From Lepisosteus oculatus (Eukaryota > Chordata > Actinopteri > Semionotiformes > Lepisosteidae), in contig NC_090714.1 in the NCBI RefSeq assembly GCF_040954835.1, positions 6,188,501 to 6,252,500 of the forward strand: a DNA stretch of 64,000 nt. Direction: 5' to 3'. Within the stretch, counting starts at the first letter, position 1, and every line of letters starts with the position of its first letter. A program made the translations under genes and the position numbers. The notes below the pieces were generated by a model, which had not been told where the DNA came from, ran no database searches, and saw nothing but the letters and a program-made list of their open reading frames with translations. Below, piece after piece: positions 1 through 64,000 of this stretch.

Positions 1-300
1 CCCAGAATTGGATAATAAGTTTTACCAGTGTAGTTTAATGGAAAACACATGCAAAGCCCTTTGTAAACTGATGGTGATAGTTTGCTGTATGCATTCAACT
101 TCAATAAACCTGAATGTGTTTATTTTTGCTGGTCTGTTTTTGTTGCTTTTGTTCCACACCTTAGTGACCGAATGTGGAAAAACTCCCCATCAACTGGTGT
201 TGCAGCTTTTACAATCCACTTTTAAGAGCACATAAATAATAGTAATTATTCAAAAACAATTTCACTCCTTCGTATTCATAATGTAGCAACTTGAGCAATA
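1..300 (+). other. Possible 3' end of an upstream gene
   Basis: An AATAAA lies at 103-108 in a T-rich setting, which could be the end of a 3' UTR entering from the left. The open frame through this stretch matches nothing I recognise. In human the gene beside STUB1 on this side is RHBDL1, but no RHBDL1 coding sequence is visible here. Weak call. Confidence 0.2.
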
Positions 301-1004
301 AATCAATGTTCAACATTTCGCAAGGTGAATTCATATCATGCAGTTTATACATGGAATTTGAGATTTTAACTTAAATGCATTTTGTTTTCTTCAGTCCGTT
401 CACGCTTATTATGAAAAAGGAAGCTCATCACTTCAGACCGAGCGCAGCGCGACAGTGACATGATCTGCTGAATACCACAAACTACACAAGAGACAGCACC
501 ACAGGGAGAAAGACACGTCAGTCCCTCGGAGATAAACAATGCAAGGTCATTGGGATACAGAACACTGCATGAAAGGCGTGTGGATGTGTATTGAAGTAGG
601 ACAAGACTGCCCCCTGGAGCACAGTCTGAGTGCTGGAATATTACAGAACACAACTGAAGCCTGGCACCCTAGCTAGCATTTGCTCATATTTAACAAGCAA
701 AGAGGTTAATTTGAAGATTCATGTTGCCTATTGCTATTTCTGTCTTGGATTCAATCACATACTAAACTTCTGTACACATTGATACCTGTAAAATAAAAGT
801 CTGAATCTGATGTATATACAGGGTATCATAATTTTGTCATCACCTTGTTCCCAGAAAATGCACGTGTGTGAGTGAATGTGCAAAGACTAGCAGTTTCAGT
901 TTCCACGTCAATGGGTCTCCTGAAGCCTAACAATTATGTTGATATTGGACAGGACTGAACTTTCTTCCTTAGGGAAGTATTTGATCAGTATTTGCTTGAT
1001 GTTA
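301..1004. other. Intergenic, nothing recognised
   Basis: There is a minus-strand open frame at 366-653, but it has no recognisable domain and no promoter or splice context. An AATAAA near 792 has no gene attached. I see no gene here. Confidence 0.4.
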
Positions 1005-1561
1005 ATAATAATAATAATAATTGCTTACACTTTCTGGACACTCCACTCAAAGCGCTTTACAGGTAATGGGGACTCCCCTCCACCACCACCAGTGTGCAGC
1101 CCCACCTGGATGATGCAACAGCAGCCATAGTGCGCCAGAACACTCACCACACACCAGCTCTCAGTGGGGAGGAGAGCAGAGTAATGTAGCCAATTCATAG
1201 AGGGGGATTATTAGGAGGCTATGATTGGTAAGGGCCAATGGGAAATTTGGCCAGGATGCCAGGGTTACACCCCTACTCTTTTCAGGAAACGCCCTTGGAT
1301 TTTTAATGAGCACAGAGAGTCAGGACCTCAGTTTTACATCTCATCCGAAGGACAGCACCTGTTTACAGTATAGTGTCCCCGTCACTATACTGAGGCATTA
1401 GGACCCACATGGACCGCAGGGTGAGCACCCCCACTAACACCTCTTCCAGCAGCAACCTTAGTTTTTCCCAGGAGGTCTCCCATCCAGGTACTGACCAGGC
1501 TCACACCTGCTTAGCTTCAGTGGGTTGCCAGTTGTGAGTTGCAGGGTGATATGGCTGCTGG
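1005..1561 (-). repeat. 5S rRNA-derived SINE (SINE3 class), near full length
   Basis: Read on the minus strand, the element begins at its high-coordinate end with a 5S rRNA-like head. The stretch at 1,468-1,555 is the reverse complement of the 5S internal promoter region, including GGTACTGACCAGGCT on the plus strand, which matches the TAGTACTTGGATGGGAGACC part of 5S. The body follows, and the 3' end is a TAATAATAA tail at 1,005-1,020. The same family recurs at 8,368-8,500, 18,996-19,545 and 47,750-47,975. Pol III promoted and LINE mobilised by analogy with known SINE3 families. Confidence 0.8.
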
Positions 1562-2465
1562 CTAAATGGTTTTTACTTGCTCAGAGCTTTGTTCAAGGTT
1601 TGAGCTTTTCGGTTCTAAAATAATGCTGGGTGTAATAGTATTATTGGGTGGCACAAGCAGCCACTTAGAAGTTAGAGAATTAACTAAATCTTTAGAATAT
1701 AAATCAAGGGATGTTATATTAAAAGATAACATTGTTAAGAATACTGTACATGCAGTTTTGATCATCAAGTTACAAAATGTTTTGCAGGCTTAAGAGAAAT
1801 GTCTCTTCAGAATAGACAGTAAAAACTTTCAACAGGAGGCATTTTACATAAAGATTTGTGGGGGAAATGGAATAAGCTGTGTTATCCATGTTGATACCCT
1901 GGTTGCCAGGAAACAGCTGGATAAGATCCTCACATCAATTAGTTACTAAGTGATAACTAATTGACTACTAGCTACAGTAGCAATTGAGTTGGTTACAAAC
2001 CAGATGAGTCTTTCTTATGTTGTTATGTTTTCAACAAGCCCCGTTCCATTACAAACCGTTAATTGTAACAAACTCTGACTGGTCTATAGTTTTAAGTTAC
2101 TATGCTGCTATAATTATACTAAATCATGACGCTATTGAGTATATATTTAAAGTCAACAGGTCCACCATAAGCACAGCACATCTGTTGCTTGTGTTGACCG
2201 TCCACACTTCCAAAATGTCTAGAATTACTGTCAGCTTTTTTTTTATTATTGAATTGAATTGGAACACATATTTGAATTGTCAGCCTAGACATAAATTATA
2301 ATTACAAATTAAGAAATGGCTGGATGACATCCTCGGATCAATTGACTAGTGACTGCCAAACTGGCTATAGACTAATCCCTTCCTCGGTTTGCAAACGTTC
2401 TCCCGGTCTATGTTTTTGTATTTTAAATCAACCTAGAGCGGTGATTTACGTTTGAAATCCGCTCG
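1562..2465. other. AT-rich intergenic, nothing recognised
   Basis: Short overlapping frames on both strands at 1,562-1,793 look fortuitous. No gene, RNA or repeat boundary that I can support. Confidence 0.4.
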
Positions 2466-3195
2466 TTAAGACTAACGAATGCAATCAGCCGGCAAAGCAC
2501 ACCCGCTATGCTCTATTTCATCCATTTTCTCGCAAAAATAAAGGGTTAAACGACAGCGGTAAATCGCTTTGCACTCTATGGTCGTCTTCCGTTGTTTTAC
2601 TTCCGAGTTTGACCCGAACTCTCTTCGGGCAGGAACTTCCGACAGCGGCTCAGCCATCAAAACAAGAGACGGATGAGACTCGTAGTCCGGGAGTGGGGTG
2701 AAAGCCCCAAATGCCGTTATTTTCTGAGAAACGCAATGCGAGTATAGCACCCCTGACCCATGATCGCCCATTTCTTCTCCACAGTGTGAGTCTACATATT
2801 TCTCTGGGAAGAAAAACCCCCCGCAAAACGTGAGGTGAAGCGGACGTCAAGGCCAACTGGCTGCGCGGAACCCCGACCTTGCCTGTTGACAGCAGCCGAG
2901 GGACACCTCTGCGGCAGCGGGGAAGGCTGCGCTTCAGCTATCCGGTAGGTTCAGGAAGGCGGGGGAGGGAGGGATGGGGTGCCGGTCTTTCCCTTTGGGA
3001 TAGCGATTCATCAGCTTTAGAGGAGAAGCAATAGATCAAACCAAGCGATGAAATATACGTATTAGTGGCCAACAGTGGGCGAAAGCACGCTTGCAGACAT
3101 ATGGTAGCTACCTGTTGTAAACAGCAATTTGGTACCGAAAATGTCATGGTGTTGATACCGACGGACCCGTTGCACAGTCCCGGTGCCATCTCTTT
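2466..3195. promoter_or_regulatory. CpG-rich island, unassigned promoter candidate
   Basis: Base composition changes sharply from AT-rich to GC- and CpG-rich. On the plus strand the island ends near 2,942 with a donor-like CCG|GTAGGTTC. On the minus strand a 100-codon frame (2,472-2,771) contains an internal ATG at 2,656-2,658 followed by an acidic/basic mix (MAEPLSEVPARREF...). I recognise no protein. It could be the first exon and promoter of an unannotated gene on either strand, or a non-coding CpG island. It is 3.3 kb upstream of STUB1, which has its own start region, so it is not needed for that gene. Confidence 0.35.
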
Positions 3196-6100
3196 TCCAT
3201 CTTTATAGAAGGAAAAACCTCTGTTGGGGATATTGCCGTTAATTTTCGTCTACGTGTACTGATGATAAGTAACGAGACCTTACACCTTATTTCAGACACC
3301 CCCCAGAGTGAATTATTATTTTTAACTCTCTGAAATACATGTTGCAGATCCTTATTCTAGAAATCTTGGGGTTAGTTGATGAGGCACTTCACGTATAAGC
3401 ATGGCCGAGATGGTCAGCAGACGTGACGTGTTTTGCAGCCCAGTTAATAAGTGTTTCTGCTTAAAATGAATATCGCCCCGGACCCGTCGGTGACTGATTA
3501 GTCAGCAGACCACAGCGAGTGTGTGAAATTTAGCGTTTTTTCTCTCGGTACACGCGTTTTTATGGGAATGCAGGGCAGATCTCATTGATAACTGGTCTCC
3601 TGAGGCTGATTACATGAAGCCTACAACTCGCCAAAGAACCCATGATCCTAAATTCTCAGCCGCATCGATTGTCATAGGGATGATCGAAGTAATTAATGTA
3701 GAGTCCTGTTTAGTTCCAGATGTATATTTTAGTCGACCCCACGTGGAAAAAACGTTTGTTTTAGTTATGATAACCACCCATGTGGTTATCTGTCAGTCCT
3801 GGGATCTTCTCCGGAAGCCCAGTGATGGTAACTAATATAACACGATTGTTTTAGTGACTTCCCTCTATAGATGTATGGCTCTTTTATGCCATTAAATTAG
3901 GAGGCAAAACGACTAGAAGTGTTCTGAAATTTCTACTTTCCTCATGGTGAAGTGGTGCCTTCTGTGTGGAGTCTGCGTGTCCCCCATAATTATCATGCTT
4001 GCTGGTTTAACTGGCATCTCGTTGGGCTTGTGTGTGGATGTGCTTCCCAATGGACTGTGCCAATAGTATGGAGGTTCTAAAAATAGGCTAATTCTTGTCA
4101 TAATTTTTGTTCGCCAGCGATCTGTTAACCAGACCAGGCCAAGATTATAGACTAGGGCCTCCGGCCCTATTCACTTCGCTTTGATAAAGTTTTGATGTTT
4201 GAAGGATCTGCTGACATGTACTGTATATATGAGATCAAATACTTAAGAGCCTCTGCTCTTATTCCTGGTTTCCTTCCTGAAGAAGGAAACGTTGTTAGTA
4301 CATCCTATGAAACCTACCGCTGTAGCCTTGTAAGTATGTCGAAACGTTTCATATAGACGAGAGTAAAAAGTACAGGTCCCTGAGGTACAGTGTAAAAGCC
4401 ATGCAGGGAAAGGTTTCATATATTTTAATTAAACCCAGATGTAGGTAAGAGTATCTGGCTGCAGGTTTGGACATAATTGAATTGTAACCCCCTTTGATTG
4501 CATTACCAAGATTGAGCAAACATCATTATCGCTGGTATCCAAGAGAGACCCGAGAGGCTGGTGTTCCTTTCATTGGCTGTGCAGCTCGATGAAAGAATTT
4601 CCATTATTTGAAATGCTGACCCATCTTAGGTTATATCTCATGTGGCTTTCCTGATTGAAATGAACTAATACTGTATTATGGATTACAATTCAGTGTGTGC
4701 TTTTATCTTCAGTTGCATTGCTTTAGTTTGTCCTGAACTGTTGTATGTTTTTTTTTCACATGACAGCAATGCATTGTGCTGTTTTTAATCATGTCGATGG
4801 TAGATATATAGTTAATTCCTCTTCTAGAGTCTTCATTGAATCTGCCATAGCAGAACTGAGCAATAGAGTTCTGTTTAGAAGGATAAACAGTTCCATTCTG
4901 GCAAATTAGCAATTAAAGCAGCTGATCTCTAGAGATGTGCAATTTAAACAAACTTTTGAAATGTGAATAATCACAAAAGAAGTTAAAAGCTTTGCAAAAT
5001 GTAATTTATTTTCAGTCAATAAAGTAGGAGCAAAACAACTATATTCCATGTATATCAGATTAACATAAATTCATTTTAGAAATACCATTTTCTCTAGCAG
5101 GACTGCAGAACCTTTAAGTGCCACAATTGAAGCATCCTTCACAGGTTTACTGGCTGTAATTAAGCTACTGACAGGTGTGCGGCTTAAAACTTTTTTTTTT
5201 CCGTTTTGAAGACCCTAATTAGTGATATTCTAAGAATTTGCAAAAGGTAGCTCAAAATTGGTGATAATTGGGGTCAATGCAACCCTTGTCTCAAGTAATG
5301 ACTTCCCCAAGCATTGACAATGGTGTCCTTATTTCTTTATCTTCATCTATTTAAGTGCTCTTGAGGAGCACTGAAGGAGAAAGCTAGGGATTGCACTACC
5401 ATTGATGAAGCACATATCTTTGAGTTTTTTTCGTTTTGATGCAGAAGGAGAATATTTTACTTTGCAGTGTGTTCACAGTTACAGTACCTGGACTTTTATT
5501 TGCTTTGCTTTTGCTGATATTTTGTGAAGCACCCTGGGGTGCTCAGGCAGGAATGGCACGACATAGAAAAGTTTTGTTGCGTTTGCTAGAAAAGCTTTTT
5601 GGGCATAGGTGATGCCACACTTTTTGTGTTTTTAACAGGATATTTATAGGGGAACTGCAACACTATCTTTATATTTCGGGGCTAGAATAACCATTGATGA
5701 GTGCGTTTGAAACCGCAATAAAAAGTAAAATCTCCACAGTAACTTGTAAAACCTCCAATTTACATCACACAAAATAGAGGACATTTCCAGGTATGCGCTA
5801 TATTGTGCGTTTCGGAACAAGGCAACAAAACTTCAGTGACGTGTTGCGGCCCTCTTATATTGTAGAGAAGCAGGCTTGTGAATACATCTCCTTCTAGTCC
5901 AATAAAAATATTTCTCTGTTATTTTTTCCCCAACAAATGCCACTCGCTTGTTAAATCTGCATGCACGTTGGAACATTCCTGCGATGAAATTTCTGCTGCA
6001 CAACCTGCATTTAATTGCTCATACATCCCATTACATTAGTCATTATAGTGACTAGTGAGCAGGAAGGGCCGCTTCACGTCACAATTCGTGGAAACTCGGA

Positions 6101-6285
6101 TGAGAGTTTGTGACAACATGGCGATTTCCGGTGCTTTCACAAAGGGCACGTTTTTGTGCTTAATTTGGAAGCCGTAAAATTTCAGGTCTGAGAAATTGGG
6201 ACTGCGGTTCCCCCTTTCAGGCTTTCGGGAAGTGTCTTTGCCGCGTCCTGTCGGGGAAACAGAGATGTGTGACGGACGTGTTGTT
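3196..6285. other. Intergenic, nothing firm
   Basis: Only one repeat-like patch stands out. At about 4,240-4,400 there is CCTGAAGAAGGAAACGTTG followed by GAAACGTTTC, resembling the body of the foldback repeat at 16,185-16,320. No coding potential is seen. Confidence 0.3.
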
Positions 6286-6459
6286 TCCGCGCAATCCCAG
6301 GATGCTCTGCTCTGTTCTGCCTTGCAGGGATCGGGCGGGGGCGGGGGGGGGGGGGGTGTGTCCAGCCTGACGCAGCCCGAGGGGGGGTGCCCAGCCGGAG
6401 ACACGGGGAGCAGGATTGGGAAGCAGAGTGGAGCGGGCGCGGCGGGGTGCGCGGAGAAG
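6286..6459 (+). promoter_or_regulatory. STUB1: STUB1 promoter / 5' UTR region
   Basis: GC-rich stretch directly before the STUB1 start. It includes a long G run at 6,333-6,356 broken by only two C, a strong G-quadruplex candidate on the plus strand. The start context is GAAGATGGCGGG, one base from the TISU consensus that links YY1 binding with initiation on a short 5' UTR. The transcription start itself cannot be placed from sequence. Confidence 0.55.
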
Positions 6460-10806
<4,347 letters not shown>

Positions 10807-12490
10807 AGCTGGCGCGGCGGGGAGGAGAAACAACGAAAGAGAAACGAAACAAACCAATATGCCCTCCTGGATTTGCACTTTATCACAGCCAGCCACGCAA
10901 GAGACTGCCTTAACAGAGCGCGGGCCGGCTGTATACTTCATGTAACTCTGCCATTCTTCTGTATGCCTGCCAGGGCAACAAGATCCCCTTGCAAAGCAAA
11001 ATGCAATGAAAACCAAGTCACTCGTTCTAAACTCTTCAGTCCTAGGTCTCCCTAGTACTCGCCTGTATATGCACACTAACCGTTTCACCATCTGTGTCCT
11101 CGGGACCTGTTTGTTTTTAAGTTTGTTTTTTTTTATTTAGGAGATTGTGGAATTCTGTCTTTTCCTTGCCACCTGAGTACAAGCATATATACCCCTCTTT
11201 TAAACGTCCAGGAATGGGAAGATGAACCTAGAAACATATAAGTCTATAAATATGAATAAAGTATATAAATATAAATATATATTGTGGAGTAGAGTTTCAA
11301 ATGCTGGATTTCGCAGCCCAGGGAGCTGGTAGGTCTGTTGCTGGCGGAAATGAATGACTGGAATCCCATTACAAGCGAAGTTGAACACTCCTGTAGTTTT
11401 CTGGTTGGAAATTTAGGGGCATGTTAACAGGTTTTGACTGCGAGTTGATTTTCACTGGCCTGTTGGCAGAGCACCACACAACCAAGGCTGAGGAATTCAA
11501 GTCGTATATTCCTTTACGAGCAGGCTCTCTAAATGCAAGTCTAGCGCCATATAGAGTCTCGTTTTCCCTCTGCAGTGCACAGGCATAATTTCTCTTTTTT
11601 TGGGGGGGGTTGGACTGTTCCCTTGATTACCAGATGGGTATGCAGGAGACTCTTGTTTAACAAACGCACAGTGACTGAAATTAAAAGAGGAACCCAGGCC
11701 ATTAGTAGGAGATGTCCGTTCACCCATTGAATTCTACATACTTGAGTTATGTATGTTCCGAGCAGAGGAGCAGGAGTGAAAAGGTTTGTATAGCTGCCTG
11801 GCTCCGTGGAAATGTGCTTCTAAAAAAATATTTTGCTTGTACGCTGTTTGGCACGTGGGAGAACGGATAAGATTTGGTGCACTGAGACGCATGCCGGTGG
11901 TCCCGACACGCTCTTCCTGCGGAGAGCAGAGTACCGATTTGGAATCGCTATCTTTGGCTCTTTTCTTGACCCTGTTTGTGTGGTCCCAGATTCTGCACCA
12001 CAGGTTTGGAACGCGTTCCCGGCTCAATTCTAGACGGCTTTGTGAGACCCGTGTGAAGACATTTTCGTATTTTGCAGGAAGCTTAATCTTCAGATGCACA
12101 CCTGCAGGATTTGGAAGGAAACCCGTCTATTGAAGGAAATACTTTGATGCTGGTATCGCTGTTGAACGCAGTCTAATATCTCCTTCAGAAAATATCCACA
12201 GGATTCTGGCCTACATTGCGCTTTATGTGGACACCTGTAGTTCGTTTAGTGTATTTTCACTGCCAGGAGACCCAGAACTACCCTGTTTCAGAGAACAAAG
12301 GAAGATGTTTGCTTCTAAAAGGATGTTATTTATTGAAATGCCAGCATTTTCAGTGCTGAATTGGAATTGAACTATAAGCATGTTTAGTAGATCTATTAAA
12401 TATTTCAAATGGATTAATAGTAAATGTTGGAGTATATCTTTAATTATATCCTGTTATATTGTTTAATAAACTTCTAAGGCCTAATTCATT
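10807..12490 (+). other. STUB1: STUB1 3' UTR with two polyA signals
   Basis: No coding sequence follows the stop. An AATAAA is at 11,253-11,258 in an AT-rich stretch and a stronger one is at 12,465-12,470, so short and long 3' ends are both possible. Open frames on both strands at 11,734-12,133 are fortuitous: they lack domains and sit inside this UTR. Confidence 0.55.
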
Positions 12491-15400
12491 TCTCCAGTTT
12501 CTATCACAGTTTGGAGAGCACGACTCGAGTCACTTTTGGGGGACAGTGTTTGACCTTCTGGGATCCTCCCTGTGACGTCCCAGTGTACTGTACGTAACAC
12601 TCCTTTTCCAAGCAAATGTCAGCAAATGTAGTTTTTTCATGGCAGTAAGGGACGTGATAGTGGTGAGAGCCCCTTTCTCAGTCTTGTCTGTAAAAGCGTG
12701 ATAAAGCGCGAAGATTTATAGTGTTGCATTATGCAAGGAAAAGTGTGGAGGCAGTGTTTCGACAGATGACAAACGACTGCCTAGAAGGCAGTCTTTTTCT
12801 TACAAAAAAAGCTTCTTTACCTCCTGTGTCATTGTCAATGTATGAAATATACTGTATGCACTGCCTAAATGAGTCAGGCATAGGCATGCCCTGTTAGCTG
12901 ATCCGATCATAGGACAGGCAACAGCAAGTAGAAAACGGGACAATTTTAATTCCAGAAAAATGCATCTCATGATGATTTCATAATGGCAATGTTGTCACTT
13001 CATCACAAACTCGGTGTGTGGTGTGCCTTGTTCCGATGCCTAGTAAGCAGCTCACTGCAGTTCTGATGCCGATATTCTCCCAATGAATAATCTTTTTAAC
13101 TCATCTGTTACTTTGGATAATGAACGGGAGCTGCCCAGAAAAAAAAGAAATGGGAATGTGGTGTTTTTTTTTTTTTTCTTGATGTCAAGAAGCTTGAAAT
13201 GTAGGAAAAGTTGCTGTACCTGTGTCATTTCGAAGTCAACATTGAAGCGCCTGGATTTCTGGTTCCCCTTGCCCTGTAGCGTCTTGGCAGATTGTTTCGG
13301 CGTTCGTCGGGCTGTAATAGTGTCGTCCATTTTGTACTTCAGTGGCTTAATTTGTGCAGCTGCTCTCCCTGCGTGGCGTGACGTCGGTAAGGTTTCAAAT
13401 ACAGTTGTTGAAAATGCGAACTGAGCTCCGACACCCTAAACCTGAAACAAAACAAAGTCGTCTGCAATTATGTACCTCGTGCATGTGCTGACGTACACAG
13501 GTGGCAATATTTTAAGAGTGTTCTCCTCCGCAGGGACATTGGTGTACCTCAAAGGATGTCATTCCCTCCCTATAAAACTGGATCTCCAAGTCCCAGTCCT
13601 TGTTGGAAGTTTCCTCTCTTGCAGTGTTGGTTTGGGTTGGCCAGTTTTAAGATTTCGTATTTCCATCTAGTGACAGCAGCAGCCCAAGGTTTTGGCCACT
13701 GTCCTACCATGCTTGGATGATTGCTTCATTCAGGCTGCCTTCCACTCGGTTGAAAATCCATTTCACGCAAGTGCATTGAGTAGTAACGCTAGTAGGGTAC
13801 GGTTTTCAGTAAACGTGGTGGCTGTTTGTGTTGTGCTGAGAGCTATACTCAGCTCTGCTTAACCACAGTAATTGAATTCACACGAATGTATCCCCCGTGA
13901 AATCGGCAGTAGGTTTGAGATTGTAACTAGGATTCCCCTATACATCACAGCTGAAGCGAGTGACTCCAGGATTGATATGGAAACATTTTTTCCTAGACTT
14001 GCTTTTACACAATTGGAAATGCATAAGAGGAATTACTTAAGCAAGGTCTCAGCTTTGAAATAGCATTGCTTTAAGGCTCTGATTAGTGCTGACATCTGGG
14101 AATCTTAAAATGAGCTGTGAAAGAAAAAGAGCCTGTTGCAACTAATTAAAAAGATTCCGTTTCAGGGGATATAAAAAGCATAACGGAGAGAGGGGATTTC
14201 AAGATAGGATAGATTTATTTTTCGCTTACAACCAAATAAAAAAACAGCCCATGTGTTATTTTTGGAAATTTCTGCTATACAGATTTGAATGCAATTCAAT
14301 GCAGCTTTGTGAATCAGAAATGGCTATTTAACTGGTTTGTTTTTGTTGTTTTAGTTTTAACCATTTGAATTCTCTTGCTTTGTAAATAAATTGCTTGAAA
14401 AGATGGCTTTATTTTCTCCTGCTTTGATTCACATGGGCTTTCTGATGATGCGTATTCATGGATACTACTACTACAAGGCAGTGAAGACTGCTTTTAAGTC
14501 AGCTATAGATTTCTGGCAATAACTGTAAATATTGTGTAATTTTAATGTCTGAATAATATTTGAATTTGCCCAGTCTTTCTCCAGTCAGTCTTTGAGACAT
14601 TACAACCATTCATGTAAAAACGAAATATGTATTAATCATGCTGTAATCCCGAAGATTATCATGTAATAATCATGAAGCATGTAAGAAGGTTAGGAATTAG
14701 GGGAGATCCACTTTGGTGCTTGCTTAATAGTAACTGCACCTCATTGAAATAATTCTTGATGGATCCTAGGAATATAGTCTTTGCTTGATTAATACACCCA
14801 CTATCTCCTTCAGGCAATGGTATTTAAGCGGTATGTACCACATGCATTGCTGTAGCAGATTTAAATTTAACTTCCTTCACAATTTTGAGTGCCATATCAC
14901 AAAACTTGTTTTTTTTCCCCAGTCTTAACAAATTCATAATCTAATTCCCAAACTTCCATCAAACATTTCCTTCACTGAGTGTCATTTGTGTGTGAAATTG
15001 CCTTGATTACAGCAGTCTTTGAAGAGTATATGTTATTGAGTCTCGCCTGTGGTCTGTTCTGTGGTCACTCTTTGATCAATCTTTAGTTCTTATTTAGTGC
15101 TCAAAGAATTCATATAATCTGCGGAATTGTTTTTAAATGCTCCATTCTTAAACTGAAAAGGAGAAAACAGTTTATTTATTTTGTTTTATCCTATTTTGCT
15201 AATTTACAATTCTCTTCTCAACAAACCCTGTAATTTAAAAGATTTTAGAGTGGTTTGTGGCGGCCAGGGTAAACAGCGGTCTAGACATGTTTAGTGAATG
15301 CACCCTGAGACAGGGAAAGAAATTATCAGTGCTGCAAATCACAACTCAGACTTTGAGATTGACCATTGTTACATACAGTATTTGTTTGGGGATGAAAGGA

Positions 15401-16184
15401 TCACTCTGATTCAGAATTCTAGTTTAAATTAAGGTATTCAGGCTTTGAGGACTATGGAATCTTAATGGTTTCAGTACCATTTCTTTATTAAGTCGAAAGT
15501 AAGGAAGAGCAGTATGTTCTATATTGTGGGTCCTGTACTACATTGAAAGATCGGGATAAAAAGTAATTTGTTAGAATTGTAATTTGGGTCTCCTGTTTTG
15601 GAATCGGAGGCTGTACGTGAAGTACTGACTGTCGACATCTGTCTTAAATTTGATTGATCGTGAGGACTGCTTTTTCAGTCGTCGCTTTTTCTCGATGTGA
15701 AGGTGTTCCAGTAGGTTTTTTTTTTCTTATTTACTGTAAGTGTGAATATACTCAAACAGACTTGGAAGCAAGTGAATTGTTTCTTAAGCCTGTACTAATT
15801 GGCCAGCTGGCTACCTGACCAGACATTGATAAAGTCTTAATGAGATGGGCTGTAGACATTGCAAACAAGTGAGGTAGCCGATTGAGGACTTCAGTCTGCT
15901 GGGTTTGCCAAATTAAAAATCGCTTTGATACCGAGTGATGGCCGAGTATCAATGTCTTGTTCTTCACCCGACAGAGTATTGCTTTGTAGTTGGTTGGTTG
16001 TCATAGTCTTCTTAATCATCGGTCGCACCCAGAGAGGTCATGCACTGAGAGATTTCTCCACACTGCCTGATCTAAACCTTTCAGTTGTGAATTATGGGAT
16101 AGGATTTCTGAAATATACATATAAAATATTCCTTCATTCAATAATGTGTAGAAGTGAGAGGAAGTAAGCACACATTTAATAGTT
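12491..16184. other. Intergenic between STUB1 and JMJD8, nothing recognised
   Basis: AT-rich. The longest frame here (13,083-13,424) has no domain and starts next to a poly-T run. I see no RNA gene and no clear transposon border. Confidence 0.4.
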
Positions 16185-16320
16185 CAAGCAGGGAGCTGCG
16201 TCGGCATGCGTGAGACTGCAAAGGAACAGGTAACGGGTTTATTCTATGCTGAAAAGAAAGGAAACAATGTTTCGGCCGTGGAGCCTTCTTCAGGTATGAG
16301 CTGAAGAAGTCTTCACACAT
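16185..16320. repeat. Foldback-type repeat, partial
   Basis: Contains GCAAAGGAACAGGTAACGGG, a TTTATTCTATGCTGAA block, GAAACAATGTTTCGGCCGTG and CCTTCTTCAG. The same blocks occur at 31,513-31,655 with both arms present as an inverted repeat. Here the second arm is lost after CTTCTTCAGGTATGAG. A non-autonomous MITE-like family is the simplest reading. Confidence 0.5.
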
Positions 16321-16329
16321 CCTCATGCT

Positions 16330-17028
16330 TAGCCTTCACGGTTAAGAAATGTGAGGCATTGCAGCTTGCCAATCACACGACAGCTCGTTAGGTGCACTTT
16401 AACCCAACGAGGTCCAGGTGGAACAATGCCTGATCAGGTCACCTTTAAAAAGGCCTTATTCAGAGCTTAGATCACTGCAAGAAAAAGGCCACACTTAGTC
16501 AGTTTTCTGTGCATTCCATAATGCCTCGAATGTCACCAGAAGCAAGGGAGAGGGCCACTGGTATGCTGCAGGCAGGCATGTCATGTGTCAGCTTTGCCAG
16601 ACACTATGGAGTGAGCCGCTCCACTGTGTCCTGACTGCAGAGAAGGTTTCAGCGGACCGGACGGACAGATGACCGTCCAAGATCCGGTCGCCCTCGAGTG
16701 ACCACACCAGAGCAGGACCGACACATCAGACTGGTCCATCTGAGAGATCGTTTCGGATCTGCCACCCGTGCTGCTTCTGAAACTGCCAGCAGACACAATG
16801 CCCACATCAGTGACAGGACAGTGAGGCTCCATGCTGCTGGCCTTAGAGCAAGGCGACCTGTCAGAGGCCCTCTGCTCACACCTCCTAGAAGTCACACCCG
16901 ACTGGCTTGGGCCAGACAGGGGCTGTGATGGACTCGTCAGCAGTGGCATCAGGTCCTCTTCACTGATGAGTCACTCTTCAGCCTGTTCCACACAGACGGG
17001 AGGGCCAGAGTGTGGAGGAGGAGGTGTG
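16330..17028 (+). mobile_element. Tc1-like DNA transposon, broken 3' truncated copy
   Basis: From 16,521 the plus strand reads as a Tc1-family transposase N-terminus: a start at MPRMSPEARERATGML, a helix-turn-helix (SFARHYGVSRSTVS), then RPRSGRPRVTTPEQDRHI, the linker before the second HTH, and the first catalytic motif in LFTDESLFSLF near 16,950-16,985. Two in-frame stops lie at CpG-type sites (about 16,631 and 16,927), and the match ends near 17,028, so the rest of the DDE domain is absent. The 190 bp before the ATG probably belong to the element. It is inactive. Confidence 0.85.
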
Positions 17029-17618
17029 GCGTCTCTTTTTTCAATCAGTTTATATTAAATATATTGTCGATATGTATGTATTTAAACAATATTTAATATA
17101 CTATACAATATATTTAAAAACAACAAAGGGTTTCATCATTTTGTTTTATTTTTAAATCTCCTGCTTTAAGGAACAGAACATTGTGTCGAGAGCTCTGATT
17201 TGCTACGTGCTACAGCACTTGTACAGACTTGCATTTTCGAAGTTTGAAGTCATGTAAAAATTCACAGGCAGATCCCGAAATTGGAATTGGACATTGTAAT
17301 AGACATTTAGGGCTTCGAGCTCCAATTAAAACAAAAAGGGGGCTCCATTTAACTATTAAGCCGATGAGCGTGAATTCAGTAAAAGGAGTCTTACCCTGGA
17401 CTGTAAGTATTATAACACTGTTTGAAAGGAACGGCCAAAGGAAATCATGTAATTGGTAACAGATCATGAGTGAGAGTCCAGTTCTTCGCTGCAATTTCAA
17501 GTGTCCACCGCAGGTCAGGAAATCTGCTCCCTGACACCATAAATAAGTCTTTTTCCCAGAACCCAAGAGGAAGAGGAGACTTGGCCTTCCCTTGGAGGAA
17601 CTGTGATATCCCAGGCAC
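17029..17618 (-). other. JMJD8: JMJD8 3' UTR with polyA signal
   Basis: Read on the minus strand, the sequence after the JMJD8 stop runs to an AATAAA at 17,145-17,150. It abuts the truncated Tc1 copy, which may therefore lie at or in the transcript's end. Confidence 0.5.
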
Positions 17619-20600
17619 TCATCCCAGGAATGTGGAGATGAAGACGCCGGTGTCCAGATTGAGGGTGGCATGCCACCAGCGGTCAGGGAAGTATAGCACC
17701 TGCCAAAGGTCAAGAGTCAAAGGTCAGAGGAACACAGCTTGCACTGTAGTTGTACTTTGACTTATGTCCATCAAGGCCAGCTTCAAATACTTTTGATTTT
17801 TAACTCTAATTGGAATTAACCTACTTTCTTTGCTTTTGTACTTCCGTGGAAAAAAAGCCTGTATTGTGCAGCCCCTGTATCTAAGTCAGGGACTCCAAAT
17901 TCCACTGATTTTCATTCCAATTCGAACACTTGCTTTAAACTTTTGATTTAACTGAAATAAGTTCACAGTCCTCGTTGATTACTTCAAGGTACTTACAACA
18001 TGGATAAAACCAGCCAGGCTATTTTGGTGAAGGACTGCTTTTTGAATTTAGTTTCCCTAATTTGAATCCTGCAGCCGTACTTGAAAACAAGAAGCTCCAG
18101 GTGGTAATAAATAGGAAAAATAAATATTAAGATCGAGTCATAGCAGTGAAGGCTATAGATTTCTTGTATCCAAAATCCTACAATCTAGTCCTCTACTCTG
18201 CAGTCTAATCAGAAGAGTTAGTATACATGTACACTTTGTAGAACTTCAAACTTGATTCACTGATGTGAAAAAACTCCCTAGGGGTTCCATGAGCACAGAC
18301 CAACAGTGGCTGCTGGCTCTAGTGTTTGCAATTCAGTCCTTACTGACCTCCCTTGGGTGGATGGTATGTTCCACAGGTGAGATTTTGCAGTGCTTACTGA
18401 CCTCCCCTGGACGGATGGTACACTCCACAGGCTTCTCATCTGGGGGCAGCTCTGGATATGACTCCATTACCCAGGACAGTGTGGTCCGATTGGGGTGGAA
18501 ATGGGGCTGTTTCTCTGGTGGGTACAGGAACCACCGCTGTAGAGAACGCATACAAGGAATCAGGTGGTGGATCTAGAAAATGCTCTTTAAAACGTGTTAA
18601 AAAGCAAAAATGCCTTTTCCATAACTGCTTACTCCAGGATGTGTAAGACTCAATCAGGTTTAATTTTCCAGTTTTCCTTCTGACATGTCTGGATCACTTT
18701 TTCGAGATTTGCTGTTGCTTCCGCAACAGTGTTTGTTTGGTTTTTTGGACTAAGTACCTTCCTCCCATAGATGACTTCGGAGTACCCAGGGCCGTGCCAG
18801 TGGAAGGGGACTCCTGTCCCAGGACCTGAGAAGGCAGGGAACAGGGAAATAAGCTTTAGCACAGAGCCGGCCATCTCCTTCAGGAGCTAAACCACGATTG
18901 TCACAGCACAGGCAGCACAGTGGGCTGGTGACAGATTGCACAAAACCTTCATGAAAGGAAGCAAATCAGATGACATAACATAATCCAAGGACAATCATAA
19001 TAATAATGGCTTACACTTATATAGCGCTTTCTGGACACTCCACTCAGAGTGCTTTACAGGTAATGGGGACTCCCCTCCACCACCATCAGTGTGCAGCCCC
19101 ACCTGGATGATGGGACGGCAGCCATAGTGCGCCAGAACGCTCACCACATATCAGCTCTCAGTGGGGAGGAGAGCAGAGTGATGAAGCCAATTCATAGATG
19201 GGGATTATTAGGAGGCCATGGTTGATAAGGGCCAATGGGAGATTTGGCCAGGACACCAGGGTTACACCCCTACCCTTTTCGAGAAACGCCCTGGGATTTT
19301 TAATGAGTCAGGACCTCGGTTTTACGTCTCACTAAATGTATACATGTTACTATACTGGGGCATTAGGACCCACATGGCCAGCAGGGTGAGTGCCCCCTGC
19401 TGGCCCCACTAACACCTCTTCCAGCAGCAACCTTAGTTTTTCCCCAGGAGGTCTTCCATCCAGGTACTGACCAGGCTCACACCTGCTGAGCTTCAGTGGA
19501 CTGCCAGTTGTGAGTTGCAGAGTGATATGGCTGCTGGCCGTTAAGTGATAAGCATGTGGCACTCGTCATCTTTAAAGCTTGAAAACCACAAACATGGTCT
19601 CCATGCCGGGCTTTGTGAGGGAAAGGGGGTATACAAAGATTCGAAAAGGTACCGACGCTCATCTGATACAGTCTCATGAGCCTGGGACTCATCAGGAAGA
19701 CGCCAGCAGGAAGTTGCCCAGCGGGCTAATGGGAATTGTAGTTCTTGTTAATTGTAGTTGCTGTGGCCGGCTCCACTCACCTGCTATCCCGAAGCTGTAG
19801 GCCCCGCTGGTGTGAGGGAGAACATAGGGGGGAGGTCGGTAGTGCGCAAACAGACTCTGCCACTCCGTGAAGTTGTTGTCACCAAAGAAGTACAGCGTGT
19901 CTGTCGGGATAAATGAAGGATAGCGTCAGACTGCCTCTGCGTGAACAGGAACTGCAGCAGAATCTACAGCTAGAGCATCAGCCCGGGTGCGATACACTCG
20001 TGGAATTTCTTGGAGCGTCTTAGCTTGCATTCTTTGTAAATGACGAAAATCCAGGCCCGTCTCAACCGACATTCTTGTAACACCTGGGCAACTCAATGAC
20101 GTACTGCACCGTTCTCAAGGGACTAACAGAGATTTTCATTTATGTTGTTATAAAGACTACATATTTTTATAAGTGATCTCTACAACTCTTGAACGGAACA
20201 GGTGACTCAGATTGGGCCCTGCGATTTCCTCCCGAACTGACTCGGGACGCATGGGAGGGGTGTGGATAAGGAAAAAGGACACCGACCGCTTCCCAGAGTG
20301 TCCAGAGACTGTGGCCGGAGGAAGTGTGTCAGGAACTCCCGGAACGAGACGTCCACTGCAGGGAAGAGGGGGTGAAGATGTCATTTGTTGCAAACGGATC
20401 GACTCGTCGGGCTCACGGCTTCGTCGCGACACCTTCCATCTGCGTTTTTTTAGCAATAGGAATTCGTACTGTACAGGGCAAGGACGATGATGCAGGTCTA
20501 GGCAGAGGTAAGTTACAGAGTATGTGGCAACAAGCAAACCTGAGAGATGGGGAAAATAAATTTGGAGCTACAGGGAAGGCTGGAAACTAGCAAGCAGCTG

Positions 20601-21960
20601 GCAGGTGAAAATTAAATACAGGCCAGGGGTCTCAAGCCTATGGTTTTTGTTCAAATCTTAGTATTCAATTTGATAACCTAATTTTTCTTTGACGTATATA
20701 GGATTTTTATACAGGTCTTAAACAGGTGAATACTGAAAACATAGGTTTCATTAAAAGCACAGGTAAGTATATAACGAGAGCCTGGTTCCCAGTATTGCAA
20801 TTACTGAACTGAATAGTTATGAGCCACGGCGGCTGGCGGGCCCGAGCGCCACTGACCTTTCCTGTAGGAGTAGGTGTTGGCCGTGCTGAGGCGCACCAGC
20901 CTGTGCCCGTACTGCTGCAGCAGGCTGCTCTTGGAGCACAGGAACTGGAACTTCTGCGGGACGAGGAGCAACGGCGCCGCTGAGAGGGGCTGCCTTCCTA
21001 CAGGTATTCATTCACGACTGCCCTCCTCCCGAGCACCGGTCGCCATCGGACAGACCCTTCTCGTGAGAGCACCCCGACTCATTTGACAAAGACGACCGGA
21101 TTCTGAATGACCGTCTGCTTTTTTTTAAAATATTTTCATAAGACCAAGTGACTTTCGACACATCTTCCTCGTTTAAGCGAGTTGGCTCAGGTTGATATGT
21201 CTGTATATGTCTATATAATACGTGTACATCGGCACCATGGCGCCGCCTTTATTGCTGTGCAGTGTTTATGAAAAGGGCACAATGTACAGTAGGTGGCGTC
21301 TGCTAGATATACTGTAAGTAATCGTGTACTCACTGTGTTATCGGACAGGCCTCTCAGTATTACCGGTCTGGAATAAGCATATCTGCGGGTGGGAAACAAA
21401 AAAGGCCAACTACCGCTTAGACATCAAAAGCGATCACGGATAAACACCTGAGAGAGAGGAGAGTGTCAGTTATTGAACCGCAAGCGGCCGCTGGCCATCG
21501 CACTGACTTTTCAATGAAATCCGCGTAGGTCAGTGAGCGGTCCCAGATGTCGATGTTGCAGGGTCCCTCGTCATCCAGGCTGGAATCGGTGTCGGACAAC
21601 CTGTGTGGAACAGAAGGGAAGCGAATCCGGTTTTTTTTTTTTTCAGAAAAGTGCAGAAACAAGTGAAGGCAGAAGTGTTTTTATGCAGTATGTAGGACAA
21701 CCGCTACGCAGGATAGCGCCACAGACGTGTCTTCTCTTTTCTTTTCACGCGTTGCATGCAATCGCAGACGTCGGTGAAAATGCCGTCTCCTTCTTTCAGG
21801 CAGAACTTAATGCCCCAAACTGTTATAACCGGGGGGAGTGTGGGACTTACCAGCCCCCATCGCGGGATGCCGGCGCGTCCTCCGTGTCCCCTCTCTGCCA
21901 GGTCGCCGGTACCGACGCCAGCAGGACAGACAGCTTCAGCAGCGCGCAGTACGACGCCAT
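17619..21960 (-). CDS. JMJD8: JMJD8, ER-luminal JmjC-domain protein, complete in nine exons
   Basis: Exons on the minus strand, in order: 21851-21960, 21508-21600, 21334-21382, 20857-20953, 20287-20355, 19781-19900, 18758-18825, 18402-18536 and 17619-17699. All have AG/GT borders and the phases join (822 nt, 273 residues; human 264). The N-terminus is a hydrophobic signal or anchor (MASYCALLKLSVLLASVP). Then come the family blocks YAYSRPVILRGLSDNT, RLVRLSTANTYSYRK and DTLYFFGDNNFTEW, and the JmjC core VPFHWHGPGYSEVIYG, which carries the first His and the Glu expected to bind iron. The second His is in YFPDRWWHATLNLDT, and the end is VFISTFLG. Known family data place JMJD8 in the ER lumen with unsettled enzymatic activity. 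Tail to tail with STUB1, as in human. Oddity: exon 8's end and donor are duplicated (see 18,334-18,431). Confidence 0.96.
18334..18431 (-). repeat. JMJD8: 44-bp tandem duplication carrying a second JMJD8 exon 8 splice donor
   Basis: Segments 18,334-18,377 and 18,388-18,431 align over 44 bp with under ten differences, at an offset of 54 bp. Each contains the last bases of exon 8 and the donor GGGAG|GTCAGTAAG. Use of the outer donor would extend exon 8 to 18,348 and add 54 nt, 18 in-frame codons with no stop, just before YFPDRWWHATLN of the JmjC core. Confidence 0.8.
18996..19545 (-). repeat. 5S rRNA-derived SINE (SINE3 class), near full length, in JMJD8 intron 6
   Basis: Same family and layout as 1,005-1,561: a TAATAATAATGG tail, the GCTTACACTTATATAGCGC block, and a 5S-like head at 19,445-19,540 including GGTACTGACCAGGCT. 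It keeps the tail-side block that the first copy has partly lost. Confidence 0.8.
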
Positions 21961-23030
21961 CAGCAGATTACAGAGGCGGAAACGAAGTGTACGTGAAGTT
22001 TTGTTGCTTTTTCTTCACTGTGCAGACCCGTTCTTTATGCAGTGAAACACATGGCCCAGGCAACCCCGATTAACAGTAGGAGCTTGTCGCTCTAGCCTCT
22101 CCCTCCTTCCTGCTTGTGGTACATTTCCTGCCAGGACGCGTGGATCTCATTGGCCAGCAGAGAGCGGTTATCAAAAAGCAAATTAAGATTCTTCCGAGGC
22201 AGAATACAGCTATAAGACCAGAAACATATATTTGTAAGAAGCTGATATCAATCGAAGCCGGGATGTTAAATCACGTAGCCTTGAACTGTGTTAACCTGTC
22301 TTTATTCTAAGCCTAGCGCAAACCTTCACCGTACACTCCACATTAAAGGTCTATTCGCAATGTTGGCATACGAGTATGAACACCTGTTTACAAACTGATG
22401 TATAAGTCCTGTTGTAGCGCCCTCAGCAGGCAGGGACGGGGCACCGGGCAGACAAGCAGTGGGACTGGTGAAGGCAGCCCCAGAAGAGCGTGTTGGGATA
22501 GATGGAAATGTGTCTGGGATAACTGGGATGGTGTGAACTTCTCGGACTCAGGGGGCAATGACGTGTACATGTTATGTGAGTGTACGTGTGAGGTCTCAGG
22601 TTCCCAACCCGAAATAATGCCCCCCCTTCACTGGATGTTGCAGGGGCTTTTTTCTCACTGGTTGTTGAGAGCAGTTTTTACAGATAGCGAAACGACGCTA
22701 TTCTGATGAATAGCAGAGCATTTCCATTCCCTCTCGTACATGGCCCACGTTGCAATATATAGGACAGTGGTGCTCAAACTATGGTACGCCGGTGGTACGC
22801 CATATGACCCTGGATCTTTGTTGTGTGCACTGAAAAATCGGGACGGGTTTTCATATTCTCTATTTTAATACGTGTCGAATACGCAGCCTACGTACTACGA
22901 TACAGCGGGCGCTAATACGTGTGTGGACACAGCTAAAATGTAATTCTATATCACTCTATAGGAATGTGTACTACGAACGAAAGCGGCCAATTGTATTTAA
23001 ACAATGTTATCTCCAGCAAATAGGGAGGTA
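21961..23030. other. JMJD8 upstream region and flank of the array, nothing further recognised
   Basis: The first 150 bp are probably the JMJD8 promoter. The rest holds no gene that I can support. WDR24, which follows JMJD8 in human, is not detectable by eye. Similarity to the long array units fades out leftwards between about 23,050 and 22,750. Confidence 0.4.
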
Positions 23031-23574
23031 AGAGAATGTGCGGTAACCCAGTATATTACATGACACCTTCTCTAATACTAATCATAAGGAGCGACGTGTT
23101 TCCCCATTGATTGCAAAACCAGTCATCCCATCCTCGTCACTGTTCTGTTTTCCAGGCTACACCAGTTCACATTCTATTCACATGCGTCGCTTCTGATTTT
23201 TAAAACTTTATTCTTAAATACTGAACTTCTGTGTGGAATCGTGTCGAGCGGTACGCAGTGAGACGCACTGGTATAAAGGAACTGAAGTGATTCTCTGCCC
23301 AGACACCAGCTGGGGTATAAAACACTCAGATTAACTGAATCGTTCGTGTAAATTTTTTTAAAGTTGTCTTTAGAATTTTGTTTTAAAAAATAAGAAACAT
23401 CAACATTTTTACTTCTCAGACTTCACGTCTGACACTCGAAATACAGGCTCCCTCAACTCTACTGCACATTTTGCTTTATTTGTCATTCGAAAAGATGAAC
23501 AAGTCATGTCCAGTCGCAAAGAAAAAAGAAAAGCGCTTTACAAAGGCTATTCAGTAGCTTTATTGCTTGAAATG

Positions 23575-24060
23575 AGAGTAAACAGGCGAACCGCCTCGTC
23601 TCGGGACTGTGACTTGGCTTTAGTCTGAATAAGAGATGTACATGGCCGATATTTTGCGTGGCCGGCCTGGTGGCTCCGTGGGCTGAACCATCGGACACTT
23701 CTAAAGTTCAGAGAGCAGATCGACTCCCGGAGAGTCTTGTGACTTGAAGTCGAGCCCCGAGCCTCCCCGTCAGTCTGAGACCTAATCCCCGGGTGAAGCT
23801 CTCATGCTGTCGGGGTGAGTTTGTAGAAGGGGCTGTTCTCTACCACGCCGGCCGTTTTGGGGGGCTCCATTTTCGGGGCCTTCCAAAACAGGGAAAATGG
23901 GGGGTTTAAGACCTTTATAAATGCATAGATCGGAATTCAATTCGAAAAAGCAGCCCCTTATACCACTGAGACACCTGCAGGATAGGTGTGGCACTAGCAG
24001 TGAAAGAGAGCTGCAGTCCTGACTAGGAGCGACAGGGGTCTCTCTACAGCACATTTCTCT
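23575..24060. repeat. SINE-like island, unit 1, beside the gene A promoter
   Basis: About 470 bp, much better conserved between the three units than the flanks to its left. It shows Pol III box-like motifs on both strands. Plus strand: TGGCTCCGTGGG (A-box-like), then GATCGACTCCC (B-box-like) about 45 bp later. Minus strand: TCTCAGTGGTATAAGG (A-box-like), then GAATTGAATTCCGATC. Two tRNA-derived SINEs in opposite directions is one reading; an upstream element of gene A is another. A minus-strand frame of 113 codons (23,782-24,123) crosses it. Confidence 0.45.
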
Positions 24061-24298
24061 TGATTCGATCAACCGGCCGCAAGCTAAATGAATCCAGCGC
24101 ACAGCTTTGTAGGAGAATGTCACTGTATTCGGTTGTCTGAAAATCCTTAGCCGTTATATACTTTATGTATGATTTGGTGAGTTCAAGTTTCTATTTATCT
24201 TCATAGCGTGAGTGTTGAGCCCTTATATCCGAGTGTACAGCTGTCATTCAAGAGCCGAGCCCGCCCCCAGAGTGACCTTCCTCAGCGGACACGCCCCG

Positions 24299-26945
24299 TC
24301 CACCTGTTCCACAGGTGCGCCCGGCAAGATGGCGGCGGGGTGAGTTTCTGCTGCGTGAGGTGCGTTTGCGTTTTATTTCTAATTTTCTTAATTTAAAATA
24401 CAAAAACTCAATTTTCACTTTGAGGAAAGTTGGACAAAATGAACTGTTGTTGCAACTTTTGTTAATTTAATTTTTTCCTGTTTAATTTGTGTTTTAGGAC
24501 GCTGAAATGAATGTTCTGTTTGAGCGTGCTCTCGAAGTTTTAGAAGTCTGCGGTCCCATACTATCTTTCGTGTAAGTATGTTTTTATAAGATAAGGTCTG
24601 TTTATTTTATCGAAAAAAGGCTGTAGTTAACCTTCAAACATTTGCTTTCTAAAGTTGGTAGCTGTGAAATCTCCGCTTGTCGGATTCGGGCTATAATAAC
24701 GCTTTCCGCTCCGAAATAATAAAACATTGTAAAGGTTTAATTTAATCATTCGTATGTTTTTTTTATTTCTCCAGGTGAGAAAAACATGTCAAGAACGAAC
24801 CTCCAGTTATGAAAGTGTTTTTCCAAGGTAAGTTCTATTTCTACCTTGCACTCTACTGTTGGAATTCGTGCAACTCGACGAGGCAACACGTATTTCCCGA
24901 CGTTTTAACGCCAGAACGGGTTTATACTGACTATATAACTTCTGCTCCTTTCCTTGTGCTTTTGTTTAATCGAAATTGAAACTCTACGGCGCTGGTTCTT
25001 TTATTTATCTATTGAATCCATTGGGTAAAGACGGATAATACCAACATATTTGCAAGAAGGTTTTCAATGCGTGGAGTTAAATCGAATATGATAAACGCTA
25101 TGAGTGGTGCTTGATTTAAATTTAGAAGTAGAATTTCAAAAATGGTTCTTCCGTAAGGCTGAACGTATTTTTTTTTAAATGGAGTAGTGGGACTGGGTTG
25201 TATCTGAGATCCACACTAAAAGTTACCTAGTGGCTTGTTAGAGCATGTTTGTATATTTCTTTATTGGGGCAGTTTGTTAAAAAAAAGTTAATAGACTTCA
25301 GAACTTCAAGTGAATCGATTCTGCAAATCTTGTTGACTTGATCCTTTTTCTTTTGCCTTCAGTTCTGCGCTCCGACGATCTCCTTTCCAATCCACTCCAG
25401 CAACTCGTCTTGCTTTGGCAAGTTCTTCTTGACAATGTGTGCTTTTCCTTGAACTTTATTTTGATACCCGTGGCTGTAGTGTACCCTTTGTATACCGATT
25501 TGCCTTATTCTTAACCTGAGTGTTTCCTGTAGACTGCTGCTATTGTATTTGCTGTGAATTGTGAAATAAGAACTCTTGATTTCACAGGTGCGCCCGGCAA
25601 GATGGCGGCGGGATGAGTTTCTGCGGCGTGAGGTGCGTTTGCGTTTTAATTCTACTTTTCTTATTTTAAATGCAAAAACTAAAATTTTACTTTGAGGAAA
25701 GTTAGACAAAATGTATTGTTGTTGAAACTTTTGTTAATTGCATTTGTTTCTGTTGAATTTGTGTTTTAGGACGCCGAAATGAGTGTCCTGTCTATTTGAG
25801 CGTGCTCTCGAAGTTTCAAAAGTCTGCATTCAGCCTTTCATGTAAGTATGTTTTTAAAGACATGGTATATCTAGTACTATTTCCTTTAACAAAAAAGCTG
25901 TAATTCATCTTCAGTTATTTTCTGTATAAAGTTAGTAACTGTATCTAATTTAGTATCCCCGCCTTTCGGAATCGGGCTATAATATCGCTTTCTGTTCCCG
26001 AATGATACACCTTAGAAAAGATTAAACGTACTAACTCGTATGTTTTCTTGTTTCTCCAGTTGGCAAAGGGATTTCAAAAACCGGCCTCCAGTTAGAAAGT
26101 GTTTTTTCCGAGGTAAGTTTTATCCTTATCTTCTGCTATACTGTTTATATTTGTGTATTAAAGACGACTCGTATTTCACAGCTTTTTAACACCAGAACGG
26201 TTTTATTTTAAAGTTATCACTTTTCGTTTAGCTGTGCTCTTGCTGAATACAAATAGGAAATACAAAAGCGCTGTTTTTTTATGGATTCTTTTATTCATGA
26301 TAGGCTGAAGCTACTTTCTAGATATTGGAGTAGTGGGACTGGGATGTATCTGTGATTTCTCATGTTGTTACCTATTGGTTTCTTGTTGAATTTGAGCGTG
26401 TTTGTATGTTTCTTAATTCAGGCATCTTATTTGTAAAGTGAATAGACTTCAGAACTTAGTTAATCGATTCTGCAAGTCCGATATCTTGTTAACTTGATCC
26501 TTTTTCTTTTTCCTTCAATTCTGCGGTTCCTGCTGCTTTGCGCTCCGACAATCTCTTTTCCGATCCACTCCAGCAACTCGAGGAGCGTTGGCAGGTTCTT
26601 CTTGACAATGTGTGCTTTTTCTTGAACTTTATTTTGATACCCGTGGCTTGATCTGTAGTGTACCCTTTGTATACCGATATATATTATTGTTAACCTGCAT
26701 GTTTCATGTTGACTGTTGCTATTGTATGTGCTGCGGCTCCTGGTTTTCGGCGCTCCGACGATCTCCGGCAATTGATTGACAATGTGTGCTTTTCTTGTAT
26801 TTTATTTTTGTTACCAGTGACTTGATCTGTAATGTCCCGATTCAGTGCTGTATTTTATTCTTGACCTGCATGTTTTCTGTTGACTGCTGCTATTGTATGT
26901 GCTGTGAATTCTGCAATAAAAACTCATTTCATTGTCTGCATTGTC
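24299..26945 (+). ncRNA. Gene A, unit 1: candidate spliced non-coding gene in two tandem modules
   Basis: Module a exons by splice motif: E1 to 24359 (GTGAG|GTGCG), E2 24498-24571, E3 24775-24827, E4 from 25363. Module b: E1 to 25632, E2 25770-25841, E3 26060-26112, E4 about 26519-26945, with AATAAA at 26915-26920. Each module starts with CAAGATGGCGGC (24,325 and 25,598). Module a keeps a full terminal exon, but its polyA signal reads AATAAG and it runs straight into module b. Module b's E4 acceptor reads CAA instead of CAG, so its usual junction looks broken. ORFs are short: ATGGCGGCGGGG TGA in E1, and an E2 frame that stops soon after the E3 junction. No protein family recognised. This is an inference from splice signals and from conservation among copies. 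Confidence 0.5.
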
Positions 26946-27530
26946 CTGTATTTTCGAAGGTGTGAAGGGCTGTCTTGCAGCGTGCGCCACGCACCGCAAG
27001 GCGACACCCCATCGCACTGACCTGGAAAAGTGCGAAGACGCCCGCCTTTTTAGATAGTCTGGGGGGGGAATAGGGTCCCTAGGAGGGAGCGTGGGTCTAG
27101 CCCTGGGGGGAGGGGAAGGCAGGCTGGAGATGGCCTCGGCCCGAGAGAGAGGAGGCACCCAGGGCGGACTCAGCCCATCAGTCACAGCTTTCTAAGTCCA
27201 CACCCCAGGAGACCTGCCTCTCTGCAGGGACCAAAGCCACCACCAGCCAGCCCCCGCCTACCCCTCTCCAATGAGGGGGGGTGGGCGAGGCTCGGCTTGA
27301 TTGCTACCAGACCCCGAGAGAAACCCCAGATACTAAGTTTTTTGGCGGGAAAATCTGGACACGCTTAAAAAGGGGGTAGCCTTTGACCTTTTCAAGTCAA
27401 AAAGCGATAGGGGGCCCCCTTGCGGCCACAAACTGTTACCAAAATCTCTCCGCCAAAAAACTCACCACCATCGGGGATTTTCAGGGCCAAGCGGGTACAG
27501 AACTCTGCACAAAAAAATGAAAGAACAAAA
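26946..27530. promoter_or_regulatory. GC-rich hub between genes A and B, unit 1
   Basis: Lies between the convergent polyA signals. It holds a 13-bp perfect inverted repeat: AGTTTTTTGGCGG at 27,336-27,348 and its complement at 27,450-27,462, 101 bp apart, each an E2F-like TTTGGCGG site (the left one TTTGGCGGGAAA). A CCAATGA and a GGGGTGGGCGAGG GC box precede it (about 27,267-27,293). Unit 1 lacks a few short stretches present in units 2 and 3. Regulatory function is an inference from motifs and conservation. Confidence 0.5.
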
Positions 27531-28710
27531 TCAAGGTTCAATCAACCATTTATTGAGCGAAAATGGCATACAAAACAAAGCATTACAATACGTCGGATGC
27601 AGAAGCTTCGAAGTGAAAATGGACATGCATTTCAATTACAAAGTGTCAAAAGAGTAAGAAAACATTTGCACGCTACTACAATGAAAAACACAGAAACAAA
27701 CAGGACGTTACTGTTTCTCCGAGGCTTCTGTCGACCGGAATGAAGACTGGACCTTCGTTGCATTTCCTACAAAACAGAAATCAGTATTAGCTGTGCTTAC
27801 ATTATTATATCAAGTGGTATAATAACAGTGTCTCGATTAGATAGAAACTACCACATTCTAATTTATTTGTTAGGATTTCCACATAGATTACATATTATTT
27901 TTCTGAAACAACTTAGATAACACGTGATTAATGCAAGTCTTAGTTTATGTTCGTTTCAATTTTCGGGAGGTACAGTATAAACTGTACTTTAAAACGATAC
28001 GTCTAAACGAATAAAAAGGTTTTCACTTAAATAGATAATCCAAGCAGCTGAGTCAAGCGTGTCCTGTTCGAAGACACCAAACTGGAAACACAAGAACATG
28101 TATTTAAACGAGCAATTAAAGATAATGAAAACCAAGGGTTTCTCGTGTAGAGAAATGAATAAAATGATTATACTTACGTTTATACTTCCATGATTTAGTG
28201 CGACTCATGTCCTCCCCGAAAACACTTAACTAAAACACAAAAAAGCAGAATTTAGAATTTAAAGACCATTGACACAGAAAAGTATCGGTTGGAAGCTAAT
28301 TTTTTACCAGCAATATAAGAACATAAATGTTTCAAAGATTAAAAACTTCACAATTATAGGTAGGCTGTTTTCGGTTCGGATAAATGCACAAAGTTCAAGA
28401 AGTGTTTGATAAAATAAAACATTAAGATAAAGGAACAGACGGAACGCGGCATTCTCGTTCTGCCAATGCAGCAGTGTAAAAGAGAAAGCTTAAATTAAAA
28501 CATGCTACTTAGCTCCCAACGAAAATACGTGTTTTACCCCTTTCTCCTGCGAAGCTTAGACTATATAATTTATTTTAATTTTATCTACGTTCAAATAAAA
28601 GAAAAATAAAAAAAGAATCACAAAAGACGCGGAACAAACTCACTCAGCTCCGCTCTCTCCAGCAGAACCTGGCGCACAGGTGCGTGGGGCGTGGCCTGCG
28701 AGAGATGTCA
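27531..28710 (-). ncRNA. Gene B, unit 1: candidate spliced non-coding gene converging on gene A
   Basis: Minus-strand exons by motif: E1 from about 28710 to 28644 (GCTGA|GTGAGT), E2 28229-28178 (acceptor GTGTTTTAG, donor GTAAGTATA), E3 28081 to about 28031, E4 27766 to about 27531 with AATAAA at 27549-27554. The E3 donor, GTAAGT in unit 2, reads TTAAGT here, so E3 may be skipped. Two CACCC/KLF-type boxes (GGGCGTGGC on the plus strand, about 28,687 and 28,720) mark a likely promoter. From the E2 ATG the frame reads MSRTKSWKYK, but units 1 and 2 differ by frame-changing indels in E2 and E4, so a protein is unlikely. Confidence 0.45.
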
Positions 28711-29755
28711 TTCGAGTGGGCGTGGCTACAGACTTACGGGCCAGGTAGCTTTTTCCGTGGCTCCACATAAAAACATGTGGACGAAATCGAGCATGTTTAC
28801 AAAAAACCCTTATGTGTTACAAGTTTCAAAATCCTTTTTTTCATGGCCATCTGAGTAATCACAGTTTGCACATTTAATCCTTAGTATTTGAGAGCCACAG
28901 GAATGTGAATGAAAGAATTTAGAAATATGTAGTGGAGCTATGGGGTCTAAAGTTCTTTGCAGGAGACTTACTGTTCTATAACCTGATCTATCTTAAGGAT
29001 ACATCAAGAAGTCAGATGTTTTCATCAATAACTTACTACCTTTGTACTTCTTATTAGACATTCTGCTGATGTGTTCATTTATGAAGTTACAAGAACATGA
29101 GAAAACTCAAATGAGAGGACAGTATTCAATCCATGTAGCCCTTTTGGTTACCTGTATTAGATTGATTTGATAATCTCATGCAGCCATTGCTCGAAAGAAG
29201 ACAGGCTGCCGGTCTCTACAAAATGGCTGGATCACCTGTGCCATTCTCCTACAACTCCTGGTGTAAAGAACTTTTAAATACACTTCCTCATGACATCTTT
29301 TCCCTTGATTCATATCAAAGTAGTTCACACTGTTTTACAACAACTGATTTTATTTAAGCCATTAGCATAATTGTCAACACTAATGCACTGTACTGAAGCA
29401 CATAATACATTCAGTTGAATTCAAATTTCTCAACCTCAATGCAACCTCATTTCTCATTTCATTCTCCTTTGCGATCCATCAGCTGAGAACACCATTCCTG
29501 TCACAGCAGGCATCGACAAGCATTTTGACGTAGGAAGAGTTCAGTTTAAGAGTTAAGATCACAAATATAAGGTATATACAGGAACCATAATCAAATAATT
29601 ATCTTTCTCTCTTAATCTACTTCTGAAATAGAAGAACACACTCCTGATAACATTCAAGGACACATTTCTCAAAGCAATGTAAAAGAATACCTCAAAGTAT
29701 GCCTTCATCAATTTCCCTACGGGATCCATAAAGTCTTACCTATCTAAAGGCTTCT
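28711..29755. other. Array spacer between B and C, unit 1
   Basis: AT-rich, homologous to 46,120-46,610 and 50,280-50,455 in unit 2. No ORF or RNA that I can support. Confidence 0.4.
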
Positions 29756-30030
29756 GTAGGAACCTGACATTTTGGCTCAAGCCCAGGCTATGGTGCTTTT
29801 CTGAGCCAAGATGGCTTCTGAGCAGGCAGTGATCTGGAAACAGGTGTGCACTATTGAGCTGGACCCACCTGGGCATTCTACATGAGGATTGTAGGGCTTT
29901 TGCGATTGGTTCCTATGGAATTAGCCACGCCCATTTAATCTATGAGGAGACCTATAAAAGTGAAGCTTGAGCAGAAAATGTTTAGTGTGGGCTTTGAATT
30001 GGAGAGAAAATGAGAATTGTTAATTGTGAG
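29756..30030 (+). promoter_or_regulatory. Promoter-like block C, unit 1
   Basis: A conserved block with a YY1-type core in an imperfect palindrome (CAAGATGGC at 29,807-29,815) and, 146 bp on, a TATA box (TATAAAA at 29,953-29,959). After the TATA, GTGAAGCTTGAGCAG and GCTTTGAATTG are shared with unit 2. This looks like a Pol II start site; no exon chain can be followed from it with confidence. Confidence 0.45.
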
Positions 30031-30214
30031 CTGTATATTTCTTTGTTTGGTCAAATGGCTTGGACAAATTAATTAGAACACTGTTACTGAAGCTAACTGA
30101 TCATTCTGTATGTTGTTGCAGCAAAGATGAGATTCTACAAGAGCTCCTTTCCAATGGGCTAGGTTTGTGGGGTCCTGAGGAAAGTGGTATACCAGGAAGA
30201 GCCCAGTTGCAAAC

Positions 30215-30345
30215 CCAGCTTGACACTGCTGCACAGGCAGTGGGGAGAGATCCCTGTGCTGACATCCCAGGTAGGGCACTGCTGTACATGGCTCAGCTGT
30301 TGAAATTGAAGGTACCTTGAATAAAAGCATCAGTCTACCACCCCA
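30215..30345 (+). repeat. Decayed tRNA-type SINE, unit 1
   Basis: The CCCAGGTAGGGCACTGCTG block and the ATAAAAGCATCAG tail recall the common fish SINE tail (GGATAAGAGCGTC...). The 86-codon frame over it is fortuitous and is not kept in unit 2. It is shared with unit 2, so the insertion predates the long duplication. Confidence 0.5.
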
Positions 30346-31512
30346 GCCTTTTTGTGCTACAGTGAGCTTCCTCACCTCAATATCTTAACTTGACAAGTGT
30401 GTAATGGTGATGTCTCATCCTGAGAGCCCACTGCATGTAGTATGGGGAATTGGTCATGTAGCTACTTTCCTTCAAGAAATGGAGGTGCACTGTACCTTTT
30501 TCTCCTGCCTGGTTCCCTGTTGATCATGAGGAGGGGGAATAGACTGGCACCCGCTCTCCACCAGGAATTTAGTGTCCTCAATATGGCATCTGTGATGTGG
30601 AGCAAAGCTGGTCTGTATGCTGATCCTCTACCCTTCTGTCATGTCCTTGACCCTGATCTTGTAACAACTGTATTGTCTGTAAAATAAAGTGAAGGTGTCA
30701 CCAGGAGTCTTCTGTACAGTCATTAATTTCAGTGAACTGTCCTCCAGTGCCATGGTCCTACTGAATCTCTGCTTTGACAACTGAAGATCAGTGGTAGCAC
30801 AGTACTTGATCATGGTACCTACAGGGTCAGCTTTTCTTGTGCAACAGGGCCACCTGGTGGTAAATGTTTCTTAACATGGCTAATGAGGGGAAGGTACTAT
30901 TTGTTCTTGGAGACAAATCCCACCTTGTAGTAAACGAGATGGTTATGCCAGCTTCTTTCTCCAAAGGTGTGGAGTAGCTTAACTGGCCTTCCTCAATGTG
31001 TAAGGATCCTGCCATGAGCCTGGCTGGGACCCTTCAACTTTTAAAGGTTCCCTTTCTGCAGAAGGCTGGACTGAAGGCAGGATCTCCAGATCTCATCCTG
31101 AAAGCCACCAATGAAGGTGGTCATGAGTCACGTCCTATCTCCTCAGGAGCACTGAGTGGCAAATATGCCATTCTGTAATCTAGATTGCTCACTTAAATTC
31201 TTCTAGTTTTTGTTGCAACCCTTTCATAATTTTACATCACTTGGGCAATTACTCCAGGTCCCTAAGTAATCCAATACTCACGTGTAGCACCTATTGTGCT
31301 CAGGCTCCCCAAAAGCAAGGTTAAGAGTCTTGGCTTAATCTAGAGCATGTACAGCTGTGCTACTGAAGTGCAATGATAGCATGCATGCATGTATTCTAGT
31401 TACTTATTTGATGTATCTGCTGTGTGATACATGGCAGAGTTGCTGTACATCCATAGATATTTTGCTTAATGTCTTCACATTCAGCTTTGTGGAGCTGGAG
31501 GAAGGCATGTAA

Positions 31513-31655
31513 TTATTTGGGAACAAGTAATAGGTTTATTTCATGTTAAGAAATAACATTTTGGCTGTGGAGTCTTCTCAGCATGCAATAAACCTATAAC
31601 TTGTTCCTTTGCAGCCTACAGATGCTGATGTAGCTACCCACCTGTAATGACTTGG
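31513..31655. repeat. Foldback (MITE-like) repeat inserted in unit 1 only
   Basis: The arms GAACAAGTAATAGGTTTATT and its near-complement AATAAACCTATAACTTGTTC flank a core with TTTTGGCTGTGGAGTC. Unit 2 has an empty site (CATGTAATGTTAATACAG near 52,590), and the unit 1 copy is flanked by GTAAT on both sides, a likely target duplication. Same family as 16,185-16,320. Confidence 0.6.
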
Positions 31656-32149
31656 TAATTTAACCAAAGCAGAATGCAGGGGATTTCATGTCACTTCACA
31701 TGCAGGAATGTATTAACGTTTCAGAACCTAATAGTCTAATCTTCATAATTGAAAGGGTTTTATCCCATTATCATTTCACTACTGCACAAAACTGAAGCAC
31801 CACCTACAGAAAGGACCTATTGGCAGGAACTGAGTTTATCTGTCATCGAAATGCAGCAGTATCTGATGAGATGTGCCAATATACCCTCGACTAGGTAGAA
31901 AAATGAGAAATTAAGTGAATGAGAACCATTAAGAAGCCCAGGTTGTTTGTCTAGACAGGAATTTACCCAGGACTCAGGGGTTAAAATCCCTATATTTAAT
32001 ACGTTATGGACCTTGCCTAAACAAGTCATCCAAACGATTGAACCTCTGACAGCAGGGGGTAAGATGGAAGAGCACCACTTACAGGTTTCTTCCTGTAACA
32101 GCCTGGACTTCCAGGTTCTTTATCAGTCATGAGTAGACGCAGACGTGCT

Positions 32150-32410
32150 TAATGAGAGATCAGGCTCTGGGGTAGTAATACTGTTGCTTATTTTTTTCCA
32201 CATCCGCTTCTTGACGGAAGAGGTAAGGTGTTTTTATTGGACAAAGCTCAGAAGCCGGAGAGCCGCTCGATTGTCTGCTGGGTGGCGAAAGCACCTGTTT
32301 TCTTATTGGTCAGTTGTTCATAAACTAAAGAGCTGTCTCTATTGGTCAATAAGAGGAGGCGTCTATTCAATTCCTATTGGCCAAATGTAAGGAGGCTGAT
32401 CAGCCAATCA
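32150..32410 (+). promoter_or_regulatory. NF-Y (CCAAT) cluster, unit 1
   Basis: Five ATTGG/CCAAT pentamers in about 170 bp: 32,236, 32,305, 32,341, 32,376 and (as CCAAT) 32,403. Three are shared in place with unit 2. A strong Pol II promoter-like layout. In unit 1 the exon it would serve is 1.5 kb away because of an insertion at about 32,365-33,935. Confidence 0.55.
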
Positions 32411-33935
32411 TATGGCTTTCTAGGTAACCCGTGAGAAGGGTAGATGACGATCATCATACCTCTTTGAAAATCGTCATACACTCCTCTCTGAAAGAGGATA
32501 TGTTTGACGTGCCTGAAAATACAGAAGTAGTAGAATTACAAAGACACAATTTGTTTAAATTAAATAGAAGGCAACCTTCTGTCCTCTGGGACATTTTTAC
32601 GTCTTCATAAATACTCTTAGCATTATAATGACCACGAACGAGTTAAAGCAGAGCTCTTATAATTATCATGTTTGATAACAGAATCCACCTTTAGCAAATG
32701 TTGTGGGTGTGGGTATGTGGATGCGTATAAAAGTTTCTCGTATGTATCTTGTATATTTTTTTCGTCCGCTGTGGACGTTGTTTTTAGTGCAAACTCGTCG
32801 GTTTCGGTTTAACTTCAATAAGAGATAAGAGCCTTGAGCTGTGTGTTACTGTGACCGAGAGGTGCGGTCGTCACAGTGTGTACATATTGCGCGTAATTTT
32901 AACAGTGTAGGACTCAGTCAGTGTTTCTGTGGTCACTGAAGCTGGAGAGACTGTTTTAGATTTTTAACTGTAACTTCTAATGTATAACTAACACTAAATC
33001 AAGTAAATGCATTGAAAAATAAGTAAGAAGTACGTCATTTAAAAGCTAAGAAATGTTTAAAATGAATAAAATGTTTTTGCATGTTTACCCTAGTTCCGTT
33101 ATTAATTCATAAAAACAATTTAACGATGTCAGCTGTCGCCTACACTTGAAGCAGGCTTGGACATTCATGCAGAAATTAAAAAATTGGAACAGTCCCTTGG
33201 ACGTCCTGGGATACAGCCACAGTACAAACACAAGACACGAAATTAAGAAAACCCAGACTCCTCCATAACAGGAAGATTGAGCATAGCTTGGCCAGGATGT
33301 TCATGCAGAATGCCAAGATTTGCACCAAGAGCGTGCATGTGAATTGAGAGAATTTATACGTGTGGCAATGTTGACTTTCTAATGAGAGAAACTGAAACTC
33401 ATTAGTGTTCAGTTGCTCATGAGAGGGCTCTATCCAGTTTTAATCGAGTGTGTGCAGTGTGGTTAATTCCAGACCAGATGGTTTCTTCTTCTGGGAAGGA
33501 GAGATCCTGCACTCTGAGGTCGCTGGAGGACACAGCTGACACAATGCAGGTAGGAATATCTCGGTTCTGCCGGCACACAGCCTGTGTTTTACAGTCCACG
33601 TTCTTTTGCACAAAACACCCTGCCAGACGTCAAGCACTTTGTAAAGTAACAGCTCTTCCCTTGTGTATTCTTGTCTCTGTCATGATCATGGGGCCACTGT
33701 CCTTCTCCAACAGTGTCTGGATGTGAACTGGATTCTCCAAGTATCACTCTGTCCACCTGCTTCACTGGTAGAATGTGTGAATGTTCCTGTAAAATGGTTT
33801 TTCATGGAAGGTAAACTTTTGATGTTTGGTTTCTCATCACTTTATTCTGTACTATGCATCTCTGTTTTTATAACTTTTGTGATGCCACTACAGGCACTGT
33901 ACTGAATGAGAGGTACTTTAAGACGAGTGTCATAG
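32365..33935. other. Unit 1-only insertion in block D
   Basis: Absent from unit 2, where AAGAGGAGGCATCT runs directly to the exon D leader. The content is mostly unrecognised. A TATA-like GTATAAAAGT near 32,727 and a GTCGTCACAGTG end near 32,880 could be a solo long terminal repeat, but I cannot show both ends. Open frames at 33,448-33,905 have no domain. Confidence 0.35.
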
Positions 33936-33962
33936 ATTTCACTGACTTTTGACCTCATTAAG

Positions 33963-34119
33963 ATGACAGAACAGAGGTACTGCAACACATGCCACGATGA
34001 AAGAAGTGAAACAAGACACAGGTGTGCTCCAACCTGCAGGCCATATAAATTGAACCCAGGGATGACAGAGAGTAGAAACTGAAGCCAAGCTGCACACAAA
34101 CTACAGCCGACTGTATTTG
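33963..34119 (+). CDS. Exon D, unit 1: candidate 39-residue small ORF
   Basis: ATG at 33,963 and stop at 34,080-34,082, followed by a donor TATTTG|GTGAGTATG (exon end 34,119). The peptide has YCNTCHDERSETRHRCAPTC, a CxxC...CxxxC spacing, then RPYK. Compared with unit 2, ORF start and stop are in equivalent places, and the length differs by two whole codons. Many substitutions change residues, and unit 2 lacks most of the Cys. Hypothetical; no family recognised. Confidence 0.25.
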
Positions 34120-35300
34120 GTGAGTATGTGATTTCCCATTTCAAAAAGGACATAGAGAATGTGTTGGAACAGAAAGGAAAAACAAAGACTTTGTATTAAA
34201 CTAAACCATAGCAAAACGAAGGGAAGCAGAGAGAAGTAAAGAAAATAAAGTATTAAGCAAGAAACCTATAGACAGTATAAGATGGTAAAAAAACAGACCT
34301 TTTGATCTAACACGCCTATAACTCGCCACATCTGGAACTCCTGTCTGTTTCTTTAAGATCTGGCTTAATCTAATAATATGTCCATCTAATGTCATGAACA
34401 ACTAAGTCTTGTGTTCTGTAAACTTTTTCTGACATCACTGGATGTATTTCGAGTTCCGAGTTTGTGGAATTCTATCTATACCTGAAAAAAAACAAAACCC
34501 GCTGAATTCAAAGATTGTCGTCCAGTAGCATTAGTTTTAGCCGCAAAGAAATGTTGTGAACAAAAGCTTTTGTTCCATCTTCGTTCTGGAAACAGTGCAC
34601 TCGAGGACCCCTATCAGATTTCATTAGAGTGAAACGAGGAGTGGAAGGTGAGAATGTTGCCTTGTTAAATCAAGAGTACAAGCAACTCTATCATCCTATG
34701 TGCACATACAGTACTTTCTGCTGACTCCTCATCTGCATTTAATAGTATTGAGGCAAGGGAAGGTAGGGAAAACTTTGGAAATGAGAGTACATCATACTGT
34801 ATAATTACTGTGTGGATAGAACATTTTCTAACTGGTTGGTGACTATATTCACAAATCTCAATATACAGTATGTTCTATGTCTATTATACGTCTAATAGAG
34901 AGTCATATTATTAATCTTACACATAAAATCTTAGATGACTCCTCTCATCAGCTCTTTTTAGAATATCCTACCCTCTGGGATATTCTAAAAATTTCCCAGG
35001 GGGATATTGAGATTGAGAGAGCATGTACTCTCTCTATACCTGAAGACATTCAATTGTTGAACAACGAAAAGATCATTTGGACGTAGGGATCTTATTACTG
35101 TTGTTCTTTTATACACTTTACTAGCTTATAGTTTGCTTTTAGTTTTATCATACTGGACTGAGTTCTGGCAGAGCAACGTTGTTAAATGTTGTTCTGTATC
35201 ATGGTATTGTACTGTTGTTGCAGTGCTGAATTCTTGTTATATGCTCATGAGCTCTTGATGTGCAAGACGAATAAAGGTTCATTCATTTATTCAATGAATG
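34120..35300. other. Unit 1 stretch with a hairpin and a LINE-tail-like end
   Basis: A perfect 14-bp inverted repeat with a 9-nt loop (34,955-34,991). It ends near 35,265-35,300 with CGAATAAAGG and ATTCATT repeats, resembling the 3' end of a non-LTR element. A 69-codon frame (34,877-35,086) has no recognised domain. I do not find this block in unit 2. Confidence 0.3.
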
Positions 35301-38220
35301 GTTCTCTTTAGAAGAGACTGAAAGAGGACAATAACAAAGGGAAAGATTAAGTGGGCTTAACACGTTCCATCTACTTATCGACCCGACAGATGACTCTAAC
35401 CCCCACGGCATCACACTTTCATTTAGTTTTCATGGAATACGTATTACCTAAGTGCCACACATTTTAATCAAAGTCTAGCTTTTTCAATTTTGAATGGAAA
35501 GCCTGACATTAAATTCACTTTCCTATTTCTTGCAGAACAGTCGGGCCTCCCGAAATCACCTGTTGAATTGACTCGCGGTCTGTTCTCACTCCTCCAGCTG
35601 GTCTGTGCTGATGGAGCAGCTGCTGCACTGAGGGGCCGGGCTCCTCTTGGGGTGAGAAGTACTTTATCAGCGCAACTGCAAGAGGTCATTTAACAGCTTA
35701 AGGTCTTCTGTAACTGAATGTATTGATTTTACCTGCTAAGATTTTATGGAAAAATGTGTTCTGTTTTGCATGGCTGCTGTCAGTTTTTAAATAGCAGTGA
35801 GTAGGTGACACTCTTCCCTGTGGCCCACAGTTTCCATACCAAAGCCTCCTGAAGTATACTTTCAATATCCTAGGTTCTACAGGGCTCAGTCAGGTCATTT
35901 CAACTCGTACTCCTGGAGTTTTATCTGGGACTCAGTATTGCTAACAGGTCATTTTAAATGCTGCTGGACTTACTACTGTACTAAACATGTCAAGTCCAGC
36001 CTTACCTTATACTGCTTTTTATGAACATGAATGGTATGATTTTAGGGCCACTTTGTCCTAGCAAATCCATCACTGACACTTTTACTATTATTTAAGACTG
36101 CTCTAATTGGGTTAGGTTTGTCTGCCAGTTTGTATTTATCACAGTTATTTGAGCTAATAATGTACACACATTGACATACAGCTATATCATTCATCATAGA
36201 TAATGATTGAACAATAGGCTTTGTATTGATTATATTATCCTCTGGTCTTGAGCAACTGTCCCTCCCTGCTGCTGACGCCCCATTCCACAGAAAACCTGTC
36301 ATTACTTGATTTGAACCCTGAGAAGTATATTTGTATCTGCAGTTAAATACGTGTCTGTATATATACAGTATATTGGTGCTCTGTGGCAGTGTAAAACTAG
36401 CCTGGGGAAGGCCAGTAACTATCTGAGTAATACGAAGGGACGGTGGGCAGGTTGTTAACTTTTACTTGTGTGAAACAGACTGATTTTCAGGCTTATAATG
36501 ATTTTCCAGTATCAATTACTATTTGATTAAATGGACAGGAAAAGGTTACATAGCAGTTTTGTTTCCAAGTAGCCTCATCACATAGCGAAGTCTGTTTTCA
36601 TATTTGTTGATGGAAGAATTATTGCATTTCCAATGATTTCTGATTGTATTTCTCAATTCTCAGCAGTGCTGACGATCACAGGCCTTTCCCCTGAGTCCCT
36701 GAGCTGGGGGGGATCATGAGGACCACCTGGACAGTCAACACAGTCTGCAGCTTCACCAGCATGAGAGGTCATTCTTAACAGTGGTTTCTTACATCATTAA
36801 GAGAAAGTTTTGATGCAGAGTTTTCTCTTTCAGGGAATTAAAAAAATCAGATTCCTATTTTTTAACCAATGTTGATATGAAAAAGATTGAATTGCTAAGA
36901 AAACAAGATAGTGATCATTGTATCGCTTGATGTGCATTCTCTGTGCTCAGTAACATAGCTCTGCAAATGTCAACCATTGTATCCCTTTATGTCTCTTGGA
37001 TTTCAAAGAATCAGTTCATAGTTTGGTGTTTCATGTTTCATTTTGTGAAAAAAAGAAAATGTAAACTGGCTTACTAAGCACACTTAGAATGCTTTTCATT
37101 ATGAAATTTTTCTTTTCTGGGTAAAATTCCAGCTTCTTCCTGGTTGTGTCTCTGTTGTGGGTACTATACAGATATCTAGCAGAAGTGGAGAGACATTAAG
37201 GTTGACTTTCATTTTATGGATACTTCTCCTAAAGTAGTGAACAGTGAATATTGTTGTGAAGAGCTATTGAGCTGTATTCTACTTCATGCACATTAAAAGT
37301 TAATTCCTTGAATGTCAAAAATGGTTTTCTGTCATTGACTGATCGTTAAATGCATGAAGAGTTTCAGAGTGCTTCTTCCTTTCAGAATATGCATATCTTC
37401 ATCTTTAAATGTTAAATTGCTTCAATTCTTGGGTCTGCCCTCAAAATGCCTACTTTAATATGGAACAGCATTCAGAGATGTAGTGTTGCACAGAAGATTG
37501 TGGGTGTGTGTTATAGCAGCACATGGGTTCTAATTAACTATCTAATGCTCTTTGACAGGACACTCTGATATGTTCATACACTAGTGGGATCATTTTTCTT
37601 ACCGTGGGCTCAGTCAGAGGAAAGAACATTAAGCTTTTCTTTCTTGCATTCTTTCTAATGACACATTGAACATTTCTACACAAAGCACTTCATGCTTAAC
37701 ATTAGAGTCTCTTATCCTTTCTGAGTTGCCAGTGCCTCAGGAGTCAAGCTGCACACAGGACTAGACTCCTCCCTGTACCTGACAGGAGTAGAGCTCAAGG
37801 CTGTAGCTGCTGTGCTAGATCTTTATTACTGCCAGCATCAGTTTGGCCATGAACGGTCTCTACCAATTGGGGGCTGTGCTATTAAGCAAGTCAAGCATGT
37901 CTAATGAGCTTATTTTACCACCTGTAATTATGCAAGATCATTTTGTTAGTAGGCAGTTGCTTATCCACAGGCCGCATGCCTTTCTGTACATTCAAGCAAC
38001 AGCTGGAGCGTTACAAGCGAGTGGCAGGAAAGAAGCTCCTGCAGCAGCTACCCTAGGCATAGATGCACAAGCAACAGGCACTCGGAACACCCTGCAGGGG
38101 CAAAGGAAAGACGTGAAGGCTCATTGAAGAAATGCGAGGATGACGAGACATGGAGACTCGCTCTTCGCTACAGCTACCCGAACCCAACCCTGACATTTAC
38201 ACGTTTAAGAAACCATCCAA
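35300..38220. other. Array body, unit 1, no gene recognised
   Basis: Homologous to 54,840-57,540. Conserved patches include CTGTTCTCACTCCTCCAGCT (35,582) and ATCACAGGCCTTTCCCC (about 36,674). No frame is kept between the two copies. Confidence 0.4.
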
Positions 38221-38490
38221 GGACACACTCGTTTATTGCAGAACCGTGAACAAGAAGATACAGTCTAGGTGATATGCAGTATCGGACTTCGCTCCGGCAG
38301 TCCGCAGTCTGGACCCCCGGGAGAGGAAGCGCTCCTCTGTCAGGACAGCCGGCCGGAGAGACGGTGAGTCCGGCTGTTCTCCGGGATCACCTGCTGCTTG
38401 AACAGGATAGAAAAAACGTTTCGCATTCCAATTCATGTAGTCACAAGTGTTGGCCTCTCGCCTAAGCCTATACAAAGGTAGCACCCCTTT
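38221..38490 (-). ncRNA. Block E, unit 1: minus-strand terminal-exon-like GC-rich segment
   Basis: An AATAAA on the minus strand near 38,231 ends a GC-rich block that includes CAGCCGGCCGGAGAGACGG. Unit 2 has the same block and the same minus-strand AATAAA. An 83-codon minus-strand frame (38,233-38,484) is not conserved. Confidence 0.25.
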
Positions 38491-39885
38491 CCGAAGGGAA
38501 AAATAAGCTGTTTATTCATTCGCGGGGAGGTGTTAAGCGGTCAGGACGGGTAAAATGCGGCTTTGCTTCATTTCTCCGTGGTAATTTTTCCCCACCCTCC
38601 AATAAATTCATATGATACTGCTTTTAAATATTGAGAAAAGTCAACTGGAACCGAGATTCCTCCAAGTACAAAACTTAAAAGCTTTTTTAAAAAAAAAAAA
38701 ACTTGAAAGCAAAAGGCTCGATAAGCCTCTTCTCACCTTTGAAACCACAGCTCCTCTGTCCAGTCTCACGCTACACGGGAGCTCTGGGCTTCGGCGTCCA
38801 GACGGTTGTAGAGGAGAGGGGGGCTAGAGAGGGAAAAAAAATGATTAAGAGATCAGCTGAAACACGATTAACATTTCTAACGCTTGGTCAGGTCTAGGTA
38901 GGAATGTCGTATAGGGATAAAGACGATACATTGCGTTTCTCTTCCTTTTAAAGAAGAAACTAAACCACCAACTTTCGTAATTCAACATTTCATTGAATGC
39001 TAGAAGTCATTTTCTAACATCCAGTTCGTGGCCGCGACAAATTCGCTTTCTTAATTACTTTGAAGCTCAGACGGCCTCCTCTTATTTCATTTTGACCTGT
39101 TCCTATCCTAATAGGAAAAAACTTTGTTCGAAAATCTGCTACCCAACTTAAACGAAACGCACCGGAATTATTTTTCTGCAGCTGCAAGGCCGCTATTTAA
39201 AAGGCAAAGACGCACAAAAGCTGCTAATACAATTTTTAAAGGAGACCAATTGAAGGCTGATATAAGATTAATTAAACCTGACTTGTGTCTTTTAATTATT
39301 TGGAAATGTCTAAATCAAGGACTGGATCCTGGATTCGGCCTGGAGCCCACAGTCTTTCAGACACAAGTAATTTGGAGTGCAATCCCACTCCATACTTTTA
39401 ACTGAACCGCTGATGAAGTAACCATTCTGAAAACACTTCAACTGAACATTTACAGTTTGGTTTCAATTCAAAATCTATTATTCATCTGCAGGGATTCAGA
39501 TCATAAATAGTAAAAGGTTAGAAATTAGCGTAAACCTTGCGCCAGAAAGTGTTTCAGAATTCCTGTCTTTTGGCTTTGGATCAAGCAGTAAGAATTATAT
39601 TGTGTTTGATAGTCAATCTCACCCGTGGTTACTGTACGTCACAAATTGACTGTGGTTCCCCAACACTGTTCACTGTTAACACGGTATTATTAATTGTAAT
39701 GACTTTTATAATTATTCAAAATGAATTTGCACCTCTCTCTTAGAGATGACAGTTATGAGTTAATATAAAGTTACTGAATACCTGTCGCGCAGTTTCCACT
39801 AGTTCACTGCCATCCGGCTGATATTCATAGACAGCATTTTTACCACCTGTACGCTTTGCACTTGACTACAATAACTTTCTTAATT
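38491..39885. other. Array spacer after block E, unit 1
   Basis: Homologous to 57,836-59,195. GC-richer patch at 38,745-38,830 (ACACGGGAGCTCTG, GTTGTAGAGGA) is shared with unit 2 at 58,095-58,145 and could be an upstream exon of E on the minus strand. Nothing firm. Confidence 0.35.
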
Positions 39886-40442
39886 TATAGTGTATTCAAT
39901 AACTTTTCTGATAGTTATCATAAGGAGCGAAGTGATGCTCCATTGATTTCAAAACTAGTTATTATATCCTCATCACTATTCTGTTTTCTATGCATACAGC
40001 AGTTCACATTCTATTTACATGCATTGCTTTTGATTTTTAAATCTTTAAACTGAAGGATTAAACTTCTATGCGGAACCTTGTCAAACGCCCAATTAAATAT
40101 ATTATGTTGTGACACCTACTGGTATAAAGGAACTAAAGGGATACTCTGTCCAGGCACGAGCTGGGGTATAAAACATTTGGATGAATTTAATCGTTCATAT
40201 AGTTTTTTTTTCTAAAGTTGTCTTTAGAATTCCAGATATTCTGTTTTTAAAAAATAAAAACATCAGCATTTTAACCTCTCAGACTTCACGTCTGAAACAT
40301 AACATACAGGCTCCCGCAACTGCATATTTTGACACTTTATTTTTCACTGTCATTCGAAAAGAAAATCAAGTCATGTCAAGTCGCAAAATAGGCAAGAAAA
40401 GCGCATTACAAGAGCATCTTAATTGCCTTAATGCTTGAAAAC

Positions 40443-40925
40443 GAGTGAACAGGTGGAACCTCCTCGTCTCGGGGCTGTGACTTGGCTTTAGTCTGAATAA
40501 GAGATGTACATGGCCGGTATTCTGCGTGGCCGGCCTGGTGGCTCCGCGGGCTGAACCATCGGACACTTCTAAAGTTCAGAGAGCAGATCGACTCCCGGAG
40601 AGTCGTGTGAGTTGAAGTCGAGCCCCGAGCCTCCCCGTCAGTCTGAGACCTAATCCCCGGGTGAAGCTCTCATGCTGTCGGGGTGAGTTTGTAAAGGAGG
40701 CTGTTCTCTACCACGCCGGCCGTTTTGGGGGGCTCCATTTTCGGGGCCTTCCAAAACAGGGAAAATGGGGGGTTTAAGACCTTTATAAATGCATAGATCG
40801 GAATTCAATTCGAAAAAGCAGCTCCTTATACCACTGAGACACCTGCAGGACAGGTGTGGCACTAGCAGTGAGAGAGAGGTGCAGTCCTGACTAGGAGCAA
40901 CAGGGGTCTCTCTCCAGCACATTTC
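40443..40925. repeat. SINE-like island, unit 2
   Basis: Same island as at 23,575 with the intact A-box-like TGGCTCCGCGGG and B-box-like GATCGACTCCC. The minus-strand 113-codon frame (40,650-40,991) is also open here, nearly identical over its last 70 codons to unit 1 and more divergent before them. Confidence 0.45.
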
Positions 40926-41168
40926 TCTTGATTCGACCAGCTGGCCGCAAGATAAACGAGTCCGGCAAACAGTTTTGTAGGGGAATGTCACTGTATTGGG
41001 TTCTCTGAAAATCCTTAGCCTTTAAATACTAAATTTATGATTTGGTGAGTTCAAGTTTCTATTTAGCTTCAGTAACGTCAGTGTTGAGCCCTTGTAACCG
41101 AGTGCACAGCTGTCATTCAGGAGCCGAGCCCGCCCCCAGAGTGACCTTCCTCAGCGGACACGCCCCGT

Positions 41169-43885
41169 CCACCTGTTCCACAGGTGCGCCTGGCAAGATG
41201 GCGGCGGGGCGAGTTTCTGCAGCGTGAGGTGCGTTTGCGTTTTATTTCTAATTTTCTTATTTTAAATACAAAAACTCAAATTTCACTTTGAGGAAAGGTA
41301 GACGAAAATGTATTATTGTTGCAACTTTTGTTAATTGCGTTTGTTCTTGTTTAATTTGTGTTTTAGGACGCCGAAATGAGTGTCCTGTCTGTTTGAGCGT
41401 GCTCTCGAAGTTTTAAAACTCTGCATTCAGCGTTCTTATACTACCTTTCATGTAAGTATGTTTTGTAAGATAAGGTCTGTTTCTTTTAACAAAAAAAAGC
41501 TGTAGTTTATCTTCAAACATTTACTTCCTAAAGTCAATAGCTGTGTATTCTCTCCTTTTTGGATTCCAATGTAATAACGCTTTCTGCTCCGAAATTATCA
41601 AATATTGCAAAGATTACATTTACTAATTCGTATGTTTTTTATTTCTTCAGGTGACAAAAGCATTTCAAGAACGGGCCTCCGGCTAAGAACGTGTTTTTCC
41701 CAAGGTACGTTATATTCCTACCTATACGTTGTAATGTTATACTTGTGTAACCCGATAAAACACGTGCTGACTAGTACAATATAACTTCTTTTCGTTTTAT
41801 TGTGCTTTTCTTGCATCGAAAAAGAAACTCGAAACGCTGGTTCTTTTATTCATCTATTGAATCCATTGGATAAAGATGGATAATACAAACATTTCCACGA
41901 TTCTTTTCAATGCGGGGAGTTAAATCTAATATGGTACACGCCATAAGTGGTACTTGATCTTGAATGTATAAAGTAACATTTCAAAAATGATTTTTCTATA
42001 TGGCTGAATGTGTTCTCTAAATCCTGGAGTCGTGGGACTGGGATGTATCTGTGATTTCTCTTGAAGTTTCCTATTGCTTTTTTAGACAATTTGACATGAG
42101 CGTGTTTGTGTATTTCTTTATAGGGGCAACTTATTTAAGTCGTTGAGACTTCGGAACGTCAAGTGATTCGATTCTCCTAATCCGATATCTTAACTTGATC
42201 CCTTTTCTTTTGCCTTCAGTTCTGCGGCTCCTGGTTCTCCGCGCTCCACAGGTGCGCCCGGCAAGATGGCGGCGGGGCGAGTTTCTGCGGCGTGAGGTGC
42301 GTTTGCGTTTTATTTCTAATTTTCTTATTTTAAATTGAAAAAATCAAATTTCAATTTGAGAAAAGTTAGACAAAAATGTATTGTCGTTGCAACTTTTGTT
42401 ATTTGCGTTTGTTTCACTTTAATTTGTGTTTTAGGACGCCGAAAGAGTCTTTTGTCCGTTTGAGCGTGCTCTCGAAGTTTTAAAGATCTGGATTCAGCGT
42501 TTTTATACTGCCTTTCATGTAAGCATGTTTTATTTAAGATATGGTATCTCTAACTCTGTTTCCTTTAACGAAAAAGGGCTGTAATTTATTTTCAAACATT
42601 TGCTGTATAAAGTCAGTAGCTGTTTAATCTCTGCTTTTCGGATTCGGGCTATAATAACGCTTACCGCTCAGAAATGATCAAATGTTGTAAAGATGAAATT
42701 GACTAATTCGTAAGTTTTTCTTTATTTCTCCAGGAGACAAAAGGATTTCAAGAACGGACCTCCACTTATTAAAGTGTTTTTTCCAAGGTAAGTTGTATTT
42801 CTACATTCCGCTAACACTATTTGTGTAAAACAACACGTATTTCCAAGCATTTTAACAAAAGAACAGTTTTATACCAACTTGATAACTTTTTGTTTCATTC
42901 TGCTTTTGTGGAGTAAACTCTAAGGCGCTGGTTCTTTTTTATGATACATTTATTCATCTTTTGAATTCATTATGTAAAGATAGATAATGCCAACACATTT
43001 TATCGATGGTTTTTAAAGCAGTTTATTCGAATATTATACACGCTGTGTTACCTGGTCTTGTATTGACAAGTAGCATTGGATTTCTATGTGGCTGAACGTA
43101 TTTTCTAAATATTGGACTCGTAGGACTGAGATGTATTGGTTTAATTTGAGTTTTTTTTATATTTCTTTATTAAGGTAGCGTATCTAAGTTAAAAGACTTA
43201 AGAACGTCAAGTGAATCGTTTCTGCAAGTCCGATATCCTGAAGTAGTGGGATTGGGATGTATCTGATTTTGTTCCTAAAGTTGCCTATTGGTTTGTTATA
43301 GAATCTGAGCATGTTTCTATAACTATCAGTTAAAAGACTTCAGAACTTCAAGTGAATCGATTCTACAAGTCCGATATTCCGTTAACTTGATCCTTTTTCT
43401 TTTGCCTACAGTTCTGCGGCTCGTTCTCTGCGCTCCGGCGATCTCCTCTCCAGCTCCACCCCAGCAACTCGACGAGCGTTGGCAAGTTCTTCTCGACAAT
43501 GTGTGCTGCTTCTTACATTTGATTTTTGTTACCGGTGGCTTGATCTGTAATGTCCCGATGCAGTGCTGTATTTGTTACCAGTGGCTTGATCTGTAGTGTA
43601 CCCTTTGTATACCGATTTATGTTATTGTTAAGCTGCATGTTTCCTGCTGACTGCTGCTATTGTATGTGCTGCGGCTCCTGGTTCTCTGCGCTCCGACGAT
43701 CTCCAGCAATTTATTCTCGACAATGTGTGCTTTTTGTTACATTTGATTTTTGTTACCAGTTGCTTGATCTGTAATGTCCCGATTCAGTGCTGTATTTTGT
43801 TCTTGACCTGCATGTTTTCTGTTGACTGCTGCTTTTGTATTTGCTGTGAATTCTGCAATAAAAACTCCTTTCATTGTCTCCATTG
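41169..43885 (+). ncRNA. Gene A, unit 2: candidate spliced non-coding gene, seven exons
   Basis: Exons by motif: E1 to 41228, E2 41367-41451, E3 41651-41704, a chimeric exon 42220-42296, E2' 42435-42518, E3' 42734-42787, terminal exon 43412 to about 43885 with AATAAA at 43857-43862. The chimeric exon is a truncated terminal exon (TTCTGCGGCTCC...) joined to a full copy of E1, so module a no longer has its own 3' end and the two modules form one transcript. CAAGATGGCGGC lies at 41,194 and 42,262. E1 encodes only MAAGRVSAA before a stop, and E2 only MSVLSV. GC-rich promoter-like sequence lies just upstream (GACACGCCCCGTCCACC). All introns are GT-AG and most are under 300 nt apart from two longer ones. 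Confidence 0.55.
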
Positions 43886-44522
43886 TCCTGTATTTTCGAA
43901 GGTGTGAACGGTTGTCTTGCAGCGTGCGCCACGCACCGCAAGGCGACAACCCATCGCACTGACCTGGAAAAGTGCGAGGACGCCCGCCTTTTTAGATAGT
44001 CTGGGGGGGAATAGGGTCCCTAGGAGGGAGCGTGGGTCTAGCTCTAGCCAAGCCCCCTCACTCCCAGCAGGAGGGGAAGGCAGGCTGGAGATGGCCTCGG
44101 CCCGAGAGAGAGGAGGCACCCAGGGTGTACTCAGCCCATCAGTCACAGTTGCAACTGACAGTTTTCTAAGTCCACACCCCAGGAGACCTGCCTCTCTGCA
44201 GGGACCAAGTGGGCCTGGCTAGAGCTGCAGTCAATCAGCCAGCCCCCGCCTACCCCTCTCCAATGAGGGGGGGTGGGCGAGGCTCGGCTTGATTGCTACC
44301 ACACCCCGAGAGAAACCCCAGATACTAAGTTTTTTGGCGGGAAAATCTGGACACGCTTAAAAAGGGGGTAGCCTTTGACCTTTTCAAGTCAAAAAGCGAT
44401 AGGGCGTCCCCTTGCGGCCACAAACTGTTAGCAAAATCTCTCCGCCAAAAAACTCACCACCATCGGGGATTTTCAGGGCCAAGGGGGAACAAAACTCTGC
44501 ACAAGAAATGAAAGAACAAAAT
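43886..44522. promoter_or_regulatory. GC-rich hub between genes A and B, unit 2
   Basis: Same hub. The inverted pair is at 44,328-44,340 and 44,442-44,454, again with 101 bp between arms. The long open frames on both strands here (43,871-44,222) follow from GC richness; they are not kept in unit 1 beyond short blocks. Confidence 0.5.
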
Positions 44523-46115
44523 CAAGGTTCAATCAACAATTTATTGAGCGAAAATGAACATGCATTTCAATTACAAAGTGTCAAAGCACGGCTATATTAA
44601 CAACAGCTTTTACAAGTCAAAAGAGTAAGAAAACATTTGCACGCTACTACAAGGAAAAACACAGAAACATACTGCACGTTACTGTTTCTCCTAGGCTTCT
44701 GTCGAGGCAGAGACCGGAATGAAGACTGGAACTTCGTTGCAATTCCTGTAAAAAAACAGAAAACAGTATTAACTTTCGGTTAAAAACAGGATGTAGCTAG
44801 TTCAAAAGATACAGTAATAAAGCGATTAGCCTGGTGCAACAGAGAATGTTCGTGTTCAACAAGGTATAGAAGCAGTTACATTTGAAGTGTGAAGACCGAA
44901 ACACAATACAGCTACAGCGTGTCGATTAGAAATATCATTTCCATTTTGATTAGCATATTCTTTTTCTGCAACAACGTATTTAACACACAAATAACCAATC
45001 CACATCTTTTGAGGTTCTGTTATCTTAATTGTTGTGATGCAATTCGGAAGCTAAAACGGTTTGTAATGAATCTGGATTATGCTAATCACAGAAGCTTAAG
45101 TGATCGCAGTTTCAGCAGAAAATGATTCCTATAAACAGCAGGCCTACAATGTTGTCGGGTCAAACCCATTTCTGCCCTGGAGAAATCTAGTATCGCCTAG
45201 TTTGAGTCTTCTTTTGACAAAGTACATCACTTTTCCAACAACATCAGTATACAGTGTACTTCAATACGATACGTGTAAACGAATAAAAAGGTTTATACTT
45301 ACACAGATAATTAAAGCAGCTGTGCCAAGCGTGTCCTGTCCAAAGATACCAAACTGGAAACACAAGAACACAAGTACTTAGATCATTGAAAGATACTTTA
45401 AACTACGTTTTCTTAGTTAAAAACGATGTTTTCATCAGAGCAGATAGCGCACAATATATATGATAGAAGACAGATGTAAAGAAATTAATAAAATGCTTAT
45501 ACTTACGTTTATTCTTCCATTAAGTGCGAGTCATGTCCAGCCCAAAGACACTAAACTGAAAACCCCCATTGAAAACAACCATTGAAATTAAAAATCATTA
45601 GCTGCAAAGCTAATTTACCGAGCGAATATAAGAACATAATCTCTAGACCCACTCTGAAAAATAATGAAAAAAAACCCTTAAATTCTAGGTAGGCGACTGT
45701 TTGTTTGGATAAATGCACACGCGTGGTTTTATGAACAAAGTTCACCAGGTTTTTTTTAAAGATTAAAATACGGATAAGCGACGTTTTCATTCTGATATAA
45801 CAGAGGTTTCCTTTGATGTAAAAGGAATACACGTTGTCTGTGACAACAAGTTGCTTTTTAAAAATAAGTGAGGCGTTGGAAACTAAAAAATGTAAAAATG
45901 CCGGTAAAATGCTATTTAGCTCCCAAAGATCGTATATTACCCCTTTCATCTGCTACGTTAAGACAACATAATTACACGAGTTAAATTTAATATACATTCA
46001 AATAAAGGAAAATAAGAAAAAATTATAAAAGACGCGGAACAAACGCACTCAGCTCCCTTCTCTCCCGCAGAACCTGGCGCACAGGTGCGCGGGGCGTGGC
46101 CTGCGAGAGATGTCA
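44523..46115 (-). ncRNA. Gene B, unit 2: candidate spliced non-coding gene
   Basis: Exons by motif: E1 from about 46115 to 46049 (donor GTGCGTTTG, the same donor type as gene A exon 1), E2 45555-45507, E3 45353-45303 with an intact GTAAGTATA donor, E4 44745 to about 44523 with AATAAA at 44540-44545. Twin GGGCGTGGC boxes lie just upstream (46,092 and 46,122). E2 has an early stop after ATG. Confidence 0.45.
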
Positions 46116-46639
46116 TGCGGGTGGGCGTGGCTACAGACTGACGGTTCCGGTTGCTTTTTTTCTGACTCCACCTGGAAACTTGTTAAAGAAATCGTGCCTG
46201 TTTACAGAAGCCCCCGTGAGTTACAAGTTCCAAAGTCGTTTTTTGTCCCCATAGACTTCTGAGACACTGTTCTATAACCTGATCTATCTAAACTCTGCAA
46301 CAAGAAGTCAGATTACTCAAAAGTAAAGAGGCTGTTGGTTTAAACAAAATGGCTGGTTTGCCTGTGCCACTCTCCCACAATTCTTTGTGTAAAGAACTTA
46401 TAAATACACTTCCCCATGACATCCTTTCACGTTTCACATGGTTCATGTCAAAGAAGTCCACACTGTATTACTGCAACTTATTTTTTCAACTGGTTAACTG
46501 CAGTAGCTACTTAACTCATTAGTATGATTTTCAACACTACTGGACTGAAGTACATGCAGTATTACATTCTAATAAATTAAAATTTCTCAACCTCAGTGCA
46601 ACCCTTTTGCTAATCCTTAATCCTTAACCCTAAGCATTA

Positions 46640-46930
46640 CAAATGAATAAAAGATCAGGAAAGCTGGAGTTTACAAAAGAGGAGGTGGAAGAATATTTGT
46701 AAGAACCCACAGTGACCCCAGAGACCAGGAGGAGCTGGAGACGATGGCTTCACTCGGCTAAACCAGACAGACCCACCAGTGCTTTTGAAGAGTTGGAGCC
46801 TACCTGGCAGGAGATGAACAATTTCCTAAGAAGGTCTAGAGCAGGATCACCACCACAGGCAAATGGTGTCAAGGACAAGACTCCCAAGTACTGCGAGAGG
46901 CTCAGGTGGAGACTCTAGAAGCTGGTGAAA
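46640..46930 (+). mobile_element. Decayed non-LTR retrotransposon reverse-transcriptase-like fragment
   Basis: The plus-strand frame at 46,712-46,918 reads like the pre-RT segment of a LINE: PTWQEMNNFLRRSRAGSPPQ, followed by ANGV, comparable with the family's KARASSAPGPNGVPY. It is short and interrupted before and after. Family not assigned. Confidence 0.3.
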
Positions 46931-47749
46931 GCAACAGGGAGGAAGAACTCAGTCAAGGAAAGCTGGCTGATTGCAAAGAGGTGTGTGAGGCTATGAGGAT
47001 AGTGGCTGCCACTATGGACAACTCAGGCTCAGATGTCTGGCTCAGGCTCAGGCTCGCTGATGTCTCTGTCCTCTCTGATCTCCTCTGAAATCAAGCCCTA
47101 GGTCCCTCACATCGCTGAGTTCTTCACTCGTGGTGTCCTGAGCTCAATGAACTTCACCTCCAGCTCTCACCCTCTGGCTAGTCCTTGTCAGGGAGAAGCA
47201 GCGGATCGCCCTCGACTCGATCAATCCAGTTTGACCAGACCTGCTCTATCGCCTTCTTTGCCTTACTGACAGGCCGACTCAGCAACGACTGAGGCTGCTT
47301 CTCCTCCAGACCTTCCTGCACCTCAATGACACTTCTCAATCTCTCCAGGAGCCTCCCTGCTCCTCTCCACCCCTCCAGGAGCCTCCTTCTCCCCCCTGTA
47401 GCCACTGGTCCTCTCATGACCAGCCAGCCCTCGGGCTTCCAGGTCCTCCTCCAGCCACTGACATCGTCTCCTGACACCTCCGGGCCGGGTCTCACACAAA
47501 CCAGAGTCTCCAGAGTCTCACTCTCACACTCAGACTCAGCTCACTCATCACACCCAGTCTCCAGCTCCTCACTGTCGGGCTGAGACTCGACACACTCATG
47601 TTAGAACCACACAGCCCCTCAGTGCCTCACTCTCGTGTCCTAGGCTGTGCACACACAGCTGCCAGCGGACCTTTCCTGCGCCCAGTCCCCACTGGGAACT
47701 ACCTCCACCCCCAGTGGAGCTTCAGCTCCCTCTCACTCTCATTCCTGGC

Positions 47750-47975
47750 CAAGTAGCCTGGTCAGTACCTGGATGGGAGACCTCCTGGGAAAAGCTGAGG
47801 TTGCTGTTGGAAGAGGTGATAGTGGGGCCAGCAGGGGGCGCTCACCCTGCGGTCCATGTGGGTTCTAATGCCCCAGTATAGTGATAGGGACACTATACTG
47901 TAAATACGCGCCGCCCTTCGGATGAGACATAAAACCGAGGTCCTGACTCTCTGTGGTCATTAAAAATGTGGTCAT
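47750..47975 (+). repeat. 5S rRNA-derived SINE, partial, plus strand
   Basis: Starts inside the 5S-like head (GGTCAGTACCTGGATGGGAG near 47,759) and runs through CCAGTATAGTGATAGGGACA to GACTCTCTGTGGTCATTAA. The body half towards the tail is missing. Confidence 0.75.
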
Positions 47976-48932
47976 TAATAAGGGTAGAGGAGGCACATGA
48001 GCGAAAAAATATCAGTCCCTCATCCCCGAGTGTCAGAGAAATGGATGGAGAGCATGCAGTGTCCCAGCTGAAGCTGGCTGTAGAGGTTTTGTGGGACAGT
48101 CACTTTGGAGAGGCCTGGGGCTGCTTGGTGTCAAACAAGCAGCAAAGAGAAAGTTAGCGGCCAAGGTCAGTAAGCAAGTAAGTGCAGTATCCATCTGGAT
48201 ATTGGCTCTGGATGACAAGGAGTGAGCTTTGGCTGTAGGGAGACAGACCTGAGCTGTTATGAGTGGATCTGAGTAACAACACATGTGCCATAAATAATCC
48301 AGTGAATCTAGGAGAAAATGAGGGTTATATATCTTCACACCTCTGTGTTAGTTTATGTAAATGCTCCTCTGGTAGGATTTATACTAACAAGACATGTCTT
48401 GCGAGTTTTTTGGCCCTTCTGAGAGGGGATATGTGACCATTTTGGAGGAAGATGTTCATGGTCCATCTCCCATTCCTGAAGTGTTCAAACTGGTAGAAGC
48501 AGTAAGAGCAGTTCATTCATAATGGGTTTTGTCCGAAACAATTATTTTTAGGGGAAGAAGGGATTTACAGAAATCAAGGGATGAATCTGAAAACTGATAG
48601 GCGCTGGGCTTCTTTGAGTACATGAGGAGAAGCCAAAACCTTAAGCAAACACAAAGAAAATGTTATTTCAGACTCTACTGGTGATTCAAAAAGTCACCCT
48701 GCTAGTTTAAGTTTAAGTGCCTGCTTACCAAACCACCAGACCAATTCTCAGAGCAAAGGGAAGGAAGCTGTTCAACTGGGAAAAACTGTTAAAATCATCA
48801 GCCAATACAGGGCATCAAAACACTGATGGCATAATCTATGTCTCAATATTATCCCCCAATCTCCTTAGCTACCTCAAATTTCAACACTCTCAACAATAAT
48901 TTTTATTTTTTAAATACAAGAGACTCCAATCG

Positions 48933-50240
48933 TAGATAGATAGATAGATAGATACTTTATTGATCCCGTGAGGGAAATTGCAGTGCAACAGCAGCTTAAC
49001 ACACACAACACAGCCACAGTGTAACGAATTATATAATAATAGTACAATACATACAATACAATACAAGAGTTACTCACAGTCCGGACACACAAGAACAAAC
49101 TAGAACAGAACAGTACACAGAAAATCATATCACACATATGAATATAAATATAGATGTAGATATAGATATAAATATAAATGTATTGCACAGGTCCCTGGCA
49201 TATATTGCACAAAAAATGGTTGTAAACGGGAAAAAGAAAAAGAAAAAGAAAAAGAAAGAGAACAGATGTAGCAGTAGATGTGTAGATGTGTTTAGTCCAG
49301 AAACAGGTCACTGTCGATGTTGCCTCTGCCAAGACGCAAGGTGGATCCGTTGTACTGTCTTATGGCAGAAGGCAAGAATGACCTCCTGTAGCGCTCCCTG
49401 TCGCACCGTGGATGAATCAGCCTATTGCTGAACGTGCTCTTCATTCCTGCAAGCCTGTCATAGAGGGGATGGGAGAAGTTGTCCATGATGGCCTCTAGTT
49501 TGGACATCATTCTCCTCTCAGCCACTACCTCCAAGGGGTCCAGGTCAGACCCAATGACAGAGCTTGCTCTTCTGATGAGCTTGGTCAGCCTTTTGGAATC
49601 CACTGCTCTAATCCCAGAGCCTCAGCACACCACTGCGTAGAAAATGGCACTCGCTACCACCGACTGATAGAACATGTGTAGCATCTTACTACACACATTG
49701 AAGGACCTGAGCCTCCTCAAGAAGTAAAGTCAGCTCTGTCCCTTCTTATAGATGGCCTCGATGTTCTTAGACCATTCCAGTCTATCGTCGATCTGCACTC
49801 CCAGGTACTTGTACGAGTCCACCATCTCCACGCCACTCCCATTGATGTAGACAGGAGTAGGTTTGACCTTTTTCCTCCTGAAATCTACCACCAGTTCCTT
49901 TGTCTTTGTTACATTTAGTTCCAAGTGGTTCACCCCACACCACTCCACAAAGCTGCTGACCAGTCCTCTGTACTCCTCCTCCTGCCCACCCTTGATACAT
50001 CCCACAATTGCAGAGTCATCTGAGAACTTCTGCAGGTGGCATGACTTTGAGTTGTACTTAAAGTCCGAAGTATAGAGGGTGAAGAGGAATGGAGAAAGAA
50101 CTTGAGGTGCCCCTGTGTTACTCACTACCTGCTCAGACACACAGTTCTGAAGTCTCACAGACTGTGGTCTGCCTGTCAGGTAGTCAGTGATCCACGAGGT
50201 CGTGGAGGCATCGAGGCATGTAACAGACATGGACAAGTGT
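48933..50240 (-). mobile_element. L2/CR1-group LINE, 5'-truncated, dead
   Basis: On the minus strand from 50,236: the reverse-transcriptase region ITDYLTGRPQSVRLQ, LSPFLFTLYTSDF, the FSDDSAIVG catalytic block, NVTKTKELVVDFRRKK, YKYLGVQIDDRLEW and FLRRLRSFNVCSKML. The C-terminal block ends SFLPSAIRQYN, followed by a 3' UTR and a (TATC)n tail at 48,933-48,954 after AATAAAGTATC. Two in-frame TGA stops replace expected Arg (about 49,732) and Trp (about 49,625), and two codons are missing in TGAPQ-VLSP. Only the 3' third of the element is present. Confidence 0.85.
49108..49262. repeat. Simple repeats within the LINE 3' UTR
   Basis: TATAGATATAAATATA-type repeat at about 49,140-49,180 and (AAAAAG)n at about 49,230-49,262. 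Confidence 0.7.
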
Positions 50241-50455
50241 TCTGACGGAGGAAGAGGAAGAATACTGGGTAGGGATGCAGAAGTGGTTTAAGAGTTCATC
50301 ACAAATCTGTATATATATAAGGAATATATATAAACCATTACGAAATCATTATCTTTTTCTACTAAACGATTTCTAAAACAGATTGAGGTATGGTGAAATG
50401 TTTAGGAACTAATAACGTTCAAGGAAAATTGATTAAAGCAATGTTGCACTGTCCC

Positions 50456-50735
50456 TAGAAAGCTTCTGTAGGCACCTTGCATTTTGGCTCAAGCCCAGGC
50501 TGTGGTGTTTCTCTGAGCCAAGATGGCTTCTGAGCCGACAGGGATCTGGAAACAGGTGTGCACTATCGAGCTGGACACACCTGGGCATTCCACATGAGGA
50601 TTGTAGGGCTTTTGGGATAGGTTCCCATGGAATTAGCCCAGCCCCTGTAATTAACGAAGAGGCTTATAAAAGTGAAGTTTGGGAGGAAAGTATTTATGTT
50701 GTGCTTTGAATTGAAGAGGAACATGAGAATTATTC
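50456..50735 (+). promoter_or_regulatory. Promoter-like block C, unit 2
   Basis: Same block: CAAGATGGC at 50,519-50,527 and TATAAAA at 50,665-50,671, with the same 146-bp spacing. A donor-like CAGT|GTGAGTTTT follows at about 50,737. Confidence 0.45.
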
Positions 50736-53149
50736 AGTGTGAGTTTTGCCCATGCTCCTGTGGCTTTGGAGTAGTGGGATTTGTTTGGTGAGAAGAGCAA
50801 GATGTCACTGGTTTGGAACACTCAACCAGAACTGTTCCTGAAGCCAGTTGATCCTCTGTGGGACTTGACAAGCTGAGCTGTGGTTTGGAAATACAGTAAG
50901 TGATGCTGTCCAGTAGGGGGAGCCACATATGCTAGGATGTGTGTGCCAGCTCATGGGTCAGCTATGTTGGGGTGAGTTAGAGCTGTGGAGGAAATTGGCA
51001 TTGCAACACTGACACTGGGTGTCGTATGCAAAACCAAGCTGAGCTTGTCCACATTCGTCTTTCTGTATTTTCTAGATGAGGGTTAGCTGGCTGTACTTCT
51101 GTACCGCCTCTGGAGGCAGTAGGTCCTTCAGTACAGGACTGACACTCTGCACAATTGAGTCTCCCTGGGGATGTACATTGCATTGATCTTTCCTGTATGT
51201 CTTGGCAGCATGCTCTTATGGAATCCCTTCCCTAGTCACAAGAACCCCATTCCAAGGGACCGGGGACAAGGACAGCTGAAAAGGGAAGGGCCCAGTATGC
51301 TACTGACTCTGGGATACAGAAACCCAGCTTGACCCTGCTGCACAGCCAGTGGAGAGAGATCCCTCCACTGAAATTCCAGGTAGGGCACTGCGGTCCTTAG
51401 CTCAGCTGTTGAAATGACTAGAAAATGATGCTACTCTGGATAAAAGCATCAGCCAAACAATCCAGTCCCTTTTTGCTAAAGGCTGCTTCCTCACAGCAGT
51501 ATCTCCACTGGACAGTGATGGAAACCAACTTTCAGTGACGGTAATGTTCTGGATGAGGTTGAGCATGCTCTCCATGCTTGGGAGTCCGATGTGTGACTGG
51601 CCTGGGTACGAGTGTCCAGTGTGTGTGGTGTCAGGACTTGGTCATGTAATCTTTCCTTTCACAAGATGTGTTCTCTTCCCCCCCCCACTTCTGAAAGAGC
51701 CCCTTTGATCACCACGGGGGAAGAATGGAGAGGTGGGCTGTGATGCTTTTTATTCCTTCCTGGGAAGATTGGAGCAACTGGAGTTCTCCAATAGCAATGG
51801 GAGATCCTCAGCACCACATCTATGATGTGGAGCCAAGATCTGTGGTTTGTATAGAGCTCCTCTGACCTTCTGTCATGTCCTTGAGCCTGCTCTTGTAACA
51901 TCTGTGTCATGTCTGTACAATAAAGTCAAGGTGTCACTGGAAGTCGTGTGTGTACAGCTGTTAACTCTGTCCTCTGTGGTGCCACTGTATAGACCCTGAT
52001 GCTCTATTGGACTGAAGATCAGTACCTTCAGGGGTAGCTTTCATTGGGCTACAATGCAATGTGGAGGGAAACTGCTGTATCTTCTCATGTACTGGTCAGT
52101 CTTAAAGGGACAAATGGCACCTGGCACTAACCCAGGAACTTCAGTTGACACACCTGTAATGCAAGTCTCTGCCTACTTAATCTGTGCAACTGCACAGACC
52201 TCATCCTGAAACACCAATGGAAGTGGCTTTACATGTCCTCCACTATTTACCTAGGACCACTGTGGGGGGTGGAGAGACTGCAGTTACATAAGTTGATCAC
52301 TCACTGATAGGAGCTCCTTAAAGGGTCCTCATTTTGTTGTGACTCCTATAGAATTTTACATCAGCTGGATGCTTAGTCCAAGTCATTAAATGGTCTTCTA
52401 ATAGGTAAAAAGAGAAACTGCAGCACTCAGCCTCCCCCCAAAATGTGGTTGAGAGAGTCTCCATTTACTCTAGAGCATATAGGGTTCTGTTACTAAATTG
52501 CACTGAGAGTTGATTTATTTAATCTGGGTACATGGCACAGTTACCATTCTTCCTTAGCTATTTTGTATGACTACTTTGGCATTGTAGGGGCAGGCATGTA
52601 ATGTTAATACAGTAAGCAGGGAATTCCACAAAGCTTGCATTAGTGTCATATATGCAGACGTGTCTCTGAAATAGACTGTGCAAGCAGCGCTGTACCTTTT
52701 ACATTGCAGAATCTTGGTCTCTTGTGTTCAGAAGGGTTTCATCCTACTGCAGTTATTTCACTACCACACAAGGCTGAGTCCTCTTTTGTAGGTGGTGTTT
52801 GACATAGTGGCGGGGATTCACTTTATCCATCGTGAAAATGCAGCAGTAACTGGTGACATGCACCAACAGGCCCTCTCCCAGTTAGAGGAAAAGAGAAATT
52901 AAATTAATGGAAAACAAGCCTAGGTTTAGCCATGAATTTAGCCAGGACTCCAGCATAACATCCCTACACTTTAATCTTTATAGACCTTAAACATCGTAAT
53001 GACTGAACCTCTTAGAGCAAGGGGTAAGATGGAAGAGCACCTACTACAGGTCTCTCCCACCCCAAACCCCACTTGCAGCAACAGTCTGGATTCCAGCTTC
53101 TGTACTGGTCTTGAGCAGGCTCAGACTTGCCTAATGTGAGATCAGGCTA
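50736..53149. other. Array body, unit 2, between blocks C and D
   Basis: Homologous in patches to 30,030-32,150. Apart from the SINE remnant at 51,325-51,465 I see no gene. A run of C at 51,678-51,686 and AT-rich stretches are present. Confidence 0.4.
51325..51465 (+). repeat. Decayed tRNA-type SINE, unit 2
   Basis: Counterpart of 30,215-30,345: CCAGGTAGGGCACTGC, then CTCTGGATAAAAGCATCAGC, here closer to the ancestral tail. Confidence 0.5.
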
Positions 53150-53345
53150 CAAGGTAGTAATACTATGTTTTCTTTTTCCAGATCTGCTTCCTGACTGAAG
53201 AGCTGAGGAGTTTTTATTGGCAACGTTTAGAACCCAGAGCCACACTCTGTCAACTGGTGGCTGGAGTACCTCTATCTCCTATTGGTCAGCTGTTCGTATA
53301 CTGAGGAGCTGTTTCTATTGCAAGCTTTATTATTGGTCAATAAGA
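53150..53345 (+). promoter_or_regulatory. NF-Y (CCAAT) promoter, unit 2
   Basis: ATTGG at 53,216, 53,281 and 53,332, plus a decayed ATTGC at about 53,317. It lies 40-160 bp before the ATG of exon D, ending in TTGGTCAATAAGAGGAGGC, which is also present in unit 1. Confidence 0.6.
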
Positions 53346-53378
53346 GGAGGCATCTCTGAGACTTTTGATCTCATTAAG

Positions 53379-53541
53379 ATGGCGAAACTGAAGTACTGCA
53401 ACATAAAACACCGCAATAATGATCGAAGTGGAACAAGACAGAGCAGCGCTCGTACCTGCAGGCCATATAAATCAAACTCAGAGATGAGAGAGAGTACAAA
53501 GTGAAGCCAAGCTGCACACAAACTACAGCTGACTGGATTTG
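53379..53541 (+). CDS. Exon D, unit 2: candidate 41-residue small ORF
   Basis: ATG at 53,379 in AAGATGGCG (YY1/TISU-like), stop at 53,502-53,504, donor GGATTTG|GTGAGTAC with exon end at 53,541. The peptide is basic (MAKLKYCNIKHRN...) and shares YCN, RTCRPYK and ES with unit 1. It lies directly downstream of the NF-Y promoter, so transcription from here is plausible. Coding status is unsure: it may be the first exon of another non-coding RNA. Confidence 0.3.
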
Positions 53542-53829
53542 GTGAGTACATGATTTCCCATTTGGAAAAGAACATAGAGAACGTGTTGGAAGACAACAGG
53601 AAAACAAAGACTGTGTATGTAACTAAACCATAGCAAAACAAAGAAAGGGCAGGGGTAGAAGAGAGAAGAAGAAAAAAAAGGTAAAGAAATAATCAATAGC
53701 AGATAGTATAAGATAAAAAAGTAAAAAACAGACCTTTTGATCTGACACGCCTTTAACTCACCAGATCGGGGACTCCTTTCTGTTTCTTTATGACCTCGCT
53801 ACCTGCCATGGGAGTTTGGGCAGGCGTTT

Positions 53830-54045
53830 GCAACTCTGCTGTAGATTTCTCCTGATGTCGATAATAAAACTGCCTCAGAAATTCATTTGGGAGATTTCAA
53901 TGGCTGTTTGCTTAAGTCAGTTCTCCCTAATGATTATCAGTTTGTAAAAGGCTACACAAGAGGTTCTAGGCCATTAGATCCCTGTTATGGTAACATTAAG
54001 AACGCCTTAAGTTCATATCAAACCACTGACATGATGATCTGATCT
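53830..54045 (+). mobile_element. LINE endonuclease fragment
   Basis: The plus-strand frame reads IHLGDFNGCLLKSVLP, YQFVKGYTRGSRPLD and CYGNIKNAL. This corresponds to the GDFN catalytic motif and the following TRG...LD.CY.N.K.A block of APE-type endonucleases in fish L2/CR1-group LINEs. It is isolated and truncated on both sides. Absent at the matching place in unit 1. Confidence 0.65.
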
Positions 54046-57000
54046 AATCCAAAAAGAAAGAGCAGGAATTCAAACCTATAATAGATTGAGAGGGGAAAGT
54101 GATTCAGAGGAATATATAGGAAGAATTGAAACATGATAAAAGAGATTATAATTCCAAGGTGGAGAAAGTAATGAATAGAAATAATGTACAGGAGGCGTGG
54201 CGTAGGATCTAAACCATGATTGGCCAGGTGCCCCTTAGAAATGGGAGCTGGCTTGAGCACACACCCCAATATGTAAATGAACTGAATTTTTTTTGCTCTG
54301 TTCGAGAGTAGAGAACTAGGAGAACCTATTTTTAACAATGTGATTGTCCCCACTGGTGTGTCTCCTTTTACTGTAACATCTAAACAAGTGGAGTGTGTGT
54401 TTTTTGTGTTTTAAGGACTCGTAAATGAATGTGCCTGCAAAATCTGGAAGGCAATACTTTGCAAAAATGAACAAGTCATGAAGAGCTTAGTCCTGTATTT
54501 TATAAATTATTCCAAAAGTCACTGGACATATATACAGTTCTGAGTTTGTGGAAGACATCTGCACATTTGCATAACTCTAGTTAAAAACTGAAAGTGGATG
54601 AAAAAAAGGGAAAGATAAAATAGCACACATAGTTACTTTTTGAATTCAAGAAGGGAGGTTTGTACGGGTAAGAAGGCATGATTGGATCTATTTTTGAGGG
54701 AGAAATTGGACAGATTTTTCTTCCTTTGAGAAGAAATGTATTTTTTCATATGGCTACATTATCTGTTTGCCAGGGTGTTTTGGAGACAAGTCGCTCTGTG
54801 TTTGTTTGTTTTATTTTATCAGGGTAGACCTGTTTTTAACTGCTATTTGCCTCAGGTGTGTTCTGGTCTTGGGTTCCATCTACTGATCAACCTTACAGAT
54901 GCCTGTAACCCCCGCGGCATCACACTTTCATTTAGTTTACATGGAATACTTATTACCTAAGAGCGACGTGTTTCAATCTGAGATTTAGCTTTTTTATTTT
55001 AAATAGAAAGCCTGACATTACTTTCACTTTCCTATTTTCACAGCAAGAGTCTGGCCTCCTGGAGACTCCTGTTGAATTCGCTCTCGGCCTGTTCTCACTC
55101 CTCCAGCTGGTCTGTCACCCCTGAGGCTGGAGGAAGGGCTCTCCTGTGGGTGAAGTGTCCTGGGCTCCTGTGGGCTGGGCAGTACTTCATCAGCTCAGGT
55201 GCTGGAGGATATTACAGAGCTAAAGGTCTTAGGTGGCACTGTTCCCTGTGGCCCATAATGTCCATACCAAAGCCCCAGTACAGAGACTCCTGGAGTGAAC
55301 TTAAAATATCCTGGGCCCTACAGCGCTCAGACAGGTCATTTCACCTCAAACTCGTAAAGGTATACCTGAGCTTCACGATTGCTGAAAGGTAATTTTACAT
55401 GCTCCTGGACTTGTACTAAGCATGTCACTTCCAGCCTTACCTGATGCAGCTCTAGCTGAGATCAAATCTTGTTATGGACATGAATGGTATGATTTGAGAG
55501 CCATGTCATCCTAGCAGAAACCCATCACTGACACTTGTGCTATTATTATAGACAGCTTTAATTGGTTTCTATCACAGTTATTTAAGACAACATTTTACAT
55601 ACAGCTATATAATTAATCATAGATAATGATTGAACAATAGGCTTTGTATTGATTCTATTTTCCTCTGGGCTTGAGCAACTGTCCCTCCCTGCTGCTGACA
55701 ACCCAATTCTACAGAAAACCTGTCATGAGTTGCTTTGAACTGTGGGAAATCTGTTTGTAACTGCACTTAAATGTGTGTATCTGTATGTATATAGGAGCAG
55801 AGTAAAACTAGTCAGGTGAAGGCCAGAAACTGAGTACTACAAATGGATGTTGGGCACATTGTTAGGACTGATTTTTAGGCTCATGATTTTCAATATCAAT
55901 TACTATACATGAAGCAGACTATGGTTTCATAGCAGTTTTGCTTCTACAGTAAGTAGCCATGTCACAGTGAAATCTGTTTTCATATTTGTTAGTAGAAGAC
56001 TGATTGTATTTCTATATTATGTAACACTCAACAGTGCTGATGATCACAGGCCTTTCCCCTACGTTCTTGAGCTGGGGGGATCATGAGGACCACCTGGACA
56101 CTCAACACAGTCTGCAGCCTCACCTGCATGAGAGGTCATTCTGAACAGCAGGTTCTTACGTCATTGAGAGGGAGTTTTGATGTAGGATTTTGTCTTTCAG
56201 GGGTTTAAAATATGTCACATCCCTAATTCTTTTAAGAAAGGTTGATATGAAAATGTTGGAATTGTTATGAAAACAACAGAGTGATCATTTTATACACATT
56301 CTCTGTTTTCAGTAACAGCTTTGCACCTGGAGTAACAAATGTTGAAAGTTGTATCTCTTCATGTCTCTTGTTTTTCAAGGAATCAGTGGATAGTTTAATG
56401 TTTCATGTTTTCTTTTGTGAAAAAAAGGAAATGTAAACTAACTTTGTAAGCAAACAAAGAATAGTTTTCCTTCTGAAATGTCTTTTTCTGAGTAAACTTC
56501 CAGTTTCTTTCATTGTGTCTATGCTGTGGGGACTAGACAAATCTCTCAGAGACCAGGATAGACTTTAAGATTGATTTACATTTGATATGTTTTTGTCCTA
56601 AAGTAGTAAACAGTAAATATTTTAAAGAAGAACTGCCAAGGTGAATTCTGCTTCCTGCAGATTAAAAGTTTATTCCTTTTTGAATGTTCAAAATGATTTT
56701 TTTTTTTCACTGATAGTTAAACAGTTGAAGAGTTTTAGTGTTTCTTCTTTGAAATATACGCACATCTTAATCCTTGGTTGTTAAATTGCTTTAGTTATTT
56801 AGTCTGTTCTCAAAATGCTTTCTTAAATGTGGAATGGTGTTCAGAGCTATTGTGTTGTGAAGCAGATTGTGGGTATGTGTTATTGCATCACACAGGTGAT
56901 AATTAACCATCTAGTGCTCTTTCAAAGGACAGTGTGCTTTTCTCATACAGTGCTGTGATCACTGTTCTTTCATGGTGTTCTCAGCCACAGGAAAGCACAT

Positions 57001-57540
57001 TAAACATCTCTGCTGGCTTTACATTCTCTCTCAAATCCCTGCTAATCACACACTGAATATTTCTACACAAAACACTTTCGGTTAATAGTGGAGTCTCTTG
57101 TCCCTTCTGGGTCTCAGGAGTCAAGCTGCAAGCAGGACTCGGCTCTGAGCTGAACCTGCCCATTGCCAGAAGCAGGCTGGGCAAGAGCAATATTCACTTC
57201 GAGAGAGCTATGACATTAGGCAAATGCCTCTACAGAATTATTTTACCAACATCAGTTGTACAATCAAGCAGTTGCTTGACCACAGGCTACATGCCTTTGT
57301 GTACATTTGAGCAACAGCTGGAGTTTTACAGGCAAAGTGCAGGGAAGAAGCTTGTGCAACAGCTACCATGGATGAAGATGAAGCACCTTAAAGTCATGAC
57401 TGAGTGGCACTCTGAGCAGCCTGAAGGGGTAAAGGAGACAGATGCAGGCTCATTAAAGATACAAGAGGCTGATCTTATGTGGAGGCTCACTTCCAACATG
57501 ATGTGATCCAAGATACCCAGACAAATTGGTTTAAAGAAAC
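54046..57540. other. Array body, unit 2, no gene recognised
   Basis: From about 54,840 on it aligns with 35,330-38,220 of unit 1. 54,046-54,840 is unit 2-specific or too diverged to place. No conserved frame. Confidence 0.4.
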
Positions 57541-57544
57541 AATC

Positions 57545-57835
57545 CAAAGACTAGTTTATTGTAAAAATCGAAATAGAAACAGTACAGGTGTAACACGACC
57601 GGCTGTTATCCAGACGCTCCGGCGGCCCGCAGTCTGGAGCCCCAGGAGAGGAAACGTTTCAGTCAGGACAGCCGGCCGGAGAGACGGTGGCCACCCGGGA
57701 CTGCGAGGTGAATGCGGCTGGTCTCCGGGATCAACTGCTGCTGCTTGAACAGGGGAGAAAAAGCGTTTCTAATACATATAGGCGCAAGTTCTGGCCTCTC
57801 GCCAAAGACAATACAAAGGTAGCACCTGTTTTTTA
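57545..57835 (-). ncRNA. Block E, unit 2: minus-strand terminal-exon-like GC-rich segment
   Basis: Counterpart of 38,221-38,490, with TTTATTG at about 57,556 (AATAAA on the minus strand). It carries an extra stretch (GGCCACCCGGGACTGCGAGG) inside the GC-rich core, which is not a multiple-of-three match with unit 1. Confidence 0.25.
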
Positions 57836-59195
57836 AAATAACCTATTTATTCGCAGGGAGGTGTTCAACGGAGCGCAACCATATTTCCCCCACCCTCAGA
57901 TTAAGTGAGCGCAGCTGTGGGTTTCTTCATCACATTCTATTGCTTTACCATACTGAGAAAAGTCCATTGGTCCTGGGATTTCTCCGACTACGAACACAAA
58001 GGTCTCTTTAAACCCGAAAGCAAGAGGCTCTGTAAGCAGAGTGCAGACCGGTTGGAGTCTCGCCTTCGAACTGACCGCTCATCTGTCCGATTTCACGCCA
58101 CACGGGAGCTCTGCGCTTCGGCAGTCAGGCTGTTGTAGAGGACAGGAAGTCTGGGAAGCTGAAGAGGAGAAACTAGTGAATAAGACACCTGCTGAAACAC
58201 CAACAGACCCGAGAAAGCATTAAAAATACAGGTAGCCATTTTAAATAGTAACAATAATCCGTTCTATTTCGCCTGTTGAAAAAGATACGAAAGTTACTGG
58301 TTCAGTTTGAATTCAACGTCTCTTTCAAAGCCAGTTACTGTCCGCCTTCTTAATTATTCTGATGCTTTCTCTCGTTTCGTTTTGAACTGTTCCCATCCAC
58401 ATATGAAGCAAATTTGACCGACATTCTCCTAACCAAATAAAGCAAAACATCCCGGGAGAATTTTCCTGTCGCCGCAAAGCCGCCATTTAAGGACAAAGAC
58501 GCAATACTCCTGCCAGAACCATTTTAAAAGGACACTAATTGAAGGCGGATAAAGATTGATCACACCTAACTGTGGACTGTTAATTAATTAGACATGTCTA
58601 AAACACGGACTGGATCCTGGAGTTGACATGGATCCCTCAGTCTTTCCGACACAAGTAACTGGAGTCAATCCCGTTCCATACTTTTAACTGAACCGCTGAT
58701 GAAATAACCTTATCGAAACTTTAATTGAGGATTTACGATTTGTGTTCAGTGTAATTCAAAATACTATATCCATCCCCATCTACCATCAATCGTAAAAGGT
58801 TAGAAGTTAGCGACACCCTTGCGCCCGAAACAGTGTTTCAGAATTCCGTCTTTTGGCTTTGGGTCAAGCAGTAAGAATTATACTGTTAGTGTTTGACAGT
58901 CAGTCTCACCTGTGATTACTGTACTGTGATTACTGTACTGCACGTCACTCACTGACCGTGGTTCCCTTTTCACTGTAGAACCCGTGTATACAGTGTGGAA
59001 CACGATATAGACTTTTAATGACTTTTTAAAGTAATCAAAATGAATTTGCATCTTTTCGAGACACTTACAGTATCAGTTAATATAAAACTCTGTTTCCACT
59101 ACTTCATTGCCAGCGGTCTGCTATTCATAAACAGCACTTTCACCACCTGCACTCTGTGCATTTGACTGCATTTTGACTACAATAATTTTCACATA
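57836..59195. other. Array spacer after block E, unit 2
   Basis: Aligns with 38,491-39,885. It holds a short direct repeat TGTGATTACTGTACTG (about 58,912-58,941). No gene seen. Confidence 0.35.
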
Positions 59196-59579
59196 TTAGG
59201 GTATATGAAGTAATAGCGTCTCTAATAGTAATAATAAGGAGCGAAGTGATGCTTCATTGATTGCAAAACTTATTTTATTACATCCTTGTCACTATTCTGT
59301 TTTCTATGCACACACCAGTTCACTTTCTATTTACATCCATTGCTTTTGATTTTTAAGTCTTTCATCTTAAAACTTCTATGTGGAACCTTGTCAAACGCCC
59401 ATGGAAATATAAATATATTATGTCGTGACACCTGCTGTTTTTAAGGAACTGTAGGGATATTCTGCCCGGACACCAGCTGGAGTACAAAACATATAGACCG
59501 ATTTAATCGTCCATGTAGTTTTTTTTAAGTTGTCTTTAGAATCATTAAATACATTTTGTTTAAAAAATAATGCTTGATG

Positions 59580-60085
59580 AGAGAGCAAACAGGTGGAACT
59601 GCCTCGTCTCGGAGCAATGACTTGGCTTTAGGCTGAATAAGAGATGTACATGGCCGGTATTCTGCGTGGCCGGCCTGGTGGCTCCGCGGGCTGAACCATC
59701 GGACACTTCTAAAGCTCAGAGAGCAGATCGACTCCCGGAGAGTCTTGTGAGTTGAAGTCGAGCCCCGAGCCTCCCCGTCAGTCTGAGACCTAATCCCCGG
59801 ACTGAGACCTAATCCCCGGGTGAAGCTCTCATGCTGTCTGGGTGAGTTTGTCGGAGTGGCTGTTCTCTACCACGCCGGCCGTTTTGGGGGGCTCCATTTT
59901 CGGGGCCTTCCAAAACAGGGAAAATGGGGGGTTTAAGACCTTTATAAATGCATAGATCGGAATTCAATTCTAAAAAGCAGCCCCTTATACCACTGAGACA
60001 CCTGCAGGACAGGTGTGGCACTAGCAGTGAGAGAGAGGTGCAGTCCTAACTAGGAGCAACAGGGGTCTCTCTCCAGCACATTTCT
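59580..60085. repeat. SINE-like island, unit 3
   Basis: Third copy. It has a small direct duplication of ACTGAGACCTAATCCCCGG near 59,782-59,819. The minus-strand frame is open for only 70 codons (59,809-60,021), because the upstream part is closed by a stop, which argues against a conserved protein. Confidence 0.45.
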
Positions 60086-60327
60086 CTTGATTCGACCAGC
60101 TGGCCGGAAGATAAATGAGTCCGGCGAACAGTTTTGTAGGGGAATGTCACTGTATTGGGTTCTCTGAAAATCCTTAGCCTTTAAATACTAAATTTATGAT
60201 TTGGTGAGTTCAAGTTTCTATTTAGCTTCAGTAACGTCAGTGTTGAGCCCTTGTAACCGAGTGCACAGCTGTCATTCAGGAGCCAAGCCCGCCCCCAGAG
60301 TGACCTTCCTCAGCGGACACGCCCCGT

Positions 60328-62995
60328 CCACCTGTTCCACAGGTGCGCCCGGCAAGATGGCGGCGGGGCGGGTTTCTGCGGCGTGAGGTGCGTTTGCGTT
60401 TTATTTCTAATTTTCTTATTTTAAATACAAAAACTCAAATTTCACTTTGAGGAAAGGTAGACGAAAATGTATTATTGTTGCAACTTTTGTTAATTGCGTT
60501 TGTTCTTGTTTAATTTGTGTTTTAGGACGCCGAAATGAGTGTCCTGTCTGAGCGTGCTCTCGAAGTTTTAAAACTCTGCATTCAGCGTTCTTATACTACC
60601 TTTCATGTAAGTATGTTTTGTAAGATAAGGTCTGTTTCTTTTAACAAAAAAAAGCTGTAGTTTATCTTCAAACATTTACTTCCTAAAGTCAATAGCTGTG
60701 TATTCTCTCCTTTTCGGATTCGGATGTAATAACGCTTTCTGCTCCGAAATTATCAAATATTGCAAAGATTACATTTACTAATTCGTATGTTTTTTATTTC
60801 TTCAGGTGACAAAAGCATTTCAAGAACGGGCCTCCGGCTAAGAACGTGTTTTTCCCAAGGTACGTTATATTCCTACCTATACGTTTTAATGTTATACTTG
60901 TGTAACTCGATAAAACACGTGCTGACTAGTACAATATAACTTCTTTTCGTTTTATTGTGCTTTTCTTGCATCGAAAAAGAAACTCGAAACGCTGGTTCTT
61001 TTATTCATCTATTGAATCCATTGGATAAAGATGGATAATACAAACATTTCCACGATGCTTTTCAATGCGGGGAGTTAAGTCTAATATGGTACACGCCATA
61101 AGTGGTACTTGATCTTGAATGTATAAAGTAACATTTCAAAAATGATTTTTCTATATGGCTGAATGTGTTCTCTAAATCCTGGAGTCGTGGGACTGGGATG
61201 TATCTGTGATTTCTCTTGAAGTTTCCTATTGCTTTTTTAGACAATTTGACATGAGCGTGTTTGTGTATTTGTTTATAGGGGCAACTTATTTAAATCGTTG
61301 AGACTTCGGAAAGTCAAGCGATTCGATTCTCCTAATCCGATATCTTAACTTGATCCTTTTTCTTTTGCCTTCAGTTCTGCGGCTCCTGGTTCTCCGCGCT
61401 CCACAGGTGCGCCCGGCAAGATGGCGGCGGGGCGAGTTTCTGCGGCGTGAGGTGCGTTTGCGTTTTATTTCTAATTTTCTTATTTTAAATTGAAAAAATC
61501 AAATTTCACTTTGAGAAAAGTTAGACAAAAATGTATTATCGTTGCAACTTTTGTTATTTGCGTTTGTTTCACTTTAATTTGTGTTTTAGGACGCCGAAAG
61601 AGTCTTTTGTCCGTTTGAGCGTGCTCTCGAAGTTTTAAAGATCTGGATCCAGCGTTTTTATACTGCCTTTCATGTAAGCATGTTTTATTTAAGATATGGT
61701 ATCTCTAACTCTGTTTCCTTTAACGAAAAAAATGCTGTAATTTATTTTCAAACATTTGCTGTATAAAGTCAGTAGCTGTTTAATCTCTGCTTTTCGGATT
61801 CGGGCTATAATAACGCTTACCGCTCAGAAATGATCAAGTGTTGTAAAGATGAAATTGACTAATTCGTAAGTTTTTCTTTATTTCTCCAGGAGACAAAAGG
61901 ATTTCAAGAACGGACCTCCACTTATGAAAGTGTTTTTTCCAAGGTAAGTTGTATTTCTACATTCCGCTAACACTATTTGTGTAAAACAACACGTATTTCC
62001 AAGCATTTTAACAAAAGAACAGTTTTATACCAACTTGATAACTTTTTGTTTCATTCTTCTTTTGTGGAGTAAACTCTAAGGCGCTGGTTCTTTTTTATGA
62101 TACATTTATTCATCTTTTGAATTCATTATGTAAAGATAGATAATGCCAACACATTTTATCGATGGTTTTTAAAGCAGTTTATTCGAATATTATACACGCT
62201 GTGTTACCTGGTCTTGTATTGACAAGTAGCATTGGATTTCTATGTGGCTGAACGTATTTTCTAAATATTGGACTCGTAGGACTGAGATGCATTGGTTTCA
62301 TTTGAGTTTTTTTTATATTTCTTTATTTAGGTAGCGTATCTAAGTTAAAAGACTTAAGAACGTCAAGTGAATCGTTTCTGCAAGTCCGATATCCTGAAGT
62401 AGTGGGATTGGGATGTATCTGATTTTCTTCCTAAAGTTGCCTATTGGTTTGTTATAGAATCTGAGCATGTTTCTATAACTATCAGTTAAAAGACTTCAGA
62501 ACTTCAAGTGAATCGATTCTACAAGTCCGATATTCCGTTAACTTGATCCTTTTTCTTTTGCCTACAGTTCTGCGGCTCGTTCTCTGCGCTCCGGCGATCT
62601 CCTCTCCAGCTCCACTCCAGCAACTCGACGAGCGTTGGCAAGTTCTTCTCGACAATGTGTGCTGCTTCTTACATTTGATTTTTGTTACCAGTGGCTTGAT
62701 CTGTAGTGTACCCTTTGTATACCGATTTATGTTATTGTTAACCTGCATGTTTCCTGTTGACTGTTGCTATTGTATGTGCTGCGGCTCCTGGTTCTCTGCG
62801 CTCCGACGATCTCCAGCAATTTATTCTCGACAATACGTGCTTTTTGTTACATTTGATTTTTGTTACCAGTTGCTTGATCTGTAATGTCCTGATTCAGTGC
62901 TGTATTTCATTCTTGACCTGCATGTTTTCTGTTGACTGCTGCTATTGTATTTGCTGTGAATTCTGCAATAAAAACTCTCATTTCACTGTCTGCAT
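60328..62995 (+). ncRNA. Gene A, unit 3: candidate spliced non-coding gene, seven exons
   Basis: Exons by motif: E1 to 60387, E2 60526-60606, E3 60806-60859, chimeric 61375-61451, E2' 61590-61673, E3' 61890-61943, terminal 62568 to about 62995 with AATAAA at 62967-62972. CAAGATGGCGGC lies at 60,353 and 61,417. Almost identical to unit 2. One change matters for coding: E2 lacks a 4-nt stretch present in unit 2, so from ATG 60,535 the frame stays open over E2 and E3, giving 35 codons (MSVLSERALEVLK... ending FQERASG). No other copy keeps this frame, so it is probably chance. The terminal exon is slightly shorter than in unit 2, with one internal repeat fewer. Confidence 0.55.
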
Positions 62996-63636
62996 TGTCC
63001 TGTATTTTCGAAGGTGTGAAGTGTTGTCTTGCAGTGTGCGCCACGCACCGCAAGGCGACAACCCATCGCACTGACCTGGAAAAGTGCGAGGACGCCCGCC
63101 TTTTTAGATAGTCTGGGGGGGAATAGGGTCCCTAGGAGGGAGCGTGGGTCTAGCTCTAGCCAAGCCCCCTCACTCCCAGCAGGAGGGGAAGGCAGGCTGG
63201 AGATGGCCTCGGCCCGAGAGAGAGGAGGCACCCAGGGTGTACTCAGCCCATCAGTCACAGTTGCAACTGACAGTTTTCTAAGTCCACACCCCAGGAGACC
63301 TGCCTCTCTGCAGGGACCAAGTGGGCCTGGCTAGAGCTGCAGTCAATCAGCCAGCCCCCGCCTACCCCTCTCCAATGAGGGGGGGTGGGCGAGGCTCGGC
63401 TTGATTGCTACCACACCCCGAGAGAAACCCCAGATACTAAGTTTTTTGGCGGGAAAATCTGGACACGCTTAAAAAGGGGGTAGCCTTTGACCTTTTCAAG
63501 TCAAAAAGCGATAGGGCGTCCCCTTGCGGCCACAAACTGTTAGCAAAATCTCTCCGCCAAAAAACTCACCACCATCGGGGATTTTCAGGGCCAAGGGGGA
63601 ACAAAACTCTGCACAAGAAATGAAAGAACAAAATCA
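62996..63636. promoter_or_regulatory. GC-rich hub between genes A and B, unit 3
   Basis: Essentially the same sequence as unit 2 with the inverted pair at 63,440-63,452 and 63,554-63,566 and the same 101-bp spacing. Confidence 0.5.
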
Positions 63637-64000
63637 AGGTTCAATCAACAATTTATTGAGCGAAAATGGCATACAAAACAAAGCATTACAATATGTCGGA
63701 TGCACAGGCTTCGAAGTGAAAATGAACATGCATTTCAATTACAAAGTGGCAAAGCACGGCTACATTAATGCTAAATACTGTTACAAGTTAACAGAGTAAG
63801 AAAACATTTGCACGCTACTACAAGCAAAAACACAGAAACACACAGCACGTTACTGTTTCTCCGAGGCTTCTGTCGAGGCAGCGACCTGAATGAAGACTGG
63901 AACTTCATTGCAATTCCTGTAAAACAACGGAAATCAGTATTAACTTTCGGTTACAAACAATCTCGAAATGATCCCAGCTAGTTAGACCGAGCTTCTGTAT
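63637..64000 (-). ncRNA. Gene B, unit 3: terminal exon only, cut by the window edge
   Basis: AATAAA on the minus strand at 63,652-63,657 and the terminal-exon acceptor at 63,917-63,918 (exon upper border 63,916). It retains a block (about 63,667-63,730) that unit 2 has lost and unit 1 keeps. Confidence 0.45.

Follow-up and report, generated by a model that had tools for sequence, protein, structure and literature searches.

Genes for rDNA, 5S and histones are known as tandem arrays of repeated units, and lncRNAs of the Firre and Xist type carry internal repeats but come from single-copy mammalian genes. FAM230, a lincRNA gene family of the low copy repeats of human 22q11.2, provides the nearest precedent for the locus reported here, the shared feature being a non-coding RNA gene family derived from segmental duplication (PMC6162681). 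We analysed a stretch of 64,000 nucleotides of the gar Lepisosteus oculatus (the window) and the family of units that it contains, for which no earlier description was found among the matches listed in the open-licence literature. At least 67 copies with no protein sign keep near-identical promoter-like switches, so that neither junk nor faulty assembly fits the units as well as a family of apparently undescribed genes for RNA.

Results

Self-alignment of the window confirmed a head-to-tail array of three plus-strand units, A (23050..34365, from the first to the last A-B similarity), B (35364..53800) and C (54873..64000 in the window). The direct-repeat offsets, ~16.8-16.9 kb between A and B and ~19.1-19.2 kb between B and C, together with the ordered blocks, agree with the 17-19 kb array proposed in an initial annotation of this DNA. 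Unit C extends beyond the window end to ~66,418, and no further full unit was found when 40 kb of sequence on the left and 100 kb on the right were covered. Positions 40429-44788 of unit B are 95% identical to 59568-63959 of unit C, and 23050-25373 of unit A are 82% identical to 39889-42231 of unit B; outside one 4-kb tract, the three units diverge by 18-30%. Given this divergence and the presence of relatives on six chromosomes, false duplication of a single copy is unlikely. JMJD8, earlier named as the neighbour of the array, was not confirmed; STUB1 was supported as an adjacent gene.

The upstream block of unit B (35364..40257, plus strand) matches 54873-59570 of unit C at 69% and is also found at loci on chromosomes C19 and C26. 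The plus-strand spacer block at 29747..30030, which contains AAGATGG and TATAAAA, matches 50459-50743 at 85%, and for 38 of its 40 matches in the genome a family promoter is present on the same strand no more than 20 kb away. The same holds for 26 of the 31 genome matches of the plus-strand spacer block at 33944..34365, which contains AAGATGGC and GGTGAGT and matches 53360-53800 at 79%. AAGATGG (YY1-like) and TATAAAA are ~145 bp apart, close to the YY1-to-TATA distance of 146 bp given previously.

The YY1/E-box promoter-like block of TU1, the predicted plus-strand transcription unit, is 52 bp long (A, 24287..24338; B, 41156-41207; C, 60315-60366; plus strand). It has 67 genome copies at up to 3 mismatches, 35 of them perfect, against 0 for the reversed control, and 12 copies share an invariant run of 46 columns, compared with a maximum of 31 in 2000 shuffles. 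A 45-bp E2F-like block on the same strand (A, 27337..27381; B, 44329-44373; C, 63441-63485) has 63 genome copies (37 perfect; reversed control, 0), all 63 of which lie downstream of a same-strand promoter copy at a distance of 1640-3193 bp. Both blocks are conserved at 0.99, compared with 0.82-0.89 for the predicted exons. In unit A, the E2F-like motifs, named like the other motifs by us or in the initial annotation with no motif database behind them, form an inverted pair ~100 bp apart, consistent with the 101 bp reported before, and an insertion of ~40 bp separates them further in some copies on C26, C27 and C20. A 59-bp B-box-like block (A, 23669..23727; B, 40537-40595; C, 59677-59735; plus strand) has 27 genome copies at up to 3 mismatches, on C19 only, and 0 for the reversed control. 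A conserved hairpin at 23852..23892 of unit A (plus strand), where two overlapping windows among the 42 tested gave z-scores of -3.9 and -3.6, is a candidate structure and a lead only.

As counted by the 52-bp block at up to 3 mismatches, the family to which the three units belong has a minimum of 67 loci, distributed over six chromosomes, with 36 promoter copies on C19, 18 on C26, 8 on C27, 3 on C20 and one each on C21 and C2, so that 65 of the 67 fall on four chromosomes of 16-18 Mb (C19, C20, C26 and C27). The multi-copy non-coding units of the initial annotation are thus retained, but not as a local cluster beside JMJD8. Collinear copies are present on C20, C26, C27, C2 and C21, and 13 same-strand neighbour pairs of promoter copies are in tandem at 13-20 kb spacing, as expected if long segments were duplicated and some of the duplicates stayed side by side. 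Several promoter copies are isolated, two of them being the sole copies on their chromosomes. An inverted array at C19:5.45-5.49 Mb is 97-98% identical to units A and B where compared; the remaining copies compared diverge from the window units by 12-38%. An ancestral coding gene was considered and rejected: inspection by eye recognised no gene at the C2 and C21 singletons or at the two weak matches that one of the spacer blocks has on C3.

Codon tests detected no coding signal in the units, where the mean synonymous fraction was 0.21-0.22 in all six frames, favouring none; in the positive control, one test passed 0 of 120 windows at its 0.75 threshold, and the favoured frame was visible in the second test only. 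No coding signal was detected in the copies on C20, C26, C27, C2 and C21 either. The list of ORFs with at least 80 aa has 128 entries; Pfam analysis of 30 of them returned a single family above cut-off, a reverse-transcriptase fragment (49733-50287) that represents a LINE fragment within unit B. A Rex1/Babar-like LINE was noted, and no histone coding sequence was found among the ORFs scanned. A protein-coding gene family was rejected, as frame conservation between paralogues was not detected and both the codon tests and Pfam (30 ORFs) speak against it; the earlier view that no ORF is retained is upheld by the same analyses.

At the Rfam gathering thresholds, the whole window gave only two 5S matches (1444-1562 and 19419-19538), outside the units, and nothing inside them, and a known structured RNA was rejected on this result; at E<=5 over 22800-30000, mir-615, ceN114 and SNORD98 were listed, all far below gathering. 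A tRNA was dismissed, since ARAGORN found none in the window and the B-box-like block was judged by hand pairing to be unable to form a T stem. Strong hairpins are present, yet without an Rfam match, and a micro-RNA cluster was rejected. A virus origin was also set aside on a weak test, in which two exact patterns had 0 matches in IMG/VR.

Splice-site retention in TU1 is modest across 15 copies. Predicted exon 2 of unit A (24498..24571, plus strand) keeps its acceptor AG in 15/15 copies and its donor GT in 12/15, and predicted exon 3 (24775..24827, plus strand) in 14/15 and 13/15, respectively. Splice dinucleotides are thus retained in 54 of 60 cases versus 73% for background dinucleotides, and 27-43% of positions match the retention levels of 14/15 or 13/15. 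Conservation is 0.89 in exon 2, 0.82 in exon 3, 0.91 in intron 1 and 0.79 in intron 2, so that neither exon is better conserved than intron 1 and exon 2 exceeds intron 2. The predicted splice sites are lost in 3 of 15 copies, and the donor-like GGTGAGT of exon 1 is retained in just 5 of 12. The predicted terminal region (25363..26920, plus strand) contains repeated ~170 bp modules in tandem, with a second promoter-like copy near 25580-25612 (plus strand) and the poly(A) signal AATAAA at 26915-26920 (plus strand); AATAAA and downstream elements are retained. Of the signals earlier described as retained, the promoter-like and poly(A) ones therefore stand, but the splice signals do so modestly and the exon 1 donor poorly.

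On the minus strand, the predicted transcription unit TU3 of unit A (27549..28750) has a GC-box promoter-like start near 28640-28750 and an AATAAA at 27549-27554. The T/A skew over TU1 had z-scores of +3.6 to +5.9 (7/7 stretches) and that over TU3 of -2.7 to -3.9 (7/7), the sign flipping between the two opposed unit halves, with the stretches hand-picked and the copies related by ancestry. The G-C skew had the expected sign in 14/14 stretches but is small, within ~1-2 SD of background. CpG o/e is 0.87-0.88 in three unit cores versus 0.31 and 0.24 in two spacers; it is 0.57 in the E2F block, and some core parts are CpG-poor. The skew and CpG pattern is that expected for convergent, germline-active transcription units, and points to transcription.

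Discussion

The best reading of these sequence patterns is that the units represent an old family of RNA polymerase II lncRNA loci, spread via segmental duplication. With a probability that we put at roughly 0.58, the units are loci copied by segmental duplication, each containing two or more convergent transcription units from which RNA polymerase II makes non-coding RNA. TU1 would start at the YY1/E-box promoter on the plus strand and end at its AATAAA, TU3 would start at the GC-box promoter on the minus strand and end at its own AATAAA, and an E2F-type element would lie between the two 3' ends. Factors may bind the blocks, and in germ-line cells or the early embryo the cores may be unmethylated and transcribed; selection may act on the transcripts or on the act of transcription. 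Our guess at the likeliest role is that the units provide dividing cells of the germ line or embryo with an RNA, or keep a domain of their chromatin open.

The blocks might instead be DNA-level elements, such as insulators, enhancer hubs or replication-linked elements, that bind YY1/E2F-type factors with RNA being incidental. We consider this doubtful: it would suit the conservation of the promoter and E2F blocks (0.99, against 0.82-0.89 in predicted exons) and the inverted arrangement of the E2F motifs, whereas the retained AATAAA with downstream elements and the kilobase-scale T/A skew, opposite in sign on each side, suit transcription better. That the units are regulatory and 5' remnants of an old protein-coding family, with coding exons lost or elsewhere, is improbable, since no coding signal was detected in the units or in the C20, C26, C27, C2 and C21 copies and dozens of near-perfect promoters are unexpected for dead genes, even if 3 of 15 copies are without predicted splice sites and AAGATGGCGGC-type promoters are frequent at housekeeping genes.

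A large transposon, or some other kind of mobile DNA, would account for dozens of copies, several isolated and two alone on their chromosomes, but it is very improbable: the copies are not dispersed genome-wide, with 65 of 67 on four chromosomes, 13 neighbour pairs are in tandem at 13-20 kb, and Pfam on 30 ORFs gave no transposase or polymerase except the LINE fragment of unit B. Hardly credible is an assembly artefact, in which haplotypes or a single copy were placed repeatedly; the inverted, 97-98% identical array at C19:5.45-5.49 Mb could be read this way, but the other compared copies are 12-38% diverged and lie on several chromosomes.

If the units are transcribed, they would form an unusually large lncRNA gene family, making it testable why an RNA gene would be amplified and retained on few small chromosomes. 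Dozens of diverged paralogues in one genome amount to a natural mutagenesis experiment: even with no outgroup to hand, they allow the constraint on promoter, E2F block, hairpin and exons to be put in order of strength. More tentatively, the family could be a dosage-amplified RNA gene system, similar in logic to histone or rRNA genes, in which 67 or more loci, almost all of them confined to a few small chromosomes, each hold an E2F-linked, germline-unmethylated convergent non-coding pair with near letter-perfect promoters and bodies up to a third diverged, and supply an RNA or chromatin state to rapidly dividing germ-line or embryonic cells.

Compared with known systems, the units resemble rDNA, 5S and histone arrays as repeated units with conserved promoter-like blocks, and E2F-type elements are reminiscent of S-phase genes; unlike those arrays, they hold no Rfam family at the gathering thresholds and no histone ORF among those scanned, and they are far more diverged than rDNA units. 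The terminal ~170 bp tandem modules of TU1 recall the internal repeats of Firre/Xist-type lncRNAs, from which the gar family differs in copy number. Some FAM230 members adjoin antisense genes, which we count as a likeness, but FAM230 transcripts are annotated genes, whereas transcription of the gar units is predicted from sequence (PMC6162681). Also unlike FAM230, the gar family has no fewer than 67 loci, spread over six chromosomes; identity between the bodies is mostly 62-88%, and the promoter-like and E2F-like blocks are near-invariant.

Organization of the repeat array and its surroundings

Self-alignment of the window, which covers C19:6188501-6252500, bore out the array of head-to-tail repeats proposed in the initial annotation, with three collinear plus-strand units: A (23050..34365), B (35364..53800) and C, which starts at 54873 and ends at ~66.4 kb in the flanking sequence. 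The flanks were inspected over 40 kb on the left and 100 kb on the right, and no further full unit was found on either side. An isolated 198-bp fragment of the start of unit A, 98% identical, lies at 108292-108489 (locus L013) and adjoins a CpG-rich stretch at 107-110 kb. Evenly composed tandem repeats form a long CpG-poor stretch right of unit C (L009-L013, ~67243-104000), which includes a 3.7-kb open frame (67243-70947) that would encode a short repeated peptide. Repeats at 1003-1562, 18980-19538 and 8367-8501 of the window contain 5S rRNA-like sequence, with two minus-strand Rfam matches, and are probably 5S-derived SINEs.

JMJD8, named initially as a neighbour of the array, was not confirmed among the ORFs tried. 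STUB1 is supported by a TPR exon at 7170-7436, whose hits include CHIP/STUB1 chains (3e-35) below an engineered TPR protein. Since family members lie on six chromosomes, the closeness of the array to these neighbour genes (STUB1/JMJD8) is probably incidental. Three membrane-protein ORFs left of the window (~-10380 to -850), which we take to be MYADM-like, and an ORF to its right (120292-120981), presumably pentraxin-like, were also observed.

The repeat units belong to a family on six chromosomes

The genome (1.2 Gb, 813 contigs) was searched with two long queries, 23050-25373 and 35364-40257, yielding at least 110 and 117 matches, respectively, all on chromosomes C19, C26 and C27 (40 of 103 and 40 of 108 candidates scored). 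Pattern censuses were sharper, and by design miss copies with more than 3 mismatches. The 52-bp promoter-like YY1/E-box block (24287..24338 in unit A) occurs at 67 places (36 plus, 31 minus; C19 36, C26 18, C27 8, C20 3, C21 1, C2 1) against 0 for the reversed control; 35 are perfect, and the worst has 2 mismatches though 3 were allowed. The 45-bp E2F-like block (27337..27381) occurs at 63 places (33 plus, 30 minus; C19 36, C26 18, C27 7, C20 2; reversed control 0), 37 of them perfect, and one 3-mismatch variant is common to 17 of the 18 C26 copies. Every one of the 63 lies downstream of a same-strand promoter copy, at 1640-3193 bp (median 2117). Four promoters, on C20, C21, C2 and C27, have no E2F partner at the census threshold; the C2 and C21 copies are collinear with the window units over kilobases, and the E2F block of the C21 copy is altered yet recognisable. 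Upstream of the promoter, the 59-bp B-box-like block (23669..23727) has 27 copies, all on C19. Among 24 neighbour pairs closer than 60 kb, 16 are same-strand, 13 of which are spaced 13-20 kb. The repeat units are a family, not a single array.

The spacers largely accompany the family. Of the 40 matches to spacer block 29747-30030 (40 candidates scored out of 46), 38 have a same-strand family promoter no more than 20 kb away, the others being on C26 and C16; for 33944-34365 the figure is 26 of 31, the others being on C26, C3 (two), C5 and C8. The C3 relatives (L041, C3:71579501-71583500; L042, C3:64560001-64564000), off the family chromosomes, are weak (~66-69%) and old; the C5 and C8 matches are also weak.

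An inverted array at C19:5.45-5.49 Mb (L028 and listed neighbours), ~0.75 Mb away, matches parts of units A/B at 97-98% identity and is a recent inverted duplication. On C26, L036 (C26:3903101-3913100) holds a facing pair of E2F-block units, an inverted repeat whose arms are 97% identical over ~1.1 kb, and two more neighbour pairs on this chromosome have that orientation, 14-16 kb apart.

Constraint without coding signal

Across 23540-24420, 581 of 934 columns are invariant in 12 copies from three chromosomes. Invariant columns run uninterrupted for up to 46; in 2000 shuffles the longest run averaged 13 and never exceeded 31. On average, pairs of the 12 copies are 92-96% identical in islands, and two intervening stretches are at 75% and 86%. 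A tract of ~4 kb common to B and C, mostly 97-100% identical with a few lower gapped stretches, looks like gene conversion. Body identity in the copies compared from other chromosomes is mostly 62-82% (86-88% for one C26 copy, L032). Conversion does not readily account for such divergence around a 52-bp block that stays within 2 mismatches at 67 places, whereas selection does. At ~23852-23892 there is a candidate hairpin, a lead only, whose stability exceeds that of column-shuffled alignments (z -3.9 and -3.6 in two overlapping windows among 42); in the C27 copy its pairs persist despite changes.

The proposed lack of a retained ORF was upheld by codon scans. Scanning 562 windows of 40 codons from 305 alignments gave no convincing synonymous excess (top fraction 0.67); among 8862 windows of 22 codons, just two isolated, unconvincing places reached 0.75, and the mean synonymous fraction was equal across six frames (0.21-0.22). 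An imperfect control, diverged paralogues (65% identical) that we assume to be MYADM-like, had 0 of 120 windows at 0.75, its open windows concentrating in a single frame (48 of 120; mean 0.34 vs 0.08-0.26). Among 30 of 128 listed ORFs, a single Pfam family exceeded the cut-off, the reverse transcriptase RVT_1, a minus-strand LINE fragment at 49733-50287 inside unit B.

Possible signals of transcription

Two convergent units are predicted: TU1 (plus strand), whose features are a YY1/E-box start, predicted exons, an AATAAA and, downstream of it, a conserved element, and TU3 (minus strand), with a GC-box start and AATAAA. Skew and CpG marks are known to arise in sequence that is transcribed and unmethylated in the germ line. 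Relative to 46 flank windows of 2.5 kb, the plus strand has an excess of T over A in 7 of 7 chosen stretches of TU1 (z +3.6 to +5.9) and of A over T in 7 of 7 of TU3 (z -2.7 to -3.9). The TU3 z-scores are somewhat overstated, since the null windows are longer than those stretches. G-C skews are small, with the expected sign in all 14 stretches. CpG o/e is 0.87-0.88 in the three cores, with TG/CA near 1.0 (1.00-1.05), and 0.31 and 0.24 in the spacers of A and B, with TG/CA of 1.29 in the one spacer measured; among 1-kb windows, 14 of 44 within the array and 8 of 115 beyond it have a CpG o/e of at least 0.8. Within the core it is uneven (E2F block 0.57, 27000-27260 0.37, 23946-24060 0.13). As the copies share ancestry, these observations are not independent. 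We infer that the marks seen here, too, reflect transcription and unmethylated DNA in the germ line.

The suggested retention of splice signals is modest. Of 15 copies, 15, 12, 14 and 13 keep the respective dinucleotides, or 54 of 60 sites, where background dinucleotides keep 73%; all six losses come from L035, L037 and L040. What looks like the exon 1 donor is retained in just 5 of 12. By background, 27% of positions reach 14 of 15 and 43% reach 13 of 15. Conservation is 0.99 in the promoter, 0.82 in exon 3 and 0.89 in exon 2, above intron 2 (0.79) but below intron 1 plus the remainder of exon 1 (0.91). On these comparisons, TU1 splicing is plausible.

Origin of the family and comparison with known systems

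The arrangement and constraint of the copies, their lack of coding signal and the observed mutation patterns best support an old spread, in which segmental duplications would have carried a locus holding two convergent non-coding Pol II units. These would be driven by YY1-, E-box- and E2F-type elements, with the factors presumably binding there, and the locus would be unmethylated and transcribed in the germ line; any role of the units is putative. The main rival is that the blocks act as DNA elements only. For transcription, T/A skew and CpG are stronger signals than the splice-site evidence.

No description of this gar family was found among the open-licence papers searched. The closest documented kind is FAM230 (PMC6162681), compared to which the gar family has more loci and is distinguished by near-invariant promoter-type blocks.
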